Part shown: in pieces, positions 1 through 64,000 of the stretch
Position numbering within the stretch: position 1 is the first letter of the stretch
Layout of the letters: each line of letters starts with the position of its first letter
Source: Brevibacillus laterosporus DSM 25
GTDB lineage: Bacteria; Bacillota; Bacilli; Brevibacillales; Brevibacillaceae
Reading direction: 5' to 3'
DNA: 64,000 bases
NCBI RefSeq assembly: GCF_002706795.1
Contig: NZ_CP017705.1
Coordinates: forward strand, 1,072,001 to 1,136,000
Position numbers and translations under genes: made by a program
Notes under the pieces: model-generated
What the model was told of the DNA's origin: nothing
What the model saw: only the letters and a program-made list of their open reading frames with translations
Databases searched by the model: none

Positions 1-620
1 AAAAATTGTGTATAGGCAGCCGTATTAAATAGACCTAGTACAGTAGCAGGCAAAATCGTATGTCCTATTTTGCTCAAATAGTAAGATAGGGTTCCCTGAT
101 CAACATCCACGCCGATGGAACCGCTCGCGGGTACCCAGCCCAATAAAATGGCAAACACATATATGCACACAATAGCTGCAAAGAACGATGGAATGGCATA
201 TCCAACATAATTTAGCGTCACAATGATATTATCTATCCATGTAAAACGACGCCGTGCTGCAATCATCCCCATCACCAAAGCGCCCAGATAAGTAAAAATC
301 AAGGACATACTCATCAGAAAAATGGTATTAGGTAACCGTTCACCAATTAGCTGAGTAACTGGCATTTTATGATTGAATGAATCACCTAAATTTCCTTGTA
401 AAAAGCCACCCACCCAGCGTCCATATTGAACAGGAATCGGATCGTTAAATCCGAGTGATTCTCGCATTTTGGCTATATACTCAGGATTGGCATTATTAGG
501 GTCAATCTTCCCCGAAAGGGCGTCCCCTGGCATTAATTTTGCCAGGGTGAACACCGCAATGGAGATCAGAATCAAAATTGGAATCATGGTAAAAAATCTC
601 CGCAGCGCAAACGCAACCAT
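1..620 (-). CDS. oppB: Oligopeptide/dipeptide ABC transporter permease, OppB/DppB type (3' end cut off)
   Basis: Inner-membrane permease of a peptide importer. The translation starts at ATG 620 behind an AAGGGGAG ribosome site and runs off the left edge after about 206 residues. The N-terminus has the typical basic start plus first membrane helix (around residues 9-30), then the LMPGDAL and DPNNANPEY stretches usual for OppB/DppB, and further hydrophobic helices. It is the fourth gene of a minus-strand operon oppD-oppF-oppA-oppB. The conserved permease EAA loop would lie beyond the window. Family assignment is firm; the exact peptide specificity cannot be read from the sequence. Confidence 0.9.
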   Translation of the reverse strand, partial: MVAFALRRFFTMIPILILISIAVFTLAKLMPGDALSGKIDPNNANPEYIAKMRESLGFNDPIPVQYGRWVGGFLQGNLGDSFNHKMPVTQLIGERLPNTIFLMSMSLIFTYLGALVMGMIAARRRFTWIDNIIVTLNYVGYAIPSFFAAIVCIYVFAILLGWVPASGSIGVDVDQGTLSYYLSKIGHTILPATVLGLFNTAAYTQF

Positions 621-649
621 TCGTACACTCCCCTTGTTCTACAGCTGTA

Positions 650-2374
650 TTAGTTGGTAACCCACCATTTATGTGTATCTATCTGGTTGGTAAAGGAGTT
701 GGTGTGAACGCCTTGTAGACGTTTGTTATACGCGGTAATATCCTTACGAGCGTGCAAGATAATCATCGGCACTTCTTCGTTGACTAGTTTTTGCCATTTA
801 AAATAAACTTCTTTACGGTAATTTTCATCAAACGCCTTTTCACTAATTCCTTCTTCAATCAATTTGTCTGATTCCGCATTTACCCATCGAGGGAAATTCC
901 AGAAAGCATCTATTTTCCATAAACCTGTGGGATCAGGATCATTTGCCAGAGCCCAAGCTCCAGCAAACACCTCAACACTTGGCTCATCTTTTTCGACTGT
1001 TCGATAGAATAGGTTAAATTCTTTTAATGCTCCACCATTTAGCTTTGCATCTAAACCTACCTCTTTCCAGAATTGCATCACTGCTTGTGCCCGAGGTTCG
1101 GCAGTCTCGTCACGTGTCATCGCATCATAATTAATTGTGAATTTCTTACCTTGCGGATCTTCCCGGAATCCATCCCCATTAATATCCTTATATCCAGCCT
1201 CGTCTAATAGCTGTTTTGCTTTCTCAGGATTGTATTCGTACGCATTAATTTGGTCAGCAGGAACCTTTGCCCAGCTCACAGGTGGCATTGGTGAGTTAAG
1301 TGGTACAGCCTTACCATTTTCAAAGGCATCAGCCAACGCTTTACGGTCCAGCGCATAGGCCATCGCCTGACGTAACCGCTTATCAGCAAATTTTGGATTA
1401 TCCATCACATTTACCTTTTTATTTTCATCCCAATGACCTAGCTTAAATCCAATATAGCTATACGCTAGCTCATCCACTTCTTTCAATATCAAATTATCAT
1501 TTTTTTCTATCTCTTTAACCTGGGAACGCGGAATTGCCATAATGTCAACTTCGCCTTTTTTCAACAAGCTATTTGCTAATTTTCCGTCAATGACTTTATA
1601 TATAACACCATCCAAACGAGGTTTGCCTTGCCAGTAATCATCAAAACGCTCTAGTTCAACAAACTCACCTGGTTGAATTTTTTTCACTTTAAATGGTCCA
1701 AGTCCGATCGGCTGCTGACGAACCTTTGGAGAATTTGGTAGGTCTTTTACAGAGATGCCTGCATAATATTTTTTCGGCATTGGATTCGACCAAATATTAT
1801 CTAAGAAATTTACCATAGGTTTTTTAATTTTGATTTCAATATTGTACGGATCAATAATTTTTACACCAGAAATGGTTTTTGCAACTCCCTTATTATATTC
1901 ATCCATTCCTGCAATCATTTTTACATTCGAATAGCGTGATCCTTTATAGTCCTTATGTCCTATTACCTCAAAGGCATATAACCAGTCCTCAACCGTCAAC
2001 TCATCACCATTGTGCCACTTTACGCCCTTTTTAAGGGTAAACGTATAGGTTAAGTGGTCAGGACTTTCTTTCCAGGAAGCGATCTTCGAATAGGTTTTCA
2101 AATCATCTCCTGTATCTAGCAAGGGGTCCATCATAAAGCGCAGGATTCGATCATCGTCATCCCCTTCATAAAAACCACGATCCAATAAGCCTTGAAACGG
2201 GCTTTCATAGGCATAGACAATTTTTCCACCATCTTTAGGTTGTTGTTCAGTGGTAGCCGCTTGTGTTGGCTCAGTTGGTTTGGTTTGTGTTGTATCCGCT
2301 GGCTTAGAACACCCTACTATGCCCATTGATAGAGCTAAAAAAGCTGACAAAACAACTGTATTTTTCTTTTTCAT
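650..2374 (-). CDS. oppA: Peptide-binding lipoprotein of the ABC transporter (SBP family 5)
   Basis: Extracellular solute-binding protein, 574 aa. The N-terminus has a lysine-rich start, a hydrophobic segment and a lipobox ending at Cys22 (GIVGC), followed by a Thr/Gln/Pro-rich linker, so it should be lipid-anchored outside the membrane. The body shows the SBP_bac_5 pattern, including a WHNGDELTVEDW-like segment and a C-terminal HKWWVTN end. It lies between oppF and oppB with short gaps, consistent with one operon. Presence of an OppA with OppB, OppD and OppF points to uptake of oligopeptides; dipeptide or nickel specificity cannot be excluded. Confidence 0.93.
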   Translation of the reverse strand: MKKKNTVVLSAFLALSMGIVGCSKPADTTQTKPTEPTQAATTEQQPKDGGKIVYAYESPFQGLLDRGFYEGDDDDRILRFMMDPLLDTGDDLKTYSKIASWKESPDHLTYTFTLKKGVKWHNGDELTVEDWLYAFEVIGHKDYKGSRYSNVKMIAGMDEYNKGVAKTISGVKIIDPYNIEIKIKKPMVNFLDNIWSNPMPKKYYAGISVKDLPNSPKVRQQPIGLGPFKVKKIQPGEFVELERFDDYWQGKPRLDGVIYKVIDGKLANSLLKKGEVDIMAIPRSQVKEIEKNDNLILKEVDELAYSYIGFKLGHWDENKKVNVMDNPKFADKRLRQAMAYALDRKALADAFENGKAVPLNSPMPPVSWAKVPADQINAYEYNPEKAKQLLDEAGYKDINGDGFREDPQGKKFTINYDAMTRDETAEPRAQAVMQFWKEVGLDAKLNGGALKEFNLFYRTVEKDEPSVEVFAGAWALANDPDPTGLWKIDAFWNFPRWVNAESDKLIEEGISEKAFDENYRKEVYFKWQKLVNEEVPMIILHARKDITAYNKRLQGVHTNSFTNQIDTHKWWVTN

Positions 2375-2415
2375 GTAATAATCCCCCTTATTTTATTCTA
2401 ATTAAAGTTAGTTGA

Positions 2416-3411
2416 CTAATATAAATGGCAAGCAACTTGATGTCCTTCGCTCACCTCCTTCAAGCTCGGTTTTATCTCTTTACACTCCTGCTTTACATAT
2501 GGACAGCGAAGATGAAAAGCACAGCCAGCAGGAGGCTTCTCAGGTGAAGGAACATCTCCTTGTAAAATAATTCGCTCTCGGTTGAATCTAGCTCGTGGAT
2601 CAGGAACAGGAATTGTAGATAGTAGCGCTTGTGTGTATGGATGTAATGGCTCTTTATACAAGCTATGCTTATCGGTTACTTCAACCAATCGCCCGAGATA
2701 CATAACCCCTATCCGATCACTGATATGTTTAACAACACTTAAGTTATGAGCTATAAACAAATAGGATAATTTGAATTCTTCCTGTAAATCCTGCAAAAGA
2801 TTCAACACTTGTGATTGGACTGATACATCTAAAGCCGAAACAGGCTCGTCTGCCAAAATTAATTTAGGCTTTAACGCCAGTGCTCTTGCAATCCCAACCC
2901 GTTGACGTTGACCACCAGAGAATTCATGAGGATATTTATAATAAGCCTCTTCTGGTAACCCGACACGTATAAGTAGCTCCATAACCTCAGCTTTTATATC
3001 TTTTTCCGTCCGATTGGTGTAATTACGGATTGGTTCAGCCACCAAATGTCCTACCATCATCTTAGGATTTAACGAAGCGTAGGGATCTTGAAAAACCATT
3101 TGCATATGTTGACGAGTATCCCATAGCTGTTTTCCTTTCATGCTTGTAATGTCGTTATTATCAAAGTAAATGCTACCGGCTGTCGGGTCCGTTAGCCGCA
3201 AGATGGTACGTCCTGCTGTCGATTTTCCACAGCCTGATTCCCCTACCAGTCCAAGTGTTTCTCCATCTCTTAGCACAAATGAAATATCGTCTACTGCCTT
3301 CACTTCACCAATTTTTCGTTTAAATAAGCCACCTGTGATTGGATAATATTTTTTAAGATTCTTGACTTCTAGCAAAGCTTTTGTTTTTGTATGAGCAGTG
3401 GTTTGGTTCAT
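2416..3411 (-). CDS. oppF: Oligopeptide ABC transporter ATPase, OppF type
   Basis: Cytoplasmic ATPase subunit, 331 aa. Walker A is GESGCGKST (about residues 57-65), the ABC signature is SGGQRQRVGIA, and Walker B is LILADEP followed by VSALDVSVQSQ. The C-terminal oligopeptide-transporter extension carries cysteines (GCAFHLRCPY, C at the end of the HQVACHLY tail) typical of OppD/OppF. Its start codon overlaps the end of oppD by 4 bases, indicating translational coupling. It would pair with OppD as a heterodimer driving the OppB/OppC channel. Confidence 0.95.
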   Translation of the reverse strand: MNQTTAHTKTKALLEVKNLKKYYPITGGLFKRKIGEVKAVDDISFVLRDGETLGLVGESGCGKSTAGRTILRLTDPTAGSIYFDNNDITSMKGKQLWDTRQHMQMVFQDPYASLNPKMMVGHLVAEPIRNYTNRTEKDIKAEVMELLIRVGLPEEAYYKYPHEFSGGQRQRVGIARALALKPKLILADEPVSALDVSVQSQVLNLLQDLQEEFKLSYLFIAHNLSVVKHISDRIGVMYLGRLVEVTDKHSLYKEPLHPYTQALLSTIPVPDPRARFNRERIILQGDVPSPEKPPAGCAFHLRCPYVKQECKEIKPSLKEVSEGHQVACHLY

Positions 3412-4427
3412 AGCGACGCCTCCGCAATTTCGTTAGGTTGGCTTTGAGGGTAAAGTAGGCAACGCACTTTATGTGAATCACCAATATCACCTAGCTCTGG
3501 CGAGACCGCGGTGCACTCTGGCATGACTTTTGGACATCGGGAAGCAAATCTGCATCCTATCCTTGGCATGTTGACCAGTGATGGCACTATTCCCTTTATG
3601 GAATATAGTCGGTCTTTATTTTCATCCAATTTAGGAATAGACTCTAACAACAGCTGTAAGTATGGATGCTTTGGCTCATAAAAAATTTGTTCTACACTAC
3701 CTTGCTCCACAATTTTACCGGCATACATAACCATCACTTCATCTGCCATCTCAGCTACTACTCCCAAATCATGTGTAATCAGCATGACAGACATCCCACT
3801 CTTGGATTGAATGTCACGTAATAGTTCTAAAATCTGTGCCTGAATCGTCACATCCAATGCAGTAGTAGGTTCATCGGCAATCAGTAGCTTTGGCTGACAT
3901 GCAATGGCCATGGCGATCATGACACGTTGCCTCATTCCTCCCGATAGTTGATGAGGATATTGGTCTACAAGTTTTTCTGGTCGTGGGATTCCAACATGTG
4001 AGAGCAATTCAATGGAACGACTTCTTGCCTCATTTTTCGAAATTTTCAGATGATTAAACAAAACCTCTTCTATCTGGAATCCGATCGTAAACACGGGGTT
4101 TAATGCTGTCATAGGTTCTTGAAAGATCATTCCCAGCTCTTTTCCACGTATTTTATTCAATTCATCTGCTGGGAGTCCCACCAAATTTTTATTTTGGAAA
4201 AGAATGCTTCCATTTGCCACTTTTCCTGTTTCTTTTGGTAACAATCCCATAATGGATAAAGACATGACGCTTTTTCCGCAACCTGATTCTCCAACGATAC
4301 AAATCACTTTGCCAGGATCAACCGTAAAGGAAACACCATCTACCGCATTGTAAAATTGTTTGTTAATACGGAAGCCAGCTTCTAGGTTAGAGATTTCCAG
4401 CAAAGGTTCGGTCTGTTTTTTCTCCAT
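3408..4427 (-). CDS. oppD: Oligopeptide ABC transporter ATPase, OppD type
   Basis: Second ATPase subunit of the peptide importer, 339 aa. Walker A GESGCGKS is at about residues 46-53, the signature is LSGGMRQRVMIAMA, and Walker B is LLIADEPTTALD. The C-terminal extension has the GCRFASRCPK and RCLLYP cysteine segments of the OppD family. It is the promoter-proximal gene of the minus-strand opp operon, and a good sigma-A-type promoter lies about 75 bases upstream. Confidence 0.95.
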   Translation of the reverse strand: MEKKQTEPLLEISNLEAGFRINKQFYNAVDGVSFTVDPGKVICIVGESGCGKSVMSLSIMGLLPKETGKVANGSILFQNKNLVGLPADELNKIRGKELGMIFQEPMTALNPVFTIGFQIEEVLFNHLKISKNEARSRSIELLSHVGIPRPEKLVDQYPHQLSGGMRQRVMIAMAIACQPKLLIADEPTTALDVTIQAQILELLRDIQSKSGMSVMLITHDLGVVAEMADEVMVMYAGKIVEQGSVEQIFYEPKHPYLQLLLESIPKLDENKDRLYSIKGIVPSLVNMPRIGCRFASRCPKVMPECTAVSPELGDIGDSHKVRCLLYPQSQPNEIAEASL

Positions 4428-4502
4428 AGGTCACCTGCTTTGCACGAGTAGTAGAATGAATTATGTGATAAATTAAAATTTTATAAAAACAATTTTATCC
4501 AT

Positions 4503-4532
4503 ATTATGGGGTAGCACATCTATAAAAGTCAA
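4503..4532 (-). promoter_or_regulatory. Predicted sigma-A promoter of the opp operon
   Basis: On the minus strand TTGACT (4532-4527) is separated by 18 bases from CATAAT (4508-4503). It lies about 75 bases upstream of the oppD start, in an AT-rich intergenic stretch with no competing reading frame. Confidence 0.6.
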
Positions 4533-4633
4533 CATTTTTGCCAATTGTTATCATTTATTCATACAAAAAAACCATAGAGAACCATTATTCTTAAATGCTA
4601 AAATTTTTTTATCGCACTTAACTTTTTCAAACG

Positions 4634-4667
4634 AAAAAAGCCCTCTCTAATTGAGAAGACTTTTTTA
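4634..4667 (-). terminator. Intrinsic terminator after tpx
   Basis: AAAAAAG and CTTTTTT arms flank an inner TCTC/GAGA pairing, giving an interrupted hairpin with a T tract on either strand. It lies 40 bases past the tpx stop codon and upstream of the opp promoter. Confidence 0.65.
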
Positions 4668-4706
4668 TTTCCTTTATGAAAAAAGAAACAGCGAATGTTC
4701 CCTTCC

Positions 4707-5225
4707 TTATTTCGCTGCTTTTACCGCTTCGATTGCTGCTTCGTAATTAGGATGCTGGCCTACTGCTGGCAAATATTCTACGTAAACAACTTTATCATTA
4801 GAATCTACAACGAATACTGCGCGGGACAATAAACGAAGTTCCTTAATAGCTACACCGTAAGCCAAACCGAAAGAAAGATCACGATGATCAGATACAGTTT
4901 GAACCTTATCAATGCCAGCAGCTCCACACCAACGTGCTTGGGCAAATGGCAAATCTACAGAAACGGTCAGAATTGTTACATTGTCTAATTTAGCTGCCTC
5001 TTCGTTGAAACGGCGAGTTTGTTGATCGCAAACACCTGTATCTAAGGATGGCACTACAGAAATAAGACGAATCGTACCTTTGGAATCAGCCAGTGTAACT
5101 GGGCTTAGGTTGTTTGCAAGCACGGAAAACTCAGGAGCTGTATCTCCCACTTTAATTTCTGGACCTAGTAGTGTAACTGGTTGGTCTTTAAAAGTAACGA
5201 CACCTTGACGTTCAATTGTAGACAT
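4707..5225 (-). CDS. tpx: Thiol peroxidase (Tpx, atypical 2-Cys peroxiredoxin)
   Basis: Cytoplasmic thioredoxin-dependent peroxidase of hydrogen and lipid peroxides, 172 aa from ATG 5225. That start is preferred over upstream in-frame codons because GGAGGG precedes it and the Tpx family begins with this MSTIERQG-like sequence. The peroxidatic Cys66 is in DTGVCDQQTRRF and the resolving Cys100 is in ARWCGAAG. Length and both cysteines match the family. It is monocistronic, with its own terminator. Confidence 0.95.
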   Translation of the reverse strand: MSTIERQGVVTFKDQPVTLLGPEIKVGDTAPEFSVLANNLSPVTLADSKGTIRLISVVPSLDTGVCDQQTRRFNEEAAKLDNVTILTVSVDLPFAQARWCGAAGIDKVQTVSDHRDLSFGLAYGVAIKELRLLSRAVFVVDSNDKVVYVEYLPAVGQHPNYEAAIEAVKAAK

Positions 5226-5272
5226 AGGTAACCCTCCTCTAACTTTGTAACTATGTAGTACAATTATCATAC

Positions 5273-5289
5273 ATGTTTTTATGAAACAT
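5273..5289. promoter_or_regulatory. Palindrome in the tpx promoter region
   Basis: ATGTTT and AAACAT form 6-base inverted repeats separated by 5 bases, just upstream of a TATGAT/GATAAT-like -10 on the minus strand. It could be an operator for tpx. No known regulator box is matched confidently. Confidence 0.3.
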
Positions 5290-5320
5290 TTCACTATCAA
5301 AACGTTTAAAAATGTAATTC

Positions 5321-5848
5321 TTAATGTAAATAGCGTTTCGATCTATGTTTTCTAGGTTCAATCTTTACGATTTCTTTCACTTCATGTTCAAATAGCCCGT
5401 CACTTTTTAGATTTAACTCATGACATCGCAGGATAGCGTGATATAAGGCAAATGTGAAGCTTACACCCTTTAGAGTATAGCGGCTACTCATCGTATCTGG
5501 ATCAAGAGTATTAACAATCTCTACATGATAATCATACTTCTCCGATCCAATGGCCGCCATATAGCCCATATCCTTCAACACACCACCCACATCAAAAATG
5601 CCATTATCATCGTAATCAAATGTACCCGAGCCCATCACCATTAAATCGAGTAGTTGAACAACACTCATCCGATCTATTTGTAGGGGTCTAGGTAGTGAAA
5701 TCACAGAACCATCCTCGTTTACTACATACACTTTACCTCGATAGCCAAAAATAAATTCGCTGGGATCAGTATCTTGAGCAAATAACCACTGTTTTCGTGG
5801 AATAAGTAGTCTCCAAATCTCCACTGGCTCTCTTCTAAGCAGGTCCAT
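5321..5848 (-). CDS. Conserved hypothetical protein, 175 aa
   Basis: I do not recognise the family. ATG 5848 is chosen because GGAGGG lies directly upstream; the longer frame adds 20 residues with no ribosome site. The product looks soluble: no signal peptide or membrane helix, an early tryptophan-rich part (EIWRLLIPRKQW), an acidic DYDDNGIFD segment in the middle, and a basic Arg/Lys/His C-terminus (PRKHRSKRYLH). It is upstream of tpx on the same strand but separated from it by a promoter-like region. Confidence 0.75.
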   Translation of the reverse strand: MDLLRREPVEIWRLLIPRKQWLFAQDTDPSEFIFGYRGKVYVVNEDGSVISLPRPLQIDRMSVVQLLDLMVMGSGTFDYDDNGIFDVGGVLKDMGYMAAIGSEKYDYHVEIVNTLDPDTMSSRYTLKGVSFTFALYHAILRCHELNLKSDGLFEHEVKEIVKIEPRKHRSKRYLH

Positions 5849-6070
5849 ATGATTCCCTCCTCTCCCTAATTTGGACAAAAAAAAGAACCGGTAAACCGTT
5901 TCATGCAAAATACACCATCCATATCAGGATCAGATTATTTTAATTTTATCATCTGGCTTCCACTACCTAACATAGGCAGGAGTTTATTTGCTATTTAAAA
6001 ACCCTCCTAAATACTGCCTTTTTTCACGTCTAGTAGAAATTTTATGCCCTTTGTGGACTTCATCAGATAA

Positions 6071-6113
6071 ACAGCAAAAAAAGCGCATTCCCCATTTTGG
6101 GAGGAATTGCGCT
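6071..6113 (-). terminator. Intrinsic terminator after amj
   Basis: Long hairpin with arms AGCGCA/TGCGCT continuing through ATTCC/GGAAT and a CCC/GGG core, followed on the minus strand by a run of seven T. It lies about 90 bases beyond the amj stop. Confidence 0.8.
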
Positions 6114-6199
6114 GTGAAGGTCACACTTATATACTGCTAGTAAGAGGAAGCACCTAACAGCCGTTTCGGGCATTCCAAGTAGTACTATTCTTGTTCTTC

Positions 6200-7027
6200 C
6201 TAAATATGTGGTGCAATGAGTGATATCAAGTAGGCAAATGGAAATAGTAAAACTTGTGCAATTACTGTACCCAGTAACCGTCCAGCACCGAGATGAAATA
6301 CCGTAACCTTTAAATCCTTATAAGGTCGTGCATCACTAACTACATCATCGAGTAGCTTTGAACAGATCGGGTCAACAAAAATAACCAATAAAATGGTTCC
6401 CACTCCATTAATGACCGTAGCCATTTGGTTCGCTACCGTACGATGATCGGGCACGAGGACCCCTGCATACAGCGATGATAGGATAGCAATGGAATAGAAT
6501 GAAAAAATAATGGCATTCATCCAAAAGAAATTAGCACCTATACGGGTTTCTTTTATAATCTGCCAATTATTTCGAAACGATGGAATCCAAAATTGGGAGG
6601 GCATTTTCCAAAATAGACGCAGGATGCCTTCTCTACGAAAAATTTTAGGAACACTACCATGCTTATCCAATTTACGTGTACCAATGGCTAGCACACGTGC
6701 AACTGTAGGCAACAGAAACATCCCCAACACGATACCCATGCTCATTCCAAACAAAACAATGCGAAAATTTATTAACAAATCATTAATTAATTCCTCGTAG
6801 TTCATGAATGGAATCTTATCCTTAAAACGAGTAACAGCTTCAAGCATCGAGGCCAACAGAATGGACTGACTCATAACAGCAAACCGGGCGAATAACACCA
6901 ATATGTTGAAAAGCGAAGTAGAAGCACCAATTTTTCCTGTACGTGCACCGGAAAGTCGTGCAGCATAGGACACCGTTTCTACACAGCTAATCAACATGGT
7001 AACCACCACCACGATCATTAGTTTCAT
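6200..7027 (-). CDS. amj: Lipid II flippase, Amj family (alternative to MurJ)
   Basis: Polytopic membrane protein of 275 aa from ATG 7027, which has AGGAG at suitable spacing; the longer GTG frame contains that ribosome site inside it. The N-terminal pattern (hydrophobic helix, AARLSGARTGKIGAS, SLFNILVLFARFA) matches the DUF2837/Amj family as I know it. Several further membrane helices follow, including one in the last 30 residues. In Bacillus subtilis Amj flips the cell-wall precursor lipid II and is induced when MurJ fails. It stands alone here, with a terminator downstream and pyc divergently upstream. Confidence 0.82.
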   Translation of the reverse strand: MKLMIVVVVTMLISCVETVSYAARLSGARTGKIGASTSLFNILVLFARFAVMSQSILLASMLEAVTRFKDKIPFMNYEELINDLLINFRIVLFGMSMGIVLGMFLLPTVARVLAIGTRKLDKHGSVPKIFRREGILRLFWKMPSQFWIPSFRNNWQIIKETRIGANFFWMNAIIFSFYSIAILSSLYAGVLVPDHRTVANQMATVINGVGTILLVIFVDPICSKLLDDVVSDARPYKDLKVTVFHLGAGRLLGTVIAQVLLFPFAYLISLIAPHI

Positions 7028-7378
7028 AATAAGTATTCTCCTATTCACATTACATAACGGTGCAATCTATGATTCTTGATTAACGCTAACCTATTTTATA
7101 ATGTTTCGTAGGAGAAGAAAAGTATGTTTCCTCTCTAATTGAGTTATTTTGACCATCCTTATGAAAATCTAAAAATTAACTTTCTTTATCGTTTTGTTCA
7201 AAACTACCTTTTTTGGGTATAGTTGTAGATAAAGTCACGAATTTGTCTCATTAGCTGAAAAGGCAAGAAAAATGGTACAAAAAATAATGTAAATACAAGT
7301 GTTTTTTTGTATCATGGAAAGAAAGCACATGATAGAGTTGTTGACCTACCACTTACATACCGATAGGGGAGAAAAATC
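7028..7378. other. Intergenic region between amj and pyc
   Basis: About 350 bases separating two divergent genes. It is AT-rich and should hold both promoters, but I see no clear -35/-10 pair and no reading frame. The only firm element is the AGGGGAG ribosome site just before pyc. Confidence 0.5.
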
Positions 7379-10300
7379 ATGGAGCAGAGAAAAATTAAAA
7401 GACTGCTAGTAGCAAACCGTGGAGAAATTGCTATTCGCATTTTCCGCGCAGCTACTGAGTTAACAATTCGTACTGTTGCCATTTACTCAGAGCAAGACAA
7501 TATTTCACTACATCGATTTAAAGCCGATGAATCCTACTTAATTGGCGAGGGAAAAGGACCAATTGAAGCCTATCTGGATATCGAGGGAATCATTGAGATT
7601 GCTAAGAGACACAATATCGATGCTATCCATCCCGGTTATGGTTTCTTATCGGAAAATGAGGAGTTTGCTCGTCGTTGTAAGGAAGAAGGAATTATTTTTA
7701 TTGGTCCCTCTTCAGATTTAATCAAAAAATTTGGTGATAAAGTAGAAGCCCGTAAACTGGCAATTGAGGCTGGTATCCCAGTCATCCCAGGTACGGAAGA
7801 CTCCATTGAATCTTTGGATGAAGCCTTAGATTTTTCGCGTCAATCAGGTTTCCCTATCATTATCAAAGGGGTATCCGGCGGCGGCGGTCGAGGTATGCGA
7901 ATTGTTCGGGGTCCAGAGGAATTGCAGGAAGGATTGGAAAGGGCCCGCTCAGAAGCCAACTCTTCCTTTGGAAACGCAGAGGTTTATCTGGAACGATACC
8001 TAGAAAATCCAAAACATATTGAAGTACAAATCATAGGAGATCAGTATGGTAATCTGGTTCACTTATTTGAACGCGATTGCTCTATCCAACGCCGTCATCA
8101 GAAAGTCGTAGAAGTAGCACCAAGTACAACACTCTCTGACGAGCTACGTGAACAAATCTGCCAAGCCGCCCTAACCTTAATGAAAACGGCTGGTTATTCA
8201 AATGCAGGGACCGTTGAGTTTTTACTCACACCAGATAATAAATTTTATTTTATTGAGGTAAATCCACGGATTCAGGTAGAACATACGATTACAGAGCTGA
8301 TTACTGGCATTGATATCGTGCAAACCCAAATCCGTGTAGCAGAAGGCTTACATTTAAGCGATCCTCAAATAGGTATTACTTCGCAGGATGACATTACAAT
8401 GAGCGGCTATGCCATCCAATGTCGCGTTACGACAGAAGATCCAGAAAACGGCTTTATCCCTGATGCTGGGAAATTGCTGGCATGGCGTTCTGGCGAAGGA
8501 TTTGGCGTACGTTTGGACGGAAACAATGGGTACCCTGGGGCTGTTATTACACCATACTATGACTCCCTACTTGTTAAAATTTGTACCTATGCAAATACGT
8601 TTGAACAAGCTTCACGTAAAATGCTACGTAGCTTACGAGAATTTCGGATTCGCGGGGTCAAGACCAATCTACCATTTTTGAAAAACGTGGTGACACATCC
8701 TGATTTCTTATCAGGCAATTATAATACCTCGTTTATTGATTCAAAGCCGGAATTGTTCAAATTCCCTGGTGTACAAGACCGTGGTACACGTTTGCTTAAT
8801 TATATTGGAAATATCTCAGTTAATGGCTATCCTGGGCTAACTAAAGAGGAGAAACCGCTATTTCATTCTCCTCGTGTACCAAAAACACCATTTGACCAGC
8901 CTTATCCGGCCGGTACAAAACAAATTTTGGAGCTAGAAGGCGTTGAAGGCTTAACAAAATGGATTCAAGCCCAAAATAAAGTTTTGCTTACAGATACCAC
9001 CTTCCGGGATGCCCATCAATCCTTATTTGCTACAAGAGTACGTACCTACGATATGCTTGCTATCGCTGAAGCAACGGGTAAAATGGGCGGAGATTTATTT
9101 TCCTTGGAAATGTGGGGCGGTGCAACATTCGATACCAGCATGCGCTTCTTAAGTGAATCACCATGGGAACGATTGCGTCTGTTACGCGAAAAAATTCCAA
9201 ATGTCTTGTTCCAAATGCTGTTGCGTGGAGCAAATGCAGTTGGCTACACCAATTACCCAGACAATGGCGTTAAAGCGTTTATTAAAGCATCTGCTGAGAA
9301 TGGGATTGATGTATTCCGTATTTTCGACAGCCTAAACTGGTTGCCTGGTATGGAGCTTGCCATTAATTCTGTACGTGAATCAGGCAAGGTCGCAGAAGCA
9401 GCCATTTGTTATACCGGCGATATTCTTGATCCAAATCGAACAAAATACTCCCTATCTTATTATATAGAGCTTGCCAAACAGCTAGAAAAAGCAGGGGCCA
9501 ACATTCTTGCTATCAAGGACATGGCAGGACTCTTAAAACCATATGCGGCTTATCAGCTTGTCCATGCTCTGAAGCAGGAGATCGGCATTCCGATTCATCT
9601 GCATACACATGACAGTTCTGGTAATGGTGGTGCTACGTTAGTTAAAGCTATTGAAGCAGGGGTAGATATTGTAGATGCTTCTGTAAGCTCTATGTCTGGT
9701 CTCACCTCTCAACCAAGCCTTAATGCCCTTGTAGCCTTGCTAGAAGGAACTGAACGGGATACAAAGCTTGATCTAGACGGCTTCAATAAACTATCGGATT
9801 ACTGGGAAGATGTTCGCCCGATGTACCAAGGTTTTGCCAGCGATATGAAATCCACTAGTGCTGAAATTTACCAACACGAAATGCCAGGTGGTCAGTATTC
9901 TAATTTAGAGCAACAAGCAAAGGCCGTTGGTTTAGAAGGTCGCTGGGACGAAGTAAAGAAAATGTACAGCACTGTCAATAAAATGTTTGGCGATATTGTA
10001 AAAGTAACACCTTCTTCCAAAGTAGTTGGTGATATGGCTCTGTTTATGGTCCAAAATGACTTGGATGAAGAGAACATTTATGAAAAAGGGGATCGAATTG
10101 ATTTCCCAGACAGTGTTATTCAATTCTTCCAAGGCTATCTAGGACAACCGCCTAATGGTTTCCCAGAAAAGCTACAACATATTATTTTAAAAGGACGAAA
10201 AGCATTTACATGCCGACCTGGTGAATTGCTTTCCTCTATCGATTTTGACAAGGTAAAACAAGAAGTAGAAGAAAAAGCGGAACGCAAGGTGGATGATCTG

Positions 10301-10825
10301 GAAGTTCTATCTTACATCATGTATCCACAAGTGTTCCTACAATATGAACAAACAACCAAACTATATGGTGACCTGTCCAATTTAGAAACGTCAACTTTCT
10401 TCTATGGTTTGCGTTTAGGTGAAGAAACCTCCGTTACGATTGAACAAGGGAAGACCTTAATTATTAAACTCAACAATATTGGAGAAGTACTCCCTGACGG
10501 AACCCGCAAAGTAAACTTTGATTTGAATGGCCAAAACCGTATTATTACGGTACGTGATCTATCTGCACAAGTATCGGCTTCGGTACGCTTAAAGGCTGAC
10601 CGTAAGAATCCAGGCCATATTGGCGCTTCTATGCCAGGTAAAATTCTAAAAGTATTAGTAAAACCAGGCGATTCCATCTCCCGTGGACATAATTTAATTG
10701 TTAGTGAAGCAATGAAAATGGAGACAACCCTCCAAGCACCTGCGGACGGAACAATTAAAGCTATACACGTTAATGAAGGAGATAGCATTGAGGTAGGGGA
10801 TCTTCTAGTTGAACTAGAGCAGTAA
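7379..10825 (+). CDS. pyc: Pyruvate carboxylase
   Basis: Biotin-dependent enzyme converting pyruvate plus bicarbonate to oxaloacetate, 1148 aa, the usual full length. Biotin carboxylase domain: residues 1 to about 455, with the Gly-rich SGGGGRGMR ATP loop and EVNPRIQVEH. Carboxyltransferase domain: from about 535, starting TDTTFRDAHQSLFATR with metal and pyruvate ligands including LHTHD. Biotin carrier domain: C-terminal, with biotinyl lysine in SEAMKMET. ATG 7379 follows AGGGGAG. It replenishes the TCA cycle. Confidence 0.97.
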   Translation: MEQRKIKRLLVANRGEIAIRIFRAATELTIRTVAIYSEQDNISLHRFKADESYLIGEGKGPIEAYLDIEGIIEIAKRHNIDAIHPGYGFLSENEEFARRCKEEGIIFIGPSSDLIKKFGDKVEARKLAIEAGIPVIPGTEDSIESLDEALDFSRQSGFPIIIKGVSGGGGRGMRIVRGPEELQEGLERARSEANSSFGNAEVYLERYLENPKHIEVQIIGDQYGNLVHLFERDCSIQRRHQKVVEVAPSTTLSDELREQICQAALTLMKTAGYSNAGTVEFLLTPDNKFYFIEVNPRIQVEHTITELITGIDIVQTQIRVAEGLHLSDPQIGITSQDDITMSGYAIQCRVTTEDPENGFIPDAGKLLAWRSGEGFGVRLDGNNGYPGAVITPYYDSLLVKICTYANTFEQASRKMLRSLREFRIRGVKTNLPFLKNVVTHPDFLSGNYNTSFIDSKPELFKFPGVQDRGTRLLNYIGNISVNGYPGLTKEEKPLFHSPRVPKTPFDQPYPAGTKQILELEGVEGLTKWIQAQNKVLLTDTTFRDAHQSLFATRVRTYDMLAIAEATGKMGGDLFSLEMWGGATFDTSMRFLSESPWERLRLLREKIPNVLFQMLLRGANAVGYTNYPDNGVKAFIKASAENGIDVFRIFDSLNWLPGMELAINSVRESGKVAEAAICYTGDILDPNRTKYSLSYYIELAKQLEKAGANILAIKDMAGLLKPYAAYQLVHALKQEIGIPIHLHTHDSSGNGGATLVKAIEAGVDIVDASVSSMSGLTSQPSLNALVALLEGTERDTKLDLDGFNKLSDYWEDVRPMYQGFASDMKSTSAEIYQHEMPGGQYSNLEQQAKAVGLEGRWDEVKKMYSTVNKMFGDIVKVTPSSKVVGDMALFMVQNDLDEENIYEKGDRIDFPDSVIQFFQGYLGQPPNGFPEKLQHIILKGRKAFTCRPGELLSSIDFDKVKQEVEEKAERKVDDLEVLSYIMYPQVFLQYEQTTKLYGDLSNLETSTFFYGLRLGEETSVTIEQGKTLIIKLNNIGEVLPDGTRKVNFDLNGQNRIITVRDLSAQVSASVRLKADRKNPGHIGASMPGKILKVLVKPGDSISRGHNLIVSEAMKMETTLQAPADGTIKAIHVNEGDSIEVGDLLVELEQ

Positions 10826-10844
10826 TACAGGTATTTGGAAGTGC

Positions 10845-10888
10845 AAAAAAGAGCTGTTGAGGAGATGATCCCCCAACGGCTCTTTTTT
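10845..10888. terminator. Bidirectional terminator between pyc and ytfJ
   Basis: AAAAAAGAGC and GCTCTTTTTT arms with an inner GTTG/CAAC pairing. It lies 20 bases after pyc and 23 bases past the ytfJ stop, so it can serve both convergent genes. Confidence 0.85.
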
Positions 10889-10910
10889 ATCAGTGAAACA
10901 TATCCACATT

Positions 10911-11297
10911 TTATTGCTTATCTAGCAAATCCCCTAGATCTTCTTGCACTTGGTGTGTATATGTTCCCGTATGTGAACAGCTTTCCTCACCTTGATTCTT
11001 CTTGTTGTTACACATACCGGAGAACTTATCCACAATTTGTGGAATGGAGTCTAGGATGCGATCGTACAAATGTGTCGAGTTTTCCAGTGGAATAGAACGA
11101 ACCCCTTGCTTACCGACAACCAAAAAAGCAACAGGAGTAATAGACACACCTCCACCACTACCTCCACCAAATGGATGGCTGTGGTCAGGATGATGATCTC
11201 CAGTAATCTTGAATTCACTACCTCCAGAAGCAAAACCAAAGCCTACTTTTGAAATGGGTAAGATAACGCTTCCGTGTGATGTCGTTGAAAGAGCCAA
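10911..11297 (-). pseudogene. ytfJ: 3' part of sporulation gene ytfJ (gerW), interrupted by the prophage
   Basis: The residues from GSVILPISKVGFGFASGG onward, with the Gly-rich HPFGGGSGGGVSITPVAFLVV core and THLYDRIL segment, are the GerW/YtfJ spore protein. About the first third of the protein, normally some 35-40 residues leading up to this point, is missing. Instead the frame enters unrelated DNA immediately before GSVILP, giving only a short TTG-initiated leader. The unrelated DNA leads straight into a serine recombinase gene. YtfJ is a forespore protein linked to germination and lytic-enzyme function in Bacillus. The C-terminal fragment alone is unlikely to be functional. Confidence 0.9.
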
Positions 11298-11306
11298 CTA
11301 GCAACA

Positions 11307-11338
11307 GGTCAGAATTTGACCGTTTAGACGCGCTAAAC
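11307..11338. repeat. Two adjacent palindromes in the phage attachment arm
   Basis: GGTCA-5-TGACC (11307-11321) is followed without a gap by GTTTAG-5-CTAAAC (11322-11338). They fill the space between the ytfJ junction and the recombinase stop codon. There is no T tract, so they do not look like a terminator. Recombinase-binding arms of the hybrid attachment site are the likelier role. Confidence 0.5.
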
Positions 11339-11340
11339 CC

Positions 11341-12852
11341 CTACAGAAAATTTACTTTTACCGTTGGCTTACATTCAATTGATTCCCTAGACCACATGAT
11401 ACTGTGGATGATTGACTTGTAAGCACGATTGCATGTTTTAGGGTCTTTGCTTTCCGTAATTATATCCCTAACTTCTCTGATGGTAACGAGCATATCCTCG
11501 TTCCTTGCATTCTGTGTATTATCTGACTCTTTCTGTATGAACTCATACTCTTGGGTCAGCTTGTACAGAACAGCTTCAGCCTTATCCTTCCGTTCAGCGA
11601 ACACTTCATCTGAGTAAACACCTTTCTCGTAGGCATTATAGATGCGATCTATCGCCTTCTCTTGCTCCTTGATTTCTTCAAGCTTCTTCTCAGACATAGC
11701 CAGAAGGTTGCGGATGTCATCCAGAGTCACACCCTTCTTGATGGCTTCCTCTAACTCTAACTCTTTAAGCAGTATCGCTTGTAAGACGTTCTCCTCGATG
11801 ATCTCCATTGAACTCCCCATATTAATGCATCGGTTACCCCAATGGTCATAGTGTTTACAAGATTTCAATAAGTCATGGGGGCGGTTAGACCGTTTCTGTA
11901 TCGCCAATGTGTTACCACAAATAGCGCACCTTATTATCCCTGAGAAAGCGTGTTTTCCCGCTTTCCCTGCGTTAGGGGTTTCACGCTCTCGGCTAATGAT
12001 AAACATGATCTTGTCATGCTCTCGCTGAGTCTTAACTGCCTTGTGAGCGTTGTTCACGACAACCCACTCTTCTTTAGGCTTCAGCATAATCGTCCCCATC
12101 GTTGGGTGCTTTGTCTTTTTACCGACAATGACTTTCCCGAGGTGAACTTCATCGCAAACGATGCGTCTTACTACCTCAGGAGTCCAAAGCTGATTGCGTG
12201 GAGAGGGGATACCCTTTTTATTTAAGTCCCAGGCAATATCAGTAGTCGTGTACCCGTTGAGCACACTCTCGATCATGTTACGGTACACTGGAAGGTTGAT
12301 CTCACTAGGTTCAGCTTTCTTTGTTAAACGATTATATATGTAAGGGAACGGTGGCGTTCCATTACTCCAATTACCCGCTAGAGCACCCCGCCGCTTACCA
12401 CCACGCATACGTCTTGACGTTGCCTTGTACTCCTGGCGGGCGATCATCCCTTGGAAGTCTGCGAGCATCATATCGGACTCGTCATTCAGGTTAAATACCT
12501 TCTGAGGGGTGATGATAAGAGTGTCCGACATAGCGAATGTCTTCTCTATTCGGGATTGGTCAACCTTGTCACCCCGCCCGAGTCGGTCATAGTGAATTAC
12601 CACTACAGCATCAAATGATTGTGCTTCTACGTCCACTAAAAGCTGTTGCATTTTGGGACGAGCGAGGATGGAATCCCCTGTCCCGATCTCCGCGTATTCG
12701 ATATACTGCCAATCATTCCGTAAACACAGTTCTACCAATTCATCCCTGTGTTTATCTAGGTCTTTATCTTCATCTCCCCTAGATTTACGGAGGTAGATGG
12801 CTACGTGCCTTATGTCGTGTTTTTCATACTTACTCAAGGTTCTCCCTACCAC
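11341..12852 (-). CDS. Large serine recombinase (phage integrase)
   Basis: Site-specific integrase of 503 aa. The N-terminal resolvase domain has the nucleophile Ser24 in YLRKSRGDE and a YDRLGRGD segment. The recombinase domain follows (about 155-290), then a zinc ribbon with CAICGN and two further cysteines (SCKHYDHWGNRC), then a coiled-coil region rich in Glu/Lys (about 370-450). It lies immediately beside the attachment junction, as SprA does in SPbeta. The start is uncertain: GTG 12852 heads the frame, but TTG 12837 behind AGGGAG is also plausible. It should integrate into and excise from ytfJ. Confidence 0.93.
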   Translation of the reverse strand: MVGRTLSKYEKHDIRHVAIYLRKSRGDEDKDLDKHRDELVELCLRNDWQYIEYAEIGTGDSILARPKMQQLLVDVEAQSFDAVVVIHYDRLGRGDKVDQSRIEKTFAMSDTLIITPQKVFNLNDESDMMLADFQGMIARQEYKATSRRMRGGKRRGALAGNWSNGTPPFPYIYNRLTKKAEPSEINLPVYRNMIESVLNGYTTTDIAWDLNKKGIPSPRNQLWTPEVVRRIVCDEVHLGKVIVGKKTKHPTMGTIMLKPKEEWVVVNNAHKAVKTQREHDKIMFIISRERETPNAGKAGKHAFSGIIRCAICGNTLAIQKRSNRPHDLLKSCKHYDHWGNRCINMGSSMEIIEENVLQAILLKELELEEAIKKGVTLDDIRNLLAMSEKKLEEIKEQEKAIDRIYNAYEKGVYSDEVFAERKDKAEAVLYKLTQEYEFIQKESDNTQNARNEDMLVTIREVRDIITESKDPKTCNRAYKSIIHSIMWSRESIECKPTVKVNFL

Positions 12853-12907
12853 CCTTCCTTGGCTCTTTTACTAACTCCTCATGTATATTCTTTCCTCAGT
12901 TTAATAC

Positions 12908-12944
12908 AAAAACGCCCATCTGACAACTATCAGATTGGGCGTTT
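12908..12944 (-). terminator. Intrinsic terminator before the recombinase gene
   Basis: AACGCCCA and GGGCGTT arms with an inner CTGA/TCAG pairing and a T run on the minus strand. It lies directly after the 56-codon ORF and separates it from the integrase, so the integrase probably has its own promoter in 12853-12907 (a weak TTGTAT-16-TATACA is visible). Confidence 0.85.
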
Positions 12945-12946
12945 TA

Positions 12947-13117
12947 TCAGGCTTTGATGCGATTAGAACGCTGTTCGGCTTTCATCTCCGACAGTATCTT
13001 AATGAACCGCTCACAGGCTTCAGGGGAAGGAGACCCACTTACGATTAACGTACTGTGACCCATATCAACCACAATATCCTCCACCATTAGCCCCTCTTGC
13101 TGACTGTCCTCGCTCAT
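12947..13117 (-). CDS. Small protein of 56 aa upstream of the integrase
   Basis: ATG 13117 follows a purine-rich GGGGGAAGGG ribosome site. The peptide starts MSEDSQQEGLMVEDIVVD, has a central beta-like VDMGHSTLIVSGSPSP stretch, a helical segment, and a basic end (QRSNRIKA). It is followed at once by a strong terminator, supporting a real gene. I do not recognise the family. Its size and position next to a large serine recombinase would fit a recombination directionality factor, but that is inference only. Confidence 0.65.
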   Translation of the reverse strand: MSEDSQQEGLMVEDIVVDMGHSTLIVSGSPSPEACERFIKILSEMKAEQRSNRIKA

Positions 13118-13162
13118 CAGTATCAATCCCTTCCCCCTAATATTTTCCTTGTTCTAGTCTGC

Positions 13163-13975
13163 TTATACCCCGACATCATATTCATGGCTATCAAGCATCC
13201 GAGCTACCTTTCTCATAATTCTCGATACTCTCATTTGGCTAATGTCTTCAATGTCAGCGGTCTGAGTCTGATTAAATCCTTCTAGTCTTCGTTTCAGAAC
13301 ACTAAGTTCTTTCTCATTGAGCTTTCGTTTCACAGACTCTATTACAGCGTCCACATATACTCTATCTACTACACCATCCTCGATACCCTCGCCGCTGTCG
13401 ATTATGTCAAGAAGGGTCACCACTTGAGATTGTTGAATATCCGACCCTACAGGCTCATCAAGGTACTTTACACCTTTTCCTACCCGAAGGGCTTTAGTGA
13501 TCTTCTCTTCATCCTCATCTAGCATCATAGCAATATCGGAGATGCTAGGAAGGTAACCCATTTCGTACTCTACCCTATTGATTCGGTTAATTAGCTCATT
13601 TGCCGTGCGGGTTGGGCGGATAATACTGGCACTGTCTCGGAGGAAGCATCTGATCTCCCTTACAATGGCTGTTACAGCAAATGAGCTGAATTTCACGCCC
13701 CGCTCCGTGTCAAAAGCCTTAACAGCTTTGATGAACCCCATTCTACCTAATTGAAGAATGTCATCCTTCTCTACACAGTGATTTCTGACAATCGCTTCAG
13801 GCTTGCCGATGTATTTATGAACCGAGTGCCATATTAGGTTCTCGTTTACCAACATACAGTCTCCGAGGAAACTCTCGTCCACCTTGCACCTGTGGATATT
13901 ACCTGTCAAATCCATCGAATAGTAATTGTTAGAAACGGCTAAATTATCAGTAATGTGGTCAGGGTAGTTCTCCAT
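13163..13975 (-). CDS. RNA polymerase sigma factor, sporulation (SigF/SigG/SigB) type
   Basis: 270 aa. Region 2 reads VNENLIWHSVHKYIG then DILQLGRMGFIKAVKAFD and RGVKFSSFAVTAIVREIRCFLRD, the pattern of SigF/SigG/SigB factors. Region 3 follows (residues about 135-180, with a YLPSISDIAMMLDEDEEKI helix-turn). Region 4 at the C-terminus carries a helix-turn-helix in TQTADIEDISQMRVSRIM. The start ATG 13975 has GGAGGG. About the first 35 residues are extra. A sporulation-type factor close to the integrase gene suggests a role in timing lysogeny or excision, though late phage transcription is also possible. Confidence 0.9.
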   Translation of the reverse strand: MENYPDHITDNLAVSNNYYSMDLTGNIHRCKVDESFLGDCMLVNENLIWHSVHKYIGKPEAIVRNHCVEKDDILQLGRMGFIKAVKAFDTERGVKFSSFAVTAIVREIRCFLRDSASIIRPTRTANELINRINRVEYEMGYLPSISDIAMMLDEDEEKITKALRVGKGVKYLDEPVGSDIQQSQVVTLLDIIDSGEGIEDGVVDRVYVDAVIESVKRKLNEKELSVLKRRLEGFNQTQTADIEDISQMRVSRIMRKVARMLDSHEYDVGV

Positions 13976-14004
13976 ATGTGCCCTCCTCGTTGTCTTTTGG
14001 GTAT

Positions 14005-14048
14005 AAAAATGGCGGGAGTCCGTTGTATTTCAACAAACCCCCGCCATT
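14005..14048 (-). terminator. Intrinsic terminator after the HU gene
   Basis: AATGGCGGG and CCCGCCATT arms with an inner GTTG/CAAC pairing, followed on the minus strand by a T-rich tract. It lies 13 bases past the HU stop and isolates the sigma gene downstream. Confidence 0.85.
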
Positions 14049-14060
14049 GGCTTTGAAGGT

Positions 14061-14363
14061 CTACTTCTTGCCTTGGATGCGGTCTTTAAGTGGCTTTGTC
14101 ATCTTAGCGACTACTGTCTTAGTAGCCTTGATAACCATGTCTTCACCTGTCTGTGGATTCTTCGCATTCTTCGCATTGCGCTTGCGATTGAAGAAGTTGA
14201 AGAAGTTAGCCAGTTTGACATCTTTGCCATTTTCGAGCTTATCAGTCACCATATCTAGCACAATGTCAATGCGCCGCTCCGCTTCCACTTTTGTAATTTT
14301 CTCCTTATCAGCTAGTTCAGCTACAAGGTCTTTCTTGTATACAACTTCGTTTGTGTTTGCCAT
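14061..14363 (-). CDS. HU-family DNA-binding protein
   Basis: Small basic nucleoid protein of 100 aa. The N-terminal helical part (VVYKKDLVAELADKEKITKVEAERRID) and the saddle region are HU-like. The intercalating arm area reads NRKRNAKNAKNPQTGEDMVIKA, matching the RxxRxGRNPxTG motif of HU/IHF in altered form: RNAKNAKNPQTG. It would bend and compact phage DNA and may assist recombination. It sits in its own short unit between the lytic transglycosylase and the sigma factor. Confidence 0.92.
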   Translation of the reverse strand: MANTNEVVYKKDLVAELADKEKITKVEAERRIDIVLDMVTDKLENGKDVKLANFFNFFNRKRNAKNAKNPQTGEDMVIKATKTVVAKMTKPLKDRIQGKK

Positions 14364-14436
14364 TGGGGTAAATCCTCCTCGGAATGATTGGTTGTAATGA
14401 AGCCTTTACCGTAGGTTATGGCAGTTTCATGAAAAC

Positions 14437-15207
14437 CTAACGGTCTTGTCTTGCTTCCTCAAGCATCCGAGCCATTTTGTCGTAGTGCTTCTTCACACTG
14501 GTGTAATACCAGGAACGTGCCTTACCTCTCGCTACATTACCTTCTCCTTGGTTGTAAGCAATAGTAGTCGTGCGGAGGTTACCATCATACCTGTCTAACA
14601 GATAGCTCAGGTACTTGATGGAAGTGTCAATGTTTGTCTCGGGGTCATTAAGCTCACTAGGGCTTACACCGAAGGACTTAGCGGTGCTAGGGAGAATCTG
14701 TAGGAGTCCAATAGCTCCATGGGATGATTTGCTCTTTTCAAGGAACCTGCTTTCCTGCCACATCATGGCGAGAATCCATAGAGGGTCGATCTCCGTATCC
14801 TGGGTGTAGGTATCAGCCCAGGATATATACTTTAGAAGTTTATCCCTACTGACTGCCTTCCCATGGTGCATCTCGATGTACTTCTCAAGCACCGCCGCGA
14901 TAGTTTCGTGTGACGGGGGAACAATATCCGACACATCCTTCTTGACCACCTCAGCGGCTTTTACTTCGTGTTTCTCTACTTTCTTAGCTATCTCAACTGT
15001 CTCAGCTTTCTTAGGCTCTGCTCCCACCTGCGGTACCAGAGGAACAACAGGCGCGAGACTAATCTCTCTTTTATGAACCGATTCAGTGACGGTAGTACTT
15101 GCCACAGGCTCATTCTCTGTTCCCTTAGGGGTCGTAAGACCTCCGTACATCACCACGGATGCGATTGCCGCCGTAGCGACTACTGCGATTCTTTTACGAG
15201 CGACCAA
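14437..15207 (-). CDS. Membrane-anchored lytic transglycosylase (SLT domain)
   Basis: Peptidoglycan-cleaving protein of 256 aa. A single N-terminal hydrophobic helix (about 7-24) is followed by a long Val/Lys/Glu/Pro-rich spacer and then a C-terminal SLT domain (from about 125). The catalytic Glu152 is in MMWQESRF, and GAIGLLQILPSTA and AYNQGEGNV are the standard SLT motifs. The basic RKR start and helix suggest export with the enzyme outside the membrane. It may act in lysis or in DNA injection. Confidence 0.88.
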   Translation of the reverse strand: MVARKRIAVVATAAIASVVMYGGLTTPKGTENEPVASTTVTESVHKREISLAPVVPLVPQVGAEPKKAETVEIAKKVEKHEVKAAEVVKKDVSDIVPPSHETIAAVLEKYIEMHHGKAVSRDKLLKYISWADTYTQDTEIDPLWILAMMWQESRFLEKSKSSHGAIGLLQILPSTAKSFGVSPSELNDPETNIDTSIKYLSYLLDRYDGNLRTTTIAYNQGEGNVARGKARSWYYTSVKKHYDKMARMLEEARQDR

Positions 15208-15229
15208 GGTATGTTCTCACCTCCTGTGG

Positions 15230-15865
15230 TTATTCTTCAGTCGCCACCTCGGGGTACTGTACACCCAGGTACAGCGTTTCGATATGGGACATCAGCACCT
15301 CATGAAGTGCATCAGGGGTTGCCGTGTTCGCGTCAATGACATGAACGAGGTAATCTTCTTCCTCAGACAGCCTACGAGCCAACGTTTGATACACGACCCG
15401 CGCCCTGTTTTGTAAATCAGCGTCCTGTTCAAGGATGTCTCGATTAACCTTACGTTTGAACGAAGTCTCTGCCGAGATGTCCAAGATGAACGTGATGTCG
15501 GGTTGCCGAACCTTCTCCGCGAGACCGCGAAGCCAGTCCAGTTCAACTCCACGGGCAACCCCAAAAGCTAGATTAGACAGGGTAAACCGATCAAGTATCA
15601 CGTACTCACAGCCCGTTTCTTCCAGTAGCAAGAGGTCTTCCATGAAGTCCTGGCGGTCTGCTTCGAGAAGCATATGAACCGCTTCAGTCGTCAGGGAGGT
15701 TTCTCCCTTGAAGTAGTCAAGGAGAACCTGACCAATTGGGGTGTGGTAGCGGGGGAATCCCACGACTGCCACATCGTACCCCTTGTTTTTCAGGGCAAGG
15801 TACAGCTTGTTGACCTGAGTTTCTTTACCGCTTGCGTCAATCCCCTCAACCGCAATCAGTCTCAT
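15230..15865 (-). CDS. tmk: Thymidylate kinase (dTMP kinase)
   Basis: 211 aa enzyme phosphorylating dTMP to dTDP. The P-loop is GIDASGKETQ at about residues 8-17. A DR-type substrate motif appears in VILDRFTLSN, and the lid-like arginine-containing region follows. It belongs to the run of phage dTTP genes (dUTPase, ThyX and the reductase lie elsewhere in the prophage). Start at ATG 15865 matches the family N-terminus MRLIAVEG. Confidence 0.9.
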   Translation of the reverse strand: MRLIAVEGIDASGKETQVNKLYLALKNKGYDVAVVGFPRYHTPIGQVLLDYFKGETSLTTEAVHMLLEADRQDFMEDLLLLEETGCEYVILDRFTLSNLAFGVARGVELDWLRGLAEKVRQPDITFILDISAETSFKRKVNRDILEQDADLQNRARVVYQTLARRLSEEEDYLVHVIDANTATPDALHEVLMSHIETLYLGVQYPEVATEE

Positions 15866-15866
15866 G

Positions 15867-16154
15867 TTAGTCCTCCTTAGTCAAGAACTCATCAAACTTA
15901 GAGATCAGCTTGGAGTTCTGTGCAATCTCACGGTCAATGCCCGACTTCTCAGTGTTAAGGACATTAAGCTTGTCCTTCAGCTTTTCCTCACGGCGCAATG
16001 CTTCTGCTTTAGCGGCATTAAGGTCATCAATTGCTACATCAATACCGTCCCGAGCTTTCTGAAACGTCTTCAGATGAGCGTTGACCTTTCCTTGTGCCCG
16101 CGCCATGCGGTGCTTAGGTGCTTTCATGAATAATGCTAGTAATATTTTGAACAT
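15867..16154 (-). CDS. Hypothetical coiled-coil protein, 95 aa
   Basis: No family recognised. The first ten residues are hydrophobic and the rest is almost entirely helical and charged, with heptad-like spacing from about residue 25 to 85. It ends one base before tmk, so the two are probably co-transcribed and translated together. Confidence 0.7.
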   Translation of the reverse strand: MFKILLALFMKAPKHRMARAQGKVNAHLKTFQKARDGIDVAIDDLNAAKAEALRREEKLKDKLNVLNTEKSGIDREIAQNSKLISKFDEFLTKED

Positions 16155-16180
16155 TTGGTTACCTCCTGTAATGGTTGAAT

Positions 16181-16423
16181 TTACTCAGAGCCGCTATCGG
16201 ATGAACCTGAGTCGTTCCCTTCGCAGTTGTCGTTTCCGAAACTACTGCTGTTGTCTTCGTAGTAGGGCGGGGACGATTGGGAGTCGTAGTAACTGCCGAA
16301 GCCATTACTGCTTGAGCGAGGAGACTGGGAAACGTTTGGTCGGCGGGAGTCGAATCGCCCCGTCTGAGTTCCCTTTCTGTTGAGCGGCACCAGTGGATAG
16401 AAAGTAGGTTTACTGACACTCAT
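16181..16423 (-). CDS. Hypothetical low-complexity protein, 80 aa
   Basis: Starts at ATG 16423, which overlaps the stop of the upstream Acb2-like gene as TGATG, so translation is coupled. The first half contains KGTQTGRFDSRRP; the second half is rich in Ser, Gly, Asn, Asp and Tyr and looks disordered and acidic. No function can be assigned. An overlapping longer frame (from 16465) and another frame at 16159-16419 are less likely. Confidence 0.6.
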   Translation of the reverse strand: MSVSKPTFYPLVPLNRKGTQTGRFDSRRPNVSQSPRSSSNGFGSYYDSQSSPPYYEDNSSSFGNDNCEGNDSGSSDSGSE

Positions 16424-16638
16424 CAGCTCACCGCCCCGTTGCGGGCAATAGAAGCATTTGCCCAAAACATGGATGTTTCCAAGTTGGTCATTGCAGTGGA
16501 GCGTTCACGGGAGTTCGGGCAAAGTCGCCCGATGGTGTAAGCCATCTGCTTGTACTGCTCACGTAACTCCTCAAAAGCCTTTCGTTGCTCCTCATTTGGA
16601 GCGTGGTACATAAAGTTATTCTCAATCACTGGATTCAT
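16423..16638 (-). CDS. acb2: Acb2-type anti-CBASS cyclic-nucleotide sponge (Acb2/Tad1 hairpin domain)
   Basis: 71 aa protein that closely follows the family pattern I know for Acb2/DUF7681: an N-terminal IENNFMYHAP segment, then two helices with the conserved LCPNSRERSTAMTNLE and MFWANASIARN. Family members form hexamers that bind cyclic di- and trinucleotides made by CBASS immune cyclases and so block the effector. The four-base overlap with the dUTPase end and the TGATG junction with the next gene place it in an early-looking metabolic operon behind a phage promoter. Assignment is from motif memory, without a search. Confidence 0.82.
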   Translation of the reverse strand: MNPVIENNFMYHAPNEEQRKAFEELREQYKQMAYTIGRLCPNSRERSTAMTNLETSMFWANASIARNGAVS

Positions 16639-17141
16639 CTGCTTAGCTCCTTTGCATTATCGAATGAAGTACCGAACCCGCCGCGATTTTCGTTACTCAA
16701 CCCTGCCACTTCGTACAGTTCCTTCATATATAATGGAAGAAACACGGCTTGGCAGACCTTATCTCCGTCATAAATGATGATACGTGTGTTGCTTTCGTTC
16801 TTGAACTCAGCCGCCCACTCATCGTCATCCCCGCAGAACAGGGAGTCCATTACACCGACACCGTTGGTTAGCTTCACTTCCCATTTGCGGTACGTAGAGG
16901 AACGTTGGAACAACAACCCCACCGCTTCCGCAGGAATCTCAGTAGCTACGTTCAATGGAATAACTGCCACATCCCCAGGTTCGAGACTTACAGGTTTATC
17001 AAGTCTCGCAAACATGTCGTACCCTGCATTGCGTGGATTCTCTTTGTTGAAACCTGGGCGGCTAGTATCCATACGTTTGTAAGGAATGAACCCATGAACC
17101 TCTTGCACCTTGCCTTTCTTACCACAATTTTCACACCCCAT
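16635..17141 (-). CDS. dut: dUTPase (trimeric type)
   Basis: 168 aa enzyme hydrolysing dUTP to dUMP. Motifs: AGYDMFA (1), QRSSTYRK (2), NGVGVMDSLFCGDDDEW (3), GDKVCQAVFLP (4) and RGGFGTSF (5). ATG 17141 is chosen because AGGTAGGTG precedes it; the GTG nine bases upstream lacks one. The N-terminus carries a CxxC pair (Cys3, Cys6) not usual for this family. It keeps uracil out of phage DNA and supplies dUMP to ThyX. Confidence 0.92.
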   Translation of the reverse strand: MGCENCGKKGKVQEVHGFIPYKRMDTSRPGFNKENPRNAGYDMFARLDKPVSLEPGDVAVIPLNVATEIPAEAVGLLFQRSSTYRKWEVKLTNGVGVMDSLFCGDDDEWAAEFKNESNTRIIIYDGDKVCQAVFLPLYMKELYEVAGLSNENRGGFGTSFDNAKELSR

Positions 17142-17346
17142 CTTTTTCACCTACCTGATATGTCATTAGTACAACGTACTCAACTTGTTGATTAAGTTCG
17201 TTCCAGTGGCTCGACAACTCCATACCTAGAACAAGAGCATTTGGATTGGAGTCCTGCCACTCATCAATCTTCGCGTCCACCTCACCCGCAGAGGTGGCGG
17301 CAAAAGTCTTAGTAGCAAACTCTGGAGCATGTTTAGTTACGCGCAT
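17131..17346 (-). CDS. Hypothetical protein, 71 aa
   Basis: Start overlaps the stop of the preceding gene as TAATG. The sequence looks like a small alpha/beta protein (DAKIDEWQDSNPN, then two beta-like stretches ending VEYVVLMTYQVG). It resembles in layout the small phage and Cse60-like proteins that end in a similar VLMTY strand, but no assignment is made. Confidence 0.65.
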   Translation of the reverse strand: MRVTKHAPEFATKTFAATSAGEVDAKIDEWQDSNPNALVLGMELSSHWNELNQQVEYVVLMTYQVGEKDGV

Positions 17347-17756
17347 TACTTGTCACCGTCAAGAAGTTGTAGTTTCGGTGTTTCAGGGAGGATGATCTCA
17401 GGGGTATTCTGGGCTTCCTTGTGTTCTTCAACCAGTTGAGTGAACTCCTCTTCAGTAAGTTCGTTGATCTCAAGGTCGTAGTCATTGGTCAGAACATAGC
17501 CCATACCATCAGTCAGGTGAACGTTGAAGAAGGTCTTTGGTTTCTCATTGAACTCACCTGTCTCATAGTCGAATCCGATGACAGCCTTCTCGTACCCTGC
17601 CACAACACCTGCGAACCAAACGTTGACCTTGGTAGTCGCGCCAGTAGGTGTAGCAACATCATGGAAGTTAGTAGGGACGTGAACGAACTTACCGATTAGG
17701 CGTTTTACGATCTCCTCAGTGATCGCTTGGTCTTTTGCTTTGATAACTTGTGGCAT
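17346..17756 (-). CDS. Hypothetical protein, 136 aa
   Basis: ATG 17756 is used because GGAGG precedes it; the longer frame would reach into the phage promoter at 17806. The protein is acidic at the C-terminus (Glu-rich, then PEIILPETPKLQLLDGDK) with a central beta-rich part. It is the first gene after the promoter and its stop is fused to the next start. Confidence 0.75.
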   Translation of the reverse strand: MPQVIKAKDQAITEEIVKRLIGKFVHVPTNFHDVATPTGATTKVNVWFAGVVAGYEKAVIGFDYETGEFNEKPKTFFNVHLTDGMGYVLTNDYDLEINELTEEEFTQLVEEHKEAQNTPEIILPETPKLQLLDGDK

Positions 17757-17805
17757 CTTGTCATTCCTCCAAATTTGTTTTAGAGCGTTTCGCTTTCTCA
17801 CTTTC

Positions 17806-17834
17806 TCTATACGACACGGTTTAACCTAAGTTAA
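17806..17834 (-). promoter_or_regulatory. Phage ECF-like promoter, copy 1
   Basis: TTAAC-18-TATAGA with invariant TCGTATAGA. It drives the 136-aa gene and probably the dut, acb2 and tmk unit. The -35 contains the TAA stop of the gene upstream (17833-17831). Confidence 0.8.
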
Positions 17835-18193
17835 GCGTGCTTGCTCAAGTTTTTTATGATGTCAAGCTTAGAGCTATACTCCGATTGATTAGGTGTATCC
17901 CTCTCGGATTCCCATGCAACACTCACGATCTCTCGTGATTTCAATTGCAAGGTTACTAGGACGTTTTTGTTTGAGAACTTCATCCGAGACTTCACAAGGA
18001 TACAACTCTTGTTTCCCTCGAAGATGTACTCTATGATGTCACCATTAGCCAAGGACTCCATCACATTAGCTCTCACTAGACCTCGGCTTAACATTCCTGA
18101 TAGACAATCAGTAGTAAAGGTAAAATTACCATCCACGAACCGCATGATAGCTTCTCTTTCTAACGGGGTTATGCTTGTGCATTCTTTCCGCAC
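17831..18193 (-). CDS. Hypothetical protein, DUF4258-like, 120 aa
   Basis: GTG 18193 is chosen: a perfect AAGGAGGTG ribosome site lies upstream, whereas the longer frame starts inside the phage promoter. The middle follows the outline of DUF4258 proteins (MESLANGDIIEYIFEG, then beta strands ending VSVAWES), a RelE-like fold found in small toxins and phage proteins. The resemblance is weak, so function is open. It is alone behind promoter copy 2. Confidence 0.65.
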   Translation of the reverse strand: MRKECTSITPLEREAIMRFVDGNFTFTTDCLSGMLSRGLVRANVMESLANGDIIEYIFEGNKSCILVKSRMKFSNKNVLVTLQLKSREIVSVAWESERDTPNQSEYSSKLDIIKNLSKHA

Positions 18194-18214
18194 TAATTTC
18201 ACCTCCTTAATTTC

Positions 18215-18243
18215 TCTATACGACATGAATAATAAGAAGTTAA
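18215..18243 (-). promoter_or_regulatory. Phage ECF-like promoter, copy 2
   Basis: TTAAC-18-TATAGA on the minus strand with invariant TCGTATAGA. It is directly followed by AAGGAGGTG and the GTG start of the 120-aa gene, giving a very short leader. Confidence 0.8.
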
Positions 18244-18277
18244 ATTGGGTATAAAGCTAATGTGGTACCACTGCTTT

Positions 18278-18374
18278 ACACGAATCTGTGGCTAGTCGCA
18301 GAGGTTTTGTCGTTTACATACCTGGGAAATTCAAGACCTTAGGCTGATCTGGACGCGGATCGGTCTATTCGTGT
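18278..18374. ncRNA. Candidate structured RNA with cloverleaf fold
   Basis: A perfect 8-bp outer stem (ACACGAAT with ATTCGTGT) closes around three hairpins: CTGTG/CGCAG (18286-18301), AGGT/ACCT with an inner TGT/ACA (18302-18323), and AGACC/GGTCT with an inner GATC/GATC (18334-18366). The first and third abut the outer stem directly. It lies in a gene-free stretch between the reductase terminator and promoter copy 2. No tRNA T-loop, hammerhead or riboswitch core is recognised, and the transcribed strand is unclear. Confidence 0.5.
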
Positions 18375-18386
18375 TGATTCCAAATT

Positions 18387-18420
18387 TAAAAAGGCGTGAC
18401 TCCCGAAGGAATCACGCCTT
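18387..18420 (-). terminator. Intrinsic terminator after the ribonucleotide reductase
   Basis: AAGGCGTGA and TCACGCCTT arms with a short loop; a T-rich tract follows on the minus strand. It closes the long operon starting near 25,600. Confidence 0.88.
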
Positions 18421-18426
18421 ATTTAT

Positions 18427-20724
18427 TTAACGAATCGGGCAAGCCCCGCCTACGCAATCTTGCTCAAGCTCATCTTCTACAGCTCTCAAGCCGCCTTGCA
18501 TAAAATCCCAAGGACGCCCCTTCAACTCAGCTACACGGCGATCATACTCTACCTTGTCAATTGTTTCCCAAGGCATTTGATCGTAGGTTCCAATTTGGTG
18601 TGGCAGTAGTGAAGTGGATTTAAACACGTTTTGGTACTTAGTCAGCACCTCAGTAATCTCGTCCACTACATCCTCATCACGAATTCCGTTCTTCCAAGTA
18701 CCATTTGGAAGTTTCTCAGCCTTCTTGAACGTTAGGGTTGCCGATACTGCATTGTCAGCCCAGTACGTTTGTAGAAGTGCCTGACGTTCAGCTTGCTCCA
18801 TTAAAGGAACTTCTGCGGAGGAACGGAATTTAGGGTGACCTGCTGTTGGTGCCTTAACAGGAAACTCGACCACGCAAGTGTTCATATCATATACTGGCGT
18901 ACCATCGTTATGACGACCGTTGATAGCATATTCAACAGGGTAGCCCGACTGGAAGATCAAGTCCATAATAGGGGCATCTGCCGCGATACGCATACGTTGG
19001 ATGAAGTACTCACCCCAGTGATCGTGTTGTCCCGCTGACACACCCATTACTTTGGACTGTGAACCTGAAGGCTTAACAGTCGTTTTCTTTATGGATTCCT
19101 TTGTTCCTAGAGCCTTAGCGTGGTATTTGTTAGTCATCACTACATGACCATATAGCTCCTCTAAATCTTTCGCAAGAAGGTCATAGTCTCCATCACAGTA
19201 CAAGAGTTCATAGTCAGAGACCCCTGTCACTGCCACCCCCGTGCGGCGGTTCTCATACACTACTTCACGCGACCTGTCCCACTCATAAGGCATGAAGGTC
19301 ACACGATATGCGTAACGAGTTGCTAGATATGCCGCTTCTTCCCACGATACCCCAAGCTCACGGCAACGCACGAGATTGATCTCGAATAGATTACACGGCT
19401 CCTTGTCCTCCAACGTAACCTCACCGCAAGGGTTAGTCCCACGGGCACGACCATCAATAAGTGCCTGTAATCCGTCAATGATGCGACCATAATTACGGCT
19501 AAGTTCGATGTTTACAATTCCTGGTTCACCATTGAAGTAGATCGAACCTGCGGCATCCTTCAAACGTTCACGAGGAGTCGAACAAGTGATAATGATGGAA
19601 TTGTTGGAAGCCCATCTCCACTGCGAAGGCTCAAGACCCATCTTAGAGTAATCCTTGGACTCAATGAACGCTACATCGTCCTCGTCACCAATAAGGATTA
19701 ATGCCGTTCGTCTGACATTGCCCGCTACAACCACGGTACCGATGATTTGGATACAGTCACCTGCTTCTACGGTAGTAATGCGGCGATTCTCCTGAGCAGA
19801 ACGATTGAAGATGCTGTTGATCTGCGTGAGACCCTTAGCTAAAGGCATTGAGCCACTAGCTGTGCCGCCGAAACGAGCGATCTTCGCTCCACGAGGACGG
19901 ATGAGAGACAGGTCTACGTATAGACGAATTGGCTTGGAAGCATACTTAGAAGGATTCTCGAAGTGAAGGTCGATGGTCTTAGCTAAGCTTTCATCCCAAC
20001 CCTCTCGGCTATCAGGCACAGTGAAGTAACGGATGTTCTTTTTGTGGTTCTTGCCTTTCTTCTTCATTCGGGAAGTGTACTGTTCTTTCGTTATGAACTT
20101 GACTCCGACCTGCTTTAGCTCAGGAATGACTGCGTTGCCCTTGTTCACTACAAACGTGAGCTTAACCTCGTTGGAAGTAACAGCGAATTGGTCGATGTTC
20201 TCCTTGTAGATGCCCGCGCCCACACCGCCGCCTTTCATAGCCTGATCGAAAGTGAACACGAACGGGGTGGAGTGAAGCACTTTGCCGCCGATGTGACGAG
20301 CCTGGGGCACCACATCGGTATACCAACAATTGTTCAAGGCATCCCCGCAAGTAAGGGCATATGCGGTACCACTCATCCACCAACCTCGTCCAGGCGGTGT
20401 GAGAGCAAGGTTGAAGAACAGGTGATAGAAGCGTTCTACTTCCTCCTTCGTTACCGTAGGGTCTATTTGTCCAACGAAGTTACCTTCAGTCATGATCAGG
20501 TTGAAGTTACCCAAGGTAACACGTTCAGCCGTTTCATGCATGGATTCAAGGGTTCCATCCTCTTTTGTCCGTGCATAAGTACGTACATATACTACCCAAC
20601 CGAGACCGTCAAAGCCCCATCTAGGTTGTTTTCCGCGATACTTGCTTAGAAAGTCCTCACCGAGAACCCATTTGCCATTAATGATTTTTGTTTCCGCAGG
20701 TCGTGTAGTTACAAGTAACGCCAT
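18427..20724 (-). CDS. nrdJ: Adenosylcobalamin-dependent ribonucleoside-triphosphate reductase (class II)
   Basis: 765 aa monomeric reductase similar to the Lactobacillus leichmannii enzyme along its whole length. Predicted active-site residues: Cys133 (in DALNNCW) and Cys444 as the disulphide pair, Cys433 in TNPCGEVTL as the thiyl residue, with Asn431 and Glu435 beside it. The C-terminal CVGGAC pair (Cys757, Cys762) is for re-reduction. It makes dNTPs from NTPs with B12 as radical source and needs no oxygen. It is the last gene of the operon, followed by a strong terminator. Confidence 0.95.
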   Translation of the reverse strand: MALLVTTRPAETKIINGKWVLGEDFLSKYRGKQPRWGFDGLGWVVYVRTYARTKEDGTLESMHETAERVTLGNFNLIMTEGNFVGQIDPTVTKEEVERFYHLFFNLALTPPGRGWWMSGTAYALTCGDALNNCWYTDVVPQARHIGGKVLHSTPFVFTFDQAMKGGGVGAGIYKENIDQFAVTSNEVKLTFVVNKGNAVIPELKQVGVKFITKEQYTSRMKKKGKNHKKNIRYFTVPDSREGWDESLAKTIDLHFENPSKYASKPIRLYVDLSLIRPRGAKIARFGGTASGSMPLAKGLTQINSIFNRSAQENRRITTVEAGDCIQIIGTVVVAGNVRRTALILIGDEDDVAFIESKDYSKMGLEPSQWRWASNNSIIITCSTPRERLKDAAGSIYFNGEPGIVNIELSRNYGRIIDGLQALIDGRARGTNPCGEVTLEDKEPCNLFEINLVRCRELGVSWEEAAYLATRYAYRVTFMPYEWDRSREVVYENRRTGVAVTGVSDYELLYCDGDYDLLAKDLEELYGHVVMTNKYHAKALGTKESIKKTTVKPSGSQSKVMGVSAGQHDHWGEYFIQRMRIAADAPIMDLIFQSGYPVEYAINGRHNDGTPVYDMNTCVVEFPVKAPTAGHPKFRSSAEVPLMEQAERQALLQTYWADNAVSATLTFKKAEKLPNGTWKNGIRDEDVVDEITEVLTKYQNVFKSTSLLPHQIGTYDQMPWETIDKVEYDRRVAELKGRPWDFMQGGLRAVEDELEQDCVGGACPIR

Positions 20725-20744
20725 CTTTTTGCTTCTCCTCCCCG

Positions 20745-21098
20745 TTATTTCGATATTTTGTAGTTAGCCATTAGATGGTCAACAAGATGCTCAAGATCAG
20801 CAAAACGATGAGACACCATCTCTTTCAGGAGAGGTGTTAGAATCTTGTATCCTACTGCTAGAATAGGTGTAGAGTTAGTATAGGCAGAATGGATTAAGAC
20901 GACCTCATCAGGAGTAAGTCCTTCACGATTAAGATTGCATACAAGTACATCTGATTGATATACCATTTGCTTAGCCATAAGCATGTACTCTCTCTCCGTC
21001 AGGTCGGCGGCTGATCTAGGGTCATGAAGTGCCCAGGCTATGTGGGAAAACTGGGTAACCTCATCTACTGTGAAACCAACTGCTGTAGCACTAAGCAT
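20745..21098 (-). CDS. Putative nucleoside deoxyribosyltransferase-like protein, 117 aa
   Basis: Contains SDVLVCNLNR, then PDEVVLIHSAYTNSTPILAVGY, which resembles the D-x-N and GTxxEIGxAY-PILAV core of nucleoside 2-deoxyribosyltransferase-fold proteins. It is short for that family and the usual G-T-x-x-E motif is degenerate, so activity is uncertain. It lies between the Zn-finger protein and the reductase, consistent with a role in nucleotide metabolism. Confidence 0.55.
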   Translation of the reverse strand: MLSATAVGFTVDEVTQFSHIAWALHDPRSAADLTEREYMLMAKQMVYQSDVLVCNLNREGLTPDEVVLIHSAYTNSTPILAVGYKILTPLLKEMVSHRFADLEHLVDHLMANYKISK

Positions 21099-21438
21099 TA
21101 TCTAACACCATCCATCCATAGGCTTGACCTTTCTTGATTTCTTCAAGAGTCAGAGTACCAAGCTCCTTACCATCGAGATATTTGAACAGATCAGACATAT
21201 AAACGTTGAACTGTTCACCAGTCTCCCCATGCTCTATAGTTAACCCTGCACTTGCACGGGTTGAGAACCAATCCACAATCTTGAACGTCCCGCCGACCCG
21301 TTGCTTGTCACGAGTAATCTGCTTCAGCTTCGGACGTACAGGGTACTCGTGGTTAAGGCAATAACCGTAACGATCATCATCCTTGTACTCCTTGCCGCAG
21401 AACTCGCAGACTTTAACTGTTATCTGACTGCTCGCCAT
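21091..21438 (-). CDS. Hypothetical protein with N-terminal zinc-binding motif, 115 aa
   Basis: An N-terminal CEFCGKEY with YGYCLNH downstream could bind one zinc ion. The remainder is unassigned. The stop overlaps the start of the next gene by eight bases. Placement in the recombination and nucleotide operon gives no specific function. Confidence 0.6.
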   Translation of the reverse strand: MASSQITVKVCEFCGKEYKDDDRYGYCLNHEYPVRPKLKQITRDKQRVGGTFKIVDWFSTRASAGLTIEHGETGEQFNVYMSDLFKYLDGKELGTLTLEEIKKGQAYGWMVLDNA

Positions 21439-21793
21439 ACACCTTCCCCCTCAACTCAGAAAGCTCCTCAACCATCGCGTAGAAGTCCTTGTCTCGTAAT
21501 ACGAAGTAGTCAGTGCTGTCACCAAAAGAGAATACCAAAGCAGGAATTTTCCTGTTATCGAACGCTTCCTGCTCGATCTTCTCCATCCACTCCTTTTTCA
21601 AGGTTATAGACTTAGAATTTCTTGCCTTAGTTTTGGCTTCAATTTGAAAGAGCGGTGTTACCACATCACTCTTTGCAAACCACAACGCCCCTGAAGCCAT
21701 AACACGCTTTGCTTCCTGTTTGATCATCTGTAAACTGCGCGTAATACGCATCTCCTGACGTTTAGATGCGATCTGACCTTGGCTCTTAGACAT
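21413..21793 (-). CDS. PD-(D/E)XK nuclease, Holliday-junction-resolvase-like, 126 aa
   Basis: Core SDVVTPLFQIEAKTKARNS gives the acidic residue D, then the E-x-K of a restriction-like nuclease fold, followed by a helix (LKKEWMEKIEQEAFD) and an IPALVFSFG strand. This order is typical of small phage Holliday junction resolvases. It sits with RecA and other recombination genes. Specific substrate not proven. Confidence 0.72.
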   Translation of the reverse strand: MSKSQGQIASKRQEMRITRSLQMIKQEAKRVMASGALWFAKSDVVTPLFQIEAKTKARNSKSITLKKEWMEKIEQEAFDNRKIPALVFSFGDSTDYFVLRDKDFYAMVEELSELRGKVYGEQSDNS

Positions 21794-22037
21794 GAAGGAT
21801 CTCCTCTCGCTTTCTTGCTAAACGCTCCTGTTCCATGAAGTGAGCAATCTTAGTTGTGAACGCACCCTCTACGTTCTCAATAATTTGTTCTTTGTTTTCT
21901 TCTACTAAGTCTTTAATAGCTTCCTCATACAATTTCTGAGCTTTCTTCTCTAGTAAATAATTGAGTAAGTAGCCTAAAGATAAGGAGGTAGCATAAGCTA
22001 CCCCCGCAACCCCAATACCCCAAGCAATGGCTTCCAT
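21786..22037 (-). CDS. Small membrane-anchored helical protein, 83 aa
   Basis: A hydrophobic N-terminal helix (about residues 4-28) is followed by a charged coiled-coil-like region to the end. Its stop overlaps the start of the resolvase-like gene by 8 bases. No function assigned. Confidence 0.65.
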   Translation of the reverse strand: MEAIAWGIGVAGVAYATSLSLGYLLNYLLEKKAQKLYEEAIKDLVEENKEQIIENVEGAFTTKIAHFMEQERLARKREEILHV

Positions 22038-22043
22038 ACGTTT

Positions 22044-23132
22044 TTACCCCCTGATTGTTTTTTGCACAAGATCGTAGATCAGGTTGTAAAGCTGACCGCC
22101 GTTTTCTTGAACATCCTGTTCTATTGCTTCCTTCGCCTTGGCGATACCGTTCCATTTCTGCTCCTTGCCCTCCGCATCAGGTACAATCTCTCCCGTGGTA
22201 GGGTCAACAAGTTTAAGCCAGGATGTACCGCTTAGTACACTGACTTCCTTTGCTACCGACACAAGCTCCATAATTCTGTCCATGCCGTGTGCATAATACA
22301 GATCAATGGTAGCTGTCTTAAAAGGCGGAGCGATTTTGTTCTTGGATACCTTGAGTTTGGATTGCTGACCAAGGATTACTTTGGACGCCCCTGACCCCTT
22401 AGCAAAGAACTCACCCTTACTAACGTCTAGTGTTTGGGTGGAGTTATGCTTGAAAGCTCGTCCGCCTGAGGAATCTGTAGGTGTACCATACATTGAGAAG
22501 GCTCCGATCTTGTCTCTTAACTGCTGAATGAATATCAACGTGGTTCCAGAATTCTTCAACTCACCTGAATTGACAAGCTTACGCATTGCAGAGGAGTTCA
22601 ACTTGGACGTACCACCCACCCGATTCTCCTTCTCAAAGTCATCATTCTCCATCTCGCTTTTCAACATCAGACCATCAGTAGAGTCCAGTACGATATAAGC
22701 AAACCGTTTACTACGAAGCATCGACAGAATCATTCCGTAGATTTTCTCAGCATATGTATCTGGCTGAGAGATGAACAGCTTGTCAGTGTCAACACCTAAC
22801 GTCTTAGCCCATTCAAGGTTCAAGGCATTTTCCAAGTCAATGATTGCATTGTCGCGTTCAGGCTCTACTTGCTGTGCTTCAGCGATAGCCATAAGTGCCA
22901 AGGTTGTCTTACCTGCCGCTTCACCGCCGCGCAGGAACACCATTCGACCCTGGGCGTACCCGCCGCCAAGTGCAAGGTCGAGCATCAAGGAACCTGAGGA
23001 GCGAACATTGATGTCGAACAATTTCTCGGACTTACCGAGGAGAAACATCGACTGTTCCCCGAACTCCTTTCGGAATTGATTGAGGAGCTTTACTCTCTCA
23101 CCGTCACGTTCGTCAATGGTGATTTCAGACAT
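22044..23132 (-). CDS. Phage RecA-type recombinase
   Basis: 362 aa strand-exchange ATPase. Walker A is GGEAAGKTT at about 69-77, with YIVLDSTDGL as Walker B and a loop-2-like region with GALxxYGTPTDSSGGRAFKHNS. It differs from host RecA in lacking the long C-terminal domain and in sequence between the motifs, so it is more like T4 UvsX-type phage recombinases. It would support recombination-dependent replication or repair together with the resolvase-like genes nearby. Confidence 0.9.
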   Translation of the reverse strand: MSEITIDERDGERVKLLNQFRKEFGEQSMFLLGKSEKLFDINVRSSGSLMLDLALGGGYAQGRMVFLRGGEAAGKTTLALMAIAEAQQVEPERDNAIIDLENALNLEWAKTLGVDTDKLFISQPDTYAEKIYGMILSMLRSKRFAYIVLDSTDGLMLKSEMENDDFEKENRVGGTSKLNSSAMRKLVNSGELKNSGTTLIFIQQLRDKIGAFSMYGTPTDSSGGRAFKHNSTQTLDVSKGEFFAKGSGASKVILGQQSKLKVSKNKIAPPFKTATIDLYYAHGMDRIMELVSVAKEVSVLSGTSWLKLVDPTTGEIVPDAEGKEQKWNGIAKAKEAIEQDVQENGGQLYNLIYDLVQKTIRG

Positions 23133-23135
23133 TGA

Positions 23136-23456
23136 TTACTCCCCCTCTGCGAATTTTTCTATCTCTGCCCAACCCTTCTTCATGGTTACGAAGGGAGCGA
23201 ATGCACCGACAGCATTGTTGAGCGACCGTTCATCAAACTTATCAACCTCATTCAAAGCGCGAAGCAAGTCTGTGAACCCGCCAAGGACTTTATACACATA
23301 CTCACTGTATGAGTACTCATTGTTAATCTTCGGGTACTTCTTGAAGTCAGCGAGGGCTATGCCTGTAGCCATTACAGTTCGCTCGAAACCCTGTGATATC
23401 GTTACGTAACTACTACCATCCCTGACCACAACATCAAACCTTACCAAGTCGTACAT
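23136..23456 (-). CDS. Hypothetical protein, 106 aa
   Basis: Directly upstream of the recA-like gene with three bases between. The N-terminus looks beta-rich (YDLVRFDVVVRDGSSYVTI), the rest helical. No family recognised. Overlaps the previous gene by 23 bases. Confidence 0.6.
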   Translation of the reverse strand: MYDLVRFDVVVRDGSSYVTISQGFERTVMATGIALADFKKYPKINNEYSYSEYVYKVLGGFTDLLRALNEVDKFDERSLNNAVGAFAPFVTMKKGWAEIEKFAEGE

Positions 23457-23616
23457 CCTCCCTTGTGGTAATCTTCACGCTGTAGAAGCCGTGCTTATCC
23501 CGTTTGATTACAGCGGAGTCTCCCACGGAGGTCTTAAATGTACCATCCGTGAGATTATTCCCCTGCATGAACGGGATAATCTTCTCGTGAACTAAGTTGT
23601 GGAAGCTCATCTCCAT
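23434..23616 (-). CDS. Hypothetical protein, 60 aa
   Basis: Small basic protein; starts near a GGAGGT-like ribosome site. No recognisable domain. Its position in a tightly packed run of short genes supports expression. Confidence 0.55.
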   Translation of the reverse strand: MEMSFHNLVHEKIIPFMQGNNLTDGTFKTSVGDSAVIKRDKHGFYSVKITTREDVRLGKV

Positions 23617-23628
23617 GCCGCTACCTCC

Positions 23629-24015
23629 TTACTTCTTTTTCTTTTCAAGCTTGCGTCTGCGAACTGTTACAAACTCAGACTTATTCTCGCTGAGGAACTG
23701 ACCAACTACATGGGAAGTGACGACTTGCTTCTCAACGAGAGCAGACACCCCTTGGTAGTCCAGTTCATCACGCTCACGACCAGTCTTAGATGCGAGACCA
23801 TCCTTGTCGAAGGACTTCGTGTAACGGTAGTTGTTTTTGAACGCAAGGCAATGAAGCTCATCCACTGGAACCACTTTCTCTGCAACGCCTTCCTCCCGAA
23901 GGATATCCGCGATAACGTCCTTGATTCGGGTTTCAGCAATCTCAATCTCAGACTTCTTCAGACGCAACCCCAAAAGCTCGTGACCCAACTCAACCAATCG
24001 AAAATCCTTACTCAT
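23629..24015 (-). CDS. Hypothetical protein, 128 aa
   Basis: Mostly helical, with a Lys-rich tail (RRRKLEKKKK), suggesting nucleic-acid contact. Start overlaps the stop of the preceding gene by four bases. No family recognised. Confidence 0.6.
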   Translation of the reverse strand: MSKDFRLVELGHELLGLRLKKSEIEIAETRIKDVIADILREEGVAEKVVPVDELHCLAFKNNYRYTKSFDKDGLASKTGRERDELDYQGVSALVEKQVVTSHVVGQFLSENKSEFVTVRRRKLEKKKK

Positions 24016-24563
24016 GCCAGATTCCCCCTGTTCAATTGTCTTCTCGTATCCAGATTATCGTTACCCCTACGGGTTATCTCCCGAGAGATCGCATTTGCGC
24101 GGTGCTCGTATCCTTCGCGTAGAGCGCGGAATGTGATAAATGTTGCGAGGTTCTGTGTATACGTCTGTTCCCATTCGATATAAACAGGCTCCGTATGAAC
24201 TGAGGCATCCCGTAATTCGCGGCTACCTTCCTGTATCGTGTACAATTGTTTCTTGATTGTGTCCCTGATCTCCCGAGCAGTAGCTTGGTCGATGTCAGCT
24301 AAGGCTTCACAGTATCTCGCATAGGAGATCATCGTTGTCCACCTGTCAAGGAAGTCACCTAGCTCGGAGAATGGCACGTTAGCCACCCCACCGTACCTTC
24401 GTTTCATCTGTTCCCACTCCGTGAAAAGGTCAACCCCATTCACAGCGTCCTCAGGCTTCGGCGGGACTGGTAGACCCGCCTTAGCTATTTTAGACTTGGT
24501 AGATTCTCTTGACGTGAAGTTTTCGATGCCTTGCTCGATATGCTGTCGAGTAATAGTGGGCAT
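24012..24563 (-). CDS. Hypothetical helical protein, 183 aa
   Basis: Predominantly alpha-helical with a proline-rich PVPPKPEDAVN linker near residue 32 and a basic C-terminus. A GGTGCG-type ribosome site precedes ATG 24563. No family recognised. Confidence 0.6.
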   Translation of the reverse strand: MPTITRQHIEQGIENFTSRESTKSKIAKAGLPVPPKPEDAVNGVDLFTEWEQMKRRYGGVANVPFSELGDFLDRWTTMISYARYCEALADIDQATAREIRDTIKKQLYTIQEGSRELRDASVHTEPVYIEWEQTYTQNLATFITFRALREGYEHRANAISREITRRGNDNLDTRRQLNRGNLA

Positions 24564-24701
24564 TAATTACTTCGCACCTTTCAGTTTTGTTGGATATATT
24601 TCCTCAAACATATACATTAGCGACCATAGTAGGTAATGTAATCAAATCCAAAACGAGGAGAATTAAATTTGCTATAAATCCCCCAATTTTTTCTTAGGCA
24701 A
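24564..24701. other. Gene-free interval in the recombination operon
   Basis: About 140 bases. The minus strand shows a hydrophobic frame (VLDLITLPTMVANVYV-like) behind a GGGGG stretch but with no ATG, GTG or well-placed TTG start. I see no terminator or promoter here. Confidence 0.4.
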
Positions 24702-24812
24702 TTACAGACCAAATTTCTTTGCTATTAGCCAAAGGACGTAACAATTCAGTCCAATATTCCAAAGGTTCACCCAAATACCAACGACAAGCCATACTTTTGA
24801 TTTTTTGTTCAT
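24702..24812 (-). CDS. Small membrane protein, 36 aa
   Basis: ATG 24812 is preceded by GGAGGA at good spacing and overlaps the previous stop as ATGA. The peptide has a basic NKKSK start and one hydrophobic helix rich in Trp and Leu (VWLVVGIWVNLWNIG). A single-span membrane peptide; function unknown. Confidence 0.65.
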   Translation of the reverse strand: MNKKSKVWLVVGIWVNLWNIGLNCYVLWLIAKKFGL

Positions 24813-25153
24813 GTCAATTCCTCCAATTTTTTCTTTGTTTCTTTCAGTTCATTAAAGTGGGTATAGTGAATAGTCACTAGTACATCCTGGTTATCTCCCT
24901 TTTCTTTCATGACTAATATAGGAGTTTTACCTGATTTTTTGGCTTCCAACTTCAGCTTGTCCCACCAACGAAATACCGCAATCTTCTGATAACATTTACA
25001 CTCAATCTCGTAGGTAGGGTGAATGACATCACCAGTACGATCTTCACCTTGGTCGGTTTTGTTGATTGCCCCCGACCCCATGTTCCGCTTAGCCCCGTCA
25101 AATATGTTTTTACCTACCCATCGTTCGAATGCTTTCCATAACTTATCTCCCAT
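24809..25153 (-). CDS. Putative PD-(D/E)XK endonuclease, 114 aa
   Basis: FERWVGKNIFDGAKRNMGSGA followed by GDVIHPTYEIECKCYQ gives the D...E-x-K core of a Hjc-like resolvase fold, with an FRWWDKLKLEAKKSGKTPILVMK continuation typical of these nucleases. It is separate from the resolvase-like gene at 21413, so the phage has two such proteins in one operon. Substrate specificity is unknown. Confidence 0.7.
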   Translation of the reverse strand: MGDKLWKAFERWVGKNIFDGAKRNMGSGAINKTDQGEDRTGDVIHPTYEIECKCYQKIAVFRWWDKLKLEAKKSGKTPILVMKEKGDNQDVLVTIHYTHFNELKETKKKLEELT

Positions 25154-25158
25154 ATCTC

Positions 25159-25263
25159 TTAACCCCCGTAGTACAAAAATCCGCTAAGTACGCCGAGAGC
25201 ATAGAAGAAAAGAAGTATTATTACAGTGAGAACTTGTGGATCAACCTGCTTATTAAACATCAT
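25159..25263 (-). CDS. Small membrane protein, 34 aa
   Basis: Starts at ATG 25263 behind GGGGGATGAG, overlapping the end of the previous gene. After a short polar start (NKQVDPQ) the rest is one hydrophobic helix ending GFLYYGG. The stop lies 5 bases before the next start. Single-pass membrane peptide of unknown role. Confidence 0.62.
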   Translation of the reverse strand: MMFNKQVDPQVLTVIILLFFYALGVLSGFLYYGG

Positions 25264-25264
25264 C

Positions 25265-25564
25265 TCATCCCCCTAATGCTGTGAACTCTGTTCGGAACTC
25301 ACGAGCTTTCTCCTGTCGAGCTTCAAGAACCCTTACAGGTGGTGTAACCTCTCCAAGCTCGACCAATTTGCGGAACTGGCGAGTAATCGTCTCAGCAGGT
25401 GTAGACTTGCAAATCTCCGATATATCCTTCAGGTTATCGTATAGTACCCAGTAGGTAGATATAAGCTCGTTGTAATTCTCCTTAACTTCAGGGAAGGCTT
25501 TAACCATCTCTATGATGTTCTTACGGATATTGAAGAACTGGCTAACTTTTGGTTGCTCTTTCAT
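25265..25564 (-). CDS. Hypothetical helical protein, 99 aa
   Basis: First gene after promoter copy 3. Helical with a possible helix-turn-helix near ISEICKSTPAETITRQFRKLVELG, the outline of a winged-helix DNA-binding domain. No specific family recognised. Confidence 0.62.
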   Translation of the reverse strand: MKEQPKVSQFFNIRKNIIEMVKAFPEVKENYNELISTYWVLYDNLKDISEICKSTPAETITRQFRKLVELGEVTPPVRVLEARQEKAREFRTEFTALGG

Positions 25565-25605
25565 CCTAATTCCTCCTCGATGTTCTTAAATCGCCTTACA
25601 CTTTC

Positions 25606-25634
25606 TCTATACGAACCGAGGTGGTGATTGTTAA
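25606..25634 (-). promoter_or_regulatory. Phage ECF-like promoter, copy 3
   Basis: TTAAC-18-TATAGA with invariant TCGTATAGA. It heads the long recombination and nrdJ operon. The -35 contains the stop codon of the 119-aa gene (25633-25631). Confidence 0.82.
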
Positions 25635-25990
25635 GAGATGATCTTTATGATTTCTTCAAGTTTGTCCAACGTCAGGCTATCGAACTTGGTGTTGTTGAGA
25701 TCGTAAAGAATTTTAGTCCTACGTATGTGGTCGATAATTTCTTTAGTAACTGGCTCAAGACGGTAGAAGTTTCTGTACCATCCCGTACCAGAACGATAGT
25801 CTCCCTTCTCATCAAATAGAGTGTCGTCAGAGAGTCTAATCTTTCCTTTTGAAGTAATCTTCTTGACGGTCAGAATCTTGTATCGTCTCTCAGACCCATG
25901 TTGTATAGTGTTGTAATAAGCAACCTTGTCGCCTTCTTTCAACGACTTGACCCACTCTCGACGCTCCTGTTCCCACTTCATCACGGTCAT
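25631..25990 (-). CDS. Hypothetical protein, 119 aa
   Basis: The start is ATG 25990 or the third-codon ATG; no strong ribosome site distinguishes them. The N-terminal part is charged and helical, the middle beta-like with a GDKVAYYN segment. No family recognised. Its stop codon doubles as part of the next promoter. Confidence 0.6.
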   Translation of the reverse strand: MTVMKWEQERREWVKSLKEGDKVAYYNTIQHGSERRYKILTVKKITSKGKIRLSDDTLFDEKGDYRSGTGWYRNFYRLEPVTKEIIDHIRRTKILYDLNNTKFDSLTLDKLEEIIKIIS

Positions 25991-26802
25991 TTCTTCTTCG
26001 GCTCCTTTATGTCTGCGTCACATAGGTACTTGAACTCGCAGTACTTGCAATTAGCACTTTCCTCCTTAGGAGGTAATTCCCCACGAATAACGTAGTCCTC
26101 AATAGTAGTGATGCGGGCTACCACCCAGTCCAATTGCTCCTGACGGTACTCAACCATGTAAGCCTTCCACTCCTGGTTACCTTTGTTAAGGTAAAGGAAC
26201 ATCACGTACTTCGTTCCTGTTCCTAAACAGTAGATAGCACCCTGCTTCAGGTGGTCTTTTAGCGGTTCAATAATCTTTTCATAGTCCGTTGGGTTAATGG
26301 TCTTGAACTCAAACAGAATGTCCTTGTTCATGAATGTCAACGCCCCATCCACCATTGCGGAGATCGGGAACTTCTTCGTCCATCGGTTATCCACGAATTT
26401 AACCTCCATTGGTGGGGCGTTATGCTCTTTAATCCACTCAATGCCTTCAGCTCCGTAGGTAGGAAGTTCCTCAAGAGGAATCAGCTTGATCGTGGAATTG
26501 TCGTCTCCATCCATCTTCATAAGTACCTGGGTCTGAACCCATTCGTGAAGCTGAGTACCAACGTCAAGGATGCGCTCGGAGCGAGGATAACGCTTCTTCT
26601 TGGCGGGCTGTTCCGTCAGCTTGTAGAACTGCATACGCCCGCATTTGTAGTAGCTCGATGGGTTAAACGCCAATCTACCTGACCGTTTATTGTCACGACC
26701 AGTGAGGAATTTGTCGAGCACAGCTACAAACAGTTCCTCAGGGGTCTTGTTATTTGCCTTCTGTTCCTTCTTTACCATGTTCGCAAGTTTCTTTAGACTC
26801 AT
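25987..26802 (-). CDS. Cas4/RecB-family exonuclease-like protein
   Basis: 271 aa from ATG 26802, chosen for its GGGAGGG ribosome site; the upstream part of the frame is covered by another small gene. PD-(D/E)XK core: MVDGAL followed by ILFEFKTINP. Four cysteines typical of an iron-sulphur cluster: one in YYKCGR, three in CKYCEFKYLC near the C-terminus. It fits the phage Cas4-like nucleases that process DNA ends. Confidence 0.85.
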   Translation of the reverse strand: MSLKKLANMVKKEQKANNKTPEELFVAVLDKFLTGRDNKRSGRLAFNPSSYYKCGRMQFYKLTEQPAKKKRYPRSERILDVGTQLHEWVQTQVLMKMDGDDNSTIKLIPLEELPTYGAEGIEWIKEHNAPPMEVKFVDNRWTKKFPISAMVDGALTFMNKDILFEFKTINPTDYEKIIEPLKDHLKQGAIYCLGTGTKYVMFLYLNKGNQEWKAYMVEYRQEQLDWVVARITTIEDYVIRGELPPKEESANCKYCEFKYLCDADIKEPKKK

Positions 26803-26969
26803 CGGAACAACCCTCCCCATATAACACCCGCAGATAATGCGGTAACAATGATAGAGAACAGCATCAAGTACAGCTCGTGCTTGTTCACCTTCTCCAACAT
26901 CAACTTGCGAAGGAATAAGAAACCAATAAGCCCGAATACAGTTAGGAAAATCCAAGCTACTACCGTCAC
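26799..26969 (-). CDS. Two-helix membrane protein, 56 aa
   Basis: GTG 26969 overlaps the RNase H stop (GTGA) and follows an AAGGA repeat. The peptide has two hydrophobic helices (VVAWIFLTVFGLIGFLFL and LYLMLFSIIVTALSAGVIW) joined by a short basic turn (RKLMLEKVNKHE), and its stop overlaps the next start. The hairpin topology resembles small holins, but no holin family is recognised. Confidence 0.7.
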   Translation of the reverse strand: MTVVAWIFLTVFGLIGFLFLRKLMLEKVNKHELYLMLFSIIVTALSAGVIWGGLFR

Positions 26970-27427
26970 AATTCCTTCATCCTTTCCTTGGCTTCTTTTG
27001 CAAGCTCATCAGCTCGTTCGTTGTATTTATTTCCGTCATGCCCCTTAACCCAGTGCCACTTGACATTGAGGTATTCGGACATGCGGTATATTGACTTGAT
27101 AAGGTTAAGGTTTGGTCGGTCAACCCATCCCTCCATCTTCCACTTGTAGCAACGCTCCTTGAAGGCGTTCACTACATACTGGCTGTCGGATACGATGTGG
27201 ATGTTCCAATGCTTTGCTTTGTCGAAGTCCAGACTTCTGATGGCTTCATATGCCGCCATCAGTTCCATCTCTCCGATGGTCGTCCCTTTCTTACCGCCCG
27301 ACAGCTCCTTGTAGTGAAGCACTTGCCTGTTATTGTCAAGGACGAGGAGCACAGCTCCCCACCCTCCAACACAGTTTGGCTTACCGTTAGCAGATGTCGA
27401 GCCATCAGTGAAGATGGCTATTTGCAT
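26966..27427 (-). CDS. rnhA: Ribonuclease HI
   Basis: 153 aa endonuclease removing RNA from RNA:DNA hybrids. The four catalytic residues are visible: Asp in IFTDGS, Glu in GEMELMA, Asp in VSDSQY, Asp in ERADELA. Full-length for the bacterial enzyme. It would remove primers made by the phage primase at 32521. Confidence 0.93.
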   Translation of the reverse strand: MQIAIFTDGSTSANGKPNCVGGWGAVLLVLDNNRQVLHYKELSGGKKGTTIGEMELMAAYEAIRSLDFDKAKHWNIHIVSDSQYVVNAFKERCYKWKMEGWVDRPNLNLIKSIYRMSEYLNVKWHWVKGHDGNKYNERADELAKEAKERMKEL

Positions 27428-27846
27428 TAGTAACCACCCTTACGCCACAAGACTTCGACCTTCACGTTTACGAAGCGTTCAACGAAGTAGAACTTACGTC
27501 CACCAAGAGTATAGCTATAGCTCTTTTCGATAGCTTTGTCACCAAGGTTAGCTTCGTGTTTATTTAGCTCCTTGACCCTCTGCTCTGAGTACATCCCATA
27601 GATTTCGAGAGCATTACCCTCGTAGTCGCCTGTAAGAGTCAGGTACTTTCGGAACCATTCAGAGAAGTCATGGTCAAACCAGAAATACAAACGGAGGTCT
27701 TGCTCTTTTAGGTACACATGGATAGGAGTGTATGATTTGGGTTTGCCTTGCATGAAGTAACCCTTCTCTTTGAACCAGTTACCTTCAGGTAGATTACGGG
27801 CATCACTTATTGAGAACCCTTTATTAATCTCAAGAATAGGTGTCAT
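27427..27846 (-). CDS. Hypothetical protein, 139 aa
   Basis: ATG 27846 follows GGGGG at about ten bases. Rich in aromatic residues (YFWFDHDFSEWFRKY), which suggests a compact globular protein. No family recognised. Its stop overlaps the RNase H start. Confidence 0.6.
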   Translation of the reverse strand: MTPILEINKGFSISDARNLPEGNWFKEKGYFMQGKPKSYTPIHVYLKEQDLRLYFWFDHDFSEWFRKYLTLTGDYEGNALEIYGMYSEQRVKELNKHEANLGDKAIEKSYSYTLGGRKFYFVERFVNVKVEVLWRKGGY

Positions 27847-27865
27847 GACTACATTTTCCCCCAGT

Positions 27866-28384
27866 TTATTTTTTATTGTTTAGAGCTTTCCAAATGTTCT
27901 GAGCCTTGTAGCTCTTGTCTTCAGTTACCTCTTTACCGAACCAAGAAGGAGGGATAAACTTTTCTGCTTCTTCTTCAGACGGGAACTCGATCTCAATAAT
28001 GAAGGTGTTGATGTCCTCGTAGTGATCGAACTCAACTAAGCGCTCTACCCCGTCAATCTCGATAGAAAGTTCCTTGCGGCGTTTTGAGATGTGCTTCTCA
28101 GGAATCAAGTCACTAATTTGATAGTATGTGTTCTGTGAAATGCGGTTCTCCAACTCATCTCTCACCAGTCCAAGACCATGCTTAATAGTCAAGAAGTAGT
28201 GGTGGTCAATGGTTTGGTTATTATCGTCCTGCATCTCGGTATGACGAACACGAACTTCAGAATTCCCTGTCGCAAGGTATGATTGATATGTCATTGTATT
28301 AGTGACAATTCGATAGTCTTGAGCCAAGACTTCCTCAGGGTTTAGTACTAAGAACTTACGCTCGATTTCTTTAGGCATTACCAT
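27866..28384 (-). CDS. CYTH-domain protein (inorganic triphosphatase / adenylate cyclase class IV fold)
   Basis: 172 aa from ATG 28384. The N-terminal EIERKFLV is the diagnostic E-x-E-x-K signature, followed by conserved basic and acidic tunnel residues (VRVRHTE, FLTIKHG, ELSIEID, IEIEFPSEEEA). CYTH proteins hydrolyse or cyclise triphosphate substrates in a tunnel fold. The exact substrate cannot be told from sequence. It lies in the polymerase operon. Confidence 0.88.
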   Translation of the reverse strand: MVMPKEIERKFLVLNPEEVLAQDYRIVTNTMTYQSYLATGNSEVRVRHTEMQDDNNQTIDHHYFLTIKHGLGLVRDELENRISQNTYYQISDLIPEKHISKRRKELSIEIDGVERLVEFDHYEDINTFIIEIEFPSEEEAEKFIPPSWFGKEVTEDKSYKAQNIWKALNNKK

Positions 28385-28385
28385 T

Positions 28386-28580
28386 TCAAATTTCCTCATT
28401 TCTCTTCTCTCGGGTATATTGATCAAGCAGTTCGGCTTTTGTGATTCTGCCGCCGCCCGTGTACTTACACATGAAGTAAAAGTAGTCCACATAGTCCTTG
28501 GATTTGTAGACCCGCTCTATTAAAATGCGAACTTCAGGGTCAGAGTTCCTGACCCACACGCCGCTTTTGACTTGCATCAT
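28386..28580 (-). CDS. Hypothetical protein, 64 aa
   Basis: Begins within the last bases of the DNA polymerase gene and ends one base before the CYTH start. Aromatic central part (DYVDYFYFMCKYTGGG), then a charged helix. No family recognised. Confidence 0.6.
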   Translation of the reverse strand: MMQVKSGVWVRNSDPEVRILIERVYKSKDYVDYFYFMCKYTGGGRITKAELLDQYTREKRNEEI

Positions 28581-30817
28581 GCCGCATCCTCCTCCAAGAA
28601 CATAGAAAGATCATCCTCAGACATTTTTTGACCCCACTTCTTACCTACCTCGATGTCAGACTTTAATCCGCAATCGAGTGGAAGCGCGTTACACATGATG
28701 TCAGCAATTCTGCGAAGATTGTCCATACCAATGTCTTCGGGTACATCGAAGATGATCTCGTCATGCACCCACATCACGATTTTCGCGTCCAGTTCCTCTA
28801 GCAGAGGTTGGAGCTTAATCGAAGCAAGCTTAACCATGTCAGCAGAAGAACCTTGAATTACTGCGTTAATTCCCATTCGATGTCCACGACCGATGAGCCA
28901 CTTCTTGCCTGACTGCATCTCCTCGTAGACTCTGCGCTTGCGACCTAACATTGTCTCCGTATACTGAAGCTCATTCATCAGTTTGCGTTGTTCTGCCATC
29001 CATTTTAGAACTCCTGGGTAGGCATCGAAGTAACCCTTGATGTATTCGATTGCTTCCTCCTCGGTGATCTCTAAGGTCTCTGCTAACCCCTTTTCAGACA
29101 TTCCGTAGATAATACCGAAGTTAACTACCTTCGCATCCTTACGGAATTTCTCGTACTTAATACCCAGTTCGACATCCATTCGAATAGTCTCAGGGTCTTT
29201 GGTTCTGATCTTCTCTTCGTTGAATAGCTTACGAACATACTCAGCATCCATAAGCTTGACCTCTACGAGATTTCCGTCAGGGTCAAGGAACAGCTCCTTC
29301 ATACCACGGCGATACTCGAAGTCATCGTAAGTAACACTGTCATTGTTTCGATTCCACATCCCTACAGCGGTCATGCTGTGAACATCCAAGCAATCTCGGT
29401 AAATCTTCAACAAGGTCTCGTCTTGCGACACATGTGCAAGTACTCGGAGTTCTTGTTGCGAGAAGTCGATAGAAGCTAGGAGTCGTCCGTCATCAGCAAT
29501 AAAGGCGTTACGGATGAGTCCACCAACCTTAGCGGGTATTTGCTGAAGATTCGGGGTATTACAACTCATTCGCCCCGTCTTGGTTCCAACAGGGTTGAAT
29601 GACGTATGTACTCGACCGTTAACAAGGCTCTTAGGTAGCTTGTCAGCAAAGGCAGTAGTCAACTTAACCTTCTCACGAAACTCTAAGAGGAACCCTACCA
29701 CCTCATGTGCCTTCTTCAGCTTTTTGAGAGTTTTCTTGTCGGTGCTTGTTGGCTTGTCCTTATTGACCTTAGGAAGCCCTAGCTTTACATAGAGGGCTTC
29801 AGATAGCTGTACAGGGGAGTTAAGGTTGATCTCTCCCGTATAAGACCAAATCTTCTGTCTAAGAAGCTCAAGTTCGTTGTGTAAGTCCTTTGCAACTTTC
29901 TCTACTAGGTACTCACGATCAAGAAGAACCCCTGCTTGCTCTGCCTTCCATACGATGTCGAGAAATGGCATCTCTATATCGAAGAACAGATCGTATAATT
30001 TCTTGAGGTTCCCACGATTCAACGCCCGCCCCTGGAACTCAGCCATACGATAAGTAAGCTCGGTATCCTTAATGGCGTAGTAACCCGCTAAGCACCCAGT
30101 CCGAGTGTTAGGGTCAAGCTTGATCGGGATTTTATCGAACGTGACCTTACCGAACAGTGTGGAGAACTTATCTGCTTCTACTTTCAAGTAAAACGGTGCC
30201 ATATCTTTGAGTGCCTTCGACTGGTTCTCATCGAGCACAGCCTGACCGATCATAGTATCGAGCCAAGGGACTAGACGAATCCGCATCCAGTTCCATAAAA
30301 TGTGCATATCAAACTTAGCGTTGTGCAGAAGGAACTTTGTGCTTCTGTCTTCAAATATTGGGCGTAGCATGTCAGCTACAAGTTCTCGTGGTAAGCAAAT
30401 CTCCTCAACGTGTTTCAATGGAATGTAATATCCTCTGTGAGGTGCATACACGCTGATACCCACAATCTCGTCAGCAAACGGATTGACACCCATTGTCTCC
30501 GTATCCACCGCCACAACACTTTGGGTACGTAGCCAACTGCACATATCGTCCAGTTCCTCCATAGTCCAAACCATGTGGTAATAGTCAGGCAAGACTGTGT
30601 TGTTTGCCATCTCTGTAATCTGCTGTTCTTTCTTAGTGACCTTCTTAGCGGCTGACTTCTCCGTTACGCCCACCTTAGCACGAGACTTCTTTTTCTCAGT
30701 CTTGGCTTCACGGCTCTCAAGGAGTTCTGTAAGTTCTAGGGCACTTGTCTCCTCGATAGCATTTTTCTTGCGTGATGCTCTCTTACGCTTAGGTAATTCC
30801 ACCACTTCGAGATTCAC
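28577..30817 (-). CDS. DNA polymerase I family (family A) with 3'-5' exonuclease
   Basis: 746 aa. After a Lys/Arg/Glu-rich N-terminal extension (about 1-75), the exonuclease domain shows Asp105 and Glu107 in AVDTET, Asp170 in AKFD and Asp251 in IKDTEL. Polymerase motif A: ASIDFSQQELR (Asp451). Motif B: VVNFGIIYGMS. Motif C: VMWVHDEI (Asp686). No 5'-nuclease domain. A stretch of about 60 residues between motifs A and B is longer than usual for the family. It is the phage replicative polymerase. Confidence 0.95.
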   Translation of the reverse strand: MNLEVVELPKRKRASRKKNAIEETSALELTELLESREAKTEKKKSRAKVGVTEKSAAKKVTKKEQQITEMANNTVLPDYYHMVWTMEELDDMCSWLRTQSVVAVDTETMGVNPFADEIVGISVYAPHRGYYIPLKHVEEICLPRELVADMLRPIFEDRSTKFLLHNAKFDMHILWNWMRIRLVPWLDTMIGQAVLDENQSKALKDMAPFYLKVEADKFSTLFGKVTFDKIPIKLDPNTRTGCLAGYYAIKDTELTYRMAEFQGRALNRGNLKKLYDLFFDIEMPFLDIVWKAEQAGVLLDREYLVEKVAKDLHNELELLRQKIWSYTGEINLNSPVQLSEALYVKLGLPKVNKDKPTSTDKKTLKKLKKAHEVVGFLLEFREKVKLTTAFADKLPKSLVNGRVHTSFNPVGTKTGRMSCNTPNLQQIPAKVGGLIRNAFIADDGRLLASIDFSQQELRVLAHVSQDETLLKIYRDCLDVHSMTAVGMWNRNNDSVTYDDFEYRRGMKELFLDPDGNLVEVKLMDAEYVRKLFNEEKIRTKDPETIRMDVELGIKYEKFRKDAKVVNFGIIYGMSEKGLAETLEITEEEAIEYIKGYFDAYPGVLKWMAEQRKLMNELQYTETMLGRKRRVYEEMQSGKKWLIGRGHRMGINAVIQGSSADMVKLASIKLQPLLEELDAKIVMWVHDEIIFDVPEDIGMDNLRRIADIMCNALPLDCGLKSDIEVGKKWGQKMSEDDLSMFLEEDAA

Positions 30818-30838
30818 TCACAACCACCTCCTACTTTC

Positions 30839-30867
30839 TCTATACGAAAAGAAAAGCACCCAGTTAA
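30839..30867 (-). promoter_or_regulatory. Phage ECF-like promoter, copy 4
   Basis: TTAAC-18-TATAGA with invariant TCGTATAGA, before the DNA polymerase gene. Its -35 lies in the loop of the terminator at 30853-30876. Confidence 0.85.
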
Positions 30868-30876
30868 GGGTGCTTT
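30853..30876 (-). terminator. Terminator whose loop holds the -35 of promoter copy 4
   Basis: AAAGCACCC and GGGTGCTTT arms with the loop TTAACT, followed on the minus strand by a TCTTTTC tract. It stops transcripts from the 19-codon ORF while the promoter starts new ones. Confidence 0.75.
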
Positions 30877-30890
30877 GAGGAGTCTCTTAT

Positions 30891-30950
30891 TTAGTTTAGT
30901 ACGCGGTATACGTCAACCTCTTTAGCGGCTAACTCCTCATTGGTCAACAT
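30891..30950 (-). CDS. 19-codon small ORF before the DNA polymerase
   Basis: ATG 30950 has a strong GAGGGAGGGG ribosome site and encodes MLTNEELAAKEVDVYRVLN, then TAA. It lies just after promoter copy 5 and is followed by the terminator/promoter element. A leader peptide or a tiny acidic protein. The site and stop suggest translation; function unknown. Confidence 0.5.
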   Translation of the reverse strand: MLTNEELAAKEVDVYRVLN

Positions 30951-30968
30951 AACCCCTCCCTCAAGTTC

Positions 30969-30997
30969 TCTATACGACATGATCTGACCACAGTTAA
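30969..30997 (-). promoter_or_regulatory. Phage ECF-like promoter, copy 5
   Basis: TTAAC-18-TATAGA with invariant TCGTATAGA, immediately downstream of the terminator at 31001-31030. It drives the 19-codon ORF. Confidence 0.8.
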
Positions 30998-31000
30998 AAT

Positions 31001-31030
31001 AAAAAGACCGCGAATCACTTCGCGATCTTT
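31001..31030 (-). terminator. Terminator overlapping the end of the 56-aa gene
   Basis: GATCGCGAA and TTCGCGGTC arms (one G-U pair) with a four-base loop and TTTTT on the minus strand. The stem includes the stop of the gene at 31015. Confidence 0.78.
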
Positions 31031-31185
31031 TCATTCCATTCGGGGAGTTCTATCCACTGAGCTACATCATACATTTCACCTAATTCAAACAGTTTCATAA
31101 ATTCCTGCTCCATCAGGTATTCCGTAATGATAATATCAGCGGTTAGGTCTTTATAGATGACCCTCTTCTTAGAAAGGAAAGTCAT
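31015..31185 (-). CDS. Hypothetical protein, 56 aa
   Basis: ATG 31185 lies inside the last codons of the SSB-like gene, so the two are coupled. Acidic and hydrophobic residues alternate (DLTADIIITEYLMEQEFMKLFELGE); no domain recognised. It could be an SSB partner or inhibitor, but no evidence supports either. Confidence 0.6.
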   Translation of the reverse strand: MTFLSKKRVIYKDLTADIIITEYLMEQEFMKLFELGEMYDVAQWIELPEWNEKIAK

Positions 31186-31771
31186 CGTTATTCTTGGAGC
31201 CGCCACCTTGGTTTCCGCTATTACTTACATCACCACTCGGAGCATCAGTAACATTACCAATAGTGTTCATCAATGCCAGTATTGCATCACGGGTCAGCGT
31301 TTGATCTTCAATCAAAGCTTCGATGTTCAAGCGTTCAACCTTCTCAGTAAATGGCTCAAGGTCACGAGCGAAGAACTGGTATTTCGTTTTCAGCTTCTCA
31401 CCTTGACGAGCGATCTTGAAGTCACGTTTCGTTAGATCACCGTATTCCTCAATTAGACCAAGCAACTGGGTACCCATAGTCTGGGATGCCTTGAGGATTT
31501 TAACCCTCTTATCAGTGTAGTCGTACACTTCCAAGTAGGACTTGAATCCAGGTTTATTACCGCTACCTTGCAACGGGTCTTCGTTGCGTGGTAGTGCCGT
31601 AATTGTTTTCCATTGACCGTTGATTTCTAACGTGTACTCCCAGATAGAGATAATCTCCTCAGCAGGAGTCAGGATACGAACTACAGCCGACTCATTAGGC
31701 ATAATTTTCAGCATAGATGTGGAGTTGTTTGCCGCGTCACGAATTGCACCAAGACCTTTTTGCATTGCCAT
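31169..31771 (-). CDS. Phage single-stranded DNA-binding protein
   Basis: 200 aa, first gene after promoter copy 6. The core has the character of phage SSB proteins, and the C-terminus is a Gly/Asn/Ser-rich linker ending DDFPF, the acidic tail that recruits replication partners in SSB proteins. It lies beside the polymerase and primase units. Confidence 0.75.
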   Translation of the reverse strand: MAMQKGLGAIRDAANNSTSMLKIMPNESAVVRILTPAEEIISIWEYTLEINGQWKTITALPRNEDPLQGSGNKPGFKSYLEVYDYTDKRVKILKASQTMGTQLLGLIEEYGDLTKRDFKIARQGEKLKTKYQFFARDLEPFTEKVERLNIEALIEDQTLTRDAILALMNTIGNVTDAPSGDVSNSGNQGGGSKNNDDFPF

Positions 31772-31828
31772 GTTTGTTCACCTTAACCTTTTCGTTTTTT
31801 AGTGGTGGGCTTCTTGCCCCTCACTTTC

Positions 31829-31857
31829 TCTATACGAGGTGTTCAGGAGATAATTAA
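31829..31857 (-). promoter_or_regulatory. Phage ECF-like promoter, copy 6
   Basis: TTAAT-18-TATAGA; the TCGTATAGA block is intact. It drives the SSB-like gene. Confidence 0.78.
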
Positions 31858-31901
31858 GTGCAAGAGCTAATAATTTTCAAACAAGGAGATACCTGAAGAC
31901 A

Positions 31902-31936
31902 TAAAAATAGCCCTGAGAGTATGATCTCTCAGGGCT
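31902..31936 (-). terminator. Intrinsic terminator after the ECF-like sigma gene
   Basis: Perfect 11-bp stem AGCCCTGAGAG with CTCTCAGGGCT, six-base loop, then ATTTTT on the minus strand. It lies about 23 bases past the sigma stop. Confidence 0.9.
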
Positions 31937-31958
31937 TTTGGGGTATGTATAACTTTGT

Positions 31959-32519
31959 TTAGAGTGCTTCGTACTTCTCACGAATCCCTTTCCATAGTTG
32001 AGATACACGAGGTTTTGAGACTCCAAGAATTTCAGCAATTTCTACAAACTCGTATCCCGAAGAACGTAATTTGAAGATTTCCTTTTCACGGTCGTTCAGC
32101 TTCATATTATCCATAATATCAGTCACAAACTCGAAGTTCTCGAAACCGTACCCTTCGTGACCTAGGACAAAGCTTGCACCGTTAACATTTTCATCATCCG
32201 TATCGAGGTCAGTAGATAAAATTTGAACAGCGTTTACCACACTCAAGTTTTTCTCAGACATACACTTACGATACATGTCCTTAATCTTGTTGTTGATCAA
32301 GTGGTCAACGAAGGTAGACATCTTTGCTTTATCGGCATCATACTTGTCAAGGGACTTGTACAATTTAATCATAACTTCCTGGGTTACGTCATTCTTCTCC
32401 ATGCCCGCGAACGTCTTACCTCTTAGTTTTTTGCGGCACTTGTCTTGAGCCTTACTCAAGAAAGCATCCATATCACCAATAGCAAACAGTTCATCGAAAC
32501 CTAAAGTAGTAGTTGACAT
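31959..32519 (-). CDS. ECF-like RNA polymerase sigma factor
   Basis: 186 aa from ATG 32519, which has GGGGG at suitable spacing. Region 2 (about 25-90): NDVTQEVMIKLYKSLDKYDADKAKMSTFV and a DMYRKC helix. Then a divergent acidic linker, and region 4 at the C-terminus with a clear helix-turn-helix, YEFVEIAEILGVSKPRVSQLW. There is no region 1 or 3, the layout of ECF factors. It is the last gene of the primase operon behind promoter copy 7 and is the leading candidate to read the repeated phage promoters. Confidence 0.88.
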   Translation of the reverse strand: MSTTTLGFDELFAIGDMDAFLSKAQDKCRKKLRGKTFAGMEKNDVTQEVMIKLYKSLDKYDADKAKMSTFVDHLINNKIKDMYRKCMSEKNLSVVNAVQILSTDLDTDDENVNGASFVLGHEGYGFENFEFVTDIMDNMKLNDREKEIFKLRSSGYEFVEIAEILGVSKPRVSQLWKGIREKYEAL

Positions 32520-32520
32520 T

Positions 32521-33627
32521 TTATTTTCCCCCAATGTTAGTTTTAGTCGATGTTTTGATTTCTTCGATGTCTAGGAACCTTGCTTCTCTTACCAGTGACT
32601 CATATTGGAGGTAAGGAATTACCTTAATGGTACCTAGCATGTTACTTTTCAGTAGATCGTTTGAGTCCTTATACTTCTGCTCCTCGATGTCAGTAATTCC
32701 GTATTGGCGGTTAGGGTACAGTACAACATTCACCCTAATAGCGGAGTGCTTTGAGATCAGCTCGTAAGCCTTGATCGTACACTCGACTCCCGCTTTATCG
32801 TTATCGAAGAATAAGTTGACTGTCTTTATCCCCGCCCGCATCAGTTCCCTAATTTGATCTACAAACAGTACCCGTCCGAGAATAGCACCAGCAGGTAAAC
32901 GTCCTTCGTAGCAAGCCATAGTGTCGGTTTCAGACTCATTCAAGTAAATTTCAGTAATAGGGTTAGGTGCTTGCAAGATATAGTATAGACCGTAAATAAT
33001 ATCCTTCTTATCTATACCTTTTTCATTTAGGAACCCTTTTCGTGAAACAAAACGCTTCTTGATGAATCTTACTAACCCCTTACTTGTCCTCACTGGGATT
33101 GTGATAGCCTTGGTTTCTTCATCGTAGCCCACTTCATACTTGCTGATTGTGTGCTCCGAGAAACCACGACCATAAATGTATGAATGCCTTTTTTTTGTAA
33201 AGCGAAGTACTTCTTCTTCAGGTAAAGAGCGCGTTCTGTCTTTCTTGGTGCCGCCATCGAGTATGCTCTCCATATCAATAGGGTTGCGCTCATTTGAGCT
33301 AACCACGAGGTAGTTCTTTATAATAAACTGCATCCCGAGTAGTTCGTTAGGAAAACCTACTGCCATCTTGACTAGTTCTGCAAGACTTCCACCTGCCCCA
33401 CATCCAAAGCAGTTCCATCTATAAGGGTAAGTACTCTCAATTCCGCATGATGGATTGTTCTCGTCATGCGAGGGACAGCAAAACATAATGTTCGCTCCTT
33501 TATTTATGACCTTAGAGAAAGCTGTTACGTTGTATCGAGAGATATTTCTCTCAATCCAGTAACCTCTAAGATCATCAAGGACTTCTTCAATCTCTAGCTG
33601 ATAAGAGGACAGTAGAGAGTTTTCCAT
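32521..33627 (-). CDS. DNA primase (DnaG type)
   Basis: 368 aa. The N-terminal zinc finger reads CCPSHDENNPSCG then WNCFGCGAGG (CHC2 class). The TOPRIM core shows YLNESETDTMACYEG (Glu) and LFFDNDKAG (the D-x-D pair). It makes RNA primers and pairs with the DnaB-type helicase at 38859. Ends one base before the sigma gene start. Confidence 0.92.
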   Translation of the reverse strand: MENSLLSSYQLEIEEVLDDLRGYWIERNISRYNVTAFSKVINKGANIMFCCPSHDENNPSCGIESTYPYRWNCFGCGAGGSLAELVKMAVGFPNELLGMQFIIKNYLVVSSNERNPIDMESILDGGTKKDRTRSLPEEEVLRFTKKRHSYIYGRGFSEHTISKYEVGYDEETKAITIPVRTSKGLVRFIKKRFVSRKGFLNEKGIDKKDIIYGLYYILQAPNPITEIYLNESETDTMACYEGRLPAGAILGRVLFVDQIRELMRAGIKTVNLFFDNDKAGVECTIKAYELISKHSAIRVNVVLYPNRQYGITDIEEQKYKDSNDLLKSNMLGTIKVIPYLQYESLVREARFLDIEEIKTSTKTNIGGK

Positions 33628-33805
33628 GATTCGCCCTCCTCACAATTAAAAGTTAAACGTTACTAAAATGCAAGAGCATTTATTTAGAGTATTTTTCAAG
33701 ACAAATCTCCACTTTACAAGAATATCAAATGAGAACTAATGTTCGCAAGTAATATTTTACCACCTCACAAAATTTATTTCGATGCCAAATGTTAAAACTT
33801 CCTTA
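33628..33805. other. Long leader between promoter copy 7 and the primase
   Basis: About 180 bases of AT-rich leader. I see a possible TTG-started 16-codon frame with a GTGGAG site, but it is too weak to call. No strong hairpin or riboswitch core is visible. Confidence 0.4.
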
Positions 33806-33812
33806 CACTTGC

Positions 33813-33841
33813 TCTATACGAAGCGAGTTAAGAATTGTTAA
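33813..33841 (-). promoter_or_regulatory. Phage ECF-like promoter, copy 7
   Basis: TTAAC-18-TATAGA with invariant TCGTATAGA, upstream of the primase and ECF-like sigma operon. If that factor reads it, the sigma gene is under autoregulation. Confidence 0.82.
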
Positions 33842-33913
33842 GGGGAGATTTTTATTTTCTGATTCAATCAAATAATGTGGGTATAACACTTTAACTAAGG
33901 CAACAAGAAACAT

Positions 33914-33978
33914 ACAAAAAAGACCAACACAGAACACATCCCTAGGTTTTACCTAGGAAGGTGGAATGTGTCGGTCTT
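33914..33978 (-). terminator. Large intrinsic terminator
   Basis: Nested stems AAGACC/GGTCTT, ACACAT/ATGTGT and CCTAGG/CCTAGG around a TAAAA loop, with TTTTTT after the last arm on the minus strand. It ends the ThyX-side transcript and the candidate RNA described next. Confidence 0.8.
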
Positions 33979-34078
33979 GGTCTGACTTGTCTTCTTCCCA
34001 ATTACCGAAATATGGTCTTTATGTATAAAGGATTACCAAAGGCTTCATCAAGGTGTAGTGTCTATCTGATCGCCACAG
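33914..34078 (-). ncRNA. Candidate phage small RNA
   Basis: A good sigma-A-type promoter (34084-34113) and the large terminator (33914-33978) bracket about 165 bases with no credible reading frame on the minus strand. The opposite-strand frame at 33961-34146 has no ribosome site. It would be made by the host polymerase, unlike most phage genes. Structure other than the terminator is not obvious. Confidence 0.5.
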
Positions 34079-34083
34079 GTAGA

Positions 34084-34113
34084 ATTATAAGGGAAAGGTA
34101 TGTAATGAGTCAA
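34084..34113 (-). promoter_or_regulatory. Predicted sigma-A promoter for the small RNA
   Basis: TTGACT (34113-34108), 18-base spacer, TATAAT (34089-34084). The consensus -10 makes it one of the best host-type promoters in the prophage part of the window. Confidence 0.65.
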
Positions 34114-34166
34114 CACAAAAATAGTTCAATAGTACCTACCTGCTGAATTAACCAGTAATACCCGAC

Positions 34167-34745
34167 TTACGATAAACGAATTTCTTCGTTCTTTAGTAGC
34201 ACTTCTACATCCATATTCATCTTCATTACAGTAACCTGTTCCGAGAAATCAGGACTAAAATATACAATCTTAATCTCTCTAATCTGTAATCCAAGGTGCA
34301 TAAAAGCAAAAACAGGGTTAAATTCCTCCTTCATTGCGTCTCCCAGTTTTATCTTGTAATCGTTATAAGCCTGACTAGGGTGCGTCTGCATGTGTTTAAG
34401 CATAAACGACTCAGGGTATGTATGTTTAGCAGTGTATTTAATGATGATTAATTCACCCATTACTGCAACCCTTGTTTCAATTGGACCCCTCTCGATAAAT
34501 TCTTTTCTCAGTCTTGATGCTATTTTAGCGAGTGTTCTCTCGAAGTCCCTGCTATCAATTACATCTTCACTCCCGTCTACCCAACTATGTCTATTTATAT
34601 TAACTAAAACTGGTACAGCTAGACAAGCAACAAAAGCTCTCATTAACAGCCAACCATTCATTAGGTATAAAGATATGCCCCAAGATGTATCTCGGGACAT
34701 ATATCCTAAGTGCTTATACTCTTTTTGTAGAATGGTAATGCCCAC
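34167..34745 (-). CDS. Hypothetical protein, 192 aa
   Basis: The frame starts inside the end of thyX. There is a hydrophobic segment near residues 30-48 (MNGWLLMRAFVACLAVPVLVN), so a start at an internal Met is possible and would leave an N-terminal membrane anchor. The rest is soluble-looking, with RVAVMGELIIIKY and an acidic-to-basic mix. No family recognised. Confidence 0.6.
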   Translation of the reverse strand: MGITILQKEYKHLGYMSRDTSWGISLYLMNGWLLMRAFVACLAVPVLVNINRHSWVDGSEDVIDSRDFERTLAKIASRLRKEFIERGPIETRVAVMGELIIIKYTAKHTYPESFMLKHMQTHPSQAYNDYKIKLGDAMKEEFNPVFAFMHLGLQIREIKIVYFSPDFSEQVTVMKMNMDVEVLLKNEEIRLS

Positions 34746-35584
34746 TTCCCACTCTCATCTAACTCAATCAACCCGCATTTCTTTTTTTCAGGGCAACCAC
34801 TCGCCATGTAACAAGGCATATTCACATCACCAAAGATCGTAGGGAAAACTTTCTTCAGTTGGTGGGTCTCCTGTCTTCGGATGCGCCGAATCTCATCCTG
34901 TGCCCTCAAGCACAACCGCTTCTCTGCGTGGTGAATCCACGACCACAGGTTTCGGGTGTCCATATACACAGTATTAATTCCCACAGGGAGCCGCGCTCTC
35001 ATGGTCTCACGAATACGCTCAGGGTTTAGGTCAAGGCTATCCCAAAAGTCGTTCAGCTCCTCGTCAGTATACTTCGAGTACCGATATATTGCCCGTTCGT
35101 GATCGTCAATCCACTCTTGACGCATACCGAGTAAGAACCCCGCCCGTTCAGGGTCTTTATCCATTACCCTTGATATATAGGACATTTCCAGATAGTTGGG
35201 TACATAGTAGGTCAATCCACCGTCTGCCGCCCGACAGTATCGCAGGGAACGCTCATCGAATGATGCGAGTCGTGCCCTCAAGTCCTGCCGTGCAACGAAG
35301 ATTGGAACCTTCTTCACGAATGTAGCCGAGCCATGCTCAATCACTGTGTTGTGGTGACTATCTCGGCAGTGTAATGAAATCCTCTGTCCAATCTTATTAG
35401 GTATCAAGGTCTCATCATCGTGCGCTACCTGTACCGTGTCGTAACACAGTGCCCCCGCGTTTGCTACGAGCACTTCTGCCCCGTCATACCACCCCACCAT
35501 GACCGAAGTCATTAGTGGGATTTCACGAGTTAATTCGATCACGTTCTTATACTTCTTCCCGTTATATTCAAGCCTTACTGCCAT
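34706..35584 (-). CDS. thyX: Flavin-dependent thymidylate synthase ThyX
   Basis: 292 aa. The signature RARLASFDERSLRY is a variant of the ThyX motif RHRxxSxNExSxRY, with Asp in place of Asn. It makes dTMP from dUMP with FAD and methylenetetrahydrofolate. A C-terminal cysteine-rich segment (CYMASGCPEKKKCG) is extra. With the dUTPase, dTMP kinase and reductase it completes the phage route to dTTP. Confidence 0.9.
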   Translation of the reverse strand: MAVRLEYNGKKYKNVIELTREIPLMTSVMVGWYDGAEVLVANAGALCYDTVQVAHDDETLIPNKIGQRISLHCRDSHHNTVIEHGSATFVKKVPIFVARQDLRARLASFDERSLRYCRAADGGLTYYVPNYLEMSYISRVMDKDPERAGFLLGMRQEWIDDHERAIYRYSKYTDEELNDFWDSLDLNPERIRETMRARLPVGINTVYMDTRNLWSWIHHAEKRLCLRAQDEIRRIRRQETHQLKKVFPTIFGDVNMPCYMASGCPEKKKCGLIELDESGKWALPFYKKSIST

Positions 35585-35598
35585 TGATGTCTTCCTCC

Positions 35599-36801
35599 CT
35601 AGTCTTTGTAAGGGTCGAACTCGTTAGCTCCCGCCATGCACACGCCGATAGGTCTGAGCACATTCAGGATGTCAAGTGTTCCCACGTGAGCGTCCAGTAC
35701 TTCTTGGAGCTTGCGGTACACGAACGGACTTTCATCGGTTCCCGCCCCACGCAACTCAACGCCGTACTTCTTGATAGCGTCACCCATCATCTCCTGAGAG
35801 ATTGCACCACCCGAACGAGTCCTAGTGTGGTAGTTCATTTTCCCTGCCGCTTGTGTACGACTCATTACGCGACCCGCACCATGGACAGTGCTGTAGAATG
35901 CGTTCTCGCTTTCCTCGGTGTTACGCCCTTGGACGATCACAGAGATGTCACCCATTGAGCCACCAATGAAGCCTGTTTGACCAGGAGCCAAAGGTGTTGC
36001 TCCTTTACGAACCACGATCACATCCTTACCGAAGTGGTTTTCCTTCCAAGCATAGTTATGGTGATTATGCACTGAGAAAGTTGCTTTGGCTCCCAGGATG
36101 GAGAGCACTTGGTCAATCACATAGTCACGACCTGCATAAGCGTACCGACCTGCCAACTTCATTGCACGGTAGTACATATCCCCGATCTCAGTATCAAGGT
36201 CAAATAGTGTTGGTGGTTGTTCCATTTTTTCCCCAGGAGTCTTACCTAAGAACTCACGCCCCGCGCCAATGTTCAGGAACCCACTAGCTGTCTTGTGACC
36301 AAACCCACGGCTACCAAAGTGGTTCGCAATCCAGATAGCTCCTGTGGCAGGTTCAACGAAGATGTCTACGAAGTGATTTCCAGAGCCTACCGTTCCCAGT
36401 TGGTTCTGGGCTAAAGACTTCATCTTCTCAAGAACACCCAGTTCAGCGAACACAGCCCAGTCAGCATCATCAAACAGCTCATGATCGACACGCTCACTAT
36501 TAGTCCGACCGACACCGAAGGATATTCTACGAGCAACCTCGTCCATGATGGAAGGTAGCTTGTCCTGAACGTCCTCGATTTGAAGGTTCGTGCGTACTGC
36601 CTTATTGCCGCAACCAATATCGTACCCAACTCCTGAAGGAGAGATTTGACCGTCATACACGATCACACCGCCGACTGGTTGGCTATATCCGAAGTGACCG
36701 TCTGCACATAGAACACCGCCGACCACATTACCTGTACTCAAACAAGTGTTGAACTGTCCAATTGTTTTCTCATCATGATTACCGTAGATTACTGTTTGCA
36801 T
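35599..36801 (-). CDS. rtcB: RNA-splicing ligase RtcB
   Basis: 400 aa from ATG 36801 (a frame extension upstream overlaps another gene). Motifs: ADGHFGYSQPVGG, GYDIGCG, GSGNHFVD, HNHHNYAW and STVHGAGRVMSR, covering the metal sites and the histidine guanylylated by GTP. It joins RNA with 2',3'-cyclic phosphate ends to 5'-OH. Phages can use it to mend tRNA cut by host anticodon nucleases. It lies beside a DNA ligase. Confidence 0.93.
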   Translation of the reverse strand: MQTVIYGNHDEKTIGQFNTCLSTGNVVGGVLCADGHFGYSQPVGGVIVYDGQISPSGVGYDIGCGNKAVRTNLQIEDVQDKLPSIMDEVARRISFGVGRTNSERVDHELFDDADWAVFAELGVLEKMKSLAQNQLGTVGSGNHFVDIFVEPATGAIWIANHFGSRGFGHKTASGFLNIGAGREFLGKTPGEKMEQPPTLFDLDTEIGDMYYRAMKLAGRYAYAGRDYVIDQVLSILGAKATFSVHNHHNYAWKENHFGKDVIVVRKGATPLAPGQTGFIGGSMGDISVIVQGRNTEESENAFYSTVHGAGRVMSRTQAAGKMNYHTRTRSGGAISQEMMGDAIKKYGVELRGAGTDESPFVYRKLQEVLDAHVGTLDILNVLRPIGVCMAGANEFDPYKD

Positions 36802-36958
36802 TTTCTTCATCCTCTCGTTCATTTGGAATAGAAACCTCAACGTACACACCACAAGGGCAAGAGAGGTTAGAGACAATTCCATCCCCTTCCCTCCCGTAGT
36901 CTTCAAAAGAGAAGTCGCCACCCCAAATCAGTTCATGCTCACATCTTGGGCAATTCAT
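36779..36958 (-). CDS. Small zinc-ribbon protein, 59 aa
   Basis: Starts at ATG 36958, overlapping the ligase stop (ATGA). CPRCEHELIWGGDFSFED and LSCPCGVY give four cysteines of a zinc ribbon. Acidic tail. Similar small proteins are common in phages, but the function is unknown. Confidence 0.7.
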   Translation of the reverse strand: MNCPRCEHELIWGGDFSFEDYGREGDGIVSNLSCPCGVYVEVSIPNEREDEENANSNLR

Positions 36959-38043
36959 AGAACACACTCCGATGCGTTCTTGTCGTCACGCATACGTGAG
37001 AACTGTGGGTGACGGTAAAATCCATCCTTTGTCTTCTGCATGGCTTTGATCTCCATAACTTCTCCGATATATTTGTCAGGATTTTCTGACATGTCCTTAC
37101 GAAGCTCCTCTGTAATGCCAGAGCACTCGCCTAACTCAATCAGATTCCCGTGCTCATTGAACTTCCCGAACTTCCCGAACTTCACCGCCCCAACCCAGTC
37201 ATTGAAGAAGAACTTGGTAACAGGAACCCATCCCTCAATAGGCATGTACACCTGTTCACCGTCCTCCAACAGTTTAACGTCCAGTACCTCATAGGTATTA
37301 AGAACAAGCTCTTTCTCGCCGCTTGGGTTAAGCCAGTAAGACCATGTTTCGATTTCTTTGCCTGTATACTCTCGGACTGCATCCTTGAAGCCTATGATGA
37401 CCACATCATCATCAATCTCTGTCTTAACCTTTATCCAGTTCTTCGCAGGTTTCTTGCCTGGAACGTACTTGCCATTCACATTCTTCAGCATCACGCCCTC
37501 GCCGCCACGAGCCAAGATACTCTCAAGGAACTCTTTCTTGTCAGTACGAACATACTGCGAGAGCTTCATGTAATCGTTAGCTACCATTGGGAATACTCGC
37601 TCAAGAACAGCTCGGCGTTCGTGCCATGGCTTGTCGATCAACCATTCACCTTCAAGCATCAGGATGTCGTAGACCATGTACAGAAGATTTCCTTGTTCTT
37701 CCTGACGCTCGATAGCCTTATCTGCCTTTGCCCCAAGTATTGAAGTAACCTCATTTGATGTTTTGCCTGGAATGTACAGTTCTCCATCAAGAATGATTCC
37801 AGGGAAGATTGAAAGGTGTTCGGCTAGGTGTGGAATCCGATCAGTCTTCTCGACAGGGATACCGTCAACATCACTGATACGGCGTGAGAAGAATCTGCCG
37901 AAGATTGAGAGATAACGAGAACCGTCCCATTTCTCCTCAGCAATGTAGTTAAGGTCACTGAGGAAGGCTTCAAGTTTTGAACCATCCTTTACAGAAGTAC
38001 CTCCCATAGGCAGTACATGCTTGTCCAATGGATAATCACGCAT
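36955..38043 (-). CDS. ATP-dependent DNA ligase
   Basis: 362 aa. Motif I EEKWDGSRY (Lys nucleophile), motif III ILDGELY, motif IV GGEGVMLKN and motif V NWIKVKT are all visible, with a C-terminal OB domain. It seals nicks in phage DNA. Start ATG 38043 fits the family. Confidence 0.92.
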   Translation of the reverse strand: MRDYPLDKHVLPMGGTSVKDGSKLEAFLSDLNYIAEEKWDGSRYLSIFGRFFSRRISDVDGIPVEKTDRIPHLAEHLSIFPGIILDGELYIPGKTSNEVTSILGAKADKAIERQEEQGNLLYMVYDILMLEGEWLIDKPWHERRAVLERVFPMVANDYMKLSQYVRTDKKEFLESILARGGEGVMLKNVNGKYVPGKKPAKNWIKVKTEIDDDVVIIGFKDAVREYTGKEIETWSYWLNPSGEKELVLNTYEVLDVKLLEDGEQVYMPIEGWVPVTKFFFNDWVGAVKFGKFGKFNEHGNLIELGECSGITEELRKDMSENPDKYIGEVMEIKAMQKTKDGFYRHPQFSRMRDDKNASECVL

Positions 38044-38055
38044 TAAAATTACCTC

Positions 38056-38313
38056 CTAGAGTTTGGTTACTTTCTTCGGGCATACTTTAAGTAGATGACG
38101 GGATTTCTTGCCGTTCAGCTCAAACCACGATGCGCACTTGTTTTCGAGGTACCATTTGCAATCGCGGCAGATTTGCTGAACCACGTTCTGGCATCTCATA
38201 GGCACTCGATCTTGGTGTTTGGCAGGGATTTTATCCCCACCGATCACCAGTGCCTTGCGGCAATTATTGAAGTAATCGCAACCGTTACAGGCTACGTTAA
38301 TTTTGTTTTCCAT
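38056..38313 (-). CDS. Cysteine-rich protein, 85 aa
   Basis: Cysteines in CNGCDYFNNC, CQN, ICRDC and KC, plus a late KVCPKK, suggest zinc or iron-sulphur binding. No family recognised. It overlaps the gene upstream by 17 bases. Confidence 0.62.
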   Translation of the reverse strand: MENKINVACNGCDYFNNCRKALVIGGDKIPAKHQDRVPMRCQNVVQQICRDCKWYLENKCASWFELNGKKSRHLLKVCPKKVTKL

Positions 38314-38494
38314 CGGATTCCTCGATCTTGAGCAAACTGAAGGCTACGAGACTAACTGTTGTGATTGCGCCATGGTTTTCTTCAATGAAGGAAAACGCTT
38401 CTTCAGTAGCTCCTACAATGTCAGATGCAAAGCTTCGGAACTCAGTGGTAATAATCTCGTCCCTACTCAGGGCGAATGTCAGTCTGTACAGCAT
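38297..38494 (-). CDS. Hypothetical protein, 65 aa
   Basis: ATG 38494 (MLYRLTFALS) is preferred: GAGGAGG lies about six bases upstream, whereas the longer frame starts further up with no site. Helical, mildly hydrophobic in the second half. No family recognised. Confidence 0.55.
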   Translation of the reverse strand: MLYRLTFALSRDEIITTEFRSFASDIVGATEEAFSFIEENHGAITTVSLVAFSLLKIEESDGKQN

Positions 38495-38786
38495 CTTCAT
38501 CCTCCTCTTGTGCAGTAAGCTCGATGTCTCGAACTTCTGTGAGATCAATAATATGGGCTACATCGTCTGTATCTTCCAACGTAATCGCCTTACCCTCGTT
38601 CTTGTGTTTAGTGAAAAGCCTTCGGTACTCTTGCTTAACTTCATCAGCATTTAGAGGGATTTCACGGATGACCTTTCCAGTTTCTTTTTCCTTTTGCTGA
38701 ATTATTGGATTGCTCTCAACCCAGGTGACGGTCTTCTTCTTGCCATTCCCCTTAAAGTAGAAATGAGCCGTGAGTTGTACATTCAT
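38463..38786 (-). CDS. Hypothetical acidic protein, 107 aa
   Basis: First gene after promoter copy 8, with AAGGAGGT before ATG 38786. The C-terminus is strongly acidic (AQEEDEDAVQTD). No family recognised. Confidence 0.65.
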   Translation of the reverse strand: MNVQLTAHFYFKGNGKKKTVTWVESNPIIQQKEKETGKVIREIPLNADEVKQEYRRLFTKHKNEGKAITLEDTDDVAHIIDLTEVRDIELTAQEEDEDAVQTDIRPE

Positions 38787-38812
38787 CAGGTAGTACCTCC
38801 TTAAAATAAAAT

Positions 38813-38846
38813 GGCTCCCTAATTCCTCTATACGAGGAGGGGAGCC
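38813..38846 (-). terminator. Terminator enclosing the -10 of promoter copy 8
   Basis: GGCTCCC and GGGAGCC arms, with a further CCTC/GAGG pairing inside, surround the TATAGA box. On the minus strand a T-rich ATTTTATTTT tract follows. Readthrough from the helicase would form the hairpin; transcripts starting at the promoter would contain only one arm. Confidence 0.7.
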
Positions 38847-38855
38847 AAGAGTTAA
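38827..38855 (-). promoter_or_regulatory. Phage ECF-like promoter, copy 8
   Basis: TTAAC-18-TATAGA with invariant TCGTATAGA. It drives the 107-aa gene through the ligase, RtcB and ThyX genes. Confidence 0.82.
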
Positions 38856-38858
38856 GAG

Positions 38859-40115
38859 CTAAAACACCATTTCTTCTTTTGTAGTTTCTTCCCATATACC
38901 AGTGTCAAGGTCGGTACGCATGAAGACATCCTCATCCTTTTTACCACCACGGTTTTTCTTTAACGAGAGCTTGAAGATATCGTCAATCTTACGAAGGGTG
39001 ACAACCTTCGTAGCTTTCTGTGCAGGATTGTCCGACTCCTGAATTTGGTGAAGCTCGGGCGCGGCATTCGGGTTTTTCTTCTGATCTTTCGCTGAATCAC
39101 GACCTGCTTGCGCCAACATGATTGTAGGTGTCTTCGTACTGAGGTTCACTTCACGGATGCCGTTGGTCACGTTGATAATGCGACGGCGAATATCTCTCTC
39201 CCCCGTCCCGTCCGAAAGGTCATACAACTGGTCAAGCACGATCAGCCCTGGTCGCTCGGATTCGATAATCGCTCGTATGTCCATTGGAGTAAAAGGCTTA
39301 CCGCGGTTAGAGTCTTGTGAGAGGATGACCATGCGTTGGTCTTTCTTCATAAGCTCCTGGGTGTACTCACGGTACAGCTCAGCATCCATTAGTCGCCCCT
39401 CATTCAATGCGCGGTTACTGAAGTGCGCCCTAAAGGTATCCATCCGATAAGCAACTTCAAGCTCAGGCATCTCTGTACTTAGGTAGATGATAGGGTCATT
39501 AATGTTCGCTTTAACAAAGGACAGCCATGCCACGTAAGCAAAGAACTCGCCCACCCATGATTTACCCTCGTTCGTCCGACCTGCTAGAAGAACCAAGTCA
39601 TCCATCTTCCACCCGCCCGTAAGATCATCTAATCCTTTAATGCCTGTGGTTATTCCTGACAGACCTGTCTGACCGTGCTTCTCCATGTACTTGTTGTAGC
39701 GATCTTCAGCGTGTTTCGTCCATTCGTACTGCCCTATGTTTCCTGTAAACTTCTTGAGCATTACATCAAGATCGTTACGCATCTTCCACATAGCTTCGAG
39801 AGTCTTGCCCTCGTTCGTCAGGTTAGCATTCTCTACAAGAACTGGACGGTAGTCCATATACGCCCGCTGTTCTCGCAAGACATTCACGCAGTACTCTATT
39901 GGGTCAAGTTCTTTCAGAACCCTGAAATCCTCAAACTCTACTGCCACTGTTTCAATGGTTGGCATATGCCCGTTCATGTCGTTACGGAAGTTCTCAACCC
40001 ACTGGACGACATCCTGAAGGGCAATAAAGTAGGTGCTATCTATCCCATGCTTCCGCATGAGGTAAGGGTCTTTGCTGATTAGCCAATGATTAAGATATGA
40101 AAGTTCCTCAAGCAC
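38859..40115 (-). CDS. Replicative DNA helicase, DnaB-like
   Basis: 418 aa. RecA-type core with Walker A GRTNEGKSW (about 179-187) and a Walker B-like LIVLDQLYDLSD. N-terminal domain shorter than in host DnaB. The start overlaps the end of the loader gene. It would unwind the phage fork with the primase at 32521. Confidence 0.88.
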   Translation of the reverse strand: MLEELSYLNHWLISKDPYLMRKHGIDSTYFIALQDVVQWVENFRNDMNGHMPTIETVAVEFEDFRVLKELDPIEYCVNVLREQRAYMDYRPVLVENANLTNEGKTLEAMWKMRNDLDVMLKKFTGNIGQYEWTKHAEDRYNKYMEKHGQTGLSGITTGIKGLDDLTGGWKMDDLVLLAGRTNEGKSWVGEFFAYVAWLSFVKANINDPIIYLSTEMPELEVAYRMDTFRAHFSNRALNEGRLMDAELYREYTQELMKKDQRMVILSQDSNRGKPFTPMDIRAIIESERPGLIVLDQLYDLSDGTGERDIRRRIINVTNGIREVNLSTKTPTIMLAQAGRDSAKDQKKNPNAAPELHQIQESDNPAQKATKVVTLRKIDDIFKLSLKKNRGGKKDEDVFMRTDLDTGIWEETTKEEMVF

Positions 40116-40857
40116 GTTTGATGACCCCCTTAGCTGAACCTACTCGTCTATCCCTTCCTTCAATCTGGATGCCCACACAGTCCGACATCAGTCGAGATAC
40201 TGTTCGCTTGCCTAATACTTCCACATGTTGAAGTGCTATAGAATTGAAGTTTGACGTACAAATCGTAGCAAGCCCTTCATTGAAACGTTCGTTGACAATG
40301 AGGTAAGTTTGCTCTGCCGTGAACTTCGATGTTGTACCCGCGCCAACATCATCTAATAGAAGGAACGGAACTTTTTTGATTAACGCAACCCGCCGCTGAA
40401 CACTTTCGTCATCTCTGCGATAACGTAAATCGTCCATCAGATCGGTGTAGCTAACGAACAGCCCGAGGGGATTCTCAAAGTCGAATTTTCCTGTCATGCA
40501 CGTCTTGTAGATGTACTGGCTCAGAAGTACTGTAGCGTTGTATGTCTTTCCTGTTCCTGCACCTGTATTCCAGAAGAAGAAGTTGGTTCCGTTTTCTTCA
40601 ACCTCCTCCACGATGTTATGGATGTATTCGCTGAGACCTTCGTAGACGTACCTGTTGTCGTCATCAACGGTATAGTTGTAGATGTTAGCCTTCAGAAACT
40701 TCTTAGGGATTTCAGATAGCTTTAGTGCCTTGTCCAATCGGAACTTCGGGTTACACCACTCAGGGAAAGAAGGAGTTACCACTTCTCCCGAATACCGTTT
40801 ACAGAAAGGTGTTGCCAAGCATTTTGTACAATCTTCATATGGCGCTTTCACGTTCAT
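40108..40857 (-). CDS. Helicase loader, DnaC/DnaI-like AAA+ ATPase
   Basis: 249 aa. Walker A GAGTGKT (about 99-105), Walker B FLLLDDVG, and a sensor-like CTSNF. The N-terminus carries four cysteines (Cys10, Cys13, Cys19, Cys35), likely a zinc site as in DnaI. It loads the DnaB-type helicase encoded next to it. Confidence 0.87.
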   Translation of the reverse strand: MNVKAPYEDCTKCLATPFCKRYSGEVVTPSFPEWCNPKFRLDKALKLSEIPKKFLKANIYNYTVDDDNRYVYEGLSEYIHNIVEEVEENGTNFFFWNTGAGTGKTYNATVLLSQYIYKTCMTGKFDFENPLGLFVSYTDLMDDLRYRRDDESVQRRVALIKKVPFLLLDDVGAGTTSKFTAEQTYLIVNERFNEGLATICTSNFNSIALQHVEVLGKRTVSRLMSDCVGIQIEGRDRRVGSAKGVIKRA

Positions 40858-40862
40858 TCCCC

Positions 40863-41903
40863 CTAACTAAATAAGTCGTACTGCTCACCGCTTGAGTCCT
40901 CCTCTAGCCGTGGTTTCTCTTCATCCTTGGTCATATACCATGGGAGCTTACCCGTCCGAAAGAACTCATCCAGAACAGCCTGGGTGTTGGTGGAACCGAA
41001 CAACCTAACAGTCTTAGGAGAGAACTGGTCAATGCTGAAAAATCTGTCGATGGATTCCTTTAGAGTGTTGTTATCCTCTTTGGAACCTACTACCCTACCC
41101 ATCGTCTTTTGGTCTTCCTCTGTCCAAGAGTAGGTATTATGGTACTTGTTCTGATACTGCCGCATGAAGTAAGTGCGGAAATGGTTGGTATTCCAGTCCT
41201 CTACTGGAGCTTCATCAGGGTTCTTGCTGACTCCCTTCTTCTTGCCTTTCTCAGGCTTTGTAGGGTCTCCAACCTTCTCCACGCCCTCTGTATTAACAAT
41301 CGTCACTTGACGACTTCTAGGCGCTAAAGGCTTCGGAGCTTCTTCAATTACCTCGACAGTCTCTTGCGATTTAGGCTCCCCCTTGAACCGTACAAACCAT
41401 TGAAAAACTATCTCTCGATAATCCAAGGGGTTATCAGCATTACTGATGATCCCGAACTCACCAGACACCTTGTAAACTTCCAAGGCATTGGTGAATACCT
41501 CACGCTCGTCCGCACCAAACAACTCTTTACGAACCTCGTGTACTATCTCCGAGTGTGCGATTACAGGAACCTTATGAAGCTCTTCAATAAGGTACATCAA
41601 AGGTCTCCCTGTATTGCGGATAGTACTGATTAACCCCTTCTCTCTAAGTTCTTTGACATACTTGGTAACCGAGTTCTTAGACCACCCTAGTTCAGCTCTA
41701 AGCAGGGCTTGGCTCGGGAAGCACTCCTTGCTACCGTTGTACGCATACTGATTTAGATTGTGGTAGAGAGCCTTGGCATCACTCGAAAGAAAATAACATC
41801 TGTCTACCTTGCTGTGAACTTGGGTGAAGCCAAAGTTAACTCCAAACTGAGTAAGAAACTCTTTCTCGGATGAAGCAAACCTTGTTGTGAATCTCTCCTC
41901 CAT
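40863..41903 (-). CDS. Replication initiation protein with helix-turn-helix domain
   Basis: 346 aa from ATG 41903; the longer frame runs back through promoter copy 9. A winged-helix region (CFPSQALLRAELGWSKNSVTKYVKELREKGLI) is typical of phage replication initiators. The C-terminal half is charged with a DnaD-like flavour. Directly followed by the loader and helicase, so it probably marks or opens the origin, whose position is not visible. Confidence 0.75.
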   Translation of the reverse strand: MEERFTTRFASSEKEFLTQFGVNFGFTQVHSKVDRCYFLSSDAKALYHNLNQYAYNGSKECFPSQALLRAELGWSKNSVTKYVKELREKGLISTIRNTGRPLMYLIEELHKVPVIAHSEIVHEVRKELFGADEREVFTNALEVYKVSGEFGIISNADNPLDYREIVFQWFVRFKGEPKSQETVEVIEEAPKPLAPRSRQVTIVNTEGVEKVGDPTKPEKGKKKGVSKNPDEAPVEDWNTNHFRTYFMRQYQNKYHNTYSWTEEDQKTMGRVVGSKEDNNTLKESIDRFFSIDQFSPKTVRLFGSTNTQAVLDEFFRTGKLPWYMTKDEEKPRLEEDSSGEQYDLFS

Positions 41904-41927
41904 GGTAAATACACACCCCCTACTTGC

Positions 41928-41956
41928 TCTATACGACTCGGGTAGGCGAGTGTTAA
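41928..41956 (-). promoter_or_regulatory. Phage ECF-like promoter, copy 9
   Basis: TTAAC-18-TATAGA with invariant TCGTATAGA, heading the initiator, loader and helicase operon. Confidence 0.82.
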
Positions 41957-41960
41957 ATAG

Positions 41961-41990
41961 TTGACAGGAAAGAATCATCAGGATTATACT
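41961..41990 (+). promoter_or_regulatory. Near-consensus sigma-A promoter of the tyrosine recombinase
   Basis: TTGACA (41961-41966), 18-base spacer, TATACT (41985-41990), on the plus strand. It lies four bases from the divergent phage promoter, so the two may compete or be switched by one regulator. Confidence 0.68.
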
Positions 41991-42033
41991 CAAGATTATG
42001 AGCGATCAAATTATGTGATATGGAGGAACCTTC

Positions 42034-42870
42034 ATGAGATTACTTGAGGATTTTTACAACTACATGATGAACGAGAAGAACCTTGCTCTGAACACTGTGG
42101 ATGGTTACGGAAGGGATTTAAACCAATTCACTTCATTTATTGATAAGACTATTACGAAGATAACTTCAGAAGATGTTTCATCGTTCCTCGCCCACCGTCG
42201 CGCTGAAGGTGACGGGGTTGCTACCGTAAGTCGAAAGCTATCAGCAATTAAGTCTTTTTACACTTTTCTAGTGCGTAAAGGAAAAATGAAATACAACCCT
42301 GCGGCATCCATAGAAGGCATGAAGAAGCCTAAGAGGTTACCAAAACCAGTAGATGCAGAAGATATAGATAGACTATTAGATATTATTGATAATTTGAGAG
42401 ATCGCACGGTTTTCGAGGTATTGTATGGGGCAGGTATTCGTAGAGAGGAGCTGTGCTCCATTAGGGTGGATGAGATCAACTTCAGGAAGGGTGAACTGAG
42501 GGTTGTTGGTAAAGGAGACAAGGAACGAATCGTCCCTATCTTCCCTCGTACCCTTGGGTATATGAAGTCACTAGCGGCAGAGCATGGAAAAGAATGGCTG
42601 TTCCCTAGTATTAAGACTGGTGGGCACCTAGGCAAGCGGCAGATCAACGAGATCGTTAACAAATGGAGAAGTGCCGCAGGTCTTGACTGGATAACCCCAC
42701 ATAAATTCCGACATTCATTTGCCACTCACCTGCTAGACAACGGAGCAGATCTTGGCGACATTCAAGAACTCTTAGGGCACAGTAGTCCTGAGACCACTAA
42801 GATATATGCCCAGGTAAGTAAGAGTCGGGCGCGAAGTGCGGTCATGCGTCATCCATTAGCACAAAAATAA
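42034..42870 (+). CDS. Tyrosine recombinase, XerC/XerD-like
   Basis: 278 aa, the only plus-strand phage gene seen here. N-terminal SAM-like domain (about 1-90), C-terminal catalytic domain with Arg in GAGIRREEL, Lys in VGKGDKERIVP, HKFRHSFA, a later GHSSPETTKIYAQV with the tyrosine nucleophile. GGAGG precedes ATG 42034. Because the attachment-site integrase is a serine enzyme, this one may resolve dimers or act in a different recombination, as the tyrosine recombinases of SPbeta-like phages. Confidence 0.92.
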   Translation: MRLLEDFYNYMMNEKNLALNTVDGYGRDLNQFTSFIDKTITKITSEDVSSFLAHRRAEGDGVATVSRKLSAIKSFYTFLVRKGKMKYNPAASIEGMKKPKRLPKPVDAEDIDRLLDIIDNLRDRTVFEVLYGAGIRREELCSIRVDEINFRKGELRVVGKGDKERIVPIFPRTLGYMKSLAAEHGKEWLFPSIKTGGHLGKRQINEIVNKWRSAAGLDWITPHKFRHSFATHLLDNGADLGDIQELLGHSSPETTKIYAQVSKSRARSAVMRHPLAQK

Positions 42871-42892
42871 GGACAGCCTTGAGCTGTCCTTT
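42869..42892. terminator. Bidirectional terminator
   Basis: Perfect stem AAGGACAGC with GCTGTCCTT and a five-base loop; T-rich on both sides. It lies between the convergent tyrosine recombinase and the last tail gene. Confidence 0.88.
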
Positions 42893-43805
42893 AGTATTTC
42901 TTAACGGCTATGCGGTTGCCTTTGGAATCGTAGATGTACCTGTAGTGCGTCTGTGTCGGAGTGGCACCCATTGTCGAGATTGACTTGTTCTCAAGCAACC
43001 CCGCCGCATCGTATTGGTAAACCACGTCTACCAGTGTCGGGAGCACCACGAAGTCAGTACCGTCAAAGAGGTAAATCTCCCCAATGGATGTTACCAGGAA
43101 AGATTCTCCCTCAGTGAATCCGTCAGGGTTATCAGGTATAGTAAGCATTGGCTCCTTGACGTTCTGCTCCACATAGTAGTCGGTGACCACCTGCCTCACT
43201 ACCCTCCCCACGCCATCAAAAGCGGAGTAGGTAACAACGTCCTTGTATTCAACCAAGTCGCTGATTGCATCCCACTGGTCGATCACGTTCAGCTTCGCTC
43301 GTTCATCTACAGTCATGCTTACGTTGGTCACTCCGTCCGTAATCATGTCGGCACTGTGGTTATCAGGGTGAACGTACTTGTTGGCTTCATCTTCGATTGC
43401 TTTGAGCTTATCCCTCTCCCCTACCGTCATTGCCACCTTGCTGTTGCCATCCGTCAAGATGTCGGCACTGTGAGTGTCAGGATGGGTGTAAACCACGGTC
43501 TTAGACCCATTGATCGTTAAGGCTCCATTATCAGCATGATTGGAAACACGATCTCCGCTTGCCTTAACGTACTCTCCACCGCTGTAGGTGTAGGTCGTTG
43601 GGTTGTTCTGATTACCGCTGTCCTGACGAACGAGGTAAAGCCTTCCTATCTCTCCATTGGAGGGAAGCTCGGTCTTCAGTTTTACGGAAACTACGTTCCC
43701 AATAGATACTGCATCCAATCTGCTGTCCAGGGACGCATAGGAGTCCCGAGCTTGCTTAACCTCCCGTTCGACTTTCGCCGCCTTGCTGAAAGAAACAATA
43801 TCCAC
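42891..43805 (-). CDS. Tail fibre-like protein with repeats and YD-type C-terminus
   Basis: 304 aa. A coiled-coil start is followed by two copies of a fibre repeat: THPDTHSADILTDG... and HPDNHSADMITDG..., each with a MTVxERxKLxxI end. The C-terminus carries VYQYDAAGLLENKSI and YRYIYDSKGNRIAV, similar to the YD segments of RHS proteins. It would be a distal part of the tail. Last gene of the structural block. Confidence 0.78.
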   Translation of the reverse strand: MDIVSFSKAAKVEREVKQARDSYASLDSRLDAVSIGNVVSVKLKTELPSNGEIGRLYLVRQDSGNQNNPTTYTYSGGEYVKASGDRVSNHADNGALTINGSKTVVYTHPDTHSADILTDGNSKVAMTVGERDKLKAIEDEANKYVHPDNHSADMITDGVTNVSMTVDERAKLNVIDQWDAISDLVEYKDVVTYSAFDGVGRVVRQVVTDYYVEQNVKEPMLTIPDNPDGFTEGESFLVTSIGEIYLFDGTDFVVLPTLVDVVYQYDAAGLLENKSISTMGATPTQTHYRYIYDSKGNRIAVKKY

Positions 43806-43816
43806 GGTTTCACCTC

Positions 43817-44212
43817 CTACCTTGTAGTCAGACCAGTAACCTCAATCTTGAAGTCAGCAACGTCAGTTCCCAGATTTTTAATAGACAGGTGAAGAGTGGA
43901 TGTCCCATCAGCATCCTCGTAGGGAAGGTCAATCATGTCGTAAATCCCTTCAAGGAAGTTGCCCGTGGAGTACTGGGCATTGTTGAAGTACAGAATCTCT
44001 GGCGTAGTTCCCGCGCTGTTTAATACGTTCAGCTCCACATTGGTCTCTCTTGATGGGGTTACCCTCAGTGTTTTAATGAGAAACCTCGGATGCTCCATCG
44101 GGATTGCGACCAACGCCTTCGTCCCACCACCGACATATTTGACTTCCCAGTTAAACGATACTGGTAAGAACACTTTCCTCATCTCCTCAATCAGCTTCCA
44201 TGTTCTGTTCAA
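43817..44212 (-). CDS. Hypothetical structural protein, 131 aa
   Basis: Beta-rich with hydrophobic alternation, like small baseplate or decoration proteins. No family recognised. Overlaps the gene upstream by 4 bases. Confidence 0.6.
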   Translation of the reverse strand: MNRTWKLIEEMRKVFLPVSFNWEVKYVGGGTKALVAIPMEHPRFLIKTLRVTPSRETNVELNVLNSAGTTPEILYFNNAQYSTGNFLEGIYDMIDLPYEDADGTSTLHLSIKNLGTDVADFKIEVTGLTTR

Positions 44213-44769
44213 GTGTCCTCCCTCCTTCTCGGGATGTGTGTATCAGGGTACCTACGAGGACGTAAATGTGTTATAGCTGTACCACCACTACCACCATCCG
44301 TCCAATTCCCCCATGTCTTTCCTATCAGGTTATCCTGGTGCTTAGGAATAAGGATTTTAATGACTGATTCATTACCTGCGTAACTCTCCTTGACTCTTAT
44401 CCCTCGGATACTTTCTCTTATTAACCCGACACCATTCACGCTACTTAATATGTGCTCCATGGGCATTAAGTTTAGCGAGATAGACTGCCCTTCCTTAACA
44501 CGTTTCCCATACTGATACTTATCCGTAATATACCCCACTAGGTCATCCCCGTGTGTATCCAGTTCACGCCATGTTCCCCATCTGTATATATCTACGTTAT
44601 GGGACATCGAGGTTAGCTCACCAACGCTGTATGACATTTCTCTACCATCGTAAACAGATGGGAGTTCATCGAAGTTATAGCCAATGCTGAAATACGTGGC
44701 AAGCCTACTTTTAGTATAAAGGGAACCGTTAGCGGCGGTTCCCACAATATTTCCCTTATGCACAGCCAT
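44209..44769 (-). CDS. Hypothetical structural protein, 186 aa
   Basis: N-terminal AVHKGNIVGTAANGSLY and a basic Arg-rich C-terminus. No domain recognised. In the middle of the tail gene block. Confidence 0.6.
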   Translation of the reverse strand: MAVHKGNIVGTAANGSLYTKSRLATYFSIGYNFDELPSVYDGREMSYSVGELTSMSHNVDIYRWGTWRELDTHGDDLVGYITDKYQYGKRVKEGQSISLNLMPMEHILSSVNGVGLIRESIRGIRVKESYAGNESVIKILIPKHQDNLIGKTWGNWTDGGSGGTAITHLRPRRYPDTHIPRRREDT

Positions 44770-44783
44770 TGACGATCACCGCC

Positions 44784-45575
44784 TTAGGTCATGAGTACGG
44801 CTACAGTAGCGCCCGTAAGAAAGCTCTGACCACCAATTGATAAGGAGTAAACCTTGTACGTCTTCGCCGCTACTTTGATCTCATCACCGTAAGACACTCC
44901 TGCTGACGGAACAGCGTATATGTCGATGATCTCTCCTCGCGCACCCTCAACCCCGTTGCACATAATCAGCGGGGCTAAGTGGTACAAGGAACCCCAACCT
45001 GGGTTAACAGGTAACATAGCCGAGTAAGCATCGTAGATGTTATTAACTGTCAGTTTATCCTTATCTCTCAGCGTCCTAATTCCGTTATCACCGTAGTAGC
45101 TAAGACCAATACCCATTGCTGATGAATCAGTCTCAGTAGCGTATCTGTTCAGAATCCCGAAATAACCTAGATTTGCGATACCCGTAACTGAGTTAACATC
45201 ACCTTGGAGGTAGATGATAATGCGGTTAGCCTGTAACGATACTTGGTACTCAATCAGAAGGTTTGTATCGACAAGATCACTGTGGCATAGGAAGTCCTTT
45301 TTAAACTCAACCTTATCTACAGGCACACTTCCGTCTGAGGAAATAGCATCCTCAGCAATCCCTACAACCAATTTATTGCCTGTAGAATCTTTGGTGTTGC
45401 CTACTTCAAGTCGGAAGAACAACTTATCCGATCCTGAAGTTCCTACTGACTTTAACACGATAGAGCTTGCGTTCTCATAGTAAACAGACCAAGGGGAGCC
45501 AACTATTGTCTTAAACCCCTGCACGATATTTGCGAATAGTTCATTCATTTTAACCTTACCTGAAAATGTTGCCAT
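44784..45575 (-). CDS. Structural protein with VEGARGE motif, 263 aa
   Basis: Contains LAPLIMCNGVEGARGEIIDIYAV, a shortened form of the SPxxVxHxxEGxRGE motif found in four other proteins of this window. Beta-rich, no signal peptide. Likely a member of a paralogous tail protein family; the function within the particle is unknown. Confidence 0.65.
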   Translation of the reverse strand: MATFSGKVKMNELFANIVQGFKTIVGSPWSVYYENASSIVLKSVGTSGSDKLFFRLEVGNTKDSTGNKLVVGIAEDAISSDGSVPVDKVEFKKDFLCHSDLVDTNLLIEYQVSLQANRIIIYLQGDVNSVTGIANLGYFGILNRYATETDSSAMGIGLSYYGDNGIRTLRDKDKLTVNNIYDAYSAMLPVNPGWGSLYHLAPLIMCNGVEGARGEIIDIYAVPSAGVSYGDEIKVAAKTYKVYSLSIGGQSFLTGATVAVLMT

Positions 45576-45591
45576 GTCTCAAGAACACCCC

Positions 45592-46542
45592 CTAGATTTT
45601 GAATAGCAAAGCTCTCTGACCACCGCCAAGCAACTGTGCCCCGTGAAAGAATTTAGGACGGGAACTCATTCTACTACCCCCTGAGTGGTAGTAATATCTA
45701 CCTTGATCTTGGTTAGGGTAGTTTTGATCAACCACATGGAACACGTAGTATATACCGTCAACTCCTAAGTCCAATATGGAACCGTCAGGGTGCTGAGCAC
45801 CATCCTTGAACACTATAGAACTCATCCCCTTGAACTCACCACGTACCCCTTCTTGAGGGTGATACACCATGAATGGAGTCACATAATATCTTTTACCTAC
45901 CCCAGGGGAAGGAAGTGACTCTGTTCCAAAGTTATACATTTGGTTAGGGGTGCCATTTCGGGACGTTCTTACAAACCCTCGCGAGGTGTCATACTGATCG
46001 GCATAATCATCATGATTCAGCGCAAAAGGCATGTGAGGGAATATGCCGTAGAATTTATCGGCAATTGCAGGGTCTTCCTTCTCAAGAGCCTGACACTGAC
46101 CAAGAAAAATTCGTACAGGGTACCCATAGGTATGATAGTCTTGGACTTCACCATGAAGGAACATGATGCCCTCATTTGTAATAACTGTCCATTTGTGTTT
46201 AATATTGTACTGACTGCTGTAGCACATTAGAGGGGTCTCCGTCTGGAACTTGTCAACCCCACTAGGAGGGCTAACCCACAGGTCTGGCTTCGGGTTGATT
46301 TCTCCATCGTTTACCATCCCCCACCTGATGCTGACACCCCAACTATGAGCATACATACTTATTGTGAACCGCATTTTAGGAGCTTTCTTGTTGGTTAGTA
46401 CGGCGTTACCCCAATTAGCATAGTCTGTGTTTGTGGAGTATAAAGCACCCCAGTAGGGGTCAGTATCCTTTAGGGCATCCACAAGATTCTGAGCGAATAC
46501 GCTTAATTGACAAGTAAACTCGTACCTGCGAATCATAGTCAT
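45592..46542 (-). CDS. Structural protein paralogue (VHxxEGxRGE family), 316 aa
   Basis: Start chosen at ATG 46542 (MTMIRRYEFT), which has GGGAGGTG; the upstream frame is covered by the preceding gene. It contains MVYHPQEGVRGEFKG, SLPSPGVGKRYYV and an end LLGGGQRALLF shared with its neighbour. The neighbouring gene aligns along its length, indicating duplication. Confidence 0.78.
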   Translation of the reverse strand: MTMIRRYEFTCQLSVFAQNLVDALKDTDPYWGALYSTNTDYANWGNAVLTNKKAPKMRFTISMYAHSWGVSIRWGMVNDGEINPKPDLWVSPPSGVDKFQTETPLMCYSSQYNIKHKWTVITNEGIMFLHGEVQDYHTYGYPVRIFLGQCQALEKEDPAIADKFYGIFPHMPFALNHDDYADQYDTSRGFVRTSRNGTPNQMYNFGTESLPSPGVGKRYYVTPFMVYHPQEGVRGEFKGMSSIVFKDGAQHPDGSILDLGVDGIYYVFHVVDQNYPNQDQGRYYYHSGGSRMSSRPKFFHGAQLLGGGQRALLFKI

Positions 46543-46546
46543 CGGT

Positions 46547-47599
46547 CTACACCTCCCGTTCGATCTCGAATAATAGAACCCTCTGACCTCCTCCAAGAAG
46601 GAGCGGGCTGTCGAAGAAGTAGGGTTGTCCTTTGTAGTATTTACCATCTGTTGCATACCACCCTTCATAGGAGTCAGGGTTCGACTCACTAAAGGCATGG
46701 AACACATGGTAACGCTCGGTTCCCAGGTCTAAGATGGAGCCATCAGGGTACTTGCTTGCGTCCTTCAGCACTGCTGTCCTAACTCCTTGAAACTCTCCAC
46801 GAACCCCCTCGGTCGCATGCCATACGTAGAAAGGCGATATGAAGAATCTACCGCCCACCCCTGGTGACGGTACTTGAGAACTGGTAGCGAAGTGATACAG
46901 TGCGTTTTTTGTTCCGTTTCTTGAGCTTCGTACATACCCACGACCTGCTCGGTACTTTAGCTCGTCATTTGCGTCATTTAAACCACAAGGGTAGTGAGAG
47001 AATACTCCTACGAAGTCATTCGCTATTAACGGGTCTTCAGCTTCAAATGGTTTTAACCGCCCAAAGTATATTCTTACAGGAATTGCTATCCCTTGGTAGG
47101 TCTGTGGCTCCCCGTACAGAAAGATGTACCTGTCGGTAATGAGAAGAGACCACTTGAAGTAGACATTATATAAATAATCACTGGTACTCGTACTTTCAGT
47201 GGTAACGTGAAAAGGGATTTCTGTTATTGCCCCTACATCCGTGAACAGGTCGGGTTTTACATCCGCTCCATTGTTACGAAAACCAGTCCTAAGCACATAA
47301 TTCCTTTTTGGATACTTTGAGTTACTATAGAAATAACTGTAGTTCAAGCAGATGGTGAAGAAAAGACTAGGGTCTTTAACATTCTGCGCTGTAATAGTTC
47401 CTTCATTAGGGTAGCTATTATGTGAACTGTTCGATGCCTTTGGTTTTGCGTATGGGTTATCGGGAATATATGTCCACTTCCAATGAATATCTCCATACAA
47501 GTCCTGGTTAACTACCTTGTTTAGTTCCTGGGGGAAGTCGGAACAGTAGGAGTAAAACTCATACCTCCTCAAGCCACCTAGAAGAATATTTTCAGCCAT
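46547..47599 (-). CDS. Structural protein paralogue (VHxxEGxRGE family), 350 aa
   Basis: Shares with the next gene the stretches YVRSSRNGT/FVRTSRNGT, PSPGVGGRFFISPF, EGVRGEFQG, PDGSILDLG and LLLGGGQRVLLF. AGGAGGT precedes the start. Probably a duplicated tail or baseplate component. Confidence 0.8.
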   Translation of the reverse strand: MAENILLGGLRRYEFYSYCSDFPQELNKVVNQDLYGDIHWKWTYIPDNPYAKPKASNSSHNSYPNEGTITAQNVKDPSLFFTICLNYSYFYSNSKYPKRNYVLRTGFRNNGADVKPDLFTDVGAITEIPFHVTTESTSTSDYLYNVYFKWSLLITDRYIFLYGEPQTYQGIAIPVRIYFGRLKPFEAEDPLIANDFVGVFSHYPCGLNDANDELKYRAGRGYVRSSRNGTKNALYHFATSSQVPSPGVGGRFFISPFYVWHATEGVRGEFQGVRTAVLKDASKYPDGSILDLGTERYHVFHAFSESNPDSYEGWYATDGKYYKGQPYFFDSPLLLGGGQRVLLFEIEREV

Positions 47600-47615
47600 A
47601 TGTACACAACCTCCT

Positions 47616-47966
47616 TTAGGTTCCGAATCTAATACTCAACTCACGTAGCATACTTGTCTTAAAAACTGTGAGGAGGATAACCTTCAACATGTCACTCCGC
47701 TCTTTAATCTTTTCGTCCCTTGTGTCTGTCTTCATCTTGATGTCTTCCTCCGTATCATTCTCCTCCCACACAACATCAGGAATATTAGGAAGATTCCGAA
47801 GTGATGGCAGGAACTTCTGTGCCACACCGTCAAACAGTATATTACTCTCAAAAGCAAAGATTATTACACTAATCTCTTCGCTCGTATAATGCTCTTGGTT
47901 ATTCCCTACAAACTTATCCATGATCGAATGTAGAGCAAATTTCACGTCCTGAACAGTATGTGCCAC
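47616..47966 (-). CDS. Hypothetical protein, 116 aa
   Basis: Helical, acidic in the middle (WEENDTEEDIKMKTDTRDEK). No domain recognised. It overlaps neither neighbour and has a normal start, so it is probably expressed with the tail genes. Confidence 0.6.
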   Translation of the reverse strand: MAHTVQDVKFALHSIMDKFVGNNQEHYTSEEISVIIFAFESNILFDGVAQKFLPSLRNLPNIPDVVWEENDTEEDIKMKTDTRDEKIKERSDMLKVILLTVFKTSMLRELSIRFGT

Positions 47967-49733
47967 TTATATCACGACCTTTCTAATTTTAACTCCCTTG
48001 ATATTCCCCGAGCCATCGTACTCGAAGGCTTTCTTAACTCCTTGACCATCGTAAATCAATGTCTCTGTTTCAACACTACCATCAGTATTGTAGGTGAAGC
48101 AGGTTCTCTTTAAGAGCTGAGGAATAACATCTACAGAGTAGATTTCCTCTGACTCAATATCCCCGTTAGGAAAGTAGTTGTATATGATATCAAGCTCGAC
48201 TCCCGCCCCCTCAAGGAGCGCTAATCTCCTCTTAACATCGGTGTCGTCATAGGTAGCTCCTCCCTGCAAGACATAGTACATTGCACCATTGTTGATCTCA
48301 CGCAGGGTCTTCCCTTCAGAATCTCTTTGGTACTCGATACTCTTGCTTTGACCGTTACTTTCCAAGATCGACTGACGTTCAAGATTACCGTCAGCGTCAT
48401 AGAAGTACTCCACAGTACGGTTAATACCCCCGACTATTGTCTCAGTTTTGATCTTACCGTCAGGGTAGTAAGTGTAATCCTTGACGGAGGTCGTATTGAT
48501 GATCGAACCCCTGCCGATCACAGTCACCCGTGCTTCCTTCGGAACATCAAATGTAAAGCGGATTACGGTATCGCTATACTCGATGTAGTCATCACCTACG
48601 TCCATGCGGATACCGTCCAAAAACACCTCAGCAGAGTTGGAGCCGATCACGTACTTGGGGATGGTGAAGTCCCTCTGTGGCTTCAGCCTTACATCAGGTG
48701 GCGAGGTGAAATGGAATACTGACTGGTGCTCCATCGTTCCTCGGCTCTCCGCAAGTTCCAGGCGGCTCTGCATGTTATCGAGCCTGTCCTTCAACGCATC
48801 GTACACAACACCGTTCTTATCCTCGCGTGAGTCCTTTAGCTCGGTCTCCACCGCAGTCAGAGATGTTTCCAGGTCTGTGATCGCGGTTCCGTGGTCGCTG
48901 ATCACAGTGGCATGATCTGCAATCTCCGTTTCGAGATCGGTCACTCTCTGCTCAAGATTACTGAGGTCATTCTCCAATGAGCCTTTGGTAAGGAAATACC
49001 TGAAGTCCAATGGAGTCAGGGAAGTAGTAGGAGAAAGACCTACGTCTATCCCGCCGATGATGATGGCATCCTGTGGCTCTTGGCTGTCTGTGCTGTATGA
49101 ATAGGAGCCATTCTCGTGAAGGAAGATGTAGTAAGAAGTATTCGCCGCAATGTTCGGGACATCAAATGTCTGAGTGAACTTATCGACAATGACCTTGTTA
49201 ATGCTTGCCCGCCCTGCCTGAATCGTAACTCGAACACTGTTGGTCGCATCCTGATACACGGGGTTTGTAACACTGAGGTCGGTGATCGGTTGCTTGGCTA
49301 CTTCTTCGATATAATCCTCTAAGGTATCAAATCGGTCAGCAATGGACACTTTCGCTCCCCGCGCTCCCTTGATTTCAGTCTCAGCAAGACTAAGCCGCTT
49401 CTCGTGATCGGCTTTGCTTGTCTGAAGATTGGACACGTCCTCCGCAATGTTGAGAATATCCTTCTCCGCTGTCTCAATGTGGTTCGTGTTGGTAGCGACC
49501 TGAGTCTCAAGATCAGTAATCCTCTGTTCATGGTCGTTCACTGATGTCTTGTTGTCGTTCGCTGTTGTTTCGATCTCATCTATACGGTTACCAAGGCTTA
49601 GCTCAGACCCTCGGGCAACCTCCAACTCAGCAAGAGCAGAGTCGATCTCCTCATGTGTTCGGGTTCCAATGTCGGTCAGCTCTTTATGGCTCTTGAGTAA
49701 ATCCGTATGAGACTGGTTAATTCTTACAGACAT
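47967..49733 (-). CDS. Tail fibre-like coiled-coil protein with YD segments, 588 aa
   Basis: The first third is heptad-rich (repeated ITDLET, IETAEKD, LEQRVTDLETEI). A beta-rich centre follows, then C-terminal repeats of the form YYPDGKIKTE, YFYDADGNLE, YNYFPNGDIE, YNTDGSVETE and YDGSGNIKG, typical YD/RHS-like units. GGAGGT precedes the ATG. First gene after promoter copy 10. Likely a trimeric fibre. Confidence 0.82.
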   Translation of the reverse strand: MSVRINQSHTDLLKSHKELTDIGTRTHEEIDSALAELEVARGSELSLGNRIDEIETTANDNKTSVNDHEQRITDLETQVATNTNHIETAEKDILNIAEDVSNLQTSKADHEKRLSLAETEIKGARGAKVSIADRFDTLEDYIEEVAKQPITDLSVTNPVYQDATNSVRVTIQAGRASINKVIVDKFTQTFDVPNIAANTSYYIFLHENGSYSYSTDSQEPQDAIIIGGIDVGLSPTTSLTPLDFRYFLTKGSLENDLSNLEQRVTDLETEIADHATVISDHGTAITDLETSLTAVETELKDSREDKNGVVYDALKDRLDNMQSRLELAESRGTMEHQSVFHFTSPPDVRLKPQRDFTIPKYVIGSNSAEVFLDGIRMDVGDDYIEYSDTVIRFTFDVPKEARVTVIGRGSIINTTSVKDYTYYPDGKIKTETIVGGINRTVEYFYDADGNLERQSILESNGQSKSIEYQRDSEGKTLREINNGAMYYVLQGGATYDDTDVKRRLALLEGAGVELDIIYNYFPNGDIESEEIYSVDVIPQLLKRTCFTYNTDGSVETETLIYDGQGVKKAFEYDGSGNIKGVKIRKVVI

Positions 49734-49763
49734 TTGATCACCTCCAATCTTGTCCCTAATCTA

Positions 49764-49792
49764 TCTATACGACATGACTTCGACTATTTTAA
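49764..49792 (-). promoter_or_regulatory. Phage ECF-like promoter, copy 10
   Basis: TTAAA-18-TATAGA; the TCGTATAGA block is intact. Its -35 follows the stop of the 377-aa gene within a base or two. It drives the operon down to 42,891. Confidence 0.76.
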
Positions 49793-49793
49793 G

Positions 49794-50927
49794 TCACAGG
49801 TAAGTCGAGTACATCTTCAGAGAAAACTTAACCTGCGAAGTGTATCTGTCCTGTGACTCCTCCCGCGCCATCCTCAACCAAAACTTGTAGGACTCTCCAG
49901 GGGCGATCTTGAACGCTGTAATCGAGTAGCTGTACGAGCCTGGAACACCGCCGACATCAGGAGCGATCTGAACCTTGTTCGTTCCCGCGGTCAAAGCGAA
50001 GGTCACATCCTTGAAGTCGCCCATCATCATGGGATTCTTAGCGAACATCTGAACCTCTTGTGTTGCCGCGCCACCCGCTGTCAGGTAACCCAGGAACCTG
50101 TCGGTGTTCGGGTACAGGAGAATATCGAAGTAACCGTCTGTCTCGGGATTAGACTCCTTGTAGTAAAGGTCAGGTGTAACCTCAAAGTAGAGGAGGTCTC
50201 CTTTGTACAGCTTCACTGTGTCCATTGCTTGGTACCTGTTCCCGTCAGTAAGACCCACCCCAAAGTTTCCAAGGAATGGGTAAGGGTACTTATCCATGTC
50301 GAAAGAGACCGATGTCTCCTCGCTCCTACAAACCCTTGATTCAAGTACGACACCGTTGCTGTCGATCAAATCAACTACAGTCCCTTTGGTAAGGTTATCA
50401 ACGGTCACGCTCGTTCCTTTGTTGACTCTGATGTACTCAACAGTCATTGGATGATCTCCATCACCCCTAAGATACAAACCGATCTTTGGTGCCCCACCCA
50501 GTTCCACCAAACCAATGATATTCCATGTGAACCCGTCTTCCGACCAGTAAGCAGTATAGTAGTTATAATCCCTCACAAGACGAATCCACGGGTACGTCTT
50601 CAGTAAAGGTTCAGGTAATGATGCATCTAAGAACTCCTCGATCTCCATGTAGTTGTGCTCGTCAATGAAAACGACAATCCCTCCATAGCAACCTCCCGTA
50701 TCAGGGTTGTAGCTGTTCTTCACATCCATAACGAACTGCTTTTCATCCGTCAACGGCTTGAGGAACATATATAGTGTAGAGGCACCATGTTTGAGAACAA
50801 GGTTGCCCCCACTTACTTCATATCGGGTAGGGTCGTTGAGAAGCACTTCCCACTTGGGGTCAAGGGTAGAGTTAGTGAAGTTATCTTCGTAAATCCTTCC
50901 TGACTCTACTAACCTAGCAACTCCCAT
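49794..50927 (-). CDS. Structural protein with lectin-like domain, 377 aa
   Basis: The N-terminal half (EDNFTNSTLDPKWEVL, GGNLVLKHG, GGCYGGIVVFIDEHNYMEIEEF, IGLYLRG) resembles the concanavalin-A/LamG type of carbohydrate-binding domain. The C-terminal half is beta-rich and unassigned. It could bind cell-surface sugars. Confidence 0.72.
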   Translation of the reverse strand: MGVARLVESGRIYEDNFTNSTLDPKWEVLLNDPTRYEVSGGNLVLKHGASTLYMFLKPLTDEKQFVMDVKNSYNPDTGGCYGGIVVFIDEHNYMEIEEFLDASLPEPLLKTYPWIRLVRDYNYYTAYWSEDGFTWNIIGLVELGGAPKIGLYLRGDGDHPMTVEYIRVNKGTSVTVDNLTKGTVVDLIDSNGVVLESRVCRSEETSVSFDMDKYPYPFLGNFGVGLTDGNRYQAMDTVKLYKGDLLYFEVTPDLYYKESNPETDGYFDILLYPNTDRFLGYLTAGGAATQEVQMFAKNPMMMGDFKDVTFALTAGTNKVQIAPDVGGVPGSYSYSITAFKIAPGESYKFWLRMAREESQDRYTSQVKFSLKMYSTYL

Positions 50928-50943
50928 ACGGACACCCCTTTCT

Positions 50944-53900
50944 TTACGTGAATAACCATATGCGCTTACCTATCACGCACATCTTTGGACGATTCTTCCA
51001 TATTTCAAGTAAGCACTTAATCAGGGCTTCTATGCACTTGTCGCCCCCGCCACCTTCACAGTACGGGGTAACATGCACGTCTTCACATATCCAGTTAGTC
51101 AATTCCACCCAGTCTAGTTGAGCAAACTCCCAACTTCGCTCACCAGTCTCAATGTGGGTAGTGAACTTCCACTGGAATACATGTTTACCTTTCATAACAG
51201 GATATTTGAAGGTGTAATACCCTCCCTCTGTCGTAAATGTCTGAATCAAGTCACCATCTATGAAAAACTCAAGTTTCGAGTTGTACGGTTTTGGTATAAA
51301 CCTAAACCATTCGTAAGCCTTGAATTCATGCAATCGGAAGGTCGTGAAGTACTCTTTTCCTGTCCAAGTGCTGATAGTTCCCTTTTGGTCTGTTGTGATG
51401 ATTACCTTGTACTTAGTATAGGGCGTAGGGAGCAATTGGCTAACGCCAAAGGAGCTATACCCATCTCCGTAGTAAGTCTGGTCATACACGGATTGTCCGT
51501 CTTCCCTGAGGACTTGAACCCTCATACTGCTTCCGTCACACCCGCCCATCCAAATAGGCTTGTTATCCCACACCTCGAAGTGGGTTACCTCAGCCCATGA
51601 AGGGGGAACAGGCTCCTCATCGTGCATATCCATCTCGCCGCCCCATATCATAGCTCCGTCACCTGGGCATCCTTGATCTAATCTAACAACAACTTTGTAG
51701 TCTCTCTTTTGGTCAGAATCGTTTTTAATGGGTATCTCTACAAGCTCATCATCAAAACTGGTAACATACCATCTATCAATTCGATCTCCTTCCTCGTAGA
51801 CCTCAATAGCAATTCTAGTATTCCTACAAGGGTCTAAGCGGTTTTCGTAGAGTCTGATTACATCAAGCCACGCGTAGCTACCTCCGTCATCAAGATCAGT
51901 GTCAGGAAACGGGTCTTTCCACCACCCCGTGTCAGGGTGCGGAGAATCTCCTACACGGTACACGTTGCCATTTGCATCGGAGCAGTAAGCATCCCAGTAT
52001 TCTTGGAAGCCACCCTTACTTAGTGTAAATGCTCCCGCGTCAAGTCCTGAGGTTCCCTCAGCAACGCCAGTTCCTTTACTCAAGGTGTACGAAACACTGT
52101 ACGCATGACCTGGTTCCACATATCCATTTAGGTCTATCATGTACTCCGCGACCTCGCCCGCATTTCCGTAGTACTTATCAGAATAAACCACCATACCTGT
52201 GGTGAGGTCTGTAAGGCGAACCCATACATATGTTTCGTAGTCAACAAGAGGTCGATCTACAAGTTGCCCCCCGTTGACGCTATTTGGGTCACTTACCTTG
52301 AGAGTTAAATTCTTTATAGCGGTATACCAATTAAGTTTTGTATGAGGGTCTTGGTCTCTATCAGGTTTGGTATCCGTGACACCAATGCAAATCCAGTACC
52401 ACCCAGGAGACAGGTTCTTGGTGACTGAGAAGTGCTTGGCAGTAGTCCAATCAGTATCACCGAGATAACGATAATCCTTCTTATAGTTACCCCCATAGTT
52501 ATGGCGTATATTGTCGAGAATTATAGGGTTACTCCAATCAGAATCCTTGACTAACCATACACGCAACCGAGCACCCTGATATTCACTATTCTTCAAGTAG
52601 CTATAGAAATCGAAGTCTAGTTTGAACTTCCCTGTGGTATAGAACTTGTCGAATATCTTCCGTGTATATTTAGAATCCAATTCTTTTGGTGCCACAGTTT
52701 CATCGTTTGGTTTTTTGTTATTTAGCGGAGATAAGTCAGTAACAGGGAGACCGTAATATTTCCCACGGTAGACAGGTGTTTTATATTCGCCGTCATCTGC
52801 CATCATCTTTGTAGTGTCAATACTACGAAGACCATCCACCTTGGCGTATTTGATAGGGTAAACTTTCAGCTTCTCAAGGTAGTTGATCTCCCCGAAATAA
52901 GGGGCGTAGAAATCCCGAGTTATTACCCCGCCATCAAATTCAACACCGTGACCCACAGCCACTCCATTTCCATCGTAGTAAGTCTTGTTGCCGCCACTAC
53001 CCCATCTCCAAGCAGAGGTTCTATCAGAATATATTTCACCATCTGACTGCCCGTAGTCCAATTTACTGGTCGCATCCCCCTTTGGATAGCACCGCTCTCC
53101 CCAAAGGTCACTTCCAGAGGAACCAGAAGAACCGCCATTACCCGCACCGCTCTCGCTTCCAGAACCGCCATTACTACCTGGGGTGAACTTCGTTCCATCT
53201 TTGTAAACCCAACGGAAATCATGTCGTCCAGGTGGTAGTGGGTACATGCAGTTTGTTCCTACCGCTCCACCGTTAACATTCCCTGTCCAAACAGTAACCC
53301 CATCTACCTGAAGCTCAAGTGCTTCGCCTGGGTCAAATTTCCCACCGTACTGCCAGGTTATATATCCTGGGTTCCTCATTCTCGCTGAGAAGTTAGCTAT
53401 ATGAGTCTGATTATGACCTTGTGCCAACATAACACCATCCCCACCCGCGTGACCTGCTTCAACAGCCATGTCAACCCACTTCCAGTTACCTTCAAAACTT
53501 AGGGCAGGGTTATATCTATTGGGTTCATTAAAAAGTTCCTCAAACTCAAGAATGTCACGGCTTGCTCCCGTAATAGGGTCGTACCCGTCATCCATAGAAG
53601 GAAAGATTCTCATGTGCTCCTTGATAGTTACACTAGAGTGAGGGTTAAGTGTAATATCGTAGGTTATCTCATCCCCATCATTGGTGGTTTTCGCCCCACC
53701 ATCCGTTACACTCCAATCTCGGGTGATATCCACTGTACTCCCCATCGGAGACTCTACTGTATAGGTTTTTCCTTCTGACCCCTTCCCGTAGTAAAACGGT
53801 CTGTTAAAGTCGTAGGTGAATGGAGTCTCAGTTTGAGAATCAATAATGTAGAAGCTGATTGTGCTATAGCCCGCCTTCAATGGAATCTCAATTTCAGTCC

Positions 53901-55635
53901 CACTTCTATCACCTTTGCTATAGTGCACACGGTCTCCGTTGACCCTAACCTCAAATCTTTCCGTTGGTCTTAACTCATGCTCAAAACTAAATATGAACCA
54001 ACCATCATCTGGAAGATTAACAGAGGTACTTGCAACACTGCGCCCCTCCTCAGGTTCATCAAGTCTAAGCCAATCACCATGATTAACCCACGTTGGGTTT
54101 CCTGACATCGACCAACTGTACTCCCCGACACCTATACCAAAGTTGTAAGGCTCGTAGTGGTCGATCTCCCTAGGTGGACACAACATTTCTAGGGTTCCAG
54201 TCAAATCAACCTTACAGTTCTTACCCACAATGATCTCATAGGTGATCTGGGCGTCATCTTCCACTGTCTCAGATTGCTTACCGTCAAGTAACCAAGGGTA
54301 CCCGTGTTGGGATTCAGCGATACTCCCGTGTTCCCCGTATCCCGTCTGTGTCTTGCTCACGAATAGATCATCGAAGAAAATATCGTAATCTATATTGTCT
54401 TCAGGGTAGTCGTCAATACCAGTTTTGTAAGCGAATGAAATTTCACCATCACAGTTATTTTCTAATTCCATCGTCAGCGTCTTGGAACGGATGTTGTCAT
54501 TGATAACAAAGCCTTTGAAGTGCGCCTGAACAATGCTCTCTGAGGAGTACACAACCCACGGTTCTATTGCGTAAGTTTCTTCACCATGAACATCATAGTC
54601 TAATGGCACAGGTGGTTTACTTGTGTCTACGATCTCTACAACCTCGATGTCTTTAATATAAATGCCGTTGTGTTGCCAAACTTCAGGTCGCATTTTTCTA
54701 ATTAGCCAATCGAACTTGTACATCTGTCCTGGCTGTAGCGTAAACGCCACTTCTTTCCACCCTGTACTTTCGCTCCACTCCCCACCAACCTGCTGACCGT
54801 TAATGTAAAATAGCAAACCGTTCCCTCGTTTAGCACTTGCAAGGTACTTGAACCGTACCTGCCCATAACGCTTCACACGCCAGTTAAACGTAATCTTGGA
54901 GGAGTTACCAATTTCAAGTAATCCAAGGTCGAGCTTCAAAATCATCTCCGCACCCGACTGCTCGTTCTTCCCTACAGAGTGTACAGTTACCCACTCCTGG
55001 TCTTCCGTGGTAGACACATAGCGGAAGAAGTCAGGAAACTTGTGGGAAAACGGTACATCCTTCTTCATTAAGAACAGTGGAATCTCGTAAATTCTAGCAT
55101 CGAAATGGTTAAAGTAGTTTCCGCTATAGTGGTGATAGTAGGGGGCAGGGCACGTAGGTAGGGATATTCCATGATGACTTCCCCCTGGCTCCTCGGCGTT
55201 CTCAAGAATCTTGTAGATACAATCCCTAATCATTTGCAACACCCTCTGATATTGTGTCTTGTCAGGCGGCATTTGTTGTTGCACCCACCACTCAATCCTG
55301 CGGTACATATTCCATAATGCTTCACGGCACCTTACACTGGCATACCACGACTTGTCCCTTAGGTACTGCTCAATGATTTGGTCAATCGTATTCTCTAGCG
55401 CATCAAGCTGAACCGTCTGCCACCTTCCGATCTGACCATACCCTTGATCTCCAAGTATCGGATTGTTTTCCGCACCGTAACGATCTACTTCCGACCTAGG
55501 GGCGTTCGGGCTTTGTGGCAGGTGTTTGGGATGGTTAGGATTCCCTGTGTCGTAGTCTTCAGCGACTTTCGCATGCATGTTTGCGAACAATACACCTTTT
55601 TGAGACTTAGTAAATAATCCAAACGTATGTCCCAT
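50944..55635 (-). CDS. Giant multidomain structural protein, 1563 aa
   Basis: ATG 55635 is preferred to the GTG at 55650 by the GGTGAGGGG ribosome site. The protein carries repeated beta-sandwich modules with a shared design (a hydrophobic strand, LEFFIDGDLIQTF- or LELQVDGVTVWTG-like, then a PLPPGRHDFRW- or PVMKGKHVFQW-like strand), a Gly/Ser linker near residue 815, and a C-terminal helix with four cysteines. No enzyme motif. Likely a tail-side or adhesin-like component. Confidence 0.7.
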   Translation of the reverse strand: MGHTFGLFTKSQKGVLFANMHAKVAEDYDTGNPNHPKHLPQSPNAPRSEVDRYGAENNPILGDQGYGQIGRWQTVQLDALENTIDQIIEQYLRDKSWYASVRCREALWNMYRRIEWWVQQQMPPDKTQYQRVLQMIRDCIYKILENAEEPGGSHHGISLPTCPAPYYHHYSGNYFNHFDARIYEIPLFLMKKDVPFSHKFPDFFRYVSTTEDQEWVTVHSVGKNEQSGAEMILKLDLGLLEIGNSSKITFNWRVKRYGQVRFKYLASAKRGNGLLFYINGQQVGGEWSESTGWKEVAFTLQPGQMYKFDWLIRKMRPEVWQHNGIYIKDIEVVEIVDTSKPPVPLDYDVHGEETYAIEPWVVYSSESIVQAHFKGFVINDNIRSKTLTMELENNCDGEISFAYKTGIDDYPEDNIDYDIFFDDLFVSKTQTGYGEHGSIAESQHGYPWLLDGKQSETVEDDAQITYEIIVGKNCKVDLTGTLEMLCPPREIDHYEPYNFGIGVGEYSWSMSGNPTWVNHGDWLRLDEPEEGRSVASTSVNLPDDGWFIFSFEHELRPTERFEVRVNGDRVHYSKGDRSGTEIEIPLKAGYSTISFYIIDSQTETPFTYDFNRPFYYGKGSEGKTYTVESPMGSTVDITRDWSVTDGGAKTTNDGDEITYDITLNPHSSVTIKEHMRIFPSMDDGYDPITGASRDILEFEELFNEPNRYNPALSFEGNWKWVDMAVEAGHAGGDGVMLAQGHNQTHIANFSARMRNPGYITWQYGGKFDPGEALELQVDGVTVWTGNVNGGAVGTNCMYPLPPGRHDFRWVYKDGTKFTPGSNGGSGSESGAGNGGSSGSSGSDLWGERCYPKGDATSKLDYGQSDGEIYSDRTSAWRWGSGGNKTYYDGNGVAVGHGVEFDGGVITRDFYAPYFGEINYLEKLKVYPIKYAKVDGLRSIDTTKMMADDGEYKTPVYRGKYYGLPVTDLSPLNNKKPNDETVAPKELDSKYTRKIFDKFYTTGKFKLDFDFYSYLKNSEYQGARLRVWLVKDSDWSNPIILDNIRHNYGGNYKKDYRYLGDTDWTTAKHFSVTKNLSPGWYWICIGVTDTKPDRDQDPHTKLNWYTAIKNLTLKVSDPNSVNGGQLVDRPLVDYETYVWVRLTDLTTGMVVYSDKYYGNAGEVAEYMIDLNGYVEPGHAYSVSYTLSKGTGVAEGTSGLDAGAFTLSKGGFQEYWDAYCSDANGNVYRVGDSPHPDTGWWKDPFPDTDLDDGGSYAWLDVIRLYENRLDPCRNTRIAIEVYEEGDRIDRWYVTSFDDELVEIPIKNDSDQKRDYKVVVRLDQGCPGDGAMIWGGEMDMHDEEPVPPSWAEVTHFEVWDNKPIWMGGCDGSSMRVQVLREDGQSVYDQTYYGDGYSSFGVSQLLPTPYTKYKVIITTDQKGTISTWTGKEYFTTFRLHEFKAYEWFRFIPKPYNSKLEFFIDGDLIQTFTTEGGYYTFKYPVMKGKHVFQWKFTTHIETGERSWEFAQLDWVELTNWICEDVHVTPYCEGGGGDKCIEALIKCLLEIWKNRPKMCVIGKRIWLFT

Positions 55636-55654
55636 GAAATCACCCCTCACCCTC

Positions 55655-55683
55655 TCTATACGAAAAACAGAGCACCGAGTTAA
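55655..55683 (-). promoter_or_regulatory. Phage ECF-like promoter, copy 11
   Basis: TTAAC-18-TATAGA with invariant TCGTATAGA, before the 1563-aa gene. The stop codon of the 1864-aa gene (55682-55680) is part of the -35. Confidence 0.85.
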
Positions 55684-55690
55684 TCGGTGC
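55672..55690 (-). terminator. Terminator whose loop holds the -35 of promoter copy 11
   Basis: GCACCGA and TCGGTGC arms with the loop exactly TTAAC, followed by TCTGTTTTT on the minus strand. Same design as the element at 30853. Confidence 0.75.
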
Positions 55691-58600
55691 CCGTCAAATC
55701 GTATTGAAGTTTTGAATCAGTATAGATTTGGATTCTACCATCCATGACCGACACCGATAGCTTGTACCACTTGTCTTTCTCCCACTTAAATGGTTGCATG
55801 GGGGAACCAATTGGAGTAGGGTTGCCACCGACCACCTTGTATAACTGCATAGGAACTCTCATACCAAGGCTATTGTCGGGGTCTCCTCCGTGTACCATGA
55901 ACATCCAGTAGTTGTTCTGATCGTAGTACTTAAAGATGATTCCCGCACCCTCCCCTTCATTCTCTGTATCTACCTTGAAGTCGATAGAAAACTTGTATTT
56001 ATCGGATAGGAAGTTGTTTCTATACCAACCACTAACCATAGGTGTGTCACTCTTAGAATAGAACTTGCCTATTAATCTATCACGTTCCCACGAACCGCTA
56101 CCAAACTCCATCCAGTCATCAGTCTGAGATAGTTCCAACGCATCCATGTCCTTAGAGTAAGGGTAGTATACGTTGAACGGGTCATCAGGGTCATAGTCTT
56201 CGGGAACTCCGAACCCCCCCTCCCAGTCTTCAGGGTTCATTCCTTGATCGAGCAAGTCGTTGGAGTAGTCATAGATCAACCCTTGCCCCATTGTATCCAT
56301 CATAGGTAGATACCCTTCAGCAGGCTGATCGCGGAAAGCTAAGTGCTCATCAGTTTGCAAGAAGCTGTCTCGCGGCTCCATCTTCGCTTCATGGTAGATC
56401 TCCATTAGATGCGCTGTTCTCTCGGGCAGGAAAGCAAAGAGTTGTTCCAGATACTCAGCCCGTGCTTCAGGACGTTCTGCAAAGATAAACCCCGTAATTA
56501 CATGAGCACAACGCTCCTCAAAAGATGCTACCAAGGATTCAGGGTCTACTATCTCTGACAACCTAGCATTAGCTGTTCCGACTGGAAGCGATCTTTCAAC
56601 GTAAGATTCTCTATCCTCTTTATGAGCCAACGAGTAGTCATTCTCAGCGTAACCAACTCTGCTCAGATGAGTAGCAAGTGAGTATTCATCACTTGTGTAC
56701 CCTGCATCTGTCAACTTCTTACCGATTATCTCTCCGTCACCCACAACGAATCCTCTATCAGGAATCTTTCTTCCGTATGTTAGCTCATCATCCACGTAGC
56801 CTATTCGTTGTATTGAGATACCATAAAAATCCCCCTCTACATCTCCGTACCTCTCCTTGACAACATTACCTTCAATTTCATGCAGTTGAGCACTTCGATC
56901 TGATTTACTTGCGAATATAATGTCTTCGTCAAGCCTTGCATTCCTTAACTTAACTACATTCGACTCCCCTTCGTGCATAAGACCTTCTCGAATTTCCGTG
57001 CCACCCGTAAGATCACCCTCGATATAAGCACCCCTCATACCTTTATAAGAGCATATGTTCTCGATTAACTGAAAGTACCTAAGACCTTTGCCACCAAATA
57101 ACATCCCTTCATCAATTGAACCATTTCTGAGCTTTAATACATCATCAATAGTTTCATGAAGGTGGGAATCCCTAACATCCTTTCTAGCAAACAACTCATC
57201 CTGGATGTCTGCTTCTCTGCATTCCTTGCTTACAACGAGTGAGAAGGGTAATTCTGCATCCCTGACACCTTTAAACGCGGCAAGAGTATTATGAAGGAAC
57301 GTATCTCTAACGCCTTTATACGCAAATAAATTCTCCTCTTCGATAGTTCCGTACTTAACTGGGGTGCCACCAAGTGGCAACGAAGAGTCAAGGTAACCAT
57401 ATTGTGGTTTATCTGCAACAAGGTTTTCCTCAAGCTCCCCTTGCTTCTCTTTACTACTTTCTTCGCTCTCATGAAGGCATGAGTCTTTAGGGTTCTTGGT
57501 AGCAAACAAGGTTTCATATAGGTAGGAATCTTTAACTCTCTTATCGCCCACTAAGGTGTCCTCAATCGTGACCGATTCTTTCAACCCTTTTACCGCGAAG
57601 ATGGTCTTATCTCCGAAGTTAAAGGAGTTTTTTGGAAGCTTATTACCAAACAAGTACTCGGAAATGGTCTCTGCTACCTTCTCACCTTTGATGCCCTCCA
57701 ATAACAACTTGGTAACCGTATCCTTAGCACCTTTCACCCCGAACAGCCCTTCGTTGTTTTCTACCTCATGGAGGTGGGCACCTTTGGACAACTTAGTGGC
57801 TACTGTTTCTTTGACGATGATGGAGGGATGAACTAATTTATCTGCTACAACTTCAATTTGAATTTCAGAGTCCTTAGAGCTTTTATCAGCGTACACTTCG
57901 CATGCATCTAGGAATGACAGCCTTTGCCCAGGGACAGCGAATAGGGTGTCGTCACTTACGGTTCCGTGCCGATCTCCCCTGACTGCTTCATTCATACTAT
58001 CTTCAATGAATGATTGCTGAGCTTTACTGGTACCTATGGTGTACTCATCGTTGATGTGTAATTGTCTTAGGTTAGCTGATCCAAGAGTGTACTCATCACT
58101 CGTAGAACCAACCCTATCCCGAGCTGTTCCGATAGAATATTCATCCCTAAGAAACGTCTGTCTAAGTTGAAGTATTGCAAGAGGATGCTCGATGTCAATA
58201 ATACTTTGTTGTGGTTTTAATGCTCCGATGGAGTAATCCTCGTTAATGTACAGCTCCCTGTTCTTCGCCGTACCTATAGAATACTTATCACTAAGGTGCA
58301 TCTGACGAGATAATGACTTACCTAAGATGTAATCTTCGCTCAGATACATATTGCGCATGTTAGGTGTTCCTAGATTGTACTCCTCATGAAGGATTCCTGT
58401 GCGATCGCGATCACGGGGTATACTACCCATTACAAACTCAATATGAAGTTCCCCTTCACGACTTTCATTAGAACCCATAGCATACTCATCTGATGTGTAC
58501 CCGCCGCGTTCGTACTTACTACCCATAGCGTATTCTTCTGATGTAATCCCGCCGCGCTCACCCTTACTTCCCATATACTCAGGGTCATCAGGGAAAAGTC

Positions 58601-61274
58601 CTCTGTCAGTGGGTAGATGTCCTTGATAATCTTCAATCTGAATGATTGCTGGTCGTGAACTATAATCTGCACCGTAAATGACCTCAGTAATCTCTCCGTG
58701 CAAAGTCTCTTTTGTCTTAGTTCCCTCGAAGTATTCGTTTACTAGGTAGGACTCCTTTACGCCCTTTTCAGCTACGGTAAGACTCTCGTCAATGTCACCG
58801 TCTAGGGTTGTCTTAGAAGCTTGCAGTTGGTCATCGGCATAGTCGCCATTCAAGGACTCCTTTACACCCTCTAAGTTCAGCGTAATAATACCTGATTTCG
58901 TACTGTCCTTAGAGCCTGTTAGGATACCACTATCTATCAGAGCATCAATACGCTTCTTCACCCCGCCAAGAAAGTCATTATCCAAGTATGCAGGTGCCCC
59001 AGCATTTTGCACAGCTTCGATCATCATTTCCATGATAACAGCAGGGTTATCCTGAAGCAGTTCACCCACGATCATATCCTCATCGAGGTATCCTTGGTAC
59101 TCTTTATTGCCAAGCCATCCGCCGCCCTCTAACTGATCTAGTAAAGGGTCACGTATTGTCGTAGGTCTTCCGATCTCCCTAATTGATCGAAGGATAGTCT
59201 CTAAATTCATTCGCTTAGGTGCCCTGACAAACTCTAAAGGCTTATTAGCTAAGTGCATGTCCTTCTGAACATGGTTCTTATCATAGGTGTTCGTAGTATG
59301 CAGAATCGTAGGTCGTACTGTTTCCTTATCAGCAAGGTAATCCTCCAGTAACCACAAGCCATGCTCAAACTCCCTGTCTGCGGAAGGCATCTCTGCTGTT
59401 TCAAGGTCGAAGGCACTTGTTCTTTCAGCACCACTATCTACCTTAGGCAGAAGCAGACTCCTAGGCTCTGTCCTACCCTCATAGAACTCTTCCTCAATAT
59501 AGGCTTCAACCTTACTTACACGCTCCCCAAGAGCATACTTACTGAGTACGTCTATGGCTTCGGTAAGCACTCTCTTAGCCAGTGGTTTCTCCTGACTTAC
59601 ACATCCCGCAAACTTACTGACCCTTCTGGACTCCTGCAAGTCTCTGAAAACAAATCCATATTCAGTGCTATCTCGGTACGCTTGCTGAGCTTCCTCTCTA
59701 TCAACTACCCCTCGTACCACCGCTATTCGATGAGCGGTTGGTCTATCCCGCTCAACGTACATACTCTCAACGAAGATTCGCTGTGCAGGTGTAAGAGTAT
59801 CAATCAGTTGCATCTGCTCAGTAATGTCCCGCACCGCCCATGGCAATGTTCGCTCTACATGCACTAGAGTATCAATATCTCTGTGGGCAAGAATGATTCC
59901 CGACTCTGTTACAGTAGGGTTCTTGTCAATAATTCTATGGGCATGAATAGGGTGCCATAAAATATCACTGGGACGGAGTATAGACTCGTAACGGTGCTCT
60001 ACACGAACACCGCCGACAAGCTTATTGTGCCTATGGATTTGATCTTTGGTGTTCTCCCGAACCGCCCGCATTTCTTTAATCAGAAGCGCTGGGTATCTCC
60101 TTTCCTTCAGCTTTGCTAGGACATTATGATGGGTTGTAAGCTCATGGGCGATAACACGGCGGGCTAACTCTCCATCAGAAATGAGCATCTTCTCCTCGAA
60201 ATCTCTTAACGCTTGAACGACATCCCCTGTCGCTGATCCACCAAAGGTATCTTTCCTTGCCGCCACACTCAACTTCTTTAAGACTTCCAATCTTGCGCCA
60301 TTATCTATCCGCGTACCTATAGAAAATGAATGTTCGACAATGCCATGGTTGTCAGTGACTATGATCCCTGTAATAGTTGCTTTTTGGACTGTCGCGTGTT
60401 TATCGCTGACACGGATACCTAGAAGGTCTTGGTACAGTAGCTCAACATCATGCCGTGTGACACGTTCAGCCTTGATGGTCTCGCTTCTTTCGGTGTCCCT
60501 CAGGTAGTTCACAACAGCTTCTAATAGTGGGGCGTTTTCAGAGGAATGACCAACAAGGCGCTCAACCTCGGCGTAAACCCCTGCCAAGTCCAAGTCGGGT
60601 TGATTGTCCCTTACCGAGTCCACGAGTTGACTAATCACCAATTCGTATTCACTATCATCTATCTCAGCACTATCTGCGTAGTCAGCGACCATTCCGAACT
60701 CATTTTCTCTGAAGCTGATCTTACTAGGGTCAATTTTTCCGAGATTCTGAACTAACCTGCGGGTAAGTCCTAGATTACGAACGATCTTCAGTTCCTTGTC
60801 GTTGTCCACCCGCCAACTTTCTCCCATGTCAGCATCAAGTGATGCGTCCTTCAGGAAGTTGGGTCTATGGGCTTTAGGTTGCTCATTTAATTCAAGAGCT
60901 TCAATCAGTGCCGTTCTCTCGGCTTCAAACGAAAACTCCATTATCTTACCTATATTATTGAAAGTAGAACCTTCTGATTTCTCGTGCATTACCCCCGTTT
61001 TTGACTGCTTCCCATCACCTAGCAGGATGAACCCTTCCTCGGATTCCGTGTCCTTACGAATGGCTTCGACAAGATCGTGGTTCATACCCTGGGAGATAGA
61101 TCGAGCAATATGGAAATCAAGCATAAGGACACTAGGATAGCGACTGTAAGGAATGTAAATAAACCGATATTCTTCGCTCCTGCTACCTGTAGTCCCAACG
61201 GTGAATAGGTAACCGTGCTGAGTGGTCGTGTAATCTATTACAGTAAAATCATACTGGTTTACTACTCGGTTCAC
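55680..61274 (-). CDS. Giant repeat-containing structural protein, 1864 aa
   Basis: GTG 61274 follows AAGGGGGCGG. The N-terminal half is mostly charged and of unknown fold. From about residue 890 to 1650 the protein is a run of 16-residue repeats. The C-terminal 130 residues (SGWYRNNFLSDKYKFSIDF, GAGIIFKYYDQNNYWMFMVHG, DGRIQIYTDSKLQYDL) resemble a concanavalin-A-like lectin/glucanase domain that seems to lack its last strands. It is probably a long tail fibre or baseplate protein. Confidence 0.75.
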   Translation of the reverse strand: MNRVVNQYDFTVIDYTTTQHGYLFTVGTTGSRSEEYRFIYIPYSRYPSVLMLDFHIARSISQGMNHDLVEAIRKDTESEEGFILLGDGKQSKTGVMHEKSEGSTFNNIGKIMEFSFEAERTALIEALELNEQPKAHRPNFLKDASLDADMGESWRVDNDKELKIVRNLGLTRRLVQNLGKIDPSKISFRENEFGMVADYADSAEIDDSEYELVISQLVDSVRDNQPDLDLAGVYAEVERLVGHSSENAPLLEAVVNYLRDTERSETIKAERVTRHDVELLYQDLLGIRVSDKHATVQKATITGIIVTDNHGIVEHSFSIGTRIDNGARLEVLKKLSVAARKDTFGGSATGDVVQALRDFEEKMLISDGELARRVIAHELTTHHNVLAKLKERRYPALLIKEMRAVRENTKDQIHRHNKLVGGVRVEHRYESILRPSDILWHPIHAHRIIDKNPTVTESGIILAHRDIDTLVHVERTLPWAVRDITEQMQLIDTLTPAQRIFVESMYVERDRPTAHRIAVVRGVVDREEAQQAYRDSTEYGFVFRDLQESRRVSKFAGCVSQEKPLAKRVLTEAIDVLSKYALGERVSKVEAYIEEEFYEGRTEPRSLLLPKVDSGAERTSAFDLETAEMPSADREFEHGLWLLEDYLADKETVRPTILHTTNTYDKNHVQKDMHLANKPLEFVRAPKRMNLETILRSIREIGRPTTIRDPLLDQLEGGGWLGNKEYQGYLDEDMIVGELLQDNPAVIMEMMIEAVQNAGAPAYLDNDFLGGVKKRIDALIDSGILTGSKDSTKSGIITLNLEGVKESLNGDYADDQLQASKTTLDGDIDESLTVAEKGVKESYLVNEYFEGTKTKETLHGEITEVIYGADYSSRPAIIQIEDYQGHLPTDRGLFPDDPEYMGSKGERGGITSEEYAMGSKYERGGYTSDEYAMGSNESREGELHIEFVMGSIPRDRDRTGILHEEYNLGTPNMRNMYLSEDYILGKSLSRQMHLSDKYSIGTAKNRELYINEDYSIGALKPQQSIIDIEHPLAILQLRQTFLRDEYSIGTARDRVGSTSDEYTLGSANLRQLHINDEYTIGTSKAQQSFIEDSMNEAVRGDRHGTVSDDTLFAVPGQRLSFLDACEVYADKSSKDSEIQIEVVADKLVHPSIIVKETVATKLSKGAHLHEVENNEGLFGVKGAKDTVTKLLLEGIKGEKVAETISEYLFGNKLPKNSFNFGDKTIFAVKGLKESVTIEDTLVGDKRVKDSYLYETLFATKNPKDSCLHESEESSKEKQGELEENLVADKPQYGYLDSSLPLGGTPVKYGTIEEENLFAYKGVRDTFLHNTLAAFKGVRDAELPFSLVVSKECREADIQDELFARKDVRDSHLHETIDDVLKLRNGSIDEGMLFGGKGLRYFQLIENICSYKGMRGAYIEGDLTGGTEIREGLMHEGESNVVKLRNARLDEDIIFASKSDRSAQLHEIEGNVVKERYGDVEGDFYGISIQRIGYVDDELTYGRKIPDRGFVVGDGEIIGKKLTDAGYTSDEYSLATHLSRVGYAENDYSLAHKEDRESYVERSLPVGTANARLSEIVDPESLVASFEERCAHVITGFIFAERPEARAEYLEQLFAFLPERTAHLMEIYHEAKMEPRDSFLQTDEHLAFRDQPAEGYLPMMDTMGQGLIYDYSNDLLDQGMNPEDWEGGFGVPEDYDPDDPFNVYYPYSKDMDALELSQTDDWMEFGSGSWERDRLIGKFYSKSDTPMVSGWYRNNFLSDKYKFSIDFKVDTENEGEGAGIIFKYYDQNNYWMFMVHGGDPDNSLGMRVPMQLYKVVGGNPTPIGSPMQPFKWEKDKWYKLSVSVMDGRIQIYTDSKLQYDLTGTD
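56300..58600 (-). repeat. Region coding for tandem 16-residue repeats
   Basis: About 45 degenerate units of 48 bases. The clearest copies read G-S/T-x-x-x-R-x-x-x-L/I-x-D/E-E-Y-x-I/L, for example GTAKNRELYINEDYSI; later copies read K-G-x-R-D-x-x-L. DNA identity between units is low, so this is an old protein repeat and not a recent duplication. Confidence 0.75.
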
Positions 61275-61293
61275 GTCACCGCCCCCTTGTATT

Positions 61294-61332
61294 AAAAAAG
61301 GGAACTCCTGAGAGGAGTCTCAGAAAGTTCCC
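61294..61332 (-). terminator. Intrinsic terminator immediately after promoter copy 12
   Basis: GGGAACT/AGTTCCC arms with an inner TGAGA/TCTCA stem and six T on the minus strand. It begins within about two bases of the expected start site and ends before the 1864-aa gene. Confidence 0.82.
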
Positions 61333-61340
61333 TCACTGAA

Positions 61341-61369
61341 TCTATACGATTCAGCTATCATACAGTTTA
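61341..61369 (-). promoter_or_regulatory. Phage ECF-like promoter, copy 12
   Basis: TAAAC-18-TATAGA with the TCGTATAGA block intact. A 7-bp palindrome CTGAATC/GATTCAG is centred on the -10. It precedes the 1864-aa gene. Confidence 0.75.
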
Positions 61370-61370
61370 A

Positions 61371-62516
61371 CTAAGCAACTGGGTAACGGACTTCCTTCAG
61401 AATTGCTACACCCATTCGTTGGTTAGCAGAAAGGTTCATGAAGGTTTGCTCTGTATCCGTATCGAAGTATCGGTACACTTCTTGGCTCCAAGCCTTTCCC
61501 TCTACGTCAATGATAAGCTCATCCAGATGTAGAATGTTGTGCTTAGCAACCGCAATACAGTTATCAAACTGACCACGGTAACCCTCGTAAGGATGGACAA
61601 CGTAGATTGGTGACAAGTGGTATTTAGAAGTCCATTTGGATGCTTGGAAACCTTGTGGTTCTAGTTCCAGACCAGTGTCTTTCAAAACAGGGTCAAGGTA
61701 CGCTTTACCTTTAGGTGGAGCCTGCGTTATGAAGGATGGGTAGTGACGTTGGAACTCAATACCCGACTTCGTTTTAAGCATTTGCAAGGTGTTGTTACCT
61801 GCTGATGTGTACTGACCAAAATAGTACGTTTTATCGGTAGCAATCTTGGTGATGTCAGGCTCCGCGATTACAGCTCCCGCAGTCAACATTACGTTACCAT
61901 CCACATCATTCAGGTTGTATTTGAACGGCTTCAAGGCACCAACATACAGGAATGATTTCTTGTAGTCCAAAAAGTTAACCGCAGGGTCGGCAACAAGCAC
62001 CATAGCCAGTCGGTTGTTCATAACGTTGATGTACATATACACTGGCTTCTCTTTGTTGCGGTCAGTAGGAGTGTAATCCTCAACCGACCATTGGTATAGT
62101 ACTGGGTGACCTGTTAGCTTAAATGTAGGTCGTGTGGTCAATGGAAGCTCTACAGGCTCCTTACCTTCCAGCCCTTCAAGCAACTGAACTGTCAAGGTAC
62201 TATGTTCATCGTAAGCAGGTTTAGATGAAGGTGACGTTACACGCGGAACAAGTGCATGGTTGATGAAGCTTACATAGAACTTCTTGGTAATCGGAGCGGC
62301 TTGTGTACCAATCGTAATTACCCCTTGAAGAATAAGTTCTTTTACACGGTCATTTTCGTCTTTCTCCTCATAGAACACTTCCCACAGGTTTTGCACTTGA
62401 GCTTCCTTTGCTGTAGTCTCGAACGGATAACTATCAAACCCAGTAACCTCGTTTCTAATATGTGTCAGTACGTCCTGGGAAGTGGTAATTGTCTCAACGT
62501 ATTTGAAGTTTGCCAT
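61371..62516 (-). CDS. Structural protein (VHxxEGxRG family), 381 aa
   Basis: Contains LSPIYVVHPYEGYRGQFDN and IIDVEGKAWSQEVYRYF, shared with the next gene and with the pair at 45592-47599. AAGGGGG precedes the ATG. Probably a tail-associated paralogue. Confidence 0.78.
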   Translation of the reverse strand: MANFKYVETITTSQDVLTHIRNEVTGFDSYPFETTAKEAQVQNLWEVFYEEKDENDRVKELILQGVITIGTQAAPITKKFYVSFINHALVPRVTSPSSKPAYDEHSTLTVQLLEGLEGKEPVELPLTTRPTFKLTGHPVLYQWSVEDYTPTDRNKEKPVYMYINVMNNRLAMVLVADPAVNFLDYKKSFLYVGALKPFKYNLNDVDGNVMLTAGAVIAEPDITKIATDKTYYFGQYTSAGNNTLQMLKTKSGIEFQRHYPSFITQAPPKGKAYLDPVLKDTGLELEPQGFQASKWTSKYHLSPIYVVHPYEGYRGQFDNCIAVAKHNILHLDELIIDVEGKAWSQEVYRYFDTDTEQTFMNLSANQRMGVAILKEVRYPVA

Positions 62517-62532
62517 CGAGTTGAAGTCCCCC

Positions 62533-63996
62533 TTATTTTATCTCTTTCAAGAACGCAATTGTAATTACGTCAGGTGATGGTGAGTGCTTGAACAGGTTCA
62601 ATGGACTCTTGATACTGAAGAACTTGTACACTTCAGTCCAGGTACCTAACGCAGGATTTTCATTGTCTTTATGAATCTCAGTGTCAACGATAAGCTCGTC
62701 ACGGTTAATTAAGTTATGGTCGTGGATTGCAACAACTCCGTCCATGTAGCCACGATAACCCTCAGCTTGATGGACTAAGTAGATCGGACTTGCATGGTAC
62801 TTGTCCGTCCACACCGACTTTTGAAAACCGTCCTTGTCAACAATTAGTTTAGACAGACCTGGTGGAAGTGTACCTACCGATGGATAATTAGGGAGATGCG
62901 TAATGAATGCAGGATAGTATCGTTGGAATAATACGTTACTTCGCGTCCTCAACATCGACATCGAATCCATCCCATTTGAAGTATACTCTCCATACTTCGC
63001 GTACAGCTCAGGATTGAGGTCAGTAAGTACGTCTTCCTTTGTGAAACCTGTCATGTCTGTTAACAAGTCGCCCATACCCACTGTAACACCGAAGTTACCT
63101 GCATGGTCGTACTCGTTGAATGAAACGATCTTACCAATGTACCCGAAGCTACGGTAGTACCCGTGAATGTTTGGCGAAGGGTCTCCTTCAAGAACTAAGA
63201 CCACTCGATCATTATTCACGGACATTGTATACGCCACCAAGTAGTCAGGTCTTCTCTTCTTGTTAGGCAACCATGATGTTGTTGAATCCCTACCATGGAA
63301 GAAGTGAGCCGCAGGGCTTACGATCTCCGTTTTACCGTCATAGTCAAGTCTCCATTTAATAGATGGCGGAGTGAACGGTTGAACAGCTTCTGGGTCATTC
63401 CATGTCAGGTACATATGGTGAGCCTTTAACTGGTCGATAACTTTTGGTGCCACCCCAATCTTGATGGTGTCAGGGTCACAAATGCCATCATAGGTCTTTG
63501 CCCCTTCGCCTTGAGCCAACTTTCCCTCAAAACCTTCTCCGTAGTATACGTTGATGTAGTTCCAGTCATCGGGTTGCTCAAACATTACGAAATAATCTCG
63601 AACAGGGATTCCAGTCGGAACGGTTGGAGTACCTTTAATAACTGCTCGCGCGGGTACATGATGCAACGGGTCTGCTACATAGAATCGCTCATTAAACTTG
63701 TATAACTGCTTGGTAGGTTCGTAGAAGCTGTCAACAAAAGCTCCCCAATTCCAACCAGGAGAATTATCATATTTTTGAACTGGTCTACTGAAGTTGTACT
63801 GGAACTTACCTCTAGGCGCTAACTTAATAGCGTATGCCCAGTCAGTCGGCATCTCCGTGACAATCTCAAATTGATTCCACTCAGACGTAGGCACTGTTGT
63901 CCCGTCCAACTTCTTGATAACCTGACGAACTAAATAGGCTCGGTATCCCTCAGGAACGGAAACGTCTGGAACAACAGTAACTAAGCACCCTGGCAC
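62533..63996 (-). CDS. Structural protein (VHxxEGxRG family), probably cut at the window edge
   Basis: 487 aa within the window; the frame is open to the edge, so the true start may lie beyond. Contains ASPIYLVHQAEGYRGYMDG and LIVDTE..., aligned with the preceding gene. Same paralogue family. Confidence 0.75.
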   Translation of the reverse strand: MPGCLVTVVPDVSVPEGYRAYLVRQVIKKLDGTTVPTSEWNQFEIVTEMPTDWAYAIKLAPRGKFQYNFSRPVQKYDNSPGWNWGAFVDSFYEPTKQLYKFNERFYVADPLHHVPARAVIKGTPTVPTGIPVRDYFVMFEQPDDWNYINVYYGEGFEGKLAQGEGAKTYDGICDPDTIKIGVAPKVIDQLKAHHMYLTWNDPEAVQPFTPPSIKWRLDYDGKTEIVSPAAHFFHGRDSTTSWLPNKKRRPDYLVAYTMSVNNDRVVLVLEGDPSPNIHGYYRSFGYIGKIVSFNEYDHAGNFGVTVGMGDLLTDMTGFTKEDVLTDLNPELYAKYGEYTSNGMDSMSMLRTRSNVLFQRYYPAFITHLPNYPSVGTLPPGLSKLIVDKDGFQKSVWTDKYHASPIYLVHQAEGYRGYMDGVVAIHDHNLINRDELIVDTEIHKDNENPALGTWTEVYKFFSIKSPLNLFKHSPSPDVITIAFLKEIK

Positions 63997-64000
63997 GTCT

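Follow-up and report, generated by a model that had tools for sequence, protein, structure and literature searches.

Twenty near-identical putative promoters in a Brevibacillus laterosporus prophage, probably read by a phage-encoded sigma factor

A prophage in the chromosome of Brevibacillus laterosporus DSM 25 carries 20 near-identical putative start signals that are probably read by a sigma factor encoded by the virus itself. The best-supported reading of these sites is a family of phage promoters with ECF-like geometry, given their position and direction relative to genes, a motif that is kept while spacers diverge, a T at −1 and a purine at +1 of the predicted transcripts, and the presence of a phage-encoded two-domain sigma factor. 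On sequence comparison this protein, P0001, acting with the host core RNA polymerase, is the likely reader of the sites.

The window, a 64 000-nucleotide stretch, is part of a single contig of 5.40 Mb. The first-pass annotation had listed twelve minus-strand sites here, and a scan of the window found the exact word TCGTATAGA at all twelve positions, against 0.33 copies expected (0 of 100 shuffles reached 12). TTAAC-N15-TCGTATAGA is exact at nine of them, and the three variants that had been named, TTAAT (31829), TTAAA (49764) and TAAAC (61341), are also as described. The host part of the window holds no copy at 0 or 1 mismatch, and both the replication and the tail blocks are served, with sites before the DNA polymerase A gene and a tail-block gene; here too the earlier account stands.

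All twelve sites are treated as putative minus-strand promoters. The first (17806–17834, TTAAC) lies 49 nt upstream of gene 17346–17756, which heads a minus-strand gene row containing a second sigma factor, P0002. It is followed by TTAAC sites at 18215–18243 (21 nt upstream of gene 17831–18193), 25606–25634 (41 nt upstream of gene 25265–25564) and 30839–30867 (21 nt upstream of the DNA polymerase A gene, 28577–30817, identified with Pfam). For the TTAAC site at 30969–30997 the nearest called gene is at 151 nt and a 19-codon ORF begins nearby. The TTAAT site at 31829–31857 is immediately 3′ of the P0001 gene and 57 nt upstream of an SSB-like gene (31169–31771), while the TTAAC site at 33813–33841 is 185 nt upstream of the primase-sigma gene pair, an arrangement that makes autoregulation possible. 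Further TTAAC sites lie at 38827–38855 (40 nt upstream of gene 38463–38786) and at 41928–41956, 24 nt upstream of a DnaD-like gene (40863–41903) with homologues of the helicase loader and helicase of Brevibacillus phage Jenst 3′ of it. The last three are at 49764–49792 (TTAAA; 30 nt upstream of tail-block gene 47967–49733), 55655–55683 (TTAAC; 19 nt upstream of gene 50944–55635) and 61341–61369 (TAAAC; 66 nt upstream of gene 55680–61274). By eye, two −35 elements lie in the loops of terminator-like hairpins: the one at 30839 between GCACCC/GGGTGC arms with a T-rich spacer after them, and the one at 55655 between GCACCGA/TCGGTGC arms with TGTTTTT after them. As TTAAC forms the hairpin loop ahead of a T-rich stretch, promoter and upstream terminator seem to overlap at these two sites.

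One prophage spans approximately window coordinates 11,300 to 126,770 (end about 126,769), past the window edge, with a serine recombinase gene at its left end (11341–12837, minus strand; Pfam Resolvase 1.7e-17, Recombinase 5.8e-14). It interrupts the gene for a YtfJ-type sporulation protein, of which residues from about 33 remain at the left end and 1–39 at the right (window approx. 10911–11297 and 126691–126885, the latter contig 1198691–1198885). The split, at approximately codons 33–39, was judged against an intact 149-residue copy in the related genome G037 (Pfam Spore_YtfJ 1e-28). Because the gene is divided between the prophage ends, excision could restore it, and restoration of a sporulation gene on prophage excision is known for SPbeta and spsM.

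The set of twelve sites is real but incomplete: a search for TTAAC-N16-CGTATAGA across the whole prophage, with up to one mismatch and CGTATA held fixed, gave 20, of which eight are beyond the window, namely 64929 (reading TATATA) and seven from 90903 onward. Fourteen are on the minus strand (thirteen from 17806 to 64929, and 126709) and six on the plus strand (90903–118886). Site 126709 is 44 nt upstream of a minus-strand gene that is followed by holin and amidase genes. The annotation had stated that all sites precede transcription units in the gene direction. This holds for 16 of the 20, which are 10–70 nt 5′ of a same-strand gene start, as are 3.8% of random positions (the range was fixed after the distances were seen, and gene starts are from our own gene calls), but the plus-strand site 90903 opposes the surrounding genes; the four sites outside this range are 151, 185, 458 and 1,277 nt from a gene start.

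A search for the best 5+5 dyad with gaps of 12–20 nt returned TTAAC-N16-CGTAT in the prophage (16 copies against 0.23 expected), and the same dyad ranks top in the related record G039 (20 against 0.20 expected). Outside the searched letters, 17 of 20 sites share G29 and all 20 have T34 and purine 35, so that the motif is longer than first claimed, with approximately 10 nt more conserved downstream (GnAAGTR). The T and purine at +34/+35 look like the putative −1/+1 of a transcript, 7 nt after TATAGA; with purine 35 as +1, TTAAC would occupy −35 to −31 and TATAGA −12 to −7. When the CGTATA condition was removed, each of the 14 TTAAC-N18-TATAG places in the prophage still showed CG before TATAG and the T-purine pair at +34/+35. 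Conversely, 18 of the 22 CGTATAGA words in the prophage have TTAAC, with up to one mismatch, at the proper distance. TTAAC-N16-CGTATA occurs in 15 of the 20 sites and one-letter −35 variants in five (CGTATA being fixed in the search). Promoters of the ECF type have an AAC-containing −35, a gap of 16–17 nt and a −10 of CGTA or CGAC, as in the Bacillus ECF promoters (TGAAAC-N16-CGTA), and the prophage sites show these features.

The first-pass annotation had noticed no copy in the host part, and outside mobile elements the motif is not in excess in the host. A scan of the chromosome with TTAAC-N15-TCGTATAGA gave 24 matches at up to one mismatch, of which 21 fall within the prophage or a single further element (2.6775–2.6800 Mb, three copies), while the remaining three are scattered. 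The remark that the host lacks copies is thus nearly true chromosome-wide, since the sole other locus is itself a mobile element. Allowing up to two mismatches raised the count to 68, but the reversed pattern then gave 87, and weaker matches are therefore not in excess. Within the prophage, no minus-strand site scoring 12 or more was found in the 27-kb minus-strand block 92115–64957, which by homology to Jenst encodes terminase, portal, head and tape measure proteins; one regulator therefore does not account for every late gene. No second repeated dyad that might be a target of P0002 stood out in the 5+5 search of the prophage, and a CTAA word before late genes was rejected as a candidate signal (16 of 34 late genes, against 16 of 54 other phage genes and 5 of 17 host genes).

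Two plus-strand sites have unusual surroundings. The site at 90903–91000 (L011) faces away from its neighbours and has a strong, terminator-like hairpin within approximately 30 nt of the predicted start, with a similar arrangement in G039; site and hairpin possibly specify a small phage RNA. The site at 104438–104740 (L012 6438–6740) is followed by a partly conserved leader of approximately 160 nt, which matches no RNA family in Rfam, and then by an ORF of 31 codons that has a G039 counterpart.

Two sigma factors were found in the prophage. P0001, the favoured reader (31959–32534, minus strand), is a 191-residue protein with sigma2 and sigma4 domains (Pfam Sigma70_r2 2.9e-9 at residues 43–90, r4 4.6e-7 at 145–182) and no region 3 match at E 0.1 in Pfam, which is the domain composition of an ECF sigma factor. 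It scores 66.6 bits against TIGR02937 sigma70-ECF (cut-off 42.9), which P0002 also passes at 57.6, and 16.8 against Pfam Sigma70_ECF, under the cut-off of 21.1; among solved chains its best match is a SigH (3mzy) rather than an ECF. In the AlphaFold model, which is of mediocre quality (mean pLDDT 69), a low-confidence linker at 94–136 joins two helical parts. The gene is flanked by those for the SSB-like protein and a DNA primase (32521–33627, minus strand; PHROG 47 DNA primase 2e-37), the latter directly 5′ of it. P0002 (13163–13975, minus strand), the second candidate, is a 270-residue SigB/F/G-like sigma factor with profile matches to r2, r3 and r4, placed in the minus-strand gene row behind site 17806 and ahead of the serine recombinase.

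In the mechanism that we predict, timing included, the sites would be the promoters of one prophage-wide transcription programme. P0001 on the host core RNA polymerase would bind TTAAC (−35 to −31) and CGTATAGA (−14 to −7) across a 16-nt gap, and transcription would start at the purine 7 nt past TATAGA. Once made, P0001 would raise its own level, since its gene lies behind the primase gene with such a promoter upstream, and it would turn on the genes for replication, nucleotide metabolism, the tail and lysis as well as the gene row that includes P0002.

The motif recurs in related phages and prophages, and pattern scans show it conserved where spacers have diverged. An exact scan of IMG/VR gave, among the matches listed, at least two motif-rich records: G040, which has spacers identical to the window's and is apparently the same phage, and G039, with diverged spacers. 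These two were followed, together with the records re-found through the sigma factor. A search for P0001 homologues gave 29 loci, 12 of them viral and 17 in genomes; Paenibacillus accounts for 13 of the genome loci (73–83% identity). Of these 29 loci, 27 have at least one site (up to two mismatches, CGTATA fixed), and none matches the reversed pattern. The set is partly redundant: L179 represents the window's phage, L180 has its sites in common with L191, and L181 with L201. No site was found in L185, whose length is only 2 kb, or in L206, the G037 locus. Each of the 11 Brevibacillus tail loci with a match has a single TTAAT-type site, placed 5′ of the sigma gene. Exact TTAAC-N16-CGTATAGA is present in every one of the 13 Paenibacillus genomes in which a P0001 homologue was returned, at 2–17 copies each (59 against 4 reversed), and among 40 genomes around G042 the sigma factor is found in one and the pattern in seven (18 copies against 3 reversed).

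Across 39 genomes of the order to which the window's genome belongs, a P0001-type sigma factor is found in 10 and exact TTAAC-N15-TCGTATAGA in 15, with 36 copies against 1 reversed. Eight of these 15 also hold the sigma factor: the window's genome (G000) and seven with one exact copy 12–13 kb away. In G020, which has a TTAAT site, and in G037 the sigma factor is present and the exact copy absent. Close P0002 homologues are found in exactly the 10 genomes of the order that have P0001, and they also accompany P0001 in each of the 13 from Paenibacillus; as both proteins co-occur in every genome tested, presence and absence cannot pick one over the other. G039 and G054 were considered as informative cases lacking P0002 and set aside, as they look like trimmed records and G041, which has the sites of G039, does encode P0002. 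Eight genomes (G005, G006, G007, G012, G013, G020, G023 and G024) carry tail-gene elements with both sigma factors, which are candidates for domesticated tail particles under the same control; no terminase was seen by eye in the two that were read in context (G007 and G020).

G037 offers a different −35. Its homologues of P0001 and P0002 are 52% and 63% identical, respectively, to the prophage proteins, and its genome has no TTAAC-N16-CGTATAGA. Instead, TGGAT-N16-CGTATA(A/G)G occurs four times in the 3.3 kb around the P0001-type gene, out of five genome-wide, and three of the four sites are preceded by T; across the remaining 38 genomes of the order there are five such words against three reversed. 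The site directly behind the P0001-type gene is kept in the window, G037 and Jenst. The letters ISQMSVSRIM of P0002, taken by eye as its recognition helix, are identical in G020 (TTAAT) and G037 (TGGAT), whereas the presumed recognition helix of P0001 differs between them. This argument is weak, since the P0001 helix of the window (TTAAC) is likewise not that of G020 (TTAAT) and the sequences are few.

The same promoters could be read by P0002 (13163–13975) rather than P0001, which we regard as unlikely though the most serious alternative. P0002 accompanies P0001 in all 10 genomes of the same order and all 13 from Paenibacillus, and Jenst, with a motif of its own, carries two P0002-like sigma factors. 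Set against this, sigma factors of the P0002 class are known for other −35/−10 sequences, the presumed recognition helix of P0002 is unchanged between G020 and G037 where the −35 is not, and no site adjoins its gene, with approximately 3.8 kb to the closest one upstream. P0001 remains the favoured reader.

The other alternatives are much less probable. Ordinary SigA promoters (TTAACn-N17-TATAGA) turned on by a phage activator would account for the spacing, since TTAAC plus one base, 17 bases and TATAGA suits SigA, but the letters depart uniformly from the SigA consensus (TTGACA/TATAAT), and CG, which SigA does not require, precedes all 14 TTAAC-N18-TATAG places. Moreover, the motif is not in excess in the host outside mobile elements, and no activator box is conserved 5′ of the −35 (at most 0.33 bit in columns −20 to −2); we consider this reading improbable. 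Less probable again is that the phage and small elements exploit a motif recognized by one of the host's own sigma factors, as might be proposed from small elements that carry it in genomes without a P0001 homologue (14 searched, best match up to 43.7 bits). Among orphan loci read in context, copies in or beside apparently ordinary genes were found only at L238, L239 and L242, which score at chance (−1.6, 1.5 and 6.4) and were dropped; weak copies are not in excess in the window's chromosome; and the motif variant tracks the element, not the host, with G034 (TTAAC) and G035 (TGGAT) in the same genus. A non-promoter repeat acting at the protein or RNA level, such as a replication or packaging site, might be suspected from sites that run into ribosome-binding sites and from the long conserved leader behind 104438. 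Given the direction of the sites and their distance to genes, and two blocks at fixed spacing with a free spacer, of which one is changed and the other kept in G037 and L244, it is barely credible. A phage promoter family, probably read by P0001, is the reading that we favour.

Phage-encoded sigma factors are well established in the lytic phage SPO1, whose middle and late sigma factors redirect the host RNA polymerase to phage promoters; our proposal resembles this in its use of phage-encoded sigma factors and differs in that SPO1 is lytic. SPbeta, a large Bacillus-type prophage, uses the single-chain RNA polymerase YonO for its own late transcription, and by eye no candidate for such an enzyme was seen among the prophage proteins read. 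A comparable promoter set has already been reported for the Brevibacillus phages Jenst and SecTim467 (PMC4909266), and the TTAAC set of the prophage joins that kind. The available text of that paper describes a repeated motif in Jenst (19 copies) and SecTim467 (20 copies) as a likely phage-sigma promoter, upstream of replication and nucleotide genes and absent from the host genome scanned there, reports the same motif in Bacillus phage Basilisk, and lists three sigma genes, with the reader of the motif not named. As far as that text goes, these phages resemble the prophage in having approximately 20 copies, several phage sigma factors and promoter-like spacing.

Our own search of Jenst re-found its motif as the top dyad, CAACT-N16-CGACC (13 against 0.16 expected), with 17 sites under a looser pattern. 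The consensus letters differ, GCAACT-N16-CGACC in Jenst and TTAAC-N16-CGTATAGA in the prophage, and none of the 17 Jenst sites is in the structural block, whereas tail and lysis genes of the prophage have sites. The phages are nonetheless related: 46 of 178 Jenst gene calls match prophage proteins, the terminase at 51% identity. As with P0001, a sigma-24-annotated gene lies behind the Jenst primase gene, with one site following it and another preceding a DnaD-like gene as in the prophage; the sigma-24 protein gives no BLAST match to P0001 and a profile comparison probability of 84. The whole record of EZ-2018a (CP027117) has a weak dyad, GCAAC-N16-CCACT (6 against 0.15 expected), which may be that phage's version of the promoter. 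Xpf of the Bacillus subtilis prophage PBSX is described in the available part of PMC10141391 as a group IV sigma-like positive control factor and, by that description only, is like P0001 a two-domain (sigma2, sigma4) prophage factor. For the Basilisk-like phages, the available part of PMC6145125 describes one sigma70-type protein and shows no promoter set. A literature search with the literal CGTATAGA gave, among the matches listed, none on phage promoters by title, and searches for satellite or helper-sigma promoters and for Paenibacillus prophage sigma motifs gave only broad reviews by title.

Where a genome has the motif but no P0001 homologue, the copies mostly adjoin serine recombinases. 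In 14 such genomes (13 with an exact copy, and G035), the best sigma profile match is at most 43.7 bits and host SigH-like by length. We read 18 motif loci: 12 with a recombinase, including L014 from the window's genome, plus L237, L238, L239, L242, L245 and L246 (a locus in G030 was left out, its spacer being the same as in G029). The 12 recombinase loci hold 24 sites no more than 2.6 kb from a serine-recombinase gene; the same recombinase test was negative for all 20 control stretches, which were drawn from seven motif-bearing genomes. The recombinases were confirmed with Pfam in L156, L160, L014, L163 and L236 and recognized in the others by an N-terminal pattern. L237 (score 42.7) shows no serine recombinase in the 13 kb read, and L245 and L246 lack one as motif loci, though their genomes do have a sigma prophage. 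One further candidate arose at L162, where the pair at 5849–6812 (a region 4 protein and an HTH_16 protein) presumably resembles the two-subunit sigma factor SigO/RsoA; it was set aside, as no such pair was noticed at other motif loci.

The clearest unit is 3,058 bp long and 87.5% identical between G018 and G034 (L156 7676–10733; L157 7607–10664). It encodes a 512-residue serine recombinase, a 60-residue ORF and, in G018, a protein matching PF05144, a replication domain of the G2P type; its counterpart in G034, as called, has no Pfam match. A TTAAC-type site lies 20–21 nt 5′ of the recombinase gene and a second site faces the opposite direction. The homologous units in G037 and G035 (L243 approx. 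4601–6554; L244 approx. 4078–6436) each carry three TGGAT-N16-CGTAT(A/C/G)AG sites, including one in the corresponding position 5′ of the recombinase gene, which is fragmented in G035 (for TGGAT-N16-CGTAT, shortened after the sites were seen, about 0.02 copies are expected per locus). Between the element versions the recombinase-promoter spacer is kept at 12 of 16 positions and the −35 at only 2 of 5. The TGGAT version is the type found at G037's own sigma module, while G035 has no P0001 homologue above weak background. The element in the window's genome (2677525–2679974; L014 8525–10974) has three motif copies, one each before the gene of a 508-residue serine recombinase, before a short divergent ORF and before a DnaD-like gene, and is possibly a satellite of the window's prophage. 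Together these sequences suggest that the small elements are satellites keyed to a phage sigma factor. We propose tentatively, as somewhat short of an even chance, that they use phage-sigma promoters for recombinase and divergent genes, that a phage or domesticated tail element encoding this sigma factor would, on arriving or being induced, directly trigger their excision, and that their −35 has shifted with the resident sigma factor.

If so, mobile elements may sense a phage through its sigma factor. More generally, the TTAAC, TGGAT and, more distantly, GCAAC types would form a natural series of related sigma factors and promoter sets that spans phages, tail elements and small recombinase elements, in which sigma-promoter co-evolution becomes directly testable with native parts. 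The pairing is also a candidate system for phage-specific gene expression in Brevibacillus and Paenibacillus.

A second kind of small unit was seen at eight loci (L158, L159, L160, L161, L162, L236, L240 and L241), with a shorter serine recombinase and two motif copies per unit. These usually include an IS110-type transposase (confirmed with Pfam in L160 only) and, where seen, small genes of the MNHPVKE or MNRLPLD type, and several adjoin what by eye are RHS-like gene ends.
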